From contig CM026426.1 of assembly GCA_014871385.1 (NCBI GenBank), positions 60,364,084 through 60,428,083 of the forward strand: a stretch of DNA of 64,000 bases, given 5' to 3'. The position numbers and the translations under genes are program-made. The notes below the pieces were generated by a model. The model saw only the letters and a list, made by a program, of their open reading frames with translations. It was not told the DNA's origin and made no database searches. Shown here piece after piece: positions 1-64,000 of this stretch (position 1 is its first letter; each line of letters begins with the position of its first letter). The stretch is from Ceratodon purpureus. Lineage: Eukaryota > Streptophyta > Bryopsida > Pseudoditrichales > Ditrichaceae.

Positions 1-44
1 TGCTTCTGCTTATCTTCACACCTGACGAGAACAATGCAAATGGG

Positions 45-1144
45 TTGTATTACCACAAATAACCAAACAAATTCCTTTGCCCATTCACTGTCTTCCATAT
101 ACGAATGGTGCCATCCTCAGACCCAGATGCATAAGATTCACCACCGGAGAGAAACAAACACAATGCACAGGACCATGGTGCCCTTTGTTGCATTCTGCAT
201 ACAGAGCAAACAGAGAATTAAACAAGGAATCCACAACGTGTGTCCGCAGAAACTGCAAAAATGCAAGCTCTCCAGCCAAACACACCGTCGAAAACTCTCA
301 TAGAAAGAAAATACAGCAACAGAGAATAAGCTAACCAACATCAAACTATCAAGAAGTGCTGGCTATTTACTTCAAGGTCAACTCCCGTGACCAAAGAAGT
401 ATACATTTACCAATTTCATCGCCAGAATCGAAATCAAAGAGGCGAACCCACATATCATTGCCACAGGCTATGAACTTGCCACGAGATGGAAACAGTAATG
501 CTGATTCCACTCGCCTAGGCATTGTGTAGCTTTTGACCAACCCAAAGCTGCAGAACGAGGACATTGTACGACACATTATAACAAGTTTGCATCACCTGTG
601 ATTTTCAACACAAAAGCGATGATACCATAAAAGTTTCAAATACAAGCAACACCGACAGTAATGAAGGCATTGAGTTCCAGTGCAATGACATAACAAGAAC
701 TTACTGATTGGCATCCCAAAACTTCACAGTGTTGCCATCGGCTGTGGTGATGTACCGACCATCCCTGCTGACCTCCACACTGGTGCAAGAAGATTTCGTA
801 TCTAAGGTCTACACAACGGTTTTGGTCCTCACATCCCATACTCTGTATTTTTGTATTTAAAGACGAATATCACGCAACAATCCGATATACTATCCGCAAC
901 AATCTCTCTGTAGTAAATTGTCCAACTGAGATTGTAGAACCTGAAATAAAAGAAAAGTCACTTCCAACGTGATATCAACGTGGCTTACCTTACACCTCCA
1001 ACATCGTTCGACGAGCTCAAAATGGTCTGGTCACTGTGATGCCAACTGCTGCCCTTATTGGAGTCTCCGGAGAACTTTCCAACAGCGTTGGAGGTGCATG
1101 TGGCCGACTCAGATGAAAGATTCGCAGTACTTTCTCTGCACCTC
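45..1144 (-). pseudogene. STRAP-like WD40 protein gene fragment (pseudogene, 4 exons)
   Basis: Four exons with GT-AG borders read 5' to 3' on the minus strand: about 1144-989, 842-705, 547-411 and 194 downward. They give WD40 segments typical of serine-threonine kinase receptor-associated protein: KVLRIF, SDQTILSSSNDVGGVR, DGRYITTADGNTVKFWDANQ, VESALLFPSRGKFIACGNDM and CNKGHHGPVHC. STRAP is a seven-bladed propeller, known elsewhere as a scaffold in SMN-complex and signalling assemblies. The copy cannot make protein. It has a one-base loss near 1041 before the WHHSDQT segment, an in-frame TAG at 809-811 (VV-stop-TLDTK), and a one-base loss near 146 that shifts SPGGESYASGSEDG out of frame. The first blades are absent. 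It is probably a host gene captured by the CACTA element. Confidence 0.8.
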
Positions 1145-1444
1145 CTGTGAGTAAGTGGATCGTGCTCTGAAATCATGCCATCAACACGTCAATCAAAATT
1201 CAAACATCCAGAGGCACTGTTAACTGTTACTGCTTCGTTAACAAGATTAGCTCGTCATCAGACTATATCATCTTGAACAAGACAAGTTAAAACATAATCC
1301 GTCCAAACAGCGATCTCTCACTAAAAGGTCATCATTGTAGCATCTATTGACATGCTCCAGTATTTACGAACAAATCATTGCGTCCCAACAGAAACGTGAC
1401 TACGGAGAAGGGAAAATGTGATGGAGAGCGAAAAAAAGCCTTAC

Positions 1445-1577
1445 CAGCCGAGTTTCCACCCCCGAGTATGGAGCTGGAGTCCTCTCCGGCATGGTGTAGA
1501 GCATCGACTCGAACATGTTTAGCCCGGAAGCCTTGTCGATGTCTTGTTTCGACATCGTCCCAAACCGAATGCTCTCG
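1445..1577 (-). pseudogene. Single exon resembling the N-terminus of RNA polymerase III largest subunit
   Basis: A 133-nt exon with acceptor TTGCAG and donor GTAAGG encodes a segment containing SIRFGTMSKQDI, MLYTMPERTPAPY and a final ETRL. The pattern (I-x-F-G-x-M-S, a short spacer, then R-x-P-x-P-x-G-V-x-D/E-x-R-L) fits the extreme N-terminus of RPC1/NRPC1, upstream of its zinc-binding clamp. No following exon with the expected CxxC motif was found. It lies upstream of the STRAP fragment on the same strand, so two unrelated host genes appear to have been captured side by side. The family call rests on remembered motif similarity and is moderate. Confidence 0.45.
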
Positions 1578-2480
1578 CTGCAACCCCAGAACAAAATTAG
1601 GTCATGTTTCAATCCTTCAAGGACCGCAATATGGTACCACCTTCTAGATGGCAAAACTGACATAGGATATGGATTACAAAAAAATAGAGACAAGACTCAC
1701 ATCCTGCGAGAACCAATATCATCAACGAAGGGCCGCTTGGAAAACTTCATGAAGAATGAGGTAGTGGAATTTGGGCACCACCAATCCCAGCGGCACCCCT
1801 AATCCCCGCAGCACCATCGCGCCCCATGGCTTCACCCTCTCCAAAACCCCTCTCGCCTCCTGGTCCTGCCCAAAACCTCTTACCAAAACCCTAACTCTCA
1901 CTCCCCAAACCCAACCCTCTCCACAAACCCGGTTGTGAGATTGCGGTGCAGGAATGCAAGTTTGAAAATGTCGGGGGAGACACGAGAGAGAAAGATGGAG
2001 GATGTGTAAGTGATGCTGCGAGCGCAAACGTCCTCCAAACCTCCACACCAAAACCCTTCTGCACTCTAGGATTTAGCTCCTTCCAACCAAGTAAATGTTG
2101 GCAGTCCACTGTAAACTGAATGAATTATCCACATGCGGAAGACTCAGCACAATCTCAAAATAAGAACATATCAGGACTAGTAGAAGGAAACAACAGAGAA
2201 ATCCTGTAGAATGAACCACAAATCTACCAAGCGTCTGTGTACATAATCGGATTGGGAAATCAGGACTTAAACTTGCTCTACATTCTGCGAGGATTTGGAA
2301 ATGGAAAGGATTTACCCGACCTAGAGCTTTTTCTCTTTCCTTCGCTGGGTAAACCACACAGAAGAGCAGATGTTGACACATCACTAGAGTGCTTCTAGAA
2401 AAAGCTCTAATGTCATTTCGTGGACTCTTATGTCACAAAAGACACCATTTGGACATTGTGTCATTTTTGCGCATGCCTCA
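1578..2480. other. Non-coding stretch inside CACTA-0
   Basis: No convincing gene. The part from 1800 to 1930 is C-rich, with CCCTAA and ACCCTAAC words like a plant promoter or 5' UTR read on the minus strand, and could be the leader of the captured polymerase fragment. The end (2390-2502) holds the putative CACTA subterminal repeats. Confidence 0.4.
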
Positions 2481-2506
2481 AAAGACAGGATTTCTACTAG
2501 TGTACT

Positions 2507-5500
2507 ATGGAGGTACAAGTGCCATCTAGTTTCTTAGAAGTGCCTGTTGATTTGATTTGGAAGGAGGTGCCGCCAGAGGTTGTTGCGAGAGGTAAGCGGA
2601 GACCGAACGATAATGGAAAGCAACGGAAATCAGTGCCAAAGAAGTTGCCTCCAAGCGGGACTTCGAAGCAGGAAGCAAGGACAAAGAAGACCAAGGAAGG
2701 CAACCCCCCTTCCAAAAGAGATATTGCTTTGCAGATTCGGGCTGTGAAGGACTTGCAAGTTCAGAGGATAACAGGGGAGGACCAGGGAAATGCGACCTCT
2801 CCATACGGGCTTCGGAGGAGTAAGCGGAAAGCAGATGAGGCGAGGGGCTGTGACACTGTTGGAGGCGTAATCAACCTCACCTGCACAGATGAAGCGCCCA
2901 AAACAGGGGAATTGGGTGCATCGGACTTGCAGGATAATCTGATGGAGAGTACGGACATAGACGGATCTTTTCACGTATTAGTGCGAGGACAGCAGGGGGA
3001 GCGACCGACAAAGCAATTGAAGTTTGACAATGGTTCTTCCAGAGAGGTGAGTCTCTGCATTTCTAAGGAGTAGAGGGACAGCACAGAAAGAGCGATTTCA
3101 TTGCTTCGGGATAGATTCCAGCTTAGATTGCCTAGAACTGCAGTGTCACATTCTCTACGAACTAGAGTATGGGATGGTAGTAATTCTGGACCTGCTCATG
3201 TGCAGTGTCACAGTCTAAAGGTTTTACACAATGACCACAGTCTCTCTTCATGCGAACTGAATCAAACAGAGATGTTGTCGCTGGAATCACCATGAGAGAG
3301 AGTTCCTTCTTTGGTGATTTGGACTAGAAATTGGTTGGATAGTCCTGATCTACGAGCGTACTGGGCAGAAGGGATAGGTAGTCCAGGTCCTTTCACTTTT
3401 CATGCAGATCTACTCGCCAAAGTGGAAGAGCGTCAGGAAAAATTTACGCGCTTGGAAAACAGTCATATCCAGCGTCATTGTAAGGCTGCTGCGGAATTTG
3501 ACGAAGACGGTCATGTCTTGAAGAAGCCAGAGGAACCACCCATGCCGTCTTTGTATAAGATGCGGGATTTTGAAAGGGAGGTTACTCTATTGTGGTCTTG
3601 GGACTGTAGTAGCGGAGACGAATTTGTGGCGAAGTGGAATGACGTGGTCCATACAGACGCATTCAAGGACCGTCTCATGCGGGTCACATACTGCTAGAGT
3701 CAACGAAAAGTAAGAACTTCTTGAACCGTACATTCCAATGTTTACAAAATTTCATTTTTAATATCAAGGTGTTACAGTGTCACGATACACGGATTCTGGC
3801 CATGGAGTACGGCTATAGGTGGTATATGACGTTATCTTTCTGACTTCTGCAGGGTGATAAGAAACAACCTTTGAAGTCTGAAGTAGTGGACGAGGTCAGT
3901 AAATGCATCGACTCACTAGTCGAGACGGTGGAGGACGGAGTGGTTTATGAGGACCTTGATGGTCTATGCCGGTATGTTCAATGGAGAATTGACATGGCAG
4001 AGTACGAGAGAGGGCTGTCAATCTTACGTAGCAAATTGAGGCTTCGGCACGAAAACAGAGTTGAGCAGGCACAGCTCAATTTGAGACAGAAAAATGGATC
4101 AGCGGCGGAAGATGTGCAATGGGGATGGTGCCCGATATGGCATGTTATACAAGCCTCCCCACACTTTCTCGAGAAATTGCCACCTCTTCCCTGGAGACAC
4201 GACATTATGTGTTATTCCAAAATTCATTGTTGTTATATTAAAAAAATTTAAATACCAAATTTGAATATACGATACTGTAATCATGTTACATGTTCCGGGT
4301 AGTTTATGATACTTTTGCAAACCATCTGCAAGGCCGGAGGCGAATCTTGTCCAGGAGATTCTACTGGCCAATCATGTGGACAATCTACTTCCACATCGTA
4401 TGCTCTACGTCTTCAGGGTTTTCTTCAGAATACACCATGGGCTATACAGATAGCTGTTGTGCCCTACGTACTGGCTAATGGATGAAGAAATGAGGGAGGA
4501 GTGTGAGATTTCAATGAATATGAAGCGTGCGTTGTCTATGTTTATTGCCGAGGGACGAAATCATTGTACATCGGTGTCGGATTTCCAATTGGAGAATCAC
4601 TCCGTGAAGATGTATGCGCTGACATGGAGAAAGTGCATACCGGCCATGGGGAAGAGATCGTTGAAGCTGTGATGAGCTAGATCCTCGGTGTCCAACTACG
4701 GGCTTTGCAAGATTGTGCTGCTGCTGACCCCACTCAATTCAGGAGGGCATGGACGGTCACGAATCACAAATAGTCGACCGATATCTCAAAAGAGTGGCGT
4801 AAGGCACTGCAAACACGGGAAGACATTGACATAGGTTGGGTGTGGGCCGAGGCGGCGCCGGTTGTGAGTGCTGCTGTAGGGTTAATGCGTCTTAAACTCT
4901 TCGACTTGATACACAACCTAGGAGACACTATGAAGATTAAAGACAATCAGAGGTGGCATACGAGTGCATCCAAATTAGCCAAACTACCTGGGACAGAGGG
5001 TGTCCCATCGTCAGAGTGTCTGCGAGACCATGCTGTGACATTGACTACAGATATTAAATGTGACAGTCAAGCTGAGACAGTGCCAGTTTGGGTGGATGAT
5101 GTGAACCGTGACACTGATTTCTGTGACACAAAAGTCGAAGAGGGCAGTGGTGCTATTCTTCTATCGCCAAAGCCTGGTAAAGATACAGATCTACCGTGTG
5201 CTCCTTCTATGGATACATCAAACCTCCTAGAGGTCAAAGAACCTACCGTAGGGGTGGTGAAAAGGTTAGTGTTCCCTGAAATGACAGATTTCATGCTCAA
5301 TAAGGAGGAAGTTCATGCGGGAGAGGATCCAGTCCTCACACTCACCCAATTTCAAAATACAGCTCACCATGGGAAGGATTTAAATCTCCGGGGTGACGAG
5401 TTCACGCAGTGTCCTAGTTTCGCGCAGTGGGCTGAGGATGGCAAAGACGAAGTTCCAGAAACGCCATATAAGGGAGTGTCTATTGTAGCGGTACAATTTT

Positions 5501-5813
5501 CCGAATCCACAGAAATCGGCGATATTGTTACGACATGTCGGAACCTGAGGGATGCCTTCGACGAGGAGGAACAGCTGGACGCCGTCACGGTCACTTTGGT
5601 AACTCTATCTCAGTCAATTTGCGGGGGAGAGTCACGGGCAGTCAAAGCAACCACACGCTCTGAAATCCACAGAGACGCTGCGGAGGGTGCAGAACTACAT
5701 CACGAAGACCCTTGGCCCCACCTGGAGTTTGCTTCGGTTGACAAAATCTCGTCAATGACGCTCCCAGACGCTTACAAGTATTTGCAAATAGAGGAACTAC
5801 TGACACTACAACA
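2507..5813 (+). pseudogene. Ulp1-like protease gene of MULE-A, upstream part
   Basis: This is a degenerate multi-exon copy of the gene at 8598-14650. Conserved blocks appear in the same order: a basic linker starting near DLIWKE (2555), the LLRDRF block (near 3100), a PFTFH block (3311-3697) with EEPPMPSLY and WDCSSGDEF, an exon starting after the acceptor at 3852 (GDKK), and a long block 4840-5813 with SFAQW, TPYKGVSIV and CRNL. The last block is fully open and ends at YLQIEELL. At 5813 the frame is cut by CACTA-1 and resumes at 24063 with SLPGREGKG. In-frame TAGs near 3071, 3695 and 4773 and frame changes near 3070 and 4670 make it a pseudogene. Everything upstream of the basic linker is missing, cut off by CACTA-0. 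Confidence 0.75.
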
Positions 5814-5842
5814 AATCCAGCCCAATGTGACTAGATATAAAC
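5814..5842 (+). repeat. CACTA-1 left terminal inverted repeat
   Basis: Starts CACTACAACAAATCC and is perfectly complementary to 24031-24059. The preceding TGA (5811-5813) is repeated at 24060-24062. Confidence 0.95.
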
Positions 5843-5960
5843 CAGCCCATGTGACCGCGTAGTCACATCAGTCATCAATTTAGTCAAACATCAGTTATAA
5901 CTGGGTCCAGTCATGGACTAGTTACGGACTAGTCATGTACCCAGTCATTTTTTTGAGGAC
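5843..5960. repeat. CACTA-1 left subterminal repeats
   Basis: Dense AGTCA, TAGTCA and CAGTCAT words in both orientations, probable binding sites for the CACTA transposase. The same words recur at 23760-24030. Confidence 0.7.
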
Positions 5961-7142
5961 CTGGGTTGAAACGTCTTCGGGAACAAGCCATATGTTCCCC
6001 TGCGATGTTCCCATAGTCATGCATTGAGTGCTTACTATCTGGAGTCATACTAACATAGTCCTATGGTATTGGTATTTAATTTCTGTATGATTTAGTGTTG
6101 ACATAGAGTTTATTTGGGTGACTACGTGTAGTCATGTAGTCTTGAACTTGACTAATAGTAGTAATATATTTCAATTAAATGATTTTGAAGTTATCTAACT
6201 CATTGACTCAATTGGTGAGTGCTGTAAAATCGGAGTAGGTCCATAACCTTCACTTACATAATATCTAACTTCCCTAATCAAGAGTACCGTATTTGCGCGC
6301 AAACATTTTAAAATGTCATTTTAGTAACACTTGTAAATACAACTTCAAGAATTTTCACCTATTTGCAATGGAGTTCGAGGTTGAGAAGCTAAATTTCTAT
6401 ATAATCATGGTGTATATTTTAGACTAAGCGATTTTTAAGCCACTTCTAAGTTTCCCTTCCAAAATTCATAACTAATTGATCAATAATTATCCAAAATTAG
6501 TTATTCCAGTTGGTCAAATTTTCTAAATATTTTGTACATCTTCTAAAATTTCATTCCCTTAATAACTCTCCACCAAGCCTGCCAATTTGAAATTTGAGCA
6601 GTTTATGAGCCACGTACTATATTTTCTAAGGCCGATGTACCTTAAACCAACCAATTAAGAGATTTCCCACTCATTTGAAGGTGTGTAAGTCGAGGTAGAT
6701 TTTCCCTTGAAGGAAAAATAAGTTTAAGGAAGAATGTAACTTTAAATTTCATGTTTACTTCAGTCTTTAATTTACTATGAATTTTGAAAGCCATTTTTTT
6801 GTAATGCATATAATACATTATGAAAAACTAACTTGCAACCACAAATTTTTTCTAAACGCCTAACAAATACTGCTATTATTTTGTCAATGTAGTGCTCGCA
6901 TGCCAAGGGACTTTGCTAAAAGCCGACCATTTCTTGGACTAGAAATTGCTAAGGGATTGTTCATGCATCCAACCATGATTGATAAGCAATGAGTTATGGT
7001 TGATAAGCATGTGTAGCAATTGAATTTGAACACCAAACCAAAGGAAAAAAGTGAAAAAAATATTGAAATTTAGCCAAAATTTATACCATGTCATTAGTAT
7101 GTAGCATCATTATGATATGATATCCACGGATATCATCATGGT
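5961..7142. other. AT-rich non-coding interior of CACTA-1
   Basis: No coding sequence recognised. The tract is AT-rich and ends in a GATATGATATCC-centred near-palindrome (about 7117-7140) next to the minisatellite. Confidence 0.5.
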
Positions 7143-7340
7143 ATCACCATAATACCTCCAACATATCACCATAATACCTCCAACATATCACCATAATACC
7201 TCCAACATATCACCATAATACCTCCAACATATCACCATAATACCTCCAACATATCACCATAATACCTCCAACATATCACCATAATACCTCCAACATATCA
7301 CCATAATACCTCCAACATATCACCATAATACCTCCAACAT
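7143..7340 (+). repeat. 22-bp minisatellite, nine copies
   Basis: Unit ATCACCATAATACCTCCAAC plus AT is repeated nine times head to tail with no difference I can see (198 bp), followed by a partial unit. Perfect identity suggests recent expansion. Confidence 0.95.
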
Positions 7341-7378
7341 ATCACAGGATATCATAGGGTTATTGCATCTTCGGGGGA

Positions 7379-8097
7379 GTGAACGACTTGGCAATAAATT
7401 CGTCCGAGGCGCAAGCAAACCAACGAACTGCGAACTCTACTCACACTCCTAGCGCATTGCGGCATCTCCCTGCAGATCTCCGTCTCCGCCATCGCCACCA
7501 ATCGCGCCACCTTGCCATCGCGGTTGGAGTGCCTTCGTCACCATGGTATGCTACCGTTTCCGCTCCTCTTCGTGGCGTCTCTTTCCATTGAGTATTACCG
7601 AAGTTCGACTTCTCTGTCGTTAGGGTTTGGGGTTTTGTCCAGGGTTCTTTGTCGATGCTCTGTGATGGGAGTTTTTGGCTTCAGCTCCGGGCGTTTTTGC
7701 TATGCTGCATGCATGGTGGTTGTGTTCTTATGGGTTTGACGGTGGGGTGGTGTGGGGTTGGGCAGTCAGTGTTGTTCAATTTTTAGTCATTCTTGACTGT
7801 GATGTTGCTTGTCATTTGCACTTGCACCTTTGTCAAGATCCAGGCTCCTAAGCTCATGGAGCAGAGAACCGGGTGAGTGAGTGAGTGATTGAATGGAGCA
7901 ATGACTCAGTTTCATGCTTTGTTGTCGTTTTTTTCCATGTCTCAAGTTGCTGATTTAGGGTTTGGTTGAATTTCATCCGTATGTTGATCATTGGTGTGCG
8001 TTGGAGGTTTCGAGGTTTTTTCTAGAAAACAGCTCGCATTGGTATGTTTATTGCTTTGAGGTTATCTATCCTGCTAACAGAATAATTTTGGTATTAG
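7379..8097 (+). pseudogene. 5' fragment of an unidentified captured gene
   Basis: A GC-richer block looks like a plant 5' UTR and first exons. An ATG in good context at 7543-7545 is followed at once by a GTATGC donor. A 29-nt exon (7844-7872) with acceptor ATCCAG and donor GTGAGT would continue it as M-APKLMEQRTG. No further exon can be followed before MULE-B starts at 8107. I do not recognise the gene. It may belong to the same captured locus as the MRS2 fragment on the far side of MULE-B (22912 onward), but nothing shows this directly. Confidence 0.3.
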
Positions 8098-8106
8098 TGC
8101 AATCAG
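8098..8106 (+). repeat. MULE-B left 9-bp target site duplication
   Basis: TGCAATCAG, identical to 22627-22635. A 9-bp duplication is the hallmark of Mutator superfamily insertion. Confidence 0.97.
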
Positions 8107-8405
8107 GGAGAACGCTAAATGCCCCCTTGGGAAGGATAGGGCGGGACGGCGCGCCTTGGCGTCCACCGTGGACTGCCACCATGGAAGGCCCCGTTTTCCC
8201 CGCGTCTCGGCTCTCGAGTAACTCCGCGTCCCGGTAACTCGGAACGCGCGTTACACTGTGACACCCGTCGACTACAACGTGACACTGAACACTGGACATC
8301 GACGTGACACTAATTTTTTTAACTGACTGTGACCCACAAAAGATGACGTCACGCCACGTCATTCTTCTTCCACCTCCCATTAGCGACTGTTGACTAGGGT
8401 TTCCA
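8107..8405 (+). repeat. MULE-B left terminal inverted repeat (299 bp)
   Basis: Matches the reverse complement of 22328-22626 over its full length with scattered substitutions. It contains a GC-rich outer half (GGCGCGCCTTGGCG), three GTGACAC heptamers at 8258, 8279 and 8304, and a TGACGTCACGCCACGTCA block that resembles bZIP-type binding sites near 8344. It probably serves as both transposase target and promoter for the Ulp1-like gene that starts 193 bp further in. Confidence 0.95.
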
Positions 8406-8597
8406 CTGTTTTGTGGATTCGACGTTGCGGTAGCATTGTCATTGAGGAAGTGCGATTTTCTTAGCATTGGGAGTTATGGGTTTGTAGTTATTTCTCTCTT
8501 AGCTTGTAGGGTTTTAGGGATTTATCGATTACACTCAAGTTGGTGTGGTTTGTCATTTCAGTACAAATTGGAAAGAGCGCATTATTGCGCCATCATT

Positions 8598-11500
8598 ATG
8601 CCCGGGGCCGTGGAGATGACATCTTTGGTGTGGCGGGAGAGCAGCGCCTTCATGTTGCGGAAGGAGCTCCTCTACGGACAGCGTCGCTATGGAGGTATGT
8701 TTTGTTGGTTTCTTCAATCACCGATTTCGTGTTTTCCTTCACTATGGATTGCTGAATATCGTAATGGAGTCATCAACAGTCTACATCTCTGATATGCGTG
8801 TTAAGTGCAGAAGCTCTGAGGAGACGTCGTCCAGCGCCGGGTTTTCATTCTGGAGCATACCGAGGTGAGGAACCTATGTAATTTTTAGGGTTTAGTGTCT
8901 TATTTCTCTTGCTCTTCGTGTTTGATGTTATCCGCTTCCAGTAGTCTACTCTTTGCGGGTTATTATCTAGGGCAGATGATATGTTGATGGTATGTATACC
9001 TCTTATGCTGATGCAGTTTTTTCTTTGAAAGTACATATATGTTTGCGGATTTTTTTTTTTTGTTGTAAACCTCCGAATGCTCACTTAGGGTTACTGCCAG
9101 GGACGAAGTTCAATTCAAGGAGAAGGACTGGTTTTATAATCATGTGCCATGCTGAGGCGGTTGCGGGAGTGTTATTGGGGTAGGTAATAGGTTTAGGTTC
9201 ATTTATTTCTTTCCTTCAGGGTGTGCAAAGTGCGGTGCCCGCACAGGGATTTACAAGGCATCCGACATGGCGACTGAGCCGGTGACACTAAGGGTGGTCA
9301 TTTACCAATATGCTTATGATGTGAAGTATCCGAGTTTGGACAGGGTAGAGGAATTGAGAAGGGAATTTGCGACAATGTGTAAAGGGAGGGTCAAGGAAGG
9401 TGGGGCGCGTAAGTTCTTCATGTGTATTCATTGCGGGAAGAACGAATTCAGCAATAAGATGATGCTGAATCGTCACCGTTACATCGACGGTTGTCAAAGT
9501 GCGAGGTATCCGGACCGGAGTATGGCATTGTTGCTCCCATACCCTGATTTTAAACCTGGAGAAGGGAAGCGCGTTGAGGTGATGGGCAAGGCGACACCAC
9601 CGTCGAAGAATATACCCTTGGGCGCTCAACAACGCTGAGCAAATGGAGGAGGGCAGACGGCAGTAGCTGGAGATGGAGGTTCTGTGGAGGGTGGACAGGA
9701 AGGAGGTGCGAACCCAGGTGTGATCGGGAAGATTCCTCCTGCGCCAGACCTTATGTGGAAGGCAAGGCAAGGGGTTAGGGTTTTTGCAGGTTCAAGGAAA
9801 GGTAAAAAAAAGGAAGCCAATGCAGCAGCGTCTCCTTCAAAGTGCCCTAGGAAGAGTGCGACAGCGGATCCTCGTAATTCACCGAAATCAAAGACTGAGG
9901 ATAATGCTCACCCTGTGGCGGAAGGAGGTGGTCCGTTGGGCGAGATCTGTGACACTGGAGACGTGGGTAGAAATACGATGGATGTCGGGGGAGAGAAGAG
10001 GTCAAACATGGATCTTCAAATGGGCGCCGTACAAAGGTTAATGTCACCAAGAACGGCCCCAGCGCATGAGACTGGGATGAAAGAGAAAGAGAATGTTTTA
10101 GGGCGCAAGGACTTCGAAGGTGGCACGTCTGTAATGTCCTGTGACACTAATGCGCAGGTTGAAATGTCGCCAGATGAGGAGGTCCCCATTCAGACATGCG
10201 GTCCTACTATTAGAGAATCTCTGAAGCGAAAGGCAGAGGAGAAGAAACAGCTGAAGAACTCTCGCAAGAAGGGGAAGCCACTGAAAAACCAAAATGCGAG
10301 CGAGTCAGCTGAGACGGAGGTAAGTGACAAACAAATAGCCATTGATATGTTACGCGATAGGTTCACTATAAGATATAGAGATGGTGCAAAGGGGTCTCTA
10401 GTCGGTTTAAGACGCCCTACAATTGGTACTGTAGGGATTAATCTTCTGTAGGTGACATCTATAGTGAAGGTAACATTACAGAGTCTATAGGTAGAGAGGT
10501 TCGGGACATAGATGTTACTAGGGATACGTCCTGTAACGTCCTAGATGTATGTATGCAGTGTCACAGTGGGCTGAATGTGGGAGACGATCCCCTTGTCCCT
10601 GATAGTCCTTCTCAGCCATACGTTTTAGTGTCACTGTTGGCCCCTGAGGAAGAACTACGGAGTATGAAGGTTTGGGACGGCGACTTCAGCAGTGTCACTA
10701 AGCTCCAACAGTATTGGGCGGATGGGAAGGGGTGCCCTAGACCATTTACGTTCCACCCCAGGCCGTTCAAGAACTTCCAGGCGAGGCGAGACTTGCTTAC
10801 CGAATTAGAGAAAGACCACGTCGTCAAGCACTGCAGGGAATCCGACTCTAATGTACGCCATCCACCGCCACTTGTGTGCCCCGAAGAACCACCAATGTCC
10901 GGGTTGTATCATCTCAGGGAGATTTCATCTGAGGTGACACTGCCCAGGATTTGGGACTGTGACAGTGGCGAAGAATTCGTGAACAAATGGAATGAAGACA
11001 TCAACCGATCTGAATTCAGAGACAACCTCATGCGCCTATCGTGTTGGTGGATGGCTAAAAAGGTTAGTGTCTCAAAAGCACCTGTTGTGGCAACTATTTG
11101 TTGCACTATTCTAGTTTTATGCATGTGTTAGCATTACAGTACTAATTACAGCCGTTGTTGGTTATGTAGGGGGATAAGAAAACTCCGTTGCCTGGTAGAG
11201 TAATTGAGGCAGTGTCACTGGCAATGGAAGCCCTTGTACTTAGTGTCGAGGATGAGGTTCCGTATGGAGATCTTCGTCCTTTAGGAGAATATGTTCAGTG
11301 GAGAATCGATTTCGATCGCTATCAGGCGGCTTTAGATGCGTATAGATTGGAACTTCGTGACGCCGAGATTAAGCGAGCAGCTATGGCTACATTTCAGTTC
11401 CGGGAGAAGAACGACCGTCTATACGAAGGGGTGCAATGGGACTGGTCCCCACTCTGGCGCATTTTATCATCAAACGTGGACCTCCTAAGCAAACTGCCTG

Positions 11501-14500
11501 CCTTACCGTGGCGACATGATGGTAATCCCTGCTCTATGACTCGAGCATAGTGTTCTTTTAATACTGCAATTTATTTCGAAGGCGGATTAATTTAAAACGG
11601 ACTGAAATAGATAGGGTTTAGTAGCATTTTAAATTGTTTTCGTCATGGTTGACAGTGATTGTTACTCCATTCTATGATGCAGCCATGGAGGCGAAGCAAG
11701 TCAGGAGGTTCCTGTGCGATCATCGTATGGAAGGATTACCCCCGACACCTCATCTGTACGTATTCAGAGTTCTTTTCAAATGTCTGTACGGGCCGTATAG
11801 ATTATTGATTTGTCCTCTGTATGGGTTAACGGACAGTATTATCAGAAATGAGTGCAGTTTAGTAATGAACATCCATCGAGCATTGTTGCTCTTCATGATG
11901 GAAGGGATGTATACTTATTCCGGAATTCCCTTTGGGCTGGGGGAAACGTTGCGGGCAAAGGTTCTAGGTGAAGTAGAAAGGATAAACTCCGGGGAAGGCA
12001 AGGACTTAGGTCACAGCGTGCTCGGGTGGGTGGCTAGGGTTAGAATTAGGGCCTTACAGGACCTGGTAGTCTGCAATGCTATGGAATTCAACACAGTGTG
12101 GGGAAATCCTTCACACAAGCATTGGAAGGAGCATGTGAAGACTTGTGATTGGATCCTACGCACACGGGAGGAGCATGACGTCGGCTGGGTCCCCACTCTG
12201 CACACTCCCAACTGGAATCCCGGAGTGGCCGCTTTGAGGCTTAGGATTCAGGAGAGTGTCAACGATATCCACGGGACATTGAAAAGGGAGGACGCTGCCT
12301 ACTCGGCAGTGTGTTCAAAAGAGTTTACTCACACGGTTGCACTGGAAAATGACCAGTGCTTGCGGAAGGGTGCTGTTTCTTCGCCCGACATGGTTGAAGC
12401 TCATTTGGTGCCTATGGTAGAAGGTGGTGTGGAAGACTGTAGAATTGAGTCCGATATTCAGAATCTGAGCCCTACGCATGTAGTGGAGAACACAAGGGAA
12501 GGTGATACAAATGCCACGGTCATACAACGCACAGAGGAGCATCTACTCAGTGGCACGGGTTACGTAGATCTAAAGACATCCCTTGGTAGTGTCACTGAGA
12601 GTGAAGACTTGAAGCAGACTGTGCCGGGTGTGAGGCTAATGTCCTAGATGAGCGCAGCAATAATATACTTGACCATGTTGGAGCGGGTGCTCAGAAGAAC
12701 GTGACGTACTTGGAGGCGGGTCATTTCCCAAGCACTAAACCCCCACTTCCAACTCAGTGTCACAATGTCAAGGTTGACGACCTAGTTCCATCCGATGCAA
12801 CTGTAGTCCAACTCGGGTGCAGTGTCACGACTCCTTCGGTCGCGTTTCCGGTTGACCACAGTGACAGCGTCACAAAGAAGGATTCGAATACCTCCGATAT
12901 TCGAGCTGGGGAGGAAGAGGCCAGTGTCACCGTCCATTCTCCGGTGGTTTCGAAATCAGTTCCGGCATCTTCCGGTGACACTGACAGTGCCGAGACTATC
13001 TGTGTCACAGACGATGTCAATGTTAGTAATGATTTGAATATCAAAGCTGATATCAATGTCACTGACGCTGTGGGGGGAGAGTCACATTCAAATGATGGGC
13101 TGCGGTCGATGGAGACGATACCTCGAGTCCAAGAAGTCCCAGACTTGGTCGATCCATCTAGGGACAGAGGTTCTGAGGCAACTGTGACACTCCAATACAG
13201 CACAGTCCTACCTTTGCTGGAGGGTACTCAAGCGAATTTTGTCCCCACAGTGTTTCCTGAAATCCGCGACATTTTAGAAGAAGACCATTCGCCGTCGGTT
13301 GTAACCCCTCTTTTGACACTCAGTGAGTTCCACAACACTGCTCACGTAGGAGAGGACATGGTCGTGGAAGAGACCACCTTTTCGCAGGATCCAAGCTTTC
13401 ACCAATGGGTGAAGGGCCACCCAGAAGCAAACATGCGCACACCTTACAAGGGCGTATCCATTGTACCTGGCAACAGCGGCCAAGAGGTGGCATGTGTGGA
13501 GAAAGATTCGCCATGTAGGAATCTAAGTGCTACTTTCGATGAGGAGGACGATCTGGAGGTTACTACTGCGGAGCTCGTGAACTTATCTTAGCGGTCTGAA
13601 AAAAAAAGTAAGGAGATTGATGAGGAGGCAGAAAGTGTTGAGGACAATTAGGTCTCCAATGTCATGGCAGCAGCTCCTTGGCCGAGTTGTGCTATGGTGC
13701 GAGTTGATGATGTTGCTGTCATGACATTGGCTCAGGCTTATAATTACTTACACATCGAGGACTTCTTGCAGACCTTGCCGGGACGTCAGGGGAAGAAGAA
13801 CGGTGCGGTTGAAGTCATCTTCTTCAGTGAGAAGCACAAGGAGCTGGAAGTAAAGTTCCAGGCAATAAGAGATCTGAATCGTGTAAGGACTCGACTTGGA
13901 AATGACATTGTCGATTTTGTCATGTCCCGGCTTTATTTTCAGTACCCTTCTTGCTATAGACACAAGATAATGTTTACTCTCTCCCGGATTAGTTCGACAT
14001 TTAGGTGTTCACTCTCGGACCATGAGGGTTTGCTGAAGTGGGCAACGACGTTTCTAAAACCACCTCCTCCTATCAAGGTTCATCAGGAAAAGGAGATTCT
14101 TGTTCCGTGGGTGGCCCATGACCACTGGTCACTTTTGGTTTTCCAGTATGACAAAGTTGTTCATCTAGATTCATCAAAGTCGGGAAAATATCATAAGCCG
14201 GAAAAGGACCATTCAGCTTTTGTTCAGTGGATTTCCCGAGCCTGGCAGACCTTACGTAGAGTAGAACCATATGATGTGCCCGTTGTGATTCTAGAAGTGC
14301 TCCTCCAATCGGGGCAATACGAATGCGGTCACCATACAATAAGGAACACAATACTGTACTTGAAGGTGACAACCTCAGAACCCTGTATTACAGTTTCCGT
14401 CCATATAGTTTTATTTAGTGTTGTGAATAGTGTTTATTAGTTTCCTGACCTCAGTTTGTGGTAAAATGTTAATTAGCTCCGAGCGTGGACATCAACCAGG

Positions 14501-14650
14501 AGAGAAGCATTGATGAAGACTGCGTTGATGGCCCCTTTCAAGCCGAAGAAGACAAACATGGAAGTCCTGTGTCTTTTAGCTAGGGAACTAGACAATGACA
14601 GACGTGACACTAGATTCAGGGCACCGTTCTCTGTTCCACAGAAGAAGTGA
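8598..14650 (+). pseudogene. Ulp1-like (SUMO protease family) gene of MULE-B, six exons with lesions
   Basis: Exons 8598-8694, 8811-8864, 9220-11062, 11170-11521, 11683-14365 and 14477-14650 join in phase at every GT-AG border, giving roughly 1,750 codons. The N-terminus has a CAKCGARTG pair and a zinc-finger-like CIHCGKNEF...HRH segment. The middle is basic, then come the PFTFH/WDCDSGEEF block and the DPSFHQW/TPYKGVSIV block. The C-terminus is a C48-type protease with DHWSLLVF (His), VHLDSS (Asp) and a final QYECGHHTIRN (Gln/Cys). Such proteases cleave SUMO or related tags; the role here is unknown. Lesions are an in-frame TGA at 9636, a frameshift near 10440, a frameshift near 12620, and TAGs at 13589 and 13649. 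The MULE-A copy has CAG where this copy has the TAG at 13589. The protease domain itself (13664-14365) is open. Confidence 0.8.
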
Positions 14651-15254
14651 GTAGGTACTTTCATGCTTGGACCGCCGACATAGGAGCAGTGGTCGTAGAA
14701 TGAGATGCTGCTACACTGAACTCCGGACATTTAATTAGAATTACTGATTACACTACTTTGTACATGCAAGTTCTTTTGTATACGATGCTTGAATGGCTAA
14801 TGGTTGATGTTGTAATTTCCATACACTATGTAAGCTTGCCGTCTTCAAAGACATCGACGATTAGATGCAATGCAAGAGCGGCATTGAGATCCCTGCCTCG
14901 GTATCGCTCGGTATCGAAGCATTCAGTTTTGTGAAACGATTTAATTTACTGCGTGAAACTTCCAACTAGCTTTAATTACAAAAAATGCATAACTTAATTG
15001 ACTCTTATAAAGAGTTCGGAACAACCTCTTATTTTACTCGGAAGGGTTAGACACTGAATATTTACATAAAAGCCGTACAGTAATAGTTCGATACAAGTAT
15101 ATATGGTTTAGGGTTTAGGGTTTTAGGCGTAAAGAAGTTCCCATAGCAGTAGAACGTGGAGAGTACTCATAACATCAACTCACGCTGATTGTATATAAGA
15201 ACTACCGTCCTTGCTTTGGACCCTCTCTTGAATCTTTTATTTCCCATGTCATAG
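14651..15254. other. Non-coding stretch of MULE-B between Ulp1-like gene and small ORF
   Basis: 3' flank of the Ulp1-like gene. No gene is seen. A GGTTTAGGGTTTAGGG telomere-like word occurs at about 15107-15121. Confidence 0.5.
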
Positions 15255-15640
15255 GTTGTTATCTACGGCAGAATTAGTTTGGTTCCTAGAGAGATGGATG
15301 GGCTAGAATCAGAAGTTTTGGAGTTCTTAGCCACAATGGCCGACTTTGTCGACCTACCTGTGTGGGACACGCCTCCATCTATTCCGTCTTTCAAACTCAC
15401 CATCGTGCCACTTCAAAATGATCAGAAATATCCTCCAGTGTTGTCGTTAGGGCACGCACACTTGAAGCAATAGAGGGCAATTCCCCTAGGTGTTGAGTCA
15501 AAGGCTTCGGAAAGGAAGAGGGTCGTTCTCTTCCCCGAGTGTGAGCAGTTCAAGGGAGTGACGCCGAAGGCTACTTATGTGACACTCCTGCAAGGCCAGT
15601 CGAGGTGGAAGAAACCAAAACGCGACACCAAGGGTACGGA
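15255..15640 (+). pseudogene. Unrecognised ORF in MULE-B
   Basis: An open frame broken by one TAG (15471-15473, after HLKQ) encodes segments such as MDGLESEVLEFLATMADFVD, KASERKRVVLFPECEQFKGV and LLQGQSRWKKPKRDTKG. I do not recognise it. It follows the Ulp1-like gene on the same strand and could be a 3' exon or a separate small gene. No equivalent was found in MULE-A between 24967 and 26794. Confidence 0.3.
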
Positions 15641-15659
15641 ATGTGGATGCACGTCGGTG

Positions 15660-17640
15660 GTATACTGTACTCACAGTAGTTGATAGTTATGGACATTTAG
15701 GCAATTCGCTAAAGTATCAATACGTACATTCTAGTGTGTTGTAAAGTGGAAATCTAGGTATGCGAATAGAAGTAATAGAATAAGACGGGTGAGCGGACCG
15801 TGCAACTCCTCTCCCATGTAAGTTTCGGATAATCATGTTCAGATAGTCATACCCCTAAGACTGTGACACTAGCCAGCACGTGATACATTGTGACATTGTG
15901 ACATTGAGTGGAAAAAGTGTGTAACTGCTACTTGGTCACGGCGGGGGAATAAAAAGAGGAAAGGGACTACTTCTTCCTTTGTTCAAACTGACTTATATGA
16001 GCAGTCATGAAATTGTTGTTTCCCATTTTGCATTGTACAACGGTTTTCCAAATTCACTATTTCTTAAGTACTGTGTATACTAACATTGTGGTCTATGACA
16101 CGCTTTTTAATTATTTTAAATAAATACTTATAGTATTAATTCTCAAGTCGTTTCTTTAATGGTGATATATTTTCAATTCTAATATATAATTTATTTATTT
16201 TTCTTACATTATGAGTCTTAAGCGTATATGTTCCAAATACTCTCCTTCATATCTTATAATGAACTACTTTCGATAAACTATCAATGACTTAATTGTCATT
16301 TTGCATTGAATATTTTCTTCATGGAAACGTAACTGATTTTATATTCACAGTAGTATACATGATATATAAATTTCACCGTACCCGTTTGAACGATTTATTT
16401 TACATTAAGATGTTACATTATATGTATTTAAAAAAAAATTAAAAAATATTCAACTTAAATATTTATATCTAAATGGTCAAGTGATGATTTTTGATGTAGT
16501 TTAACAATCACATTGCATACAATGCAAAAAAGCTTGATATTAGACGACCTTATTTTCATAGTCTTTTTATTAAATTGTAATTCTTAAATAAAATTTTCAA
16601 CAAATTACTCTATTATTTATTAGGCCATAGGATGTGTAAATTTATATGCATATTCTTTTAGAAGTTATCTAAATCTTATATATCATTTTTTTTTTCCGCT
16701 ACCTAGTAATATGTTCATATTATTAATATGTTTACACTCCTCGGACTTAGAGGGGAAATATACAAAAATTAAAGGTAAGCGTATAGATAAATTTATTTAT
16801 ACCTATACACATATCCAATAGTAACGATGTTTGCAATTATCTACTTCTATAATCCAAAAAAAAAAATTTAAAAAAAACATAAGTTGGAGTTTAACATCCA
16901 ATTCGAGTTCTATGTTTTGTAGGATACAATATTCCTAAATGCTTCAATTTATAATCATCATACAATAATACGCTTAGTCATAAAACATATATCCTGATTT
17001 CCTTACACTCGGGATATCTCAGGTACAAGTAAGGAGTACATATAGGGGTATATGGGAAATTGCCCGTGTTAATTATTCCTTACTTGATTTTACAATGGGG
17101 TTAAATGATAATTAGATAATCAAGCACCATTAAACATAACTTGGATATAATACAAACGTATAACAGTTAAGATATTCAAGTAAATGTTAACTAGAAAAGG
17201 GTTTGATTCATATGCTTTCACCTTTCAATTTCAAGAAACTCTGATACTCACAAGTACTTGTACAGATAAGGGCAAATTATTTCCCTCTCCCGTGCAAATA
17301 GGTTCTTGTTTACATCTTCACATAGAATCTATGAGGTATTCCTTCGCGGAGAATGGGCGACCATGTTTACGTATGCAATATTAAAGAGAGTTTGTGACAT
17401 CTTTCAAACTTCAGTTGAATCCCAACTTATGATGCGAGTAACTAGAATCGGATGTAATGTACTTAACAAATAACTCGACACGGAGTCAATGAGACATCAT
17501 TACAGATAACATGACAGTGTCACAGGCTTCAAGCAAACCGTGTCAAGGACATTTAAAATCATATGCATTCACTGGCATGGTCAGATAGGATACATTGCGG
17601 GAACAAGTGAAGCTAAAAATTTCTCTGTGACACTAGAATA
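15660..17640. other. AT-rich spacer between the two convergent MULE-B genes
   Basis: Very AT-rich from about 16000 to 17150, with no coding potential. GTGACAC heptamers stand at its edges (15.86, 17.52 and 17.63 kb), and TTGTGACATTGTGACATTG occurs at about 15889. MULE-A has a similar spacer at 24967-26794. Confidence 0.6.
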
Positions 17641-17642
17641 CG

Positions 17643-20600
17643 CTACTTAGCACTGTAATTGCTCAGATTGTCCCATTCATTCTCGTCGAGTCCGGAGTAG
17701 AATTGCCTCATAACCCAATCCGCTTCCATCTCGTCTTCCGCCATGGTATCTTCACACCCCGATTGAGAAAGAAACGTCCACGATTAGTGTCTATTCTGCC
17801 ACGGCGGACTGCTCCATCAGAACGGTCCCTCCGTTACTTCCTCTTCTTCCATGGGCCTCCAGTACGCGCCATTGCTTGACAGGCGCAACCCTCCAATGAC
17901 TGTGCATGTCCGACGCCCCCTTCATGACGTGCTATTCCGCCACAGCTGATATCTCTCGTCTTCCAAAGATACGATAGTAATAGTAACCCTAAACCAAAAA
18001 CTAGAAGATCCATGATCTCACAGTCAACGACCAACCCTATGCGAATCATGTCTGCCACCCAACAAAATCCCGAGGACGTACACGAAGGTGGAAAACAAAA
18101 AGAGAACCACATCGACTGGATTGAAGGGCATATCAGTGTGCACTCAATGAACAGTGTCACAATGACGAAGAGTGACGGTGACGCAACGTTCGGGATGGAA
18201 TATGTCCCGTTCAGAGCAATTGAAGAGCAACGTTACCTAAAGACGACGTGCCACCGAGGGTCCGCCCCGTTCTAGGAAGTCCTTCCGTCAACGAAGCTTG
18301 GATCCCATTCCGTCGTCAACGGTCTCAAACATAGGAGATCCAGCCTGTGGATGTAGTGTCCCCTCTCTCTTCTCCACTTTTAGTCTCCGCAGTCGACCAA
18401 GTGTTTGATTTAGCTCCGCGACTAAGTGTTCCTGTAGGAAAGAATCCTCATCCACTAATTCATGGAGATGAATAAACTGCTCTCGCAGCGTATCTTCAAG
18501 ATCAATAATATGGCCCCTCCTTGGAGTAGTAACTGGTGTTTGAGGTACCGACGTGTGATCCCCTAAAGGAGTATACACCTCAACTGGTACCTTATTCTGG
18601 ACTCTACTTGGTGTTAGTAATTGCCCTAAACCTCCATTAGCATTACCAGCCATTCTCCCACAGTATCGTGCAATCGTTCCCTCGGCTATGTCGGGGTTCA
18701 TCAACATAACCACCTTTACATGATGTTTGCACATGTTCCCTTGTTGTGCCCAAATACAATTACAAACACCCCACTTAGATCCCGGGTTATACACAGTATA
18801 CCGCATGTGTGGATGCGACGTAGACGTGACCATCGCAGTGTCACCTTCCTCCACTGGCAGTGTCACGTCCGTGTCAGGGATCTCTCTGGCCTTCGAAATT
18901 GAGTCTACGACGGTATCCTACATCTTTTTGTTGTCAACGAAACCCTTTTCCTTTCGGAGATCCTTGTACCAGTAATGGTCAACAACATCCTCTGTCAAAG
19001 CAGTAATGCACCAATCCACTCTTCTTCCCGTCATCCTACTTCGTTCAGACTTCAATATCGACTTCGCAAAGCCGTGGTACCCTTCAATGGCTGCATTTGT
19101 ATCCTGGCCGCAATAATGCAAATTCCTCAGACCAACCACCCACATGTGCACTTTATCTAGCCATTGTTCTTTCATATATGCCCAGAACTCGTTTTCCTTT
19201 GGATATTTTTTCTACAGCTCCTCTAGTTTCTTTCTAGCCCAATCTATCCCCTCTGCACTGGGTGGTGAAGACCGGTCGTACATTATCTCACCCAGCTCCT
19301 TCATGATCGCAGCTCGTACCCCGATGTCAGCAATCTTGTAACACGAGTTTTTCTGCCAGGCCCTCCGAACGTGCCACAAGCAAAGGAATATGGCACTATT
19401 GGGCCACGTCTCACTCTAGAAGTAATTCAACACAATATAAGTAACATTGTAACACTGATGTCAATATCGTATATATACATGTATATATTATACTGCGGTG
19501 ACACTGTGACACTCAATAAATAAAAACAGTGTCACATATACTTAGAAGACCATTTCTAAATTATCGGGTATGAGGTATGAAATCTCACTTTATAGCATTT
19601 ATTTCTCCTTGGGCACAATCCACAATAAAGGCTTCAGGTTTCCAGTCAGGTTGTTCAGCGACCATTCTTGCATTTAAAGCTCTCATCCATGGTGTAAGAT
19701 TCACTTCGGCGCAACTGGATATCAAAATGAAGGCTATGGGAATGCCATTATGCCATTCGTCAAAAACCATGAGCGGGTACAATGGAAACTGCAACATGCC
19801 AGAACCAGGGTGATGAAGTCAGTGTCACGGGTTGACAACAGCTGAAACGACCAGTGTTACAGCCTGATACAACATAATGAGTTCATTAGGTTTAGATTGT
19901 TAGTACCTTCTTCTCATTCGTTGTGAACGTGGCGTCGACTGAAATTCCTCCACGATGGCCATGTTTTAACATCATCTTTTTCTGCCAGTCCGTCTGTATC
20001 CCAATTGTGAATGGCATATTCGTCCCTGTGAGTTCCCCTGGGATAGGCACCGGTGTCTCCTTATTAGATTCCGTATAGTAAAAGACCTTATTGGGATTTT
20101 TCTGAACCCACATTCGAACACTCTGCGCGTCGTTTTTGTGTAACATGTATGTTTCATGAGCCAGTTTTCCGGATATATTGCGAATGTCTTTAGTCGTAAG
20201 CAGGAGATCCGGCGTTATATCCCTCCCCTCAGCCTGGTATTGTTTCAACATATCCAGATGCTTCTTCATAATCTGATTTGAAGAGTCTTTTCAACGCAGG
20301 CATTCCTCCACAAATGTTCGAATTTCCGGCGACAAATGGGCTGAGAAAGCGCTCCTATCCCCTGATTTCATCCCGTCGTGCACAACCAACCCGTCTCGGT
20401 TCACATGCTTTCCCTGGAGTATGCATATCTCCGACACATGTGGCGCGTGAAGAAGACTCTTCACAGTGAACTGAGCCAAACATCCCCGTTTTATCGACCC
20501 CCCCGTCCCACTTCTTTTTTGAGTCTCTCTTTATTTTCTGACGACCGGAATCTTTCTTCTCCAACTCCGCTTCGGCTTGCTTCACCAACATCAATATATC

Positions 20601-21590
20601 CCCAAGCTGCCCCCCTAGAACCGGTTCGCTATTCTCCCCATCTGGTATCCCAGGTACATTCAGCTGTGAGCACACATCATCACCGTGGACACACAACGCA
20701 TACAAGAGTGGAGTAAGACAGTCTGTGACACTGGTGTGGTCTTCTGCCATAGGCACATCTGCCGGTGGCACTAAGTTACTTCCCACGAATTCGTGGTCTT
20801 CGACAGCAGCTTCTACGACCTCCCCTTCACGCCCTCCACTTCTCACCTCCACGCCATTGTGACACTGATGCTTGGGAGGGGTTGATCCCTTCTTCTTCCT
20901 AGCTGCATACTTCCTTGGAGCACGTTTCTTAGGAATCACTGGATCAACGACTGAACCCGGATCAGAGGATAGGGCACCTGTAACGGGGCATCCAGAGGCC
21001 GTGGAGGACAATTGCACCTCTACCGCAGTCGCCTTTGCCTTCGAAGCCCACCTCCTAACCGGCTTCTGTGTTGCCGTGTCAGTGGTGACACTGGACTGCA
21101 CAGCAAGGTCAGCCTCTTTCTTCTTTCGAGGTCCTCTTTTCCGCACTGTCGGAGCATGTGTTGCGTTAATTTCTTCGGTATCAGGGATCTCATTCAGATC
21201 TGGAATCTGCAATGGCGCATCTGACTGGACTATGTCTCCACTTGAATTCTCCTCCTCTCCATCTCCTTTGGATTTCTTACCTCGTCTCTTCTTGGGCAAT
21301 GCAAGGGCACCAGAAAACATCCAATCCATCGCGTCTACACCACATCCAGGAGTTTTGGACTTAAACCTGCATGGCGGTTTCCTCCCCTCTGGATCTTTAA
21401 CTCTCCTTGCTCGTGCTTTACGTGTGGGCGCAATGGAGTTAACTTCGAGGACGCAATCAGGTGGACGTTTCTTCTTCTTCGGTTTGGGCAGTAGGTCCTC
21501 GGTAATTGGCTTCACAATGTGAGAAAAATCCTACGGCCCATACTCGCATCTATAGCTGCAGAATTTGAATGTTCCATCAAAAACCGTAAA
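17643..21590 (-). pseudogene. MuDR-type transposase of MULE-B with SWIM zinc finger
   Basis: Read from about 21590 downward. A cysteine motif CSYRCEYGP is followed by a long basic, disordered region with KPKKKKRPP and several GPRKKK stretches (21515-20510), then the catalytic region. GISVDATFTTNEKK (near 19930) gives the first Asp, VFDEWHNG follows after an intron (19910-19797), and FIVDCAQGE (near 19620) gives the second Asp. After another intron come FLCLWHVRRAW and DTNAAIEGYH (near 19090), which probably supplies the Glu. The SWIM finger CNCIWAQQGNMCKHH is at about 18760. The C-terminal tail FYSGLDENEWDNLS is at 17643-17744. Lesions are a TAG after EYGP, an extra base in the seven-C run 20498-20504, TGAs after EECLR and after SKLR, and TAGs after KLEEL and after NKKM. 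Confidence 0.85.
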
Positions 21591-21639
21591 CCCTAAAGTG
21601 CATAGTAATGGAAAATGCACACGCAATACAATACACTGT

Positions 21640-22327
21640 GACAGTACCTAACTTACTGGGTGAAGTCGAGGGCAGTCTTGTGCCCATCTTGGCTTTGATT
21701 GGGACGTCGATTCTCCTTCGTGGGTCGGAATCTGCATTGCGCTCCCTCTCGACCGCACTGCATTCCCTCTATGAAGTCATGAACACAACTTGTAGGCACA
21801 AAACATTGCTGGACAGTATGCGACTCCCTGGACGGTCGATACTCTAGCTCTCACCTCAAATCGCTTGGACCGAAGATGCCCGGGGGTGGATTTTGAACCC
21901 GTTCCTCGATGGACTGCACTTGAAGCTTCTAAAGATCTTAAGCACCAACGTCTACCTCGAAGTCATCGACTTTGACATCAGCAGTAGGGAAGAACGTACT
22001 CTTTAGATCCACCGTCTCCATAATCGCAAGCACGTTGAGTCACCGAATACGCCAAACAACTTCTACCTGGACACAGAACAGTCGATCTCTTCCTACACAA
22101 ATGATCCCAAATAAATTAACAAAACAGAAACACTACAAATCGTAGCTGACATTCAAGGTTTCCAGGCAATATGCGCTCCTACGCGATGAGCACGCAACGA
22201 CGAACTCTCTCAGATCCAACACATCTGTGATACGCGGAAACGTGGCTCCAAAAGTGAATCGATTACATGCACAGCCAAAAGAACACAGAACAATGTAAAC
22301 CCGGCAACCATAACACTGGAGCCCTAA
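21640..22327. other. Upstream flank of MULE-B transposase
   Basis: No gene recognised. This block lies between the right TIR and the transposase start and probably holds its promoter and leader. Confidence 0.4.
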
Positions 22328-22626
22328 TGGAAACCCTAGTCGACAGTCGCTAATGGGAGGTGGAGGAAGAATGACGTGGCGTGACGTCATCTTTTGTGGG
22401 TCACGGTCAGTTAAAAAAATTAGTGTCACGTCGATGTCCAGTGTTGAGTGTCACGTTGTAGTCGACGGGTGTCACAATGTAACGCGCGTTCCGAGTTACC
22501 GAGACGCGGAGTTACTCGGGAGCCGAGACGCGGGGAAAACAGGGCCCTCCACGGTGGCAGTCCACGGTGGACGCCAAGGCGCGCCGTCCCGCCCTATCCT
22601 TTCCTACGGGGCATTTAGCGTTCTCC
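22328..22626 (-). repeat. MULE-B right terminal inverted repeat (299 bp)
   Basis: Reverse complement of 8107-8405 with few mismatches, three GTGTCAC heptamers kept, terminus GCGTTCTCC at 22618-22626. It probably drives the minus-strand transposase. Confidence 0.95.
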
Positions 22627-22635
22627 TGCAATCAG
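22627..22635 (+). repeat. MULE-B right 9-bp target site duplication
   Basis: TGCAATCAG, identical to 8098-8106. Confidence 0.97.
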
Positions 22636-22911
22636 CACATGAATGGTTTTGGAATACATATATCTAGTGTCTGATATGTATTGGAACCTATATTTGAAGA
22701 CAGCGTCGCTCATTGGGATCTTTGGCATGGAGGCAACCACAGACATCATGACAATAATATAAACTAACTCTTTTGATGGTAGCGATATGCTTTGTGTAAC
22801 TGTCTAATTGCAGATGACTGTCGGCAGAAAGAACAAATTTAGTGCAGCAGTCTTATGATCATGTATTTGCATTGTTCTGATGCCTTCACTGTTTCCGCTT
22901 TTTTTAAACAG

Positions 22912-23230
22912 CTTGACAATCACAGAAATCAGCTTATTCAGGTATTTCACATTCTTAAAATATGTTTCAGTGACCTTGCTTCACCTATAGCGTTTGTGGT
23001 TCTACTTATCTGTTCATTTGACCGTGCGCAATCGTGAATGGATCCTCAAACATTCAAGAGTGGGATTTCTGGTTGGTGCAGTTGGAGTTGATTCTCAGTT
23101 CAGCTACTGTAGTGGTGGCTCTCTTTGCACTTGTTGCCGGTATATTTGGTATGAACATCCCTTATGAGTGGAACACAGATCACGCGGAGGCTTTTACATC
23201 GGGACGCATCTTTTTGGCAGTAAACACGTA
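22912..23230 (+). pseudogene. MRS2/CorA-type magnesium transporter gene fragment captured by CACTA-1
   Basis: Exon 22912-22941 (acceptor AAACAG, donor GTATTT) encodes LDNHRNQLIQ. The next exon, from 23082, encodes LELILSSATVVVALFALVAG followed by IFGMNIPYEWN. This is the last cytosolic helix and first transmembrane helix of the plant MRS2 family, including the signature Gly-Met-Asn that forms the Mg2+ selectivity filter. The frame runs to a TAG near 23229, before the second transmembrane helix. Upstream exons of the long cytosolic domain are absent. It is a captured fragment, not a functional transporter. Confidence 0.85.
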
Positions 23231-23457
23231 GAACTTGACATTCTTGTGAAAGTCTGTTTTGTTGCTTTAGGTCAGTTGAGTAGGTGCTACCTTTTCTGCC
23301 AGAACATCATACGATCAGACAAGAGTTTTCAGTACCCGCCCATCCCATTTTGCTTAAACTTACGACCTTAACTTGCGTTGCTGCCGAATGTTGCTGACAA
23401 AGTTTTGAACAGACAATGCTTGTGTGCGTGGAGGAATTGGTCATAGTGACATAACAA

Positions 23458-23612
23458 TGTAGATATAATGTAGATAGAGATATAATGTAGATATAGATAT
23501 AATCTAGATCTAGATATGATGTAGATTAGATCTAGATATGATGTAGATTAGATCTAGATATAATGTAGATATAGATATAATCTAGATCTGGATATAGTCT
23601 AGATCTAGATAT
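23458..23612 (+). repeat. AT-rich irregular tandem repeat
   Basis: Imperfect repeats of TAGATATAATG and TAGATCTAGATATGATG, with internal TAGATCTA palindromes. No coding content. Confidence 0.85.
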
Positions 23613-23759
23613 AATGTAAATTTAAAAATATATTTAATCTAATCACACATCTATAGAATCAACCATGTACTCTTAGATTATACCACAACTATAGTGTGTA
23701 TCCCTAGATTCCATTACATCTACTGGATCAACCATATATTCTTAGATTCCATCGCGTTT

Positions 23760-24059
23760 GTAGAGTCATGTATGGTTGACTATACTTAGTCAACTATACC
23801 ATATTGATGACGTTGTGTAGTCAATAATATATGACTCTACAGTGTCATATTTTCCCAAGTCCTAGAGCAGGTCTCTACTTGAGATCCCAAAACACCATGG
23901 GAACGTAGTATTGGGAACAAAAAATGTCCGATGTCACCGCTAGTCAGACTGTCCGGAGCGATTGACTCAAAATGACTGGAAACACTGTAAGTCACATTTT
24001 GGTTTATGCCCTATTCTAGTCATAAAACCCAGTCACATTGGGCTGGATTTGTTGTAGTG
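23760..24059. repeat. CACTA-1 right subterminal repeats and terminus
   Basis: AGTCA/TAGTCA words in both orientations, then the 29-bp terminal repeat at 24031-24059 ending GTTGTAGTG and the TGA target duplication at 24060-24062. Confidence 0.85.
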
Positions 24060-24062
24060 TGA

Positions 24063-24966
24063 TTTCTCTGCCCGGACGTGAAGGAAAGGGCGATGGAGCC
24101 GACAAGGTTGTCTTCTACAACGACAAAGGCAAAGAAATTGAGGTGAGGTTCACTAAAATTCGTGACCTTATGCGTGTGCAAACCCGCCTCGGAAATGATA
24201 TTGTCGACCTTATTATGTCTCAATAATATTTCCAATGCACGGAGAGGATGCGGCCAGAGATTCAGTTTGTTACATCGAGGATTAGTTCATGCTATACAAG
24301 TGTACTGCAAGGGAAAACAACACTTCAGAGATGGGCAGCCGTGTTCTTGCAGCCCGCGAAGGGTGTCTTGGTCCACGAAGTCCGAGAGTTGTTATTACCG
24401 TGGGTTGGAAATGACCACTGGTCCCACTTGGTCTTCCAGTACGATAGAGTGCTACACTTCGACTCCTATGATGGTGAGTGCAACCACCCTATTGGACGAC
24501 ACTCCGAGTTCGTTTAGATCATTAGCCATGCATGGCAAACTCAAAGGGGAGTGAGTGTATATGATGTGCCTGTGGTAAGTCAGCAGGTTGCCCAGCAGCC
24601 CGGCCACTACGAGTGTGGACATCACACAATTCGGAACGCTCTCATTTACTTAAAGGTAAAAAACAGACCCTGACACTGTGATTCTGAACACTGTTTGAGG
24701 TAGGTTAGTAGGGCACGAATGTCACGTTCTAATCTATAGCGTTGTTGATGTCACACTTTTGTGCTTGGAAGATGGAAGACAGGGAAGCTCAATTACTGAC
24801 GAAGCTTGTGGAGCCATTTTGGACGAAGGATGTCAATATCCAAATTTTGTCCCTTTTGGCAAAGGAATTAAACCTTGCCACTTGTGATGTCCGATATTTA
24901 CCTCCTTTTAGTGTGTGTCCGAAGACTATAATGTCATCGCCAGATAGTTGCGCGGAGATTTCCTGA
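24063..24966 (+). pseudogene. Ulp1-like protease gene of MULE-A, downstream part
   Basis: Continues the frame cut at 5813. SLPGREGKG is followed by RLGNDIVDLIM, the protease core NDHWSHLVFQYD (His), LHFDSYDGE (Asp) and HYECGHHTIRNALIYLK (Cys), a donor GTAAAA near 24656, and a last exon with FCAWKMEDREAQ and PPFSVCPKT. All blocks align with 13770-14650 of MULE-B. In-frame stops are TAA after IMSQ (24224-24226) and TAG after SEFV (24515-24517). At the latter position MULE-B has CAG for Gln. The catalytic residues survive, but the gene is interrupted and nonsense-mutated. Confidence 0.85.
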
Positions 24967-26794
24967 AAACATCAGTATCACGCAGGCCTTACATCAATGT
25001 CACGAGTGTTACTTAGAAACAGACTATGTGACATTGGAAATCACTCTTGATGTGTGCCATTGTAAATACTGTTCATACAGATAATCATATGACCATTTTC
25101 TGAATAAATTGACACTCCTGGTAGAACTGAACATTATGAAATATGTGATGTCGACATTATAAGTTTGAAAGCACGTACTTGTCGTCGCCTCTCATTGGAC
25201 GCCAGTGTCTCAGTCTTACAATCCTCATCTGCAGCTCCACTTGGTTCCGCATAAAAATTTAGTGAACAGCAGAATGGCCTTACCATTATGTATGATAAGG
25301 GAAGAGATGGAGTCTTTTAGGTTGCCTCCACTTTAATCCCTAAACGTCCTCACCCATGTCCAATTTAGGCAGTTTTGTAAAGATGCATTATAAATTGCAA
25401 TTAATATGAATATTTAGAACTTGATGTATAAATAAAAGTTGTACATCTTGAATTTTAGACTCTATCTATACGGTTAGATCTATGACTGCTTTTATTAATC
25501 TTTTTATATAAATTTTCAAACATAAAATAAAAAAATATTTTGTAATTCAATTACAAATAAGTTATTGACAATAAGTGGATGAAATTTGTTGTGATGGATT
25601 ATAATGTAGTACTTTAGGTGTAGTGAATTTTGGAGATTTTTTGGATGCTTGATTTTATGAATTCATTTTTTCAAGAACACTTTTAGACTAAAATCTTCAA
25701 AATTTTGGATGAAACAATGCAACACAAAATGAAGCATAATTTCTTCAAAAATTCTTTCTTTTTTGATCGGATGACACATATGAGAATCTAACTTCCCATA
25801 GAAAATTCAATAAAAAATCACACCACAAAAAGTGCATGATGGATTAGAAAATGCGGATGGAATCTGTACATCGGGCCAAAATGGCCTACTTGGGTAGTTA
25901 GGGGTTAATAGCACACTCATCTTATTCACTCTTAACTAAACCTATCATCAACATCTTCAGTCCATTACTTTTAGTAGATACTTTGGCAATTAAAAAATAA
26001 TTAAAGACCTAGAAAGTACACTATTTAAAAAATAAGAAAGTTAAATAAATAATAAAGGACAAATGGCGAATAAAAATAAATAAAAATAAAGAATTGTGAT
26101 AAGGAATGTATCGAAAAATACTCCTTAAATGTAGTACATAATAAAACATATTATTCACAATGAGAGAAAATAGCATCTCCCATGTGTGTAAAGAAAAATA
26201 TGTCTATAAGAGTAATGGTAGGAACTATATATTAAGATAAATATGCACAACTATAAATAAAAAAATAAACTTGCTTTAGAGAATGTTAAATGAAATAAAA
26301 TAATAGCAAAAGCCATGTCATTTTTATTCACTTATTAACACTTAAATATCACTTCTTTGAAATAAAAGGTGGTTTGGTGGAAATATATTAATGAATTAAA
26401 TATATTAAATTATGTTTCATACATGAAGTTTAACTAAGATAATATATCCAAATTACTTTGTGAAAATGGATAATAAGGGCAAAGAAATTTAGAAAAATAC
26501 ATTTGCTGTAAAAAAAACTATTATTCATAACGAAATTAAATTAGAAGTAACTTATATAAATCTCTCATGTTTTTTACTATACTATTCAAATATGCTTTTC
26601 TATGTTCTCAATGAATTGTCTACAACGCCCTTATTTCTTCTTCCTTCAAACATGTCATTTCAAATGCATGTAGAAGGCATCAGAAGAATGTACTTCCGTC
26701 ATGTGATAGCGTAGGGGATATAGAACGCAACCAAAACAAAGATACATCATGCAGTAAGGAGTGTCACCAGTATGTGTTATACATAAAAAGGACT
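24967..26794. other. AT-rich spacer of MULE-A
   Basis: No gene. AT-rich, with GTCACG/TGTGACATT words at its left edge. It corresponds to the spacer between the convergent genes of MULE-B, and is cut at 26797 by element G. Confidence 0.6.
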
Positions 26795-26797
26795 ATG

Positions 26798-26829
26798 CAC
26801 TATAAGAATCCCATGTTTTTTAAGACATC
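26798..26829 (+). repeat. Element G left terminal inverted repeat
   Basis: CACTATAAGAATCCCATG onward, about three-quarters identical over 32 bp to the inverted 61383-61414, preceded by ATG. Confidence 0.75.
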
Positions 26830-27323
26830 TCAAATCATGTTTAAAAAAACAAGTGGACGTTGGAAAGGATGTCGTGCAGACATGAGAACATCTAAGACGC
26901 AGCAAAAACAAATGAGGACATCCGAAAAAACATGTAGACATCCCCGTAGCACGCGCGTCTCTGGGTGATATTGGCGGGCAGTGAAGTCTACTACGTGGAC
27001 GCCACGTCATGACACATCAACAAAGGAATTTTACGGGCAGTGCCACATGGGTGGAGGATGTCATCGCTGCGATGGTGATGTGGCAGACCACGTGGACCCG
27101 CCATTTTCTGACGTGGCGGCGCGAAATTCTGATGTGTCAGCCGCGAAGGTCCAGGGTGGCCTGCCACGTAAGCTTAGTTTTTGCTGATTTTTGAGTTCAA
27201 ATTGCGTTACTGTAGACGTCACTAGGGACATCACCATGGTTTTCGAGACGTCTGTTGGTGACAACGTGATGTCCATGCCGATGTCTGTGCGAACATGAAC
27301 CATGTCCATCATTTGTTATAGTG
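26830..27323. repeat. Element G left subterminal zone, with an internal CACTA-like end
   Basis: Rich in GACATC, GACATG and ACGTC words. At 27323 there is a second minus-strand CACTATAACAAATG terminus. Its flank (AAC) does not match the ATG at 26795, so it may be an old internal end or a duplicated terminus. Confidence 0.5.
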
Positions 27324-27401
27324 AACATCTCCATGCTGTAAACTTTAACATGGCTGACATGGCCATGTCAACGTGTACAGGATGTGTGGAAGGGTGTTTT
27401 T

Positions 27402-27525
27402 GCTAAGATGAATGTGTTTATGCAGACATGAGGGTGTTTTTTGCAGACATGCGAGTGTTTTAGCAGACATGAAGGTGTCTTTGCAACCACAGAGGTGTTT
27501 CTGCAGCCATGAAGGTGGCATTTGA
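27402..27525 (+). repeat. Tandem repeat of about 28-30 bp near the left end of G
   Basis: Roughly four imperfect units built on GCAGACATGAGGGTGTTTT. The units contain the GACATG word of the subterminal zone. Confidence 0.75.
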
Positions 27526-28060
27526 TCACAATGAAGTGAAGGAAAGAAGATCACATGAAGAAAGGAACAAGGGAGGAAAGGAGAAAAGAAGAAGATGGAG
27601 AGCAAGAATAAAGTTGGGAAAATTCACCCCCTCAAAGTTTTTTGAAGTACCTTTCAGTTTTTAGGTTGCCATTCCTCCATCCTAGCTTGGATTGGGGCGT
27701 GCCTTAGCTTTTTGGAAAGCTGAGTTAATTTTGCATCTACCCTAAAAATTTCAGAAGCATAGAAACAAAACCCTAGGACTGATTGCTAAAAATCCGAATC
27801 CCTTCCTCCAGCTGCACTCCTTTGACAATCCCAACTTCGGGAGGCCATATCTCACTCCCTATAACTTGGAATTGGACGTGCTTACTACCATTGGAAAGCC
27901 CTACAATCATGCTAATTTTTACTCTACTTGGACAAATGCCATATTTAACTAATTCTGGACTATTCATTGAATTATGGACTATGGATCGTCCAAAAAAAGC
28001 AAAGGAAAATGAAAGGGGCTTAGTAAAACCTTCCCCCATTGTTATGAGTAGTGTATTATT
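27526..28060. other. Non-coding left part of G
   Basis: No gene recognised. It includes the GCCATATTTAACTAATTCTG segment (about 27937) whose inverted counterpart lies near 60700 at the right end. Confidence 0.5.
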
Positions 28061-28068
28061 TGAATGAT

Positions 28069-28277
28069 TGGATCAGGAGATCTTCGGATATAGAGTTGTT
28101 CCAAGACGGGGGAAATGTGTGGACTAAGTAATGTATACAACATTGTATGATTTGCAAGTCCATGGATCAGGAGATCTTCCGATATAGTGTCGTTCCAGAA
28201 GAACAAATGTATGGACAAAGTAATGTAATGAATAATGTGTGTTTTGCAAAACCATGGATCAGGAGATTTCCCGTTAT
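28069..28277 (+). repeat. Palindrome array P1 (three units, about 92-bp spacing)
   Basis: Variants of the G palindrome with core GGATCAGGAGATCTTCCGAT at about 28069, 28162 and 28253, with related spacers, just downstream of the FCP1-2 module. Confidence 0.8.
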
Positions 28278-28533
28278 AGGTGTCTTCCGGAAGAACAACA
28301 GCCATCTCACAATTGCACGAGTGAAATGGTATGGACAAACTAAGTAATATAACATTACAAGTAATACACATAGACCGATGATGGTGAAATAGTCATTTAC
28401 ATTACAAAAACGGGTTACATAAATATGAGGTATTGTCATGAAAGTCATTCGAATGAACAGTGCCATATTATTACCACTATACATTGTGGTACATAGGGAC
28501 ACGGGATTGTAAGCAAATCATTGTATGTACTGT

Positions 28534-29136
28534 CTACTGTTCTACTCTACTGGTGTACCATTGCCTAAGTGATCTCCTACATAATTCCCCATCCATGGAA
28601 GTTTTCTGAAGGAACTCAGTAACGGAGTCATAATGAACCAAATCCATAATGAATGGAAGTAAGGTTGTAACGACGTCTGGTATGACGTTTTGCGGATTAG
28701 GTAAGTGCATTTCACCCTTCCAAGGAGTCGGGAAATAGCAGGAATGATTTCCATTCATTACATTCTTCCATTCACAGTCATCTACCATGAGAACCTTACT
28801 CGGTTTGCAAAACCTGCGAGTTTTTTTATCCATACGAAGTCGTTGCGGGAACTTCTGGAAGAATGGATAAGGCTTCAGTCAAACACACTTGTCTTGACCA
28901 TACACAAAAATTAACTGCGATCTAAGCTCCAGTGGAAGCCGATGCGCTAAGACAAGGTCCAAGCGGGATGGGGGCATACATGACCATATTCCGACATGGA
29001 AATCTTGAAGAAGCTTCCGAAAGAACGGTCGAATTCCAGGACGGCAAATGACATTCTCTAAGTCTAGCAACGGCGGGCTGAATCCTTTATAATCCTCGAA
29101 GCACAGGACGCCATTAACCGAGAGAACTATCGCCTT
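28534..29136 (-). pseudogene. FCP1-type HAD phosphatase-like module, copy 2
   Basis: After acceptor GTGCAG the frame from 29136 encodes KAIVLSVNGVLCFEDYKG, CRPGIRPFFRKLLQDFHVGI, WSCMPPSRLD and IFVYGQDKC. Past an in-frame TGA (28879-28881, where Arg would fit) it continues with KPSKVLMVDDCEWKN. This order is that of the FCP1/SCP-like phosphatase fold in the plant branch that has DLNG instead of DLDG in motif I. Here motif I is SVNG, so the nucleophilic Asp is missing and the module is probably catalytically dead even if read through. No start codon is visible. It follows FCP1 copy 1 on the same strand, separated by an intron-like stretch with two palindromes. Confidence 0.7.
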
Positions 29137-29186
29137 CTGCACAGTTGAAATAAAAATATCAGGACATTTCTACATTTGAGACTAAA

Positions 29187-29257
29187 CATCGGGGGATCTT
29201 CCGATGTTTGTAAATGACGAATTCGCTAACATAGTTCATCGGGGGATATCTCGATGG
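29187..29257 (+). repeat. Palindrome pair P2
   Basis: CATCGGGGGATCTTCCGATG (29188-29207) and CATCGGGGGATATCTCGATG (29238-29257), between the two FCP1 modules. Confidence 0.85.
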
Positions 29258-29646
29258 CGCCTCCCAACGCCATGGCACACAGAGGTGGTCAGACCATGTC
29301 TTGAAAGAGTATTACCACAGCAAAGCAATTTTAAAACAAAACAAATTCAAAGTTCCAGGACTCCATTGCATTCAGGAAGACAAATGCAAATTTTTAGGAA
29401 CTTGGTTAGTTTCATTTTGCTATCAAACATGAGGGAGCTACAGCTTCATTACATGGTCATGTGAGAGAATGTATGTGTTGACAATGAAGAACTCTGAATA
29501 AAATGAGTGTTCCATAATCCAAAGCCATTTGTACTAAACTACAATCTTTGCTTCATTAAATGGTCATGTGAGAGAATATAAGTATTGACAATAAAGAACT
29601 GTGAAAAAAATGAGTGTTCCAAAATCCAGAGTCATTTGTACTAAAC

Positions 29647-30653
29647 TTAAGCGCCCCTCAATATCTCCAGTGCCAAGTCCGACGACCGGTCCATGGAGAA
29701 CTGACCAAACGGAAGCGGGGCCCGTTTCACATACTCTGGGACATCTTCCCTTGATCTGAATAGACCCTCCTGCCACGGTTTTAGTGTCATCATAAGAAAC
29801 CTATCATCACCATCCCCGGACCAGGTTGGGGGTGGACAACGTTATGAGGATCGTTGAGAAGGTTCTTCTGTGGACTATCATCCACTAGTAGGACTTCCTC
29901 AACAGCCTCCAATACCAGCAACTTAGCAAAGACACGGAGATCCTTTAGAAAGAACGGCTTGTCTGGTTTTGACGACTCGACGTATGACGAACGTATGCAA
30001 TCGTTCTGGCTAAGAACCTGCACATCCGGCAGTTGTAAGGAGGTGCCCTCAAGAACAACAGGAAGATCTTGAGGTATATTCCTAGGCGCGATGCTGGTCC
30101 AAAAGGCTACCGTTTCCTGATTATGAAGCCAGTTCAGAAATTCCTGGTAGCAAGGTCTGGTCATTATAGGGCGCTTTTTTCCCTTGACAAAATGCCCACG
30201 GTGAACCAGAACCCCGTTTAAGTCTAGTACAACCGAATACCTTCGACCGGGTACCTTTCCGATCACCTTTGCTGGAACGGAGGATGGGAGAGAGGGCCCT
30301 GGAAAATGCAACAAAAAAAGGTCTCATCAGAATTCAGCATCGGGAGATCCCTCGATACAGATGTCCACTGTAAACAGGTCTGATCAACATTCAGCATCGG
30401 GAGATCCCTCGATATAGATGTCCACTGAAGAAATGTCTCATCAGATTTCAGCATCGGGAGATCCCTCGATACAGATGTTTACTAAATTCCTCAAGCATCT
30501 ACGGGAGACACTACACGATCTACACATATTCAATCTGAGGACATGAAAACTATCAGTCCTACAATTAGAGTCCGACTAGATACCTTTTGCACTGTCGTCC
30601 GAATTCGGATCTTGGGCTTCCGATGAAATGCCCACCGTCTTAGACGTCGGCAT
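29647..30653 (-). pseudogene. FCP1-type HAD phosphatase-like gene, copy 1
   Basis: The ATG at 30653 opens a 70-nt exon (MPTSKTVGISSEAQDPNSDD) ending at donor GTATCT. Exon 2 starts at 30298 in phase. It encodes YSVVLDLNGVLVHRG (motif I, with DLNG as in many plant members), a cap-like region, VAFWTSIAPRN (the WTS motif) and VEEVLLVDDSPQKNLLNDP (motif with the acidic pair). One base is missing in the C run at 29828-29832. In the shifted frame the expected tail follows (SGDGDDRFLMMTLKPW to EILRGA, stop near 29647). FCP1-family enzymes dephosphorylate Ser/Thr residues such as those of the RNA polymerase II tail; the substrate here is unknown. The start overlaps the 3' end of ORF1 by a few bases in another frame. 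Confidence 0.75.
30338..30471 (+). repeat. Palindrome array P3 (three units, exactly 57 bp apart)
   Basis: CATCGGGAGATCCCTCGATA at 30338, 30395 and 30452 with closely similar spacers (GATGTCCACTG), all inside the intron of FCP1 copy 1. Confidence 0.93.
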
Positions 30654-32779
30654 CTGGTAAAGGTTTTTTTTCAAAATTATTAGTAAATGGGATTTTATCA
30701 TTATAATCCTTGTAAACGAACTCGTGAGCCTGTCTAACTGCTTCAATATGCTTAGCGCTGCGAGAGGGTGGGGTGTAATTCCCTCGCTGGAATATGTGCT
30801 GCCTTACCTGTTCGTCATGACTAGCACGATATCTTGCTAGAGTGCTTTTTCCCTTAGGCTCTCTCTCAGCGCTGGTGCCTTTTCCCTTCCCCTTGACTCC
30901 CATTCCGGTGCTAGGCCCAGTCTTACCCTTGCCTCGTGTGGCCGGGGGGCCGGATGTTGTTCCCAACGGAAGTTCCGGCGGAAGGGACTGTTGCAAATGC
31001 TTCAACCCCTTCTCTAGCACAAGTGAGCGACATTCACAATCTGCGTCCTTAGATTTCTCCACCACGACTGGATCTCGCTCAGTGGATACCTCCGTCAGTG
31101 CCTTGTCTGGGAGCCCTTCATATAAACCCGAGTTTAGCTCCTCCTCTTCCGAGTCTTTGTCTTTGACCTTGTCACATGCCTTCACATCGTCGCACACCAG
31201 GGCTTCCGCGTCGCATCTCTTCTTCTCCGGGCTCAACGCGTATAAATCCTTCAGAGTCTCGTCAACAACATCTTCGTTCATGTCAGGAGCCACGGGGGGA
31301 GACTGATGGGTCTCCCCGGGAGATGTAATCCGTGGGAGAGGAGGCGGGGGGCTGGATGGCAGAGGAGGCGGGGGGCTGCATGGGATCACAGAAGAAGCGA
31401 CGGACTGCGAACTCTGAGGACCGCACTTTTCAGCTACGGGGGGGTGATGGCTTGGATCAGGTGCAGTGCCTTCTATCATCGGGATATCTCCCAATGGTGG
31501 GATGCACGGTTCATGCTGAGTATCAGCTACTCCTCCCTCAGTCTCCTGCTCTTGAAGAGGAGAAATCCATTCCGGGTCCGCAGCATCCCTATCCGTCCCC
31601 TCCCTATCCCGATCAACTCCCGCGTCCTCCTCTCCTGCTGGTGCGAAGTCAGTATTTCGCGAAACCGCAGCGAAGTTCAGGACATTAAAGTCCAAGTCAT
31701 CCAGCCCCTCAGCACCCTCTCCCACGTCTCCTGCGCCACCTTCAGGATCCATAGTGTGAGTCTGGTGATCCACCGGTAATGTCCTCATATCCAGCAGCGA
31801 CCGAGCTACGTCCTTCGTGTTGCCCGACACAGTGGCAAGATCGCTTCGTGGCGTCAAGGACTCCCCCACGTGAGAATCATCAACGGTGTGTTCCCACGAC
31901 GCAGCTCCATTGTAAATGCGCGCGGAGTTCAGTAGTCCCTGCAATATGAGTGCAGGACACCATTAGCGGTAAGAAAAGCTGCAGTAGAGTAGAAATTGGG
32001 TTCAAGTATATGGTACATGAATACTACAATGCCTTGGAAGTTAACCCGAGGTGCAGTGCTAAGCAAACAAAAGAGAGGTGCCTTGCTCACAAGAATAGGG
32101 AATTTAGTCGTGAGGGGGATGTTACATGGAATAGCTAAGTTAAGGAAGCTTGAAACAATCCTTGGGAATGAAATAATTGGTTAGGAGATGAATAGCGTTA
32201 TTCAAAAATTAAAATACTTCATTTTCCATAATGGTATGCAATTTATGATACTTACAGAATGGTACAATTTCTTACGGAACGCCTATACAAGGATAGTGAT
32301 CATGCTAGATTTCGCCACTCTAGAAAACAACATGGTATCCCAAATTGGGTAGGCCCGCCTACGGTTCAAAACCTACCGAGGTGCAAGCCGTCTTCTCGTC
32401 GTCAGAGTTGGATTCGGAATCATCAGGCGGAGCTTGTCCGCAGCCATCTTCATCATCAGCCGCACCATCTTCATCATCACCCTCTCCACCGACTGCCTCA
32501 TCATCACCGTCGTCACCACCATCATTGGCTACCAATTTATCTGGGTCAACTGCATCCTTGTAAAGTATGTCCCATATCTGCTTCGACGTCTTCTGAGCGT
32601 GTTCCTTATCATCGTCAGAATAGATAACTTCAAGGACCATGGCTTCGTTTTCCTGTAGACATGCAGGCGATAAGAACATGCATGAAATGCGAACAGCACA
32701 CTCTAACCAAATGTTACGTTCAATTTCATTGCGTAAGGGTTCAGAAGTGTCGGGAACTGTGGTGCGAAGTGCATGATTT

Positions 32780-32859
32780 ATCGGGGGATCCCTCGATGAT
32801 TTGAGAACTCCTATACCGTCATTCTAGACGTTAACCGTCCATCGAGGGATCCCCCGATA
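32780..32859 (+). repeat. Palindrome pair P4
   Basis: ATCGGGGGATCCCTCGATG (32780-32798) and CATCGAGGGATCCCCCGATA (32840-32859) stand in opposite orientation within the intron between ORF1 exons 33115 and 32652, and can also pair with each other. Confidence 0.9.
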
Positions 32860-34525
32860 AATCTTGCATCCTTGAAGACATATCAGGAAACACTGAGGTT
32901 GAGAACAGAAAAGGACCTTTGACTTAAATTCTATATACGTGAGTGAACAAATGCATATATCGCAAGTACTATAAATGGAGAACATCTATATAATAAGCCT
33001 CAAGAACAACAGCCTATTCGCACAAGTATGAAATAAAGTGGAAGCATTTGAATCACTGAAAGAGAAATTTATAATATGACTTCAGCATTCGAAGGGTGCA
33101 GACAGAGTACTTACAAGTCCAAGGTGGGTGAAGTGAGCCCCGCCGTTGACATTTACGAGTACCATGTTATCTTTGATGTGCTGCTGAAAGAGAGTAGAAA
33201 GTGCGGCCAGCTTAATCGTTGGTCGACCAGGTCGTTTCCATTGCTGGATGGTTTCCGTAATGTCCTTGGCCAAGTACACTGCGTCAAATGGCCTCTTCCT
33301 CGCAAAGAAATCCCCGAAGCATTCCTTCGCCAACTGCATTTGCGAATAAGCGAAGCAGAAAATCATGTAGACAACATACAAAGAACCTACCTCTGGCTCC
33401 GGAAATCCGTCCTCGCGGGAAGGGACGTAGTGGACCACATGCCAGTTCCACAACCTCCTCTTTGCTGTCCTCGTGCGCGTTTCGATGTGCAATAGTGTCG
33501 CATGGAATCCCGCCGCATCTGTGAATAGAACTGCTCCTGAGCGTGCAAAGACCTGCGTGCTGTTTCGTTCTTGGCCTTCGAGAGGATCGAATATCCGAGT
33601 CAGCCTGTTCTCGAGCAGCACCTGAGCTTTCACTGGCATGTCAGCGATCGCATCAAATAGGAAGTACATGAATATGTGTACTTTTCCCCCTCCTCTCCAA
33701 CGATACACTTCTTCACTTCCTAGAATGACAGAAATCTCGAGCCTACTCCAGTCCGTATGCATGCACTTGTACTTCGTTTCGAACCTCCTCTGGATGTGCG
33801 ATAAGTAACTTGCTTGCTCTTGTACCATGTTGTGTGCGTCCCACATCACCTCAACAAAGTCAGGAACCTCCACAGGATCAGACGTCTTGTTGAGGTTCCT
33901 GTTTTGGTCGTCCAACCACTTCTTCCCCGCAGCCGTTGTATACGCCTTATCCAGCCAGCTCTCCTGATCCATGCGAGTGATGGACTTCGAATCGGCAAAC
34001 TCGTCCCATTCATGTGCATTATACATTACGTATGTGCTCTTACAGCTTGGAAGCTCCCAATGACAATAGTTGTTCATCAACTCGTTCTTCATACATCTGA
34101 TCAGTCTTTCCCTATTCCCTGCTATTTGAAGGGACGGTAATCTTGCCACTTTATCACCTTTGGTGGCCTTCGATCTCTTCACAAAGATTTCTTTCCTCTC
34201 CACAAGGTCAGCAAGGTAGTATATATCCTCTGAGCGCAGGCCGTATAGTGGTTTTAAGTCATTCTGGACAAAGGGCTTCCGCTTGAGGTCATAGTTTGTC
34301 TGCACATTCCCTTGCGCATCTGGCAGCTTCCCCTTCATGTATTGTTTCTCAATCTCCACCCATCGGTCAACGGCGGTGTCGTCTTCAAGAAACAGTAGCG
34401 GTATCTTGGAGTCCCTTAGCTCTGATTACTTCACGTTTGTGAAGATCGATGCGAGAGCTTGAGTAAATTGCTGCATACCACACGTCGGGGGAGGGATTAG
34501 TAGCGCTCTCCGATAAGGAAGTTGC

Positions 34526-34674
34526 GATCGGGGGATCCCCCGATGATGGGAAGTACGAGGAATACTCTAAGAGGCCATATACATTTCTACAACTTGGATC
34601 ATCGGGGGATCTCTTGATGACTTTGATACATAAGTACAGATATACAACTCGGATCATCGGGGGATCTCTCGATG
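34526..34674 (+). repeat. Palindrome array P5 (three units)
   Basis: Cores at 34526 (GATCGGGGGATCCCCCGATG), 34600 and 34655 with related spacers (ACAACTTGGAT / ACAACTCGGAT), inside the ORF1 intron 34695-34420. Confidence 0.93.
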
Positions 34675-36064
34675 AGGGAGGGAATACAGACTTACCAGAA
34701 ACTCTATAGGGTGTTGCCGTCCCTGTAAAGCTGGCATCGGGAACTTCAACTCTTTCCACTTGATTCTGGCATGGAGCACCTGCATCATGAATGTGTGCTC
34801 CTTCTGTGGGCCGGCCATATCCTGGTTTAGGACCGGTGAGAGGAGCATGAGCTTGATGTGCTCAGGCTTGGGCGCCCACACTGGGATGATTAAGAACTTC
34901 GACGCCTTGTCTTTGTCAGCCCCATTAATTTCCTCACTCTCGACGAGATCTCGGTAACACTGAACCGTATGCTGGCCCCCAATGATGAAGAAGTTCGTGG
35001 AGCTCTTGATCTGATTCTTGAAAAACTCTATGCGTTTATCTTCTCCATACGGTCCCTTTTTCAGTGGAAGTACAGTGATTTCTCTATCTGTTCCATTGTA
35101 CCTTGTAGCGATGCGCGCCTGTTCGTCAAGGCTTTTAATCTGTCCGGAATAAGTCCTCGGTAGACGATTGAACATGGAGGGGCCCTGTGTAGCTTTGAGA
35201 AATGCACAGTTATTGGCGCATCGTTCTCATCCTTCAGCCTCATGGCCCCGCTTGTACAAGGGTTCGAACGCCTCGCTGTACAAGTTCTTCATCTCTGTCT
35301 GTTTGGTCTTGTCCAGCTTCTCAATATTCGAAGCTGACATTGTCACACACTGCTGAAGAGTGAGCTTGTCATCACCCTTTCCCTTCTTGCCCTTCCCTGT
35401 GTCCGGCACCGCAGTTTCCTCGTCATTGATCAAGGAAGATTTTTGTTTTGTGCCCCGCGTCTTGGTAGGAGTACACGCAGTCGGAGCCTGCGATGGAAGA
35501 GGAGCAGCAGCTGCAGCCTCACTTCGCGCCTTGTCGATTAGGTTTTACTGATTTTCAATATGTGTCGGAATCTACTTCGCCTTATCCTCCGGCAGGTACA
35601 TGAACCCCTTGGCAGTGAGGGATTCACACTGAATCAGGTTGAGCTTGTTGAGGTCGAGGATGATTGCATAAGTGACAGTCCGATCGGACTTCGGGATCTT
35701 TTCCTCCACCACTATGATAGCTGTCTCCGCGTCAAGGCCTTTCAGTTCGAGACCGTTCAATTTGATCGGGGAATGGATCCTCCCTTTAAAGGTGAGATGG
35801 GGGACAATGACGGCCATGCCTCCTGCCGTATCTTTCCACGACATGGCCCATACGGTGACGTTCTTATTGCAGCGGTAGATTGCGTTGGGATTTGATTCAC
35901 CATCAAAATTGAAGCCATGGATCCAACTATCGATAAAGGGAAACAGCTTCACGGGTCTATGGTCACTTGGTGGTTCGAATACTTGTTGTTCCCTGCAGAA
36001 CAGACATACATCACTGTTGGTCAAATTCCTCCCCCAAATCAATTAACAGTTATAAAAATCAGAT

Positions 36065-36454
36065 CATCGGGGGATCTCTCGATGACTTCGATTCATATAC
36101 ACGCATGAGGGGCTATGCGCATTACTTACAGGACAACAACTCTCTTGGAGGACCATAGAAAGGAGCATAGGCACAAAAGGGCACTGAGGTCATCGAGAGA
36201 TCCCCTGATGTTCTGCCATACCCACAGGATGGGAAGGGAATACCAACACATCGAGGGATCCCCTGATGGACCAAGGATATGATACCTACGCATTAGGGGA
36301 TCCCCCAATGGCTTGCCGTTCCCACAGAATGGGAAGGGGATACTGACGCATCAATGGTGATTTCAAGTGAAAAGGTCATCGGGAGATCCCCCGATGGCTT
36401 GCCGTTCCCAAAGAATGGAAAGGGAATATTGACGCATCGAGAGATCCCCCGATG
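36065..36454 (+). repeat. Palindrome array P6 (six units)
   Basis: Cores at 36065, 36191, 36249, 36291, 36377 and 36435. Spacers share GGCTTGCCGTTCCCA and GAATGGGAAGGG words. The whole array lies in the first intron of ORF1 (36777-35993). Confidence 0.93.
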
Positions 36455-36830
36455 GACCAAGGACATTTTATTCATGCATCAACGGATCACTGAAGTTTGT
36501 TACACTGTCCGTACAGTGTATTGTGTTGGGAGAGGTTCTCTGGTCCGTACAGTTTATGTTCAAAGCTTAGGGTTTAAAGTAAATAAGAGCTGGAGCTGGG
36601 TTTATATGGATGTGGATACTCTACGGAAACTAATAACAATACCAAGAGAATGCTCCTCAGAGCACCTCTATTAATGTTGCTCTTCATTATAAGACGGACT
36701 GGGACTACTGCATTTCCAAATGTGATAAAGGAAAAATGTCACTAAGCATAGAATTTGAGATTAAGAAAAAAACTTACGAGTCCTCCCAGATTCTTGCGGT
36801 CCCTGGCCCTCTGGATGAACTGCCTGCCAT

Positions 36831-37465
36831 AGCTGCCTGCAAACTCTGCACGGCGAAGGCACGATGCACGGGAAATTGGAAACAAAAAATGAGAATGAGA
36901 AATAAAAGAAGAGTTTAGAGGAGCAAACACTGTGACAAATTTTAAGTTCACCTCCCTCTACTCGTTCCGACAATGCAAGTAACCATACCAACGCATAAGA
37001 AAATAAGAGTTATGCAAGAGATTGGCAACTGCAAACACAATAGAGTAGACACAGACCCAATTGACCAAAGAATGTGCGCAAGAAGTACCTGCAAATGCAG
37101 TCGCAGGTGGAAAACCCCCGATCCGCTGCTTCGTCTTCCTTCTCAAATCCCGCTCCGACGATCCGATTTCCTTGTCCGCCCCAAAAGCTCCCAAACACCT
37201 CCCAAATGCCTGAAAAAACACCTCTCACTCGCCTCCCAAACACCTCTCAATCGCCCTAAACCGAGAGGAAAAGAATTACTCGCCCTAAACAACAGAACCA
37301 GCTCTCAATCGCCCTAATCCTCCCTCGCAAATCGACACACGGAAGCGAATTTCCACGACGACCTAAGCCCCTCGACAGAGAATGTTGTGGAAAGCGAAAC
37401 CGACAGTCGCGGGAGACGAGCGACCCACAGCAAGGTGGCGCGAAAGCGAGGTACTGCGGAAAAAC
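36831..37465 (-). promoter_or_regulatory. Probable promoter and leader of ORF1, cut from the transposase side by CACTA-2
   Basis: Upstream of the ORF1 start the minus strand is GC-richer with TTAGGGCGA words, as in plant leaders. ORF1 (-) and the transposase gene (+, from 53232) diverge from this point once CACTA-2 is removed, so the original element probably had a shared divergent promoter. No exact signals were assigned. Confidence 0.35.
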
Positions 37466-37632
37466 ACTCACTAGTGGGACAGGCGTTCACCATGACCAGC
37501 CAGAATGACCGTAACGATTCCTGGTCGTCTAATGAGTCAGGCGAAGGGCCGTGATTGGGCAATATAAGGGCCCTGTGACAGTGGAGCCAAAAATTTCCGA
37601 GTTACTATGTAGTGTAATCGCAATGCGAATTC

Positions 37633-37661
37633 GCCCTACACAGTTTGGAGCTGTGTAGGGC
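37633..37661. repeat. Perfect hairpin near the left end of CACTA-2
   Basis: GCCCTACACAG, a 7-base loop, then CTGTGTAGGGC: an 11-bp stem without mismatch, about 160 bp from the CACTA-2 terminus. Function unknown. Confidence 0.85.
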
Positions 37662-38489
37662 CTGGGGAAATGCGCTGTGGGCCCCTTAACAGGATTCAAA
37701 ATGTGAAATTCAGTTTCTGAGTGAGAATACTTGTTTTTTTAGACCTCGTGTTAAAAAAATCCACTGCCGTGGTGAATTACGCGGCCGAAGGATGAACGAT
37801 GTTTGCCGTTAAGCTCTCTGGATGAATCAATGCGTTCGTCTAGGATCTCTTGTAGTCGATACCCGGATTACTGCGCTCGCCGGTTATGAGTTATGGAAAC
37901 CTCACCTAAAAGCGGTTCTTTCTGTGACAAGGCGCGTTCCTGTTTTTCATCGCATCATCCATATTGCAAATGGTGTTATGGGCGAAATGGTGTGGTCTGG
38001 GTTGGACTGGGGGATTATTGGGTGGTGTTTGTTGCGTTCAGTCACATTTGGTTCACATTGTGCTGCTGGTTTAAGTAGGGTTTAGGTTTTATTTCGCCAG
38101 TGTATCATGAAGGATACGCAGAAAACAACGCATTGGGGATATTCACTCAGAATAACATTTGGAGGCATAACAATCTGAACGACAAATGACAGTTTATTTC
38201 TTCACATCGGATTGTCAGAGGGAGGACAACTAGATTTTTTAAAAATCGAACATTTAGCATTGTTTGGTTTCTCCGAACATGATGGTTTCTCCAAACATCA
38301 TGCATACAGATTATCATATCCGCTAATGCCGTCAAAGTAGTTGTGTCGACATGTGCTCCATCAAGCGAACAGAATTGCAAGGTCATATCAAAAAAACTAG
38401 AGTGGCGACATTATCTACAAGTATAGACTGTTTCTAGTTTTAAAAACTTTTGACCTAAGCGGTGGTCCGGTGATGGCATGATCATGATC
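37662..38489. other. CACTA-2 left interior, no clear gene
   Basis: An 87-codon plus-strand frame at 37822-38085 has no recognisable features. Nothing else seen. Confidence 0.4.
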
Positions 38490-39178
38490 TCAGTGATTAC
38501 CTAGAAAGTCAAGCAACGCCTCCATTTCTCCCATCTCTTGCTTGAGTATGTCACTTCTCGCCACACAGACGTCGTGTTGTGCTTGGAATTCCCCTTCAGC
38601 CCGTGTCTCCATCTGCGCCTGTGAAGCACTCGCAGCCTGGAGTTTCTCAACCCGACTCTTTGTGAATTCCACATGCTTGTCTGCAATTGCCGTTGCACTG
38701 TTGCACAAATCATGCAGAATTTTTCCACCGCGATTTCCACCATAATTATGACTCGACGATGCACCGCAAATACCTTTACTCATGCTCTCACAAAGAAGAT
38801 CCGTGGCTTTGACGTGACAAGCTGTGGCCTCGGTGAGGGCGGTTGTCCACGTTTGAAGAACTCGGCGGTTCAGAATGAGCTTCTCCGTGGCATTGTTTAA
38901 TTTTTGCATCGCTTCGCTGTACTTGCCGTGGTTCCGACCAACCTCCATCTTGATTTCTGCAAGTCTTCTCCTGGCAAGATCAGCAATGTTGTCGTTGAAA
39001 CGAGCAAGACCGGAGAAGACCATCTCAGAGTCTTCGGGGGGTGCACCTCCTGCCGCAGAGTTTTCCTGTGCGCCCCTGGTGTTTACATTTGCCGAAGCCA
39101 ATCCCACCTCAGTTTTTACCGCTGGCTGGGAGCATTGACCTACATGTCTGCCGTCTCTCGCTGAATGCACCGTCGCCT
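38490..39178 (-). CDS. Unrecognised coiled-coil protein in CACTA-2
   Basis: An open frame of about 226 residues, probably an internal or last exon (acceptor-like CATGTAG near 39178), ends in TGA at 38490. It is Ala/Glu/Lys-rich with heptad-like stretches (LARFNDNIADLARRRLAEIK, ATEKLILNRRVLQTW, LKQEMGEMEALLDFL), suggesting a helical coiled coil. No known domain recognised. It lies 3' of the TNP2 gene on the same strand; possibly an accessory protein of the element or a captured host exon. Confidence 0.5.
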
Positions 39179-39628
39179 ACATGGGGACATTGGTAAGTCA
39201 ATTGCGACCACAGAATACTTATAATCATACGTCAGACATCAAGTCCAGTAACAATGTACAGAATAGGTGCTCTCTAAATACTTCTCCGACCTCTGTGTTC
39301 AGCATTGGTATATTAGTATTCTAAAAAACATGACATATTGAATGCGTACTGTAAATATTTAATAGTTTAGATTAAGTGTATTACTTGTCTTTCCAAACAG
39401 AAATGAGGGAAACCGAAGTGGACAAATGCATGCTACCCTTAAAGGAGGGCGAGAAATTGATGACTCCTGCCTCCTCCGAGTAGGTGCTGGGGGGATTGCT
39501 ACTACCTGCACAAAAGCACACGCGGGTGACGGTTTCGAGGTCAATTAAATAAATGACGTGCATGATTTTGGAAATTAATAGTAAGAGCCTGAATTCCATA
39601 TCCGAATATGAGGGAAGACATTGCGAGC

Positions 39629-40168
39629 CTATGGAAATGAGAAATATACGACAGAGCCTGGGTCAGAGATTAACGGTGTCGAGTGATCTATGTCGACGTT
39701 ATGTGGAGCACACTTTGGCCATCGGAATGGCATTGGCTGTCGTAGGTTTCGATACTTATTCAAAATCCGCGGTGCTGCACTACGAAGTCTGCCCCTTCTT
39801 ATGGTGATGGCGTACTCGGCCCAGTCCACCGCACCACCATCCTCCTCAACCAGAAGTCCTTGCACGAAATGCCACGGAAGCCAGTCAGTTGTCTTTAATT
39901 GTTTCTGATGCACACACTCAAAAAGCTCGGAGACGTATGCATGGTACTCCGGCCCCCCTCGATGTCGCCAAGGATACACCCCGTTGGAATTGCACTCCCC
40001 CATCCGCGCTTTGCAATCCACTTTCGACATGACGTTTCGAGGGCCTCTCATCGGAACATATCCTCGGCCAGGTAGGCAAAGCATTTGCGAGTACCAATGT
40101 TTTTTCCCTTCAGCAAGCATCCTCAGGGCCATCTGTGCGATCAAAGACAGTAGACAATGACGGAACAA
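39629..40168 (-). CDS. Unrecognised ORF upstream of the coiled-coil ORF in CACTA-2
   Basis: An open frame of about 179 residues with GRGYVPMRGPRNVMSKVDCK, EYHAYVSELFECVHQKQLKT and LPWHFVQGLLVEEDGGAVDW. The rich, non-repetitive composition suggests real protein-coding history. It may be spliced to 39178-38490. I do not recognise the family. Confidence 0.4.
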   Translation of the reverse strand: MFRHCLLSLIAQMALRMLAEGKKHWYSQMLCLPGRGYVPMRGPRNVMSKVDCKARMGECNSNGVYPWRHRGGPEYHAYVSELFECVHQKQLKTTDWLPWHFVQGLLVEEDGGAVDWAEYAITIRRGRLRSAAPRILNKYRNLRQPMPFRWPKCAPHNVDIDHSTPLISDPGSVVYFSFP

Positions 40169-40572
40169 AGCTCCGTTTGGAGATATGTCGAGTTAGTGCC
40201 ACTGTGTTGTGGCTTAGATAACTCAGGAGACTAACTCAAAGAGGTCAGCATAACGATCATATACTGCAATTGAGGAGAAGTCTGAATTGATGTCATAGGT
40301 AAAAGCTAGATAGGGGAGGATCCGATCGCGATATCAGTGATTGACAAATGAATCCTCATCATTCCCAATGCAGTAATTGAGACGTGACATGCTGGTGTTT
40401 TGAAGGCTAGCTCAATGTTAATCATCTAGAGTCATTAATCCACGCCAGGCATCCATGATTATGGGCAGATTTGACATCCTCATGAAATGACAGCTTCAGC
40501 ATAGTCAGAAATAATTTCAGCTTCCAAACAGCTGTAAGAGAGACGCAGATATACAGTCTTGTGACAACTTAC

Positions 40573-40668
40573 GACATGCAAAATTTTAGTGAGTTCAGAA
40601 ACAAACCCCCTACCGGAGGCATCTGCATGGACTGTCCATTGGGATTGAGTGGTCAATTTGAGAATAAC
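40573..40668 (-). other. Orphan exon-like unit in CACTA-2
   Basis: 96 nt between a good acceptor (ATCACAG) and donor (GTAAGT) give 32 open codons including VHADASGRGFVSELTKILHV. It looks like one exon of a captured host gene; the family is not recognised. The remainder of 40169-41711 is AT-rich without other clear genes. Confidence 0.3.
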
Positions 40669-41711
40669 CTGTGATAGGAAACACTGACTTGTTAGCGAAA
40701 CACGCACTGGTGTTGAGGATATTTATGCTATATCAACTTACAAATCAATATGGCAATGAGATTCCAGGATTGATTAACTTACATTTCACTTGGCTGAAGG
40801 CAAAAGCTCAAAGTCGGCATGGACTGCTCTGTTTTCAATACACTCTTTGCAGTGCTCATATGGAACCCAAACTAAACAGTGACAGATGCAAGGTATCGGA
40901 TTAAAGACTTAAGATAAAATACTATACCACTCCAGTATAAAACGCATCTGAATTATCTAAGAAGTATTATCAACCAGAGGGTGACAAATATTACAGTTCT
41001 CGAGGGGATTATTAATTTTTGCTATCTAATACAACACATTGACTTATTTGATTGATGTTGCCATCAATCCACAAAACAAAAGGTAACTGAAGTACAAAGA
41101 ACCTTCGCATCCCCACTTGGCTGAATGAGTTCAAATGCATAACTTTGGCCACATGACCGTATGAGGCACTAGAAATGGCAAAAATTAAATCTGTCCTTAC
41201 AGTCAATTAGTACCACCTATGTTCTACTTCGTCTAAACGTGACCTGCATCTTAATTCGAACCAAGAAGAGACATGCAAATCCGAGCATAAACTCAACTAC
41301 AGTGTGATCATTACATGCTAATAAACGGCACAGATATAAATCAAACAAGATATAATCCATTCACAACTCACTGTAAAGTATGACAGACTTAGGGAAAGTA
41401 GCGTGCTTGACCAAAACGATCAAATCCATGCGACCGTAATCAGATTTATGTTCCAAAGAACTCTAGTTTCATGTGGAAATATTATACATTAACCTCGCTG
41501 ATTGACTTCAGAATCGCTACATAATTGCCTTACCCCTTCCAATCTTCCAGTGAATTGCGGCAAATGTTATAAGCCCTGTATCCGGTCAAAATAACACGTC
41601 TTCACGTTACTTGTTGTTGCATTCACATGGATCCTCAACAAACACGCAATCTCCGAAAGTTACAATATCTGTAGGACTGCCACCTTCTAAAAGCAATCGT
41701 GATAGCTAATC

Positions 41712-44700
41712 TCACTCCACGTACTGAAGTTGTACCTCATCCTCGTAGTCCCCATCCTCTAGGTAGGAGTCGTCACCTACAGCTGCGACATGAACATGTA
41801 TTCCTTGCACCTCGGCACCTTCTAGTATCTCCTCCTCCCTAGTCTCAGAAGATTGAGGTTCATGGCTCGCCCCCTGTGTCTCCGGGGCACCCCTAGGTAG
41901 TGGAAATGACTCCCCTGCGGACTCAAAATCCAATTGCTCCTTCTCTTCAGCTATACGCTTGCTCCTAGGATCGTGTCGGATAACCACTTTCCAGAGCGGG
42001 TTTTCGATATCCTGCATGAAATACACCTGTGACACCGCAGCGGGGAAGACAAAGGGATTGTCCTGTTGTCTACTAGCCCTTGACTCGTATAACACCGTCC
42101 AAAACCCGAGCCTGTCTTTCTTCACAACCGCCCTTCCTTGGTCATGTGATCTGATCCAATCCGCTTCCATGACAACGCAATTGAGTTTTCCGTAAGTAAT
42201 CAAGAGAATGTTTTTTAAATTACCAACGTCAAGAGTGCTACTATCATCCGTCACGGCGGCAATTCCACTGTCAAAAGCAACATGACTATCGGGGGAGTTG
42301 GACTTGCAACGGTAGTGACACCCGAAGGCCCACATGGCCTTATAAGACAGAGCAACATTACTCAGGGGACAGTGCAGCTCCATCAACTCGGACTCTATTG
42401 GGAAACCCTCCCCCCGAAGGGCTCGCACGTGCTCGTTAAGCCAGCGGGCAAAGGTGGGGAAAGGTGTCGCCAGATGATCCGGATATACATAAACAGGGGG
42501 GCGAGCACCCGCAGTCTGAACACTCGCCCTAAAACGTGCACGTTCAGCCTTTAATGCTCTGTCCACTTCCTCCCATGTCCTGGTTGCGCATAAATAAAAA
42601 AATTTAAGAATGAGTACTTTTCAGAGCAGCACCGACTACACTAGGGTCACATGTTGCAAAAGATTGTAATCATTCATTACGATATAGCAGGTAACGATGA
42701 ACAACTGTGATCTCACCTGAGGAGCTCCTAAGTGAAAACGGAGTGTTTCAACACATAGTCGTGTATGTGTTCAAGCTCTAAGGCCGTCAACCTCTTCTGC
42801 ACAGGGCTGCCTATCAACAACTCCCCTGCGTCCTTCAACTCCTCCTCGGGATCCCAGACCCTTCTCCGGGTGTGTTTGTAAAGAGCAAAATACTCTGTGC
42901 AAAATCCCAGCCTCTCGTCCACCATGTAACCAGTGGCCATTCCGGCTTCAGGTTTAGAACAATCTCTTACATACTTCGTGAGCTGCCCAAGATAGCGTTC
43001 AACAAAATAGCACCATCGGGAGTGTACTCGCCCACAGATTTCTAGTTCTCGTACTAGGTGAATCACCAGATAAGGCATAATGTCGAAGAAACCTGGAGGA
43101 AAAAACATCTCCAACATGCACAACGTCTCAGCTGCATCAACGTAGAGCGCGGGTAGGTCAGCAAGTCGTATGACCTTAGCACAAATTCTTTGAAGCAGAT
43201 TTCCAAGTCGAATGATAGTTTCACGAACTCCTTTGGACAGGCTATGACGAACAGCCACGGGCAAAATCTGTTGCAGCAGTATATGGTGGTCGTGGCTCTT
43301 CAGCCCTGCCAAACGAGATTCTCCTACGTGTTTTATCAGAGTAGAGCTGTAGCCCAAGGGGACCCTTGTGGTGGACACTGTCGAAAGAAACCTCTGCTTC
43401 TCAGAGGTGCTGAAAACAAAGTCTGCCTTTGGCTTGATGAAATCCCCTGTATGTGTAGGAATAAGGTGGAGGTTGTGCATTTTATTTGCCTCTTCCATGT
43501 CCCGACGTAAGGCAGGGGTGTCCTTTTCCCCGAACAGGTGCTTCATGACATTATTGGAGAGGTTTCTCTCAATGTGCATGACGTCCAAGGTATGGCGGAT
43601 TGGAAGTTCCTGTGAACCAACAACACGTAAGTTTGTTAGAAATCAGTACATTAAGTAATGCATCACGATGTTATAAAAAAAACGGGCACTTATAAGTATC
43701 CAATGCAACAAATCTAGTTGGAGCAACGATACTGGATACGATCTGGCAAAAAAACCTTAGAAAGATGAATATACTACAAGGGCCCACGAATTTCCCGAAC
43801 CAGGACATTGGAGCAGCATGAATGGCGCGGTACTGATGATCTAAAAGACACATACTGATTGTGCTATTAGGACAGTATAGCAAAATCCAATAGTAGAAAA
43901 CGCTAACCCGATGGAGCATTACTGGAGATGAGCGACTACTTGAGTCGTCTACCGTCTTGGTTCTTAAAAGTGCCTACGTAACTGGCGACAGACAAATTAG
44001 TACAAAAATCTAGCCCTGCTTGTAAGAAATGACCATATCCAGAATACAGAAATTATGAAAATGATCACCTCATTCGGGCTGCTTATGAACCCATGCATGA
44101 TCCTGTACATTATGCAAGAGAAAATGATGCGCATGACACTTAGCTGCCCCATTTGTGACCAGAGACCACTAGAACAGAACTTAGTCTTGGTTAGCAAGGG
44201 TAGCGGGACTGATGTCACGTTGCATGCCTTAAGCACCCGGCGATTCAAGTAGGGGGAGGGGGTAAACTATTGTGCGTAGAGCCGGCTGTTCGCTGCACAG
44301 AGACTCAAATTAAAGAGGCTGCGCACTGGACACTCCCTTTTACGTCCAAAACTCACTCGGACCATTATAATTGCAACCTGACGCACAAATGGCATAAGGA
44401 AAAAATCAGATGCGGTTAATCACCTTCCAGTAGGGGAGTGAAAAGAGGGACGACACCCTTTTCACCCCATATTCTCGAGCCGGGTCATCAGAACGTGGAA
44501 GTCCCCCGCGGAGGACAAAAGCTTGGCGAAGTTCTCTCCATCGTATATTTTTGTCAACAGTGATTGGCTGGGGTGGACCTTCGAACTCGCATTCCCCATT
44601 GAAGTTCATGCAATTTGTTCTCCATGGGTGGTCCAATGGCAACCACCGTCTATACTGATTGTCGTACACACTCTTCCTGAGAGCATCAGACCTCCTGGAT

Positions 44701-46508
44701 ATCGTGTTTTTCCCGCAGATGGGGCACCCTCTGTACCCCTTCGTGACGCACCCCGCCACGACCCCGTACACAGGGAAGTCGTGGCACGTCCACATCAGAA
44801 TCGCCTTCAGCTGAAATGAAAGGGACCCGCTGTAATTTGCCGCGTCGTAGATGCGCACACCTGTACTCCAAAGGAGTTGAAGCTCCTCTAGGAGGGGCTC
44901 CAGGTAAGTGTCAAAATTATCACCCGTGACACTCTTCTTCCCCGGGATGATCAGACTGAGCATTATAAAATGCTTCTTCGTGGTCATCCACGGGGGAAGG
45001 TTGTAATTTACAATCAGGACCGGCCACGTGCTGTGAGTGGATCTCTTTATTGAGAACGGGTTTACCCCATCGGTTGCCATGCCAAGTCTGACGTTCCTGT
45101 CCTCCTTTGCAAAATCATCCCACCACCTTGAATTTATGAACTTCCACTGGTGAGAGTCGTATGCTCCCCGCATAGACCCGTCAGTGCTAGAGAGCCTAGC
45201 ATGTGCCGTCATAAAAGAAGCTTGCACGGGTGTGCTATACATACGCTCTAACCAAGGGATCAGTGGAAAATGGCGAAGGACCTTCAACGGAATTTTTGCT
45301 TTACCAACCCTCTTGAACCTTTCAGCGCCGCACTTTGAGCAGCGGTCAAGCAGGGAAGCTTCAGGACCACGGAACAGCATACATGTATTTGGACCCGGAC
45401 ATACATAGATTGTCTCGTAAGCTAGACCAAGCTGTTTCAAAGTCTTTGAAGCAGCGTACTCAGATCGAGGGAGAGAATTTATAGTTGGCAAAATGCTGGG
45501 AGATAGTAGTTGAAACAGCTCACTCACCAAGGCATTAGACGCTCCGTGTGTTCTTAGACAATTGAGGAGTACTAGCGTCCTCGAAAGCTGAGTGAGTTTA
45601 GCCCCTGCAAAGAGTGGTGTTCGTGCGCACTCCTCCAAAACTTGTCGCTCAGTCAGAACTCCGCCTTCCAGAGCTGGAAGATCGTCATCTACGCCCTCGT
45701 CATCCGGATTCGGTTCTACAAAGTCCTCCCTTCCTTGCCCGTCATAATCCCTTCCGACGTCGCTACTAGGAGTCATAGGCACATCGTCCATGTTTGGCTG
45801 CCCGTGTCCTGGTGACTGAGGCCTGTCTTCATACATGGGTATGTCAGGCCCCTCTCCGTCAGATTCTTCTTCACTGCCCCCATTCACAGTCCCTATCGCG
45901 CCAACGAGGCCATCATAGACGTGAAAGGTGTGTTGCACCATCGCCGGCATGTCCATGTTTTGATCTAGGGGTGCCTCGAATTGACGAAATAGACCAACAC
46001 CTCTTTGCCCAAAGTCTTCTCGTACATGGGCGCCCCATTCATCATCAGATGCATCAGGTGGCCAATCCTGCAATATTAAACAATCTGTCATTTCGTGCTG
46101 AAATTTGATAGCAAGGTCCTAGACGCGAACAATCTCGTCCACCGAACCCTAATTCTTAGTGACATTGTAACTGACTTTGGGCATTATATCTTCAGTGATC
46201 TCTATCTAAGCCTTCGACAGCAGTTTGATATGGACCAAGCATAAAACACCTAAACGTAAGCAATAGGCATAGCTCCAGAAATTTACCTTCGTTGAACCTC
46301 GATGGACGGGGTGCCGCCCATAGGTTTTTAGGTGATACCGCACCGTTGCCCTCATTTGTTTTGAACGATTCTCCCCAAGGCATATGTTACATGGGCATAT
46401 GCGTCTGCTCTTGCGCGCACAGTCTGCCAGAATCTCCTCACGTTCCTCGAGTCTCTTGTCCCGTGCCATGATCCTTTCCGCGTCAAAGACATTGCCCTGT
46501 GCTGCCAT
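41712..46508 (-). CDS. TNP2-type CACTA transposase (four exons, one in-frame TAG)
   Basis: Exons 46508-46287, 46067-44424, 43609-42717 and 42579-41712 join in phase, 1,208 codons ending in TGA. Exon 1 carries the transposase-associated zinc-binding segment (CPCNICLG...YHLKTYGRHP). Exon 2 is the TNP2 core (LGMATDGVNPFS, HDFPVYGVVAGCVTKGYRGC, CPICGK). Exon 3 starts LDVMHIERNLSNNVMKHLF and contains a DUF4218-like block (YLVIHLVRELEICGRVHSRW). Exon 4 contains a DUF4216-like block (NPFVFPAAVSQVYFMQDIEN PLW). The only defect is TAG at 42728-42730 after KHSVFT, where Gln would fit. TNP2 enzymes cut and join CACTA termini. This is the best-preserved gene of the window. Confidence 0.93.
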
Positions 46509-47029
46509 GGTCTCTCAGATAGAGAGAGCAGATTATGCGTTACCCCCCAAATAACCCCCTCGTACAGACCTCATGCATAGACCTTATCCCATAGAACAGT
46601 CGTTGGGGGCGAGAGTTCTGCCAACAGCAATCGAACGTTGCAACATAAGATTCCAAGTAATAGTTCAATGACCGTTTGGCGCTACCACTGTCGCCCCGCA
46701 AAATGAGTGGTCTTGGTTGACAAGTTGAAAGCCCTTTTCCGAACAACAGAAACGGTCATCCAGAAGACAGTAGTAAATGAGTCCTCACCAGTAAGCAACG
46801 TACAACTCCAAAAACCACGAAAGACATTGATTGATCAGGTTCTAATGATGTTGTACGAGAATGCCGTACTTGGAATTCATGAGTTAAGAGTTCAAATGCA
46901 ATGCTTCACATACGAAGTGAAGATGGCTTCCTCCTCCTAAACTGACTGCCCTATCAACTACCTTCTTCGTCTACACGAACAGTGGTGCCGTCAATGACAT
47001 CTCTGCATTAAAGCGATTGAAGAGTGTGT
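46509..47029. other. Leader region of the TNP2 gene
   Basis: No gene recognised. The first part is the probable 5' UTR and promoter of the transposase. Confidence 0.4.
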
Positions 47030-47461
47030 CTACTCGTCGCTATCCAGAGCTTGTGTCCCTAGTAAAGCCTCGTAGATAACGTCCCATGCCCCTAAAAAAG
47101 CCTCGCCGGACTCTGGTAGAGGCAATCCGAATAGCACGAAAATGAACAACGCCGTGAGTATGTAGGTCGAGAGCTCTACTTTCCTTCGTGGCGCCCACGC
47201 AAGAAGCCAGGGCATGTGCTCGTACATATCCTCTTTGGTGAGAGCTGTCGGTTCTTCTTCCTCAGACTCGGACGTCCATGCAGGGCTGATCACTTTCGTC
47301 TCATTCAACATTGTTGCCTCATCAGTCGCCAAAATTGGGCAATTGTGCACAACCGGCAAGAGGCTCTTCACAATCTCCTCCTCTACCCCACATAATGCTT
47401 CTTCGAGATCCCCGAAGTTCCAAACAGGCATGGAAGGTAGGTGATTTGATGCTCGCGCCAT
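47030..47461 (-). CDS. Unrecognised acidic protein with one hydrophobic segment, in CACTA-2
   Basis: A 143-residue frame ending in TAG. The N-terminal part contains LEEALCGVEEEIVKSLLPVV, then an acidic stretch (SESEEEEP) and a hydrophobic segment (LSTYILTALFIFVLFGLPL) near the C-terminus that could be a membrane helix. No family recognised. It lies upstream of the TNP2 gene on the same strand. Confidence 0.4.
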   Translation of the reverse strand: MARASNHLPSMPVWNFGDLEEALCGVEEEIVKSLLPVVHNCPILATDEATMLNETKVISPAWTSESEEEEPTALTKEDMYEHMPWLLAWAPRRKVELSTYILTALFIFVLFGLPLPESGEAFLGAWDVIYEALLGTQALDSDE

Positions 47462-48900
47462 CTCACTCTGAATTTTGGTTGCACTGTTTCACTCTCAGGA
47501 TCAAGCACCTGTAATGCATGTGTTGCAGGCACTCTCAATAAGACCTAAATCGAAACTCACCATCTACTATTTGAGATTACAGACCGGAAGAGTTGCTCCA
47601 TGAATATTGTGCTTGTCAATTACTTTAGCGAACCGGAGGGAAGCGAGGTAATGGTTATCGAATTTTTTTTAAATATATTGGTTTTTTGATATGTCTAGGT
47701 TGCGGATACAATCCTTTCAGCTAACATGCTTCAACGCACCCAAAGAAATGATTAAAAAATCAAATGGTATCAATGATCTTGTTGGTAAGGGACTGGTGCA
47801 ATTGCTTGACGAATTTTGATAAGCATCTTGATCTCTCGCAAATTGTTAGGTGATTTTCTGAAAATGCAAGTACGTGCTGTGGCACTCATTTCAAGTCAGT
47901 TTACATTTGCAACCGGTCCAGTGTAGTCCGTCTCTGCTTCATGGGATCTACCTTGTCTGCCTGAGAACATTGTCGTCATCTTCCTCCACACTCACTCCCT
48001 GCTTTTCAAGCTTCATACGGGATGCTCTATTTCTATGCGGTGCTTGCAGAAGTACCTGGACGGAGTTCAACCATCGTACCACGTAGTACAGTGAACAAAA
48101 AGGTTTAAGATTTCATCGTCCTTCAGTACCCCGAGATCAGGAAGTTCACGGAATTTGATCATTTCTACTTAATAAGCAGTACCGCAGTTTGACACGTCTC
48201 GACGGAGTCCTTTGTCAGAAGGACTGTTGATCCGCAGTAACAGATAGTTTGGAGGACCGGATATAGTGTGGCCATTATCTTCCATAGGCAGATCATATTC
48301 TGAGCGGCATTGATGTAGTGAGTCCCATGTTGCCCCTATTTCGGAGCTCTCCTTCTTGTCTTTTATCCGTCAATAGAATCTGAAACTTAATCAGACAGGC
48401 TTTTCAGCGAACGGATGTGAGAGGACACGTACCTACCGTCATGAGCCTTCCCCACATATAGTAACCTCTCAAACCACGATTTCTGAAGCGGCCACTCAGC
48501 GGGAGGACTGGTTGCGAGACCGGATACGTCCAGTTAATATAAGCTCTGAATTCAATGAGACGGCAACCGCCATGCGTGGCCACACCGTCTCATGAAGTAT
48601 CCTAATTCTCCACGTACTTAACTCAGCAGATTAAACGAACTGTTTTAAGAAATACACGGAAAGCCTATTATTCTACACGCGTTAATAGTGGGGGAGTGGA
48701 CTCGTGGTGGTTAGTTAGGAGGAAAGGTTGAATGGGTGATTTGGTTTGTTAGCGAGTTGGTGACGTCCACCCACACGGTGTTGCAGAGAAACCCTAATTC
48801 CGTCCGGTACAAGTCCTCCATCTCGTCTGCTGCATCGGCTCATGCTCCTGATTCCTAGTTCCGTAGGTTGACTTCATAGAAAGATCACGGTGAAGCCCTA
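47462..48900. other. Intergenic region of CACTA-2 between divergent genes
   Basis: No coding sequence recognised. It probably holds the promoters of the divergent transposase and TNPA-like genes. Confidence 0.4.
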
Positions 48901-51775
48901 ATGGCGCACCTGGGGACCCTTTCCGGATCTGATGATTCATCACTCCTCTATACCACATCTTTAGATAGTGAGTCTCAAAATGATTCAGCTGATTCTAACT
49001 GTCTGACCTCAAAATCTGTTCCTTGCGCAACTGTGATACCTCCTCGCGGGACAGTCTCTACTGCAATGGCGTCTTACCTAGGCAGCAACGCTTCAATGTT
49101 TCCAGCCCACGCATTGCACGAGGGAGATCTCGGTCGAGGAATCTCAACTCCAATTGCGCCGAACTCTCAGGTAAAAGCAGGCTTGTGCATCCTATGTTCT
49201 GCCGTAGCTAATTAGGGTAGAGCTTCGGTTTATTGCACTCTGTTGTTTTCCTTTTTGAAGAGGAATACTTGGTCGTACATGCAGAAGGTCGGTTCTAATG
49301 GAGCCGATGTATTACCGAACGATGAACTGTATTTCCCTACGTCATCTTGCAATGTAGAATAACTACCTTTCCGAAGATGAATATCGCTGCGATTTAGATG
49401 GCCTCGAAGAAGGGTGGCGTCCAGATGGGAGTTTCTCAGATGGAGAACACCAACATGTACTGCGGAACAGCTCGGTGCCACTTCATCGAGGTCCAAGTGC
49501 ATCTGCTATGCGGTGGAGCACAGAGGTGGGTGGACCATCGAATTCTCAGAGACCCTCGAGGCCGGAATCCTCTTTCCAACACTTGCCTACCTCCCGGCAA
49601 CATTTGACCTCGACACCCGGCGGTTCCTTTGGCAACGACAGAGCGGACATCTCTGGTCGCACAGTTTCTCAACCTGAGATGTTAGAAGAGAATTGGCGAT
49701 GCACCCAAGACGAGGCTAACAAAAGAAGGCGGATACAACGGGGATACACAAAGCCGTACTTGGCTGAGATGGCAAATGCACATGCAGAGGGTCGATCTCC
49801 TACCATCCATGTGCCAACTACCACAACAGGTAAGCCAATGGGGCTTAGAAGTGCCTGGCATAGACAAGTCAGACTCATTGCCAGACAAAGCATGGATCAA
49901 ACAATAAGAAGTTATAGAGGAAAGAAGGGCACATGGTGGAATTCAGTGAATAAAATATATAAGGCTCTAGATGATATTTTCACATATGACTACCCTTTGT
50001 GTGCTAATTACTTGTCGAAGTTCCTGAAGAGTGCTGTTAAGAATGATCGCTTAGAGTGGAAAGAGTATTTTTTTCACAGTAAAGGCAAACAGCATGAGAA
50101 ATGCCCGGATGAGGCATTTGGCACACTTCGGAAGTACTGGCTTAGTGTCGCAGGTAAACGGGAATCCGAGCAGATGGTTGCCCTTAGAGCTCTCGGCCCG
50201 CAAAAGTCAAGCAGCAATGGGAGTCAAGGGCCACTCTCATCGAATGGGCATTATGATATGGTAATGAACATTTTAATTTTGTTTCATTGAGTTTAAGACC
50301 GTTCAATTATTATGCTCATTATGTCGTAGAGGTGCTTTGTTACTCATGACAGCATCTGTAGAGTCCTGATCAGGGCTTGGAGAATCGGCCACCCATCCAT
50401 GACGGCACATTCCCAAGTTCGTCGTCTCTTCCTTCCAGGAGCACCGTCAATGGGGGAAATACGTTTCCACAATCCACTAGTGCTAGGGGGGGTTCAACGA
50501 TGGATTCCGCGCATGACTTGCCATTTCAACGTGAAACAACAAATCCACACCCGTCGGTAAGTTTCCAAAGTTAGCCTTCACCTGCTTCTGCTTCCATGAT
50601 TATGTTATATCATTCGCTAATGATATTGGGAACCTAATTGTGATGATGTGTAGAGGAACAGCACACCAGAATACAGACGAAGTAATCAGCCCCGAAGTAA
50701 CACCCGTGAGGACTGTACGCGTGTTCAAGAAGGAGACACTACTCGAATCAGCATGCTGGAGTCGCGAGTTGGAGATCTAGCTACTCAAGTAACGCAAAAT
50801 ATTTCCGTGGTCGAGGAGGTTTTGAACACGCAGCGTGATTTCAAGGTAATGCTCATGCGACTTGTGGAATCCTCAGTTCGACAACCGGCGATGTCAATTC
50901 ACCGAACTGCTGAAAATCAAAATCAAGACGAGGATGAGGCAAGGGGTGCAAATCTGTACCATAACGAAGCATTAGCACCGGACGGCGTTCATACCTCCGC
51001 CCCCGGTCAATGCCCCCAACCGACCCTAGAGCAAGTTCAGCGTAACGTAGAGCGGGAGCTCGTGATTGCAGGCGTGGATCGGGGTGCTCAATCTCAGCCG
51101 TCGTGGATGAGCGCGGATACAGTATTGCTTACCCCTAATCGCCGAAACAATCTCCGTCCGTGACGCGGTCTTGGGCATGACATGATCACGGTGAGCACAG
51201 ATCTCTCTGGCCATTCGTTAGCGACTGACAGCGTGAATGGCAGCGCCTCGCAGCACGAATTTGCGGCACCGGAATCCAATTCGGACGTCACAACTGGAGC
51301 GCAAATTCGGCCAGGTAACGCACCTACCCTCCCCACACTCCAAGACCCCTTTCAAAGTATCCATGGAGCGGTACATATGTCGACAAGAGGAAAGAGCTTG
51401 GCCACCGACACAGAGACAACTGGTCAAGACCCGCGAGTCACGAATATGAGTCTCAAATTTCCACCTCGACCTCGTGGGGACGCACTTGCTGTCAACAAGC
51501 TATGTTACATCTCTCATCCTGATGCTGGTGATGACGCCATTGCTGAAGGGAAAACTGGAGGAAGTTGGAAGGCAAGAGCACAGAAGTTCGGGCACTTGTG
51601 CGACCCTGGCGAGCAAATGGTACAAATACACAGAGTCCTCATCCCTCTCCACAGACTGCTTCACTTAGAAGACAGACAACCTTTCAAGACAATAGACGAC
51701 GCGGTTGTAAAGGCAACGGGATCGAATGTGTACATCAAGTGGGACACAAAATACCTCCACAAGAAGACGGGGTAA
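48901..51775 (+). pseudogene. Second CACTA gene (TNPA/Ptta-like) of CACTA-2
   Basis: The ATG at 48901 opens an exon to 49170 (donor GTAAAA). A large exon runs to about 50262, then 50374-50556 (acceptor GATCAG, donor GTAAGT) and 50654-51775. The second exon contains a stretch (YDYPLCANYLSKFLKSAVKN, EKCPDEAFGTLRKYW) that resembles the plant transposase Ptta/En-Spm ORF1 group. The last exon has a coiled-coil-like segment (MLESRVGDLATQVTQN) and ends VYIKWDTKYLHKKTG before TAA-TAG-TAA. A TGA at 51161-51163 (after NNLRP) lies in frame. The exon 1 to 2 junction was not resolved, as the obvious acceptor is out of phase. In En/Spm the second protein binds subterminal repeats and assists the transposase. 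Confidence 0.6.
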
Positions 51776-52199
51776 TAGTAATCTTCCAGCGGATTGCCAT
51801 GATGTAGATGGTAACATTTGTGTACTGAGTGACGATAAGAAGTCATTTGTCTGAATTCATAGTTGTTTTCCACTGCATGCTAGTATCTTGTCAGTGATGG
51901 CAATTTAATTGCACGTACAAGGTGGATGTTGCGGTCTTTGTCCCCAACGCAATGTCAAATCTATTAGGCGTTTATGTTGCATCTCGTGATTCTGTATGGA
52001 GGGACAAATTCCTAGCGAATATCCCGACACATCCTGGAATAAAATGGATACGTGTTATACAACGACTGTCCTGTAGTGTAGGAGCAATTTTTCATTGAAA
52101 ATGAGTGGCTTTGTTTGTTTCCTTTTCAGCCGCAAAGAAATTACCAGATTTATAGGGAATACAATCTCCAGCATGCATCACCATGCATGCAGAACGTGG
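51776..52199. other. 3' flank of TNPA-like gene
   Basis: No gene seen. Confidence 0.4.
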
Positions 52200-52877
52200 C
52201 AGGTACGGAAATGAACGGCCAGAATTAGGCACATTTCAGCGTCCAAAACTGACCGGAAAGATATCCACGACCCGAAATGCATACCCGGCATCCGGAAACA
52301 ATACTGTACCCGGGTGCAATAACCCGGCATCATACCCGCGCATCCGGATATGTGCGGCTGATACCCTTGGTTATCAACACTCGAAGTCAAGAGGCATATG
52401 AACCGGTCAAGATAGATATCCGGTCTGCTTATACATCTGTTTAGATCCGGAGCTTAATACCCGTATCCCTCAAACTAATGCACCGGTCTCCATATAGTAC
52501 ATAGGTAAGTACAACCGGGCATGCATCCCATGCGATTCATGTCCAGGCGCCATTCAGTTCAGGATCCGAGTATCCCGTAACGGCGTACATCCAGTTCAAA
52601 TCATCCAACGGAGTTCCCAAAAATTACAAGGTCACTTTTAAACTGACATTTACCCACAGCTACTTGGTGGGACCTCGAGCGAATCACGCCCTTGACAGCG
52701 GCACTCGCAGTAACACATTTCCGAGGGTAAACTCCATTCTGCTAGGTCCGATTTAGCATGCCCAATTTGACCGAAGTTCTCTTGTGACGACCACAAATTG
52801 TTTTCAGTCACCTGCTTCGATCCTGGTCATGAACGTGGTCGCTAAGCTGGTCGTCCAGTACTCCCCTTACACTAGTG
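52200..52877. repeat. CACTA-2 right subterminal repeats and terminus
   Basis: ACCCGG, CATCCGGA and ACCGGTC words recur in both orientations between 52200 and 52560, and GACGACCA/TGGTCGTC near 52785-52855, before the terminus at 52870-52877. Confidence 0.65.
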
Positions 52878-52880
52878 ACT

Positions 52881-53231
52881 CGAGCGACGCCATCTTTGCA
52901 TTGTACAATGGAGAACTTAGTACCATATTAAAAAAGAAAACGGGTTAGCACGTTCTTGGAAGAGAACGACGTACATTAAGGGGCACCAATCTGTGGCTCA
53001 TGAGTGCATGCAGTCAATTGAAGTGACCCCTTGATATTAATTGGAAATTAATGAACAATGGAAAATGAACAAAGAAAATAGAAAATTAAATTGGATATTC
53101 AGAATAACGAAAAAATATATATAAAATAGAATGAAGTGAATCAAAAGAGTTTTATGGGATTACTTATAAAAGTAAGTGGGAATTAAAAAATATGAAATCT
53201 AAAAATAAAAAATAAAAAATCAAATATAAGA
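52881..53231. other. Element G sequence upstream of its transposase
   Basis: AT-rich except for the first 120 bp. It contains an imperfect inverted repeat around ACGTTCTTGGAAGAGAACG (about 52951). Probably the promoter side that faced ORF1 before CACTA-2 inserted. Confidence 0.4.
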
Positions 53232-54035
53232 TTGGGCGAGGGATACATTGGAGTGACAATCCTCGACGTCTTTGTCGGGGACACTGATGCCATAATGAGT
53301 AATGAGCGTTGGTTGATATCTGAACGCAAATTCCCCAACGGCCCTTCTCTTCGGTCAACAATCGAGCACTTCTCCCGAATCCCAATGGAGGTAGATCTAC
53401 ACGAGCACCTTGGAGGCAGACGGAAGGAACCTTACCAGTTTATAGTGCGGAAACCTAAAACGCATGAAAAACGTTTGATGTACAATACGAAGACAGCGGA
53501 TGCTGAAGTGAGGAAGGTTAGCTCCGAACGATGCTGCTCGAAGCATTTTTGTCAGACATTTCCCCAGGAGCTCACACTAATAGTGCGTAAGAAATTCTAT
53601 TTGAAATCCTTTCAGCGAAAGACGGGAATACGGGATTGCGGCGGGTGGACAGATGCATTCAGTCGACGGTGACCGTAGGAGGAAGTACTTGACGCTGCAT
53701 GGTTTGGAAGTTTGCGCAACTGCGTGGTATCTTATTCACGGAGTTCCCAAGTCAACTTTTCATAGCTATGTCCAAAGATACAACGAAGGGGTTCTCTCAA
53801 CAGCGCATGGAAACAAGGGCTACAAGCGACCGAGGATCGGAACAGTTCAAGTCATGGGTACTATTGCTGCTATTGTAGACGAGAATGCTGATCAGATGCC
53901 CCATCAAATGCGAGGAATCGCAAATGGATGAGTGGACACTCTGAAATACCTTCCAGCAGGCAACAACTGGAAGCGAGTGATGGCTGACGCCAATGAGGTA
54001 TGAGTCTTTGCTTCGCATTTCTTCTAGTGTCATTG

Positions 54036-54055
54036 CATCGGGAGATCTCCCGATA
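54036..54055 (+). repeat. Intronic palindrome in the G transposase gene
   Basis: CATCGGGAGATCTCCCGATA, inside the intron that starts GTATGAG and ends TTCTTATAG. Confidence 0.9.
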
Positions 54056-54861
54056 GTGGTTACTTTCGTATTGACAGTCTGTTCTCTTTCTTATAGTATC
54101 GTTGAACTCTACCTACGTCATGCAATATATAACTCTTTTTCCCCTCTTCAATGATTTGTCATAATCTGTCGTGTACTACTTCGAGCTTGTTCGCTTGCGT
54201 GCGTCTCTTTCTTTGCGTCACCAGCCATTTGAACGTACCGGTGCTTTGCAGACAAATGTTTCATTGGGTCTGCCTACAGTGAGCCAGTCTACAATTAGTA
54301 GAATTAGAAGTTCACACTTCAACAATATCGCAATCAAACCGGTTGGAAGTTCTTTTGCAAAATGCTCGACATGTGACCAACTTCAAGAATTCATTCTGAA
54401 GTCAGCTAACGGAAGTCCAGAATATGTTGACTTCGTGAAGCAATGGGAGGAGCATCTTGCTCACCAAGCCTCTTGTCGTTGTCTGTATGGTGCATGGCGC
54501 GAAGAATCAAAGCGCAATCCCAGTGAGATTCTGTGCATTATTCATGACAAGATGGATACTGCAAAAACCGCCCTTCCCCGGATGCGGGTTACAACAAAGG
54601 CTACTCAAGGTTTGGGCCAACTTCCTATGAACGTCACTGGTATGGTTTCACATGGGCACGGGGATGGCGCCTATGCACATTACTGTCCTCAGTGTTGGCC
54701 AGGAGATCCTAACGCCACAATATCGTCGTTGGCGAGGCTGTTCCGTCGACTGGAAGGCCCCTCATTTCGGGAGTCTCGGAAACTATTTGAGTACCCCCAG
54801 CAAAACTCACTGTTCGAGACATTGTTGAGGGGAAGTCCAGGTGCCTCGACATTTTACTGCG

Positions 54862-54881
54862 TATCGAGGGATCCCTCGATG
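54862..54881 (+). repeat. Palindrome in a putative 47-nt mini-intron
   Basis: TATCGAGGGATCCCTCGATG directly after a GT at the end of the block GASTFYC. Skipping GTATCG...CCGAG (54860-54906) restores the LYLQLDN frame. Confidence 0.8.
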
Positions 54882-56212
54882 TCCAAGGGTCTAAACCTTT
54901 ACCGAGGAAGTTATACCTTCAACTGGATAACTCCGCCAAAGATAACAAGAACCAATATCTCATGGCATTTCTCTCCCTGCTGACTGCACGGGGTGTTTTC
55001 AAGGAAATTCAGGCTGGATTTCTACTAGTGGGTCATACGCACGAAGATATTGACGCTTATTTTAGCCATTTGTCGAAGGCATTAAAAAGCAAGAATACAT
55101 TTGTTCTAGCGGATCTAATGAAGGCCTTCATGCAGTCCTAGGAGTTGTCATTCATGCCGGAGTTCATTCAAGAGGTTGCAGACTTCAAGTCTTTCATCAA
55201 AGGCTATCAAAGTAGTGGTGGAGCACGCCTTATTGGACTTGGAGAGATGCACCTTTTCAAGTTCTATGTGGACAATGATGGTTGGCCGGTTATGAGGTAC
55301 AAGAAATCAGCCGTCAACCCACAATGGCTACCCCTCAACAGACCCCCTATTCGATTGTGGAATGAAAACATGGATGGCGGCCCAAAACTTCCTCACGGCT
55401 CACCAAAGCCGGTTCCGTTCAAACCTATGTGGGGAAGTGAGGTTCCTAAATCTACTGGGAATCAGGTGAAGGCGAGAGAGATCGTAGCCAATGCTACTGA
55501 GAACAAGAAATTCATGAAGTGCGGACTCCAAAAGTACATTGAGTACTGGAAAAATGGAATGGCAAAATGCGAGGGATTTGCAGCAGCTTTTGGGCCTTAT
55601 GTTGACTACTAGACTCGTTTGTTGTTTGAGCTTGATAAGCCTCTGACAGTGACAAATCCTGAATTGTTAGAGGTTTTCTGGCCAAGCCATGACTGGAGGG
55701 CCGTATCCAACGAAGTACCGCGCCCAAGATTTTTACAATTTTTACTTGAGGATGTGACTCTTGAGGATGAGGAACCAGAAGCGTATTGTGGCCCAGCAAA
55801 CCAAGCTCCGAAGAGTCCTTTCAACCCCTGGCGTGATATTCAGCCTGGCAGCTGGGTTCTTTTGAGACCAAAAGATCCACTCATTTGTCTTGTATGGCAG
55901 GGAAGAGCAGCGACTGCTGTATGCAGAGAGGAAGGCCATGTAAACCATGGGAAATTTCTAATTCAGTTTTGGGAACCTTGTAGCGTTGAAAGAGACCTTG
56001 CATTGAAATACCGTAACTATTGGTCTACTTAGTGGGTAGTAGAGACGTAAGCTCCGGAGTGGGTCTCTGTTGGTGCAGCTTTGTTTCAAAGTTGGTCAAA
56101 AATCAAAGACCCGTCTACTAGAACCATTCCTAAGAAAGCTATGGAGGCTGCTTTAGCAAACTTAGAGAGAGCTAACGTAGTTGATCCATGATCTTCTATG
56201 CCACTTAGGAAC

Positions 56213-56350
56213 GACAGAGGGTCATCCCTCGATGATTACGTCTGAGTCACATGTCTTCCTCATTCTCTATTAAAGAAATAAGAGTCATCACTGCTTGACC
56301 GTTTCTCATCCCCGTGTAATATCATCCTTCCTCGTGTCAATGATGTTTGT
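56213..56350 (+). repeat. Direct repeat, copy 1
   Basis: About 135 bp from CCCTCGATGATTACGTCTGA to AATGATGTTTGTTTCTG is repeated almost unchanged at 58695-58827. Both copies begin at a half or whole palindrome of the G type. Confidence 0.9.
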
Positions 56351-57539
56351 TTCTGAGATTTCTGACACTTTAAGAACCAACACGATCATGAATGCGCAAC
56401 GTGGAGACTGATTGTGGAAGCAGATGGAGTAGTGGGAAACTGGAGGAAGCAAGTAGAAGCTTTTAGAACAAGGGGGGAAGGAGAGAAACTGCAGATTCAT
56501 ACGCCCAGTTCATTTGGTGTCGATAAACTTGAACTCCGGGCGTTCTGTTCAGCAGCAACTTTGGCAGCGGCATCGCCAGCAACGCAAGTTCCGGAGCAGG
56601 TGAGAGCAATGCACACATACAGGGGCCATGGCCAATCGACTTGAGTTTTTAGTTGAAATTCTGATCGTTGCGTTTTTAGTTGTGTTGGTATGTCAATAGC
56701 TATTAAACAGCGTGTCCGCATGTTTTTACAGTTTGAGTCATTCAGAAGTTCTGTATCAGGTGAGACTACTTGATATATTAGAGTTGAACAGCTATAGTTT
56801 GCATGTGATTCAGGACAACATAGAAGAAGGAGATCAAGCTTTTGTCGCTAGTTTTTGGAGCTGATCAGCAGGGCTGGGCTGGTTCTGTTGAGCACCGAGA
56901 CTGTTGGGTTCTTGAGCAATTAGCAACACGAGTCATTGAGACGTTGTGTATCAGGTGAGATTAGCTGGTGTATTAGTTTCAGCAGATATGGTTGGCATGT
57001 AATTAGGTTTTGGTCCACTGGAGTCGTCGTTTTCCTAATACATATGGACATACAATGTCGACAGCCTGATCCCACTGTATGTTGTTGCATTTTTGTCTAA
57101 GTTTTATCACTGTTATCGTGACGAGTTGAGCGGGTTTCATTTGTTGAGGTAAAGACGCAGTTGATTGATGTGTACTCGAGACATTTGTTGGGCTACTTGT
57201 TAACGAATTGGTTGTTTGTTTGAGGGGTAATATTGATAACACATGTCGATCGAATACTTTTGTTGAGGTGGAAATTTGCCTAAGTGCTGCGATGAACTTG
57301 TAGTTGAAGGGTTTAGTGTTTAGGGTTTAGGATTTAGGGCTGTGAAGGTGGATTTACATTCATATACATCATGTGTTTCAGTTGAAGGGTTTGAGACAAC
57401 ATATCTTGTCATGAGTTTTTTAGTTTCTTTGAAGTGTGTTGTGGTTATTGGTTCTTTCGGATCTGGTTTCATGAACTTCATGTGGGTCTAGAATTTTCTA
57501 ATATTTTTTTTTTGAATTTTTTTTCTACAGGTTACAGGT
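56351..57539. other. Region between G transposase and accessory ORF
   Basis: Short open frames only. Repeated TATCAGGTGAGA words occur near 56755 and 56950, and a telomere-like TTTAGGGTTTAGG at about 57318. It may hold small non-coding leader exons of the ORF at 57540 (acceptor TCTACAG at about 57530). Confidence 0.4.
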
Positions 57540-58106
57540 ATGGAACAGGATCCGATTCTCTAGAAGGGGAAGATGAAGATTAAGGATGGTTCAACCTCCC
57601 AGAAGGATCCCGAGTTGGTCTTCAATGGAGATTGCGAGCAACCAGAGCTTCCAGTCTGGAAAGATTCAGCAGCAAGGAGAGGAAATGAGTTTCAATTCAT
57701 GAAAGATGCACCTGTGAAGCTGCCATGCCTACGACATTGGCTGAAGGATGTGGCCAAGTTTCAGGAGACAACAAAATATGAAGTACCTGAATTCGACAAA
57801 GTTTCGGGGATGGTTTCTGAAGGATGGGATGGAACTTGGAACGACATAGCTTTGAGGCAATTTGTGGCCGTTGCAAATGCAACTGGGGTGATGCACCCTC
57901 CAAGGAACAAGAAGAACCAACTCACTTACATCAAGAATCAGGTCATTTCTGTCAAGAACCACCTCATGGAGACAATGGAGACAGAGCCAGCTCCAGCTCC
58001 AATAGTGCCAGCTCCGACAGTGGCAACTCCGAAAGTGACTGGATATTCTTTCGCCAAATATCAAGCAGCCATCAACAAAATTGAAGAAAACCGCAAGGAC
58101 TTGTAA
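57540..58106 (+). CDS. Accessory ORF of element G, unrecognised
   Basis: ATG at 57540 just after an acceptor-like TTTTCTACAG. The frame has one TAG eight codons in (MEQDPIL-stop-KGK) and then is open to TAA at 58104, about 188 residues. It contains WLKDVAKFQETTKYEVPEFD and GWDGTWNDIALRQFVAVANA, a low-complexity PAPAPIVPAPTV run and the end AKYQAAINKIEENRKDL. No domain recognised. Same strand as the transposase, so possibly a downstream partner gene. The Met after the TAG (57573) is an alternative start. Confidence 0.5.
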
Positions 58107-58951
58107 TTGTGGTGGATTCTACGAGGAGGATTTTACTTCTGATGTAGCGGATATGTTGTAGTCAGAGACTTCAGGTGCCATTGAGGCAGCTTTTGTAGTT
58201 CTATGTTTCAGCGGACATGTAGTAGATTTTCTGGAAAAACATTCCTACTGTTCTCGTTCTCTAGACAATTCTGTACTTTCACAGACTTCAGTTGCCATTG
58301 AGGCCGGTTTTGAATTTTGAATAGGAGACATGAAGTTCTCGTAATAGTAAATTCTCAATCTGTAATGGTGGTTGTATGAGCACGGTTACTTGAATTTGTT
58401 GAATAGGTTTGAATGTGTGAATATCGAAATGCACTGGATCGGCAGGACGTAATAGACCGAGTGCAAAATTAAAATAAATTAATTCCTCAAAAAACACAAA
58501 CTAACATCGTACAGAAAATATCGTCGCACACCAAAACTGTTTAAAGTTTTTTGATCGGAGATCCTATGTGCTGTTTAGGTACGACATCGGGAGATCCCAC
58601 GACGAGTCCGTCTGAGTTAATTCTCTTCCTTCTGATCGGAGATAAGTTTTTTGATCGGAGATCCTATATGCTGTTTAAGTACGACATCGGGAGATCCCTT
58701 GATGATTACGTCTGAGTCACCTGTCTTCCTCATTCTCTATTAAAGAACGCCCTCCTCATCACTGCTTGACCGTTTCTCATCCCCGTGTAATATCTGCCTT
58801 CCTCGTGTCAATGATGTTTGTTTCTGTATGAGTTTCATTTCTGCTTCACAGTATAATATGCCCCCTCATAAGCATAAGTTCCTTAGCGCGACGATATAGT
58901 TGTTCCAACTTCAGTTTCCCTTCTGTTTCATCTGCTTCTAGTTCATTTGCC
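58107..58951. other. Non-coding region of G with palindromes and duplicated blocks
   Basis: Palindromes at 58585 (CATCGGGAGATCCCACGACG) and 58685. The block 58545-58625 recurs at 60155-60240, and 58695-58827 repeats 56213-56350. No gene seen. Confidence 0.7.
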
Positions 58952-59290
58952 GTGATGAGGAGGGCAGGCGGTGGTTTTAGGGTGTCAAGTTACCCGCCAG
59001 ACGAGTGGGAGCCGGTTGTTTGGCCACAAGGAGTGGAGGAGCTTCGTCCGTGGTTTATGGCGGTGGAACGCGCCTGTGGTCGCGGCGTAGCCATTCCCCC
59101 GTGGAACCGCATTGCACGCCTAATGCAGCCTGGTGTGGAGTGGGTTTGGACTCTTGCACATGGTCTAGAGCAAGTGGAGATTATGAACGCTTCCGACATC
59201 AAGTTTCCCCTCACCTCCGGGGAGGTCGTCTCTATAGCTAATTCAAATGAGGAGGAGAGCGGGGATTTGGGGAGCCCACCACATCAGTGA
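58952..59290 (+). CDS. Small accessory ORF of element G, unrecognised
   Basis: A 112-residue open frame ending in TGA, starting MMRRAGGGFRVSSYPPDEWE and containing GVEELRPWFMAVERACGRGV and SGEVVSIANSNEEESGD. The Trp- and Pro-rich composition suggests a folded small protein. No family recognised. Downstream of the transposase on the same strand. Confidence 0.4.
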   Translation: MMRRAGGGFRVSSYPPDEWEPVVWPQGVEELRPWFMAVERACGRGVAIPPWNRIARLMQPGVEWVWTLAHGLEQVEIMNASDIKFPLTSGEVVSIANSNEEESGDLGSPPHQ

Positions 59291-60064
59291 CGAGGTGAAA
59301 TATTATCTCCTCGTAACCCTTAACCTCATCCTTTGTTTGATGTTTTCATAGTAATAGATTACGGTTGCTGTATGTCTTGCACAGAATTCCATTGCTGATG
59401 TTGAGTTCGTGGTGAGTGTCAAGGAGATGAGTCTGTGCTTTCGACCTGCACTTGTCGGTTTTAAACCCTAAACTTCATACCATCTGATCCTCTTTTTCTC
59501 TTTGCTTCTGAACTTGCAGGCATCTTCCATATACTCCACATGTTTAACTTCTTACTGCTAATCAGCTCAGATATCAGAAGGGGACTTTAGCAAGTAGTTA
59601 GCAAGACCGTTATATCCTATGATGTTTGGTAACCATAGATGTAAAAACAGATCACTTTCATGTTTTCGCAACTCTTGCCGAAGGTGTCCTCCATGTGGGT
59701 TGTAAACTATTTTTTGAATGGAATCCCTTCAAAACAGAGTTGCTTTGAATAAAAAACACAGTTTCGTTTGATGCTTTCATATTTGTATATTTCGTATTCT
59801 AATATTTCCATGGTTTAGAATAAATTTAGTAGTAGCAAGTCTAGAATAGTTTCAAATCTGCTTCACAGTATAATATGTCGGTCATGTTTGATATTGGGGT
59901 ATTGCGTGAAAAATACTTTCGAGCCCGCAGGCCCTGTACCTGATTGTATGTTCGCCATGTGATATCCCATTCAACTCTGACATCGCGGGATCCCCCGATG
60001 AATGGTAGAGTACTTCCGAGTCCACATCTCTTCCTCTCTTCTGTGGGTCACTGTTAAAACAGTG
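59291..60064. other. Non-coding region of G
   Basis: Short frames only. One palindrome at 59981-60000 (CATCGCGGGATCCCCCGATG). Confidence 0.5.
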
Positions 60065-60150
60065 GTGTATGCAACTTCGTCGTGGATCATGGATCCGATG
60101 AGTAGAATCATTCCCAAGATAGCCATGGAATATGCGTTAGCTAATGTATA
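60065..60150 (+). pseudogene. Fragment resembling the C-terminal tail of the G transposase
   Basis: The frame SSWIMDPMSRIIPKIAMEYA-LANV parallels WSKIKDPSTRTIPKKAMEAA-LANLERANV near 56097-56190. It lies in a zone of duplicated 3' sequence and palindromes, so it is likely a relic of an internal duplication or of another copy. Confidence 0.6.
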
Positions 60151-60672
60151 GGGAGACAAGTTTTTTGATCGGAGATCCTATGTGCTGTTTAGGTACGACA
60201 TCGGGAGATCCCACGACGAGTCCGTCTGAGTTAATTCTCTTCCTGAGTTAATTCTCTTCCTTCTGATCGGAGATAAGTTTTTTGATCGGAGATCTTATAT
60301 GCCCCCATCTCTTCTATTCATTTGTATTACCCTAATCCCAATGTACGTAAATCTCGGTCAAGTTGGCTGCTGCGGATCCCGTGATGAACAATTAATTGGA
60401 TCAATGAATAATAATAAAGCAATTATGTCGCAATGTACATATAATTATCTGGGTCAGGTTTGCTATCGGGGGATCTCGTGACACATACTCTGGAGCCCAA
60501 ATGTCCTCTGTTCTTTAATATCTCGCTCGCAGTTTACTTATATCTTGGTCAAGTTCGGTGTCGAGAGATCCCGTGATGAATACTTCTGAGCCCCTCCACG
60601 ATGGTTCTTCCCATACATTGTTACGCCAATGCACTAAATTTATCAGGTCTATTATCGGGTGATCACTTAATT
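60151..60672 (+). repeat. Duplicated 3' blocks with palindrome variants
   Basis: Copies or variants at 60199 (CATCGGGAGATCCCACGACG), about 60377, 60463 (TATCGGGGGATCTCGTGACA), 60560 and 60654. The AAGTTTTTTGATCGGAGATC block occurs here and at 58545-58570. Confidence 0.8.
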
Positions 60673-61382
60673 CTGGACTCTAGACAGTCCAGAAATAGTT
60701 AAATATGGCATACAAGAAACGACGGACTCATAGGGAAACAAACGGGAGAGACTCCACGGAGACACAAAAAGCTTGAAACAAAGCTATCAAATACAAGATT
60801 AGAAGCCGCCAAAGTGGCGGCTCACCCTAACCCTACCAAGGCTCAAAGCCCTAATCTAAGGATGAATGTTGCCGCCAATGAACAAAAAATGGATGAATGA
60901 ACGTCACCATGTCTTGACAGATGTCTGTGTCGACATCTTCCAAGACATGCGAACGTCTTTGAAAAAAAAATAGAGAAGAAATTTGATATTGTAAATTTCG
61001 TTTATAAAGAAAAAATAAAAAAAAGGTCCTTCAATCCCTCTCGGCCTCTTTTGCTCCCTTTGCTGACCCTGCCCTTCTTCTGGTTTTTTTCACTTCGGGC
61101 AGGAAGTTACCTCGCAGCCGAGTAAGTTCGGGCCCATTTTACCGTTCGTCAAAACGAGGCCGTTGTCAATCTAGCAATTTTGTGTTCAAAGGGATGTCCT
61201 CTGCCACGTCCCCTATAGATGCGGACGTTTTTCCAGACGTCTTTGCGTTTTTAGGGTAGCATGTCCATGTCTGGGCACAATAAGCCCAGTTTATCTCAAA
61301 AAACGCGTTAACGTCCTCACGATCCTCAAGACATGATTGACCGACACAAAGACATGACAAAAACACGACCATGTTTTTGGAA
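60673..61382. repeat. Element G right subterminal zone
   Basis: Contains the inverted TAGTTAAATATGGC segment near 60700 that matches the left part of G. GACATC, AAGACATG and GACGTC words follow from 60905 to 61370, like those at 26830-27323. Confidence 0.65.
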
Positions 61383-61414
61383 AACATCTCCAAAAACACA
61401 GTTTTCTTATAGTG
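61383..61414 (-). repeat. Element G right terminal inverted repeat
   Basis: Ends GTTTTCTTATAGTG and is followed by the ATG target duplication (61415-61417). Confidence 0.75.
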
Positions 61415-61573
61415 ATGACTCTGTTATAGAGTGAGAGTCACATTTGACACTATTTTATTAAGATATTAAATAACATATGACACACTACTTTGTCGGGGAT
61501 CAAAGAAATCCACAAGATAGGTACGTCAGCCCGCTAAAGAAACCATGGCCGTCCTCTGATATCCTGCTTCTCT

Positions 61574-64000
61574 ACTTCAGACTGAAACTACTCATGTTAT
61601 GCTCTTCCTCTTCCCCTAATGCAGAATAAAAATTGTGGAGAACCCAATGGGTGTCTCCTGAATCTGTCCCAGAATCAACATTTTGCAAGTTATGCAGCAG
61701 TCGGTTCCGATCGGGTCGATGATTGGTAACATGAACCCGACGAACATCTGGCTCGAACATTGGAGAAAGTCGCCTCGATCGCCGACTTCGTCTCGGTCTG
61801 CCCGACGCATTGACAGACCTGCAAAAGCTACAACCACCCCCCATACTTCCTCTGCCGTGGTCAGACCTCCACTGGCTATGCCCTGCCCTTAGAGCGTCGC
61901 GGAACCTGAGAAAAACGCAGAAAGACAAGACGAATAGAAAAATAAACAGCCAATGAGTAAGTCTATCGACAACAATATGCACTAGGACAAGCATTGTGAA
62001 GAACGATGCGGATAATGTGGAACTAAGTAGAAGTTTAGAAGCAATAAGCTTATATGGGTGAAAGAAGGACATGGGCTGCGAATGCCTAACCCTAAACCGA
62101 GAGTATAGGTAACGCTTCATGACCGTGTTACTATTCCCTTCCGGGAATACATACCGTGCTTATGAATCTCCTACCTACAACCGCCAAGACACTGGGTTCC
62201 GTGGACGTTCTAGGAAATCCTTTCTTCTTCCAAGCTTGAATCCTTGACCATCCAAAACAAGGTAGAACACAGGAGTTCCTGCCATTGGATGCACATAATC
62301 GGATTGGATTTCAGCTTTCATTCTTCTCAATCTCCCAAGAGTTTGATTGAATTTAGTGGCTAGGTGTTCCATCATCACTGTGTCCCCAAAAACCTCTTCG
62401 GCTAATATAAAAACTTGCTTCTATAGTGTCTTTGTTAGGTCCATATTCCCACCATGACTTGGCGTTGGTCTCGGTGCCGTGGCTTGTGTTACATTTTCAC
62501 TTGGTCGAGGTGGTTGCTCTCGCCTCGGAGTCAGTAGCTGTTGCAAACCCTCGTTGATATTTCCAGCTAAAACGGCCGCAATAACGGGCAATAGTTCTTT
62601 CAGCGATTTCAGGATTCAGCATCATCATGACCTTTACTTGGTGCTTGCATATATTGCCCCTCTGAGCCCACACACAGTTGCAGACACCCTACACCGTCCC
62701 TAGATTATGGACTGTGTAATGTAAGTTTCTGTGTTCTGTAGAGGTAACGAACGCAGTGTCACCGTCCTTTAATGGCAGTGTCACATCTTCGTCCGGTATC
62801 ATCCTTGCCTTCAAAATGGACTACACGACACAATCCTACATCTTTTTATTGTCCACAAAACCCTTTTCTTTCTGAGGTCTTTACACCAGTAATGATCTAA
62901 AACGTCTTCAGTCAACGCCATGATACACCAGTCCACTCTTCGACCTGTCATTCTACTTCTCTCCAATTTTAGAATAGACTTAGCAAAATCGTGATATCCT
63001 TCAATCGCCGCATTCGTATCTTGACCACAATAACTCAGATTCCAAAATCCAGTTACCCACATGTGGACTTTGTCAATCCACTGAGTTCTAAAGTAATCCT
63101 AGAAGTCAACTTCACCCGGATATTTCTTGGCTAAGTCTTCTATCCGTTGTTGTGCCCATGCCTTCCCCTCCTCTCCCGGCGGTGCTGATCGGTCGTACAT
63201 CAATATCCCGAGGTCTTTTAGAATTGTTGCTCTCTTAGCCAGGTTTGGTATTTTGTAGCATGCGTTCTTCTCCAAGCGCGCCTCACATGCCACAAGCATA
63301 TAAATACCGTTGTTCCAGGCTATGTCTCGCTGCACACGTCGTGCGAGAATTATTCAGACAAAACATAGCAGTGTCACAACAGCAAAAACTCTAGCAAAAT
63401 CTACACGAAGGTTATGTAAAACGAAGGCAGTATTCAAACACTTGTACAGAACCTACTTACGTGCGTTGATTTCTCCCGGTGCGCAGTCGACGATGAAGGC
63501 TGCTGGCTTCCACTCAGGCTCTTCTTTGATCATTCGGTCGTTTAAAGCTTTCATCCAAGGAGTTAAGTCGGGCTGGGCACATCTCGACGTAAGAACCAAA
63601 GCCACGGGCACCCCATTATGCCACTCATCAAACACCATCAGGGTATACAGAGGGAACAGTTACAACATTCCAATTAAACTTCAGTATTACAAAAAATCCA
63701 TCAACTACACATAAAAAAATCAACCGATGGCATGTCTATGACATCTACATTAAATGGAATAACAACAATGAAATAACAATAGATAACAGCTTCCAATCAA
63801 AAAATTGACTACAAAAACCTTTTTGTCGTTTGTCCCAAACTTAGCATCGATCGATATACCAACCCGATGTCCATGCTTTGGCATCATTTTCTTCTGCCAT
63901 TCTGTCTGAATCCCAATGGTAAAGGGCATGTTCTCGCTTGTCAACTCCCCTTGCACTTTGACAGGATTCTTCTGATTTGACTCACTATAATAGAAGACCT
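61574..64000 (-). pseudogene. MuDR-type transposase of MULE-A (5' part outside window)
   Basis: A homologue of 17643-20100. GISIDAKFGTNDKK (first Asp, near 63840), VFDEWHNGVPVALVL, FIVDCAPGE (second Asp, near 63480), CYKIPNLAKRATILKDLGIL, QDTNAAIEGYHDFAKSIL, the SWIM finger CNCVWAQRGNICKHQ (near 62680), FNQTLGRLRRMKAE and the tail THWVLHNFYSALGEEEEHN before TAG at 61574. Lesions are a lost base near 62568 between YCGR and LAGN, TAGs after VDF (Trp in the other copy), NKKM and VV, and TAG after KTL. The TAG after NKKM is shared with MULE-B. It is the partner of the Ulp1-like gene at 2507-24966 within the same interrupted element. Confidence 0.85.

Follow-up and report, generated by a model that had tools for sequence, protein, structure and literature searches.

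Why should one short palindrome recur so often within a single transposable element? The initial annotation of this locus reported about 25 scattered palindromes in an element, G, and suggested that they could be bound as dimeric sites by an element-encoded protein, act in splicing or as RNA hairpins, or be a mobile mini-repeat. In the 64-kb window (the whole stretch of DNA analyzed), we found 28 places with at most 6 mismatches from CATCGGGGGATCCCCCGATG, all within 28165-60578. With at most 3 mismatches from YRTCGGGRGATCYCCCGAYR, there were 26 matches in the window versus 0.04 expected, and 0 of 100 shuffles of the window reached 26. The reported abundance holds: all 26 fell inside one TIR element, G (27936-60711), with none elsewhere in the window. 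The borders of G and of the element nested in it are given below (features without a strand are termed unstranded).

27936..27961, plus strand: left TIR of G, with the 4-bp target duplication ACAA just before it; 25 of 26 bases match the inverted right TIR (60686-60711).
60686..60711, minus strand: right TIR of G, followed by ACAA; inverted repeat with the left TIR.
37469..52877, unstranded: nested CACTA element with CACTAGTG ends and an ACT target duplication; free of sites.

The ends of G are ATGCCATATT with a target duplication of 4 bp, and a second G copy (C6:47026207-47042784) has GTTG on both sides. Scoring CATCGNGNGATCNCNCGATG at up to 3 mismatches gave 25 sites in the window: 0 in 1-27935, 17 in 27936-37470, 8 in 52874-60711, and 0 in 60712-64000. 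The nested CACTA (37471-52873) served as an internal negative control and had 0 sites at this threshold; its empty site was found in the full G copy. Two G copies read end to end carry about 25-38 sites each. The window copy is incomplete: about 8.6 kb of the full copy is missing, and with it an array of ten sites immediately upstream of the transposase.

The coding features of G are as follows.

53228..56191, plus strand: DUF7869 transposase gene, truncated and broken; 8.6-kb loss relative to the full copy, with the joint near 53228.
33082..36042, minus strand: main exons of ORF1, a protein of unknown fold and candidate binding protein.
29790..30323, minus strand: exon of an FCP1/NIF-like phosphatase (PF03031, E 3e-9).
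57564..58106, plus strand: small element-encoded protein, a 180-aa open frame here and 216 aa in the full copy.

The transposase piece from the window alone scored 22.5 bits for PF25273, below the curated cut-off of 26 bits. Its read-through query was 79% identical to the protein P0001 over 95% of the searched region, and P0001 scores E 7e-45 for PF25273. By sequence comparison, the G transposase carries a predicted DUF7869 (PF25273) domain. No relatives of the transposase appeared in viral, prokaryote, and plasmid collections. Neither ORF1 nor the small protein had a Pfam match, and DUF1985 was not matched in the G protein pieces scanned. The predicted structure of ORF1 was poor (pLDDT 31) and was not used. 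A “GGQHTV” stretch in ORF1 had suggested ParB, an idea rejected because Pfam gives it no support.

The sites of the window copy lie as follows, all unstranded.

28069..28298: left subterminal array, 92-bp unit repeated 2.5 times; degenerate form of the site only.
29187..29256: two sites (29187, 29237); noncoding, between two FCP1/NIF-like exons.
30314..30478: three sites (30338, 30395, 30452), 57-bp unit repeated 2.9 times; noncoding, in the minus-strand gene block.
31477..31496: site in a minus-strand ORF of 440 aa (proline-rich/acidic), within its predicted coding exon.
32779..32859: two mutually inverted sites (32779, 32840); noncoding, 3′ of ORF1.
34526..34674: three sites (34526, 34600, 34655); ORF1 intron, inferred from frames and GT/AG.
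36065..36454: sites 36065, 36191, 36249, 36377, and 36435, plus 36291; 5′ noncoding/intron region of ORF1.
54036..54055: site in an inferred transposase intron.
54862..54881: site within a transposase coding exon; in-frame in the full copy.
58544..58730: two sites (58585, 58685), 100-bp unit repeated 1.9 times; 3′ flank.
59981..60000: site in the right noncoding part.
60199..60218: site in the right noncoding part.
60464..60578: right subterminal degenerate sites (60464, 60559).

The entry at 36291 is a deletion joint between two sites in the window copy and not a separate site in other copies. The sites had been placed in introns and 3′ flanks. This stands for most, which are noncoding, but not for 31477 and 54862, which fall in predicted coding exons. 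In the full copy, 35 of 37 sites were noncoding (P 9e-6, with approximate exons whose borders were inferred and not transcript-based).

This arrangement bears on the possibility that the sites bind the transposase itself and act only in transpososome assembly or titration, without affecting silencing; other elements have internal and subterminal transposase sites of this kind. The degenerate sites at both ends of G, spaced 92-95 bp, would fit that function, as would the putative DDE-like fold and long N-terminal region of the transposase. However, the best matches are internal, either intronic or ahead of the transposase, and degeneracy is greatest at the termini, the reverse of what a cleavage site needs. 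We consider this reading unlikely, though it fares better than the other alternatives.

We then turn to the genome. In Ceratodon purpureus, the exact motif had 1092 matches versus 0 for the reversed pattern used as a control. Among the 50 matches listed (all of C1, and C2 up to 16.86 Mb), which form five clusters, all 45 places compared align to G copies; the other 5 belong to the third cluster, outside its 3 kb compared. A perfect 14-mer was found at 14 places, 13 elsewhere in the genome and one in the window, and all 14 are in G copies. Two places in viral contigs also carry the exact motif (301 bases around one were examined). Because the motif was used to select the G copies, any copies poor in it would have escaped notice. 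In the sample examined, the motif is not equally common outside G and is family specific.

A second DUF7869 family, H, was informative here. The G motif is absent from the H stretches examined. H has its own dispersed inverted repeat, GTCGGC-N5-GCCGAC, with 58 sites in 29.8 kb across four H copies and 0 in 31 other sequences, G stretches among them; the specificity of the H motif rests on those 31 sequences and four copies. H also has a 74-bp array upstream of its transposase. Related families carry different motifs; were protein and site to change together, a different repeat in the same layout would be expected. These data also weigh on whether a host protein, either a transcription factor or a silencing factor, recognizes the sites. 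The motif arrays close to where the transposase starts would be in place for a promoter element. Against this, every compared place among the matches listed was in G, H uses another motif in the same host, and host factor motifs are seldom confined to one transposon family. We regard a host reader as improbable.

To follow individual sites, we aligned the left part of 11 G copies, many of which were incomplete; this alignment shows 18 window sites. Sites were present or lost jointly with their surroundings; for example, 34600, 36065, and 30338 are missing with their surroundings in some copies. No clean 20-bp empty site was seen at the 18 sites in this left-part alignment. This speaks against a 20-bp mini-repeat that inserts by itself, as does the lack of any compared place outside G among the matches listed. 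In its favor, the same 20-mer stands in unrelated flanks, and the flanking columns of 23 window sites carry little information; as these sites were picked by their 20-mer match, only the empty flanks count as a result. The coding site at 54862 gave a further view. Its 20 bp are coding, and the linker there has 17 residues compared with 16 in the four closest relatives compared. Removal of the 20 bp was considered as a way of restoring the frame, as for an insertion, and was rejected, since comparison with relatives and with the full copy places the loss of frame some 30 bp before the site. The site is not an insertion because it is coding sequence in an open transposase exon of the full copy. 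Taken together, a mobile mini-repeat is very improbable.

The conserved form of the site is YATCGRGRGATCYCYCGATR. We described it with a set of 202 sites, 182 of them distinct, which excludes L001-L006 and L015 (a stretch near-identical to another copy) and includes one three-mismatch match in control L022 that looks like chance. The proposed palindromic symmetry survives as a conserved dyad of this form but not as exact symmetry: only 8 of the 182 distinct sites are perfect 20-mer palindromes, most copies are inexact, and positions 6/15 and 8/13 often depart from strict symmetry. Each of the free positions (6, 8, 13, and 15) was a purine or a pyrimidine in 94-99% of the 182 sites, although the pattern had left them open, and at least three of the four were changed in 6 of 202 sites versus about 30 expected. 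Sites with unlike halves exceed the number predicted under independence, an excess that a simple homodimer leaves unexplained.

In favor of an RNA hairpin or splicing signal, the arms of the inverted repeat could pair, and the inferred gene models place many sites in introns. Watson-Crick combinations at the two free position pairs occurred in 48 and 57 of 182 sites, whereas 87 and 90 were expected under independence, and A-C combinations were frequent (56 of 182 at each free pair). Opposite positions did not covary among the 182 sites and no compensatory change was seen, so that RNA hairpins are not supported. Nor are the sites confined to introns: some precede the transposase, and others are in subterminal repeats or exons. 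A hairpin is disfavored by the broken symmetry, whereas two alike half-sites are not; the hairpin or splicing signal is hard to credit.

We next consider conservation between G copies, leaving out of the divergence counts one copy near-identical to another. Divergence was 0.059 in sites versus 0.122 in flanks with the reference copy left out, and sites diverged less than flanks with all 10 of 10 references. For CpG, the values were 0.067 within sites, 0.190 in noncoding DNA, and 0.134 in exons. A site perfect in one copy was still perfect in another in 540 of 745 comparisons, whereas local flank divergence predicts about 160; because all sites share descent, neither site nor copy-pair counts are independent. 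Site 36191, like some other single sites, was no better conserved than its surroundings. From these comparisons, the sites appear to be kept by selection.

The window contains tandem arrays with units of 57, 92, and 100 bp, and its other adjacent sites are 50-126 bp apart, in keeping with the differing unit lengths first described. Helical phasing of adjacent sites was considered and set aside; spacings of 36-134 bp had no common phase by eye. Gene conversion can homogenize array units, and this also lowers divergence. That tandem duplication and gene conversion spread and homogenized the motif as passive, satellite-like DNA without function is as hard to credit as the hairpin: arrays do expand and shrink by whole units between copies, but the 20 bp persist between spacers that vary and decay, in line with the earlier view that the palindrome and not one satellite unit is conserved, and sites outside tandem arrays are conserved too, with zero divergence at 32779.

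Of the three readings first offered, a dimeric binding site for an element protein is the one best supported, as judged from a motif that is family specific, conserved, and dyad symmetric, with another dyad in H. We believe that the palindrome is probably a site of two half-sites (dimer type) for an element-encoded protein, private to a single family of giant DUF7869 DNA transposons and serving self-recognition like VANC or TNPA. We infer the binding, the identity of the protein, and the effect on silencing. In this model, the protein would bind the palindrome and so tell the noncoding DNA of its element apart from all other DNA. Such self-recognition would most likely keep the element expressed or hypomethylated and prepare its ends. 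Sites would multiply by tandem duplication of the surrounding unit and then be kept by selection.

The closest parallel is VANDAL anti-silencing in Arabidopsis, with YAGTATTAY as the VANC21 motif and AGTTGTCC/AGTTGTAC as the VANC6 motifs (PMC5735166). The introns of VANC21 and VANB21 and the DNA upstream of VANA21 are reported to hold variable tandem repeats of the VANC21 motifs, and VANC21 to bind its exon probes poorly (PMC5735166). VANDAL and G both repeat a short motif through their noncoding DNA, in introns and ahead of the transposase gene; in both, the tandem repeats differ in their number of units, and related families have different motifs. The VANC site has 9 bp whereas that of G is a 20-bp dyad, and the poorly bound exon probes contrast with the two G sites in coding exons, which counts against the analogy. 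VANDAL is a MULE of Arabidopsis, while G is a DUF7869 element with a 4-bp target duplication in a moss. Target duplications of MULEs are 8-11 bp.

En/Spm and its relatives (Tgmt*, Tam1) are described as having a TNPA binding protein and repeated subterminal motifs that differ between subfamilies (PMC2613891). G may resemble them in its candidate binding protein and its repeated, family-specific motifs. The Spm motifs so described are subterminal, whereas most and the best G sites are internal and those at the ends degenerate. Nor is G of the CACTA type, given its 4-bp and not 3-bp target duplication, its different ends, and its mostly internal sites. Sola elements make a 4-bp target duplication, and G may be comparable to them as a moss cut-and-paste element with a duplication of that length. 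A review lists Sola1 for Physcomitrella in one of its tables (PMC9033089). ParB/parS systems mark a DNA element with repeated palindromic centromere sites; the resemblance to G is in layout only, and Pfam detected no ParB domain in the pieces of G that were scanned. Among the best matches for DUF7869 and for such a motif system in the open-access literature, judged by titles and abstract openings, we found no description of this system.

More tentatively, DUF7869 transposons of mosses may have evolved self-marking (anti-silencing) independently of VANDAL. In each family, a private palindrome would saturate the noncoding DNA and even the transposase exon and be read by a co-evolving element protein, with one strong and one weak half per site. 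If so, self-addressing by arrays of a private motif would not be peculiar to Arabidopsis VANDALs and would have arisen also in another superfamily, in a bryophyte. G and H, with different palindromes and one layout in one genome, would then be a test pair for the co-evolution of protein and site. Copies of each family, sex-chromosome copies included, might also be found by using its motif as a genomic tag.

The window was scanned with YRTCGGGRGATCYCCCGAYR at up to 3 mismatches, which gave 26 matches against 0.04 expected, all of them between 28165 and 60578. The repeated palindrome described in the initial annotation for element G, a giant DUF7869 DNA transposon family, was thus borne out. The nested CACTA element holds 0 sites, and the two flanking G parts hold 17 and 8.

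27936 and 60686, 26-bp terminal inverted repeat of G, 25/26 identical, flanked by ACAA at both ends
37469-52877, CACTA element nested in G; termini CACTAGTG, target duplication ACT

A second G copy is flanked by GTTG on both sides, and the empty site of the nested CACTA is visible in another G copy. In the genome (362 Mb), the window occupies C6:60364084-60428083. According to a review, the Ceratodon genome is 360 Mb, with U and V over 100 Mb apiece (PMC8000587). We infer that C6 (110.5 Mb) is a sex chromosome, probably the V.

Outside G, a perfect 22-bp tandem repeat at 7142-7345 (9.3 copies, 100% match) is apparently very young, and a long ORF block at 2501-14440 appears MULE-like by eye, with a possible Ulp1-type C-terminal part. 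Within G, the cargo includes two FCP1/NIF-like phosphatase domains (28600-30323), which are unusual in a DNA transposon. In the right-end repeats (58544-58730 and 60160-60300), the palindrome is accompanied by another recurrent motif, TTTTTTGATCGGAGATCCTAT.

The genome-wide scan proposed earlier was run with the 20-bp form, CATCGRGRGATCYCYCGATG, and returned 1092 exact matches against 0 for the reversed control; the 14-bp core with 1 mismatch allowed gave 1031 against 87. Fifty of the 1092 places were listed in genome order, covering contig C1 in full and the first 16.86 Mb of C2, and these form five clusters. All 45 listed places that fell within fetched stretches align to G; the other 5 belong to the third cluster, 3 kb of which was fetched. 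Stretches fetched at motif places also aligned to G (19/19, 16 places). Five control stretches contained no site at ≤2 mismatches, and one of them had a chance match at 3.

Sites had initially been placed in introns and flanks. Of the 37 sites (≤2 mismatches at fixed positions) in the full copy, a longer G copy, 35 are noncoding and two are in coding sequence (P = 9e-6; exons approximate). They occupy introns and spacers of the block containing ORF1, whose protein has no assigned fold, and the FCP1 exons, as well as one transposase intron and the flanks. Ten sites form an array with 36- to 50-bp steps immediately upstream of the predicted transposase start, and degenerate forms occur in the subterminal repeats of both G ends. 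Site 54862, in frame in the full copy, codes with its 20 bp for part of a 17-residue linker (the four nearest relatives in the comparison have 16, and distant ones vary more in length). Site 31477 falls inside a 440-aa open reading frame, and the other copies covering that position retain it. Compared with the full copy, position 53228 is the joint of an 8.6-kb loss that took the transposase N-terminus and the ten-site array.

We aligned 11 G copies, many of them partial, and inspected 18 sites. Each site was either present or absent along with its surroundings, with gain and loss by whole units; five rows lack 34600, three lack 36065, and three of the rows covering 30338 lack that site. The earlier suggestion of a mobile mini-repeat was not supported, since sites varied only with their surroundings and no clean 20-bp empty site was found at these 18 sites in the 11 copies. 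Site 36291 is unique to the window copy, where it sits at the joint left by a deletion between two sites. Because this site-like sequence (36291-36310) formed at the joint, sites may act as recombination points.

With one near-identical copy omitted, the sites diverged by 0.049, against 0.111 for the same stretches of noncoding DNA and 0.091 for exons; at CpG, the values were 0.067, 0.190, and 0.134. Because choosing the sites in a copy itself selects for conservation, divergence was recomputed without the reference copy, giving 0.059 for sites versus 0.122 for flanks, in the same direction in 10/10 references. A perfect site was still perfect in another copy in 540 of 745 comparisons, which overlap, versus about 160 expected. 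Taken alone, most single sites do not pass the 5% level, and at 36191 the surroundings are at least as conserved as the site.

Around 23 window sites, the flanking sequences have little information in common. Positions 6, 8, 13, and 15 were unconstrained in the search pattern; across 182 sites, 6 and 8 are purine (94% and 97%) and 13 and 15 pyrimidine (99% and 96%). The RNA-hairpin reading of the initial annotation is not supported by the opposite positions, where compensatory change was not found: Watson-Crick pairs numbered 48/182 and 57/182, below the 87 and 90 expected if independent. Only 6 of 202 sites had at least three of the four open positions changed, versus about 30 expected, a pattern that fits two half-sites under an affinity threshold. 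Unlike halves are in excess at G sites, which are related, so that no significance is claimed.

We also examined H, a sister DUF7869 family represented by P0010, a Ceratodon purpureus DUF7869 protein with at least 153 matching genome pieces (exons counted separately).

C2:18518000-18534000 (L032:1-8500 and L033:1-6301), H copy with 25 GTCGGC-N5-GCCGAC sites

This first copy spans 14.8 kb, 1.9 kb of which is N, and ≤1 mismatch was allowed. Its sites include a 74-bp array (7.3 units) upstream of the transposase, and one H site codes for VGCPPTD in the transposase. Three further copies (L034-L036, 5 kb each) hold 10, 13, and 10 sites (33), and array units differ in number between copies. Controls gave 0.01 per 8.5 kb for shuffles and 0 for the reversed pattern. 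The H motif occurred in none of 31 other sequences, and the G site was absent from the fetched stretches of all four H copies. Pair 7/11 in H was G-A 29, T-C 20, T-A 6, and G-C 3 (n = 58); in both families the two halves are usually unlike at degenerate positions. Physcomitrium P0009 carries VGGPPI and IGGPPT peptides, a lead only.

In VANDAL elements, the introns of VANC21 and VANB21 and the region upstream of VANA21 hold the VANC21 motifs as variable tandem repeats, and VANC6 motifs differ from them (PMC5735166). Noncoding regions of VANDAL elements are described as RdDM targets, which a section heading states overlap VANC targets (PMC10398659), and TNPA of Spm is reported to bind subterminal repeats that vary among subfamilies (PMC2613891). 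G resembles VANC targets in having private, selected dyad motifs across its noncoding DNA, tandemly multiplied and replaced in the sister family. From this VANC-like layout, the RdDM/VANC targets, and the TNPA comparison, we place first the reading that the G site is a target of an element-encoded protein, which would bind private dyad sites in its own noncoding DNA. Among the readings of the initial annotation, a dimeric binding site is the best supported; candidate binders are ORF1, the transposase N-terminal part, and a 216-aa protein. G is not a MULE, and DUF1985 had no match among the G pieces scanned; for these reasons we do not class it as a VANC system, although it may work like one. 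The likeliest effect of binding would be anti-silencing or self-activation.
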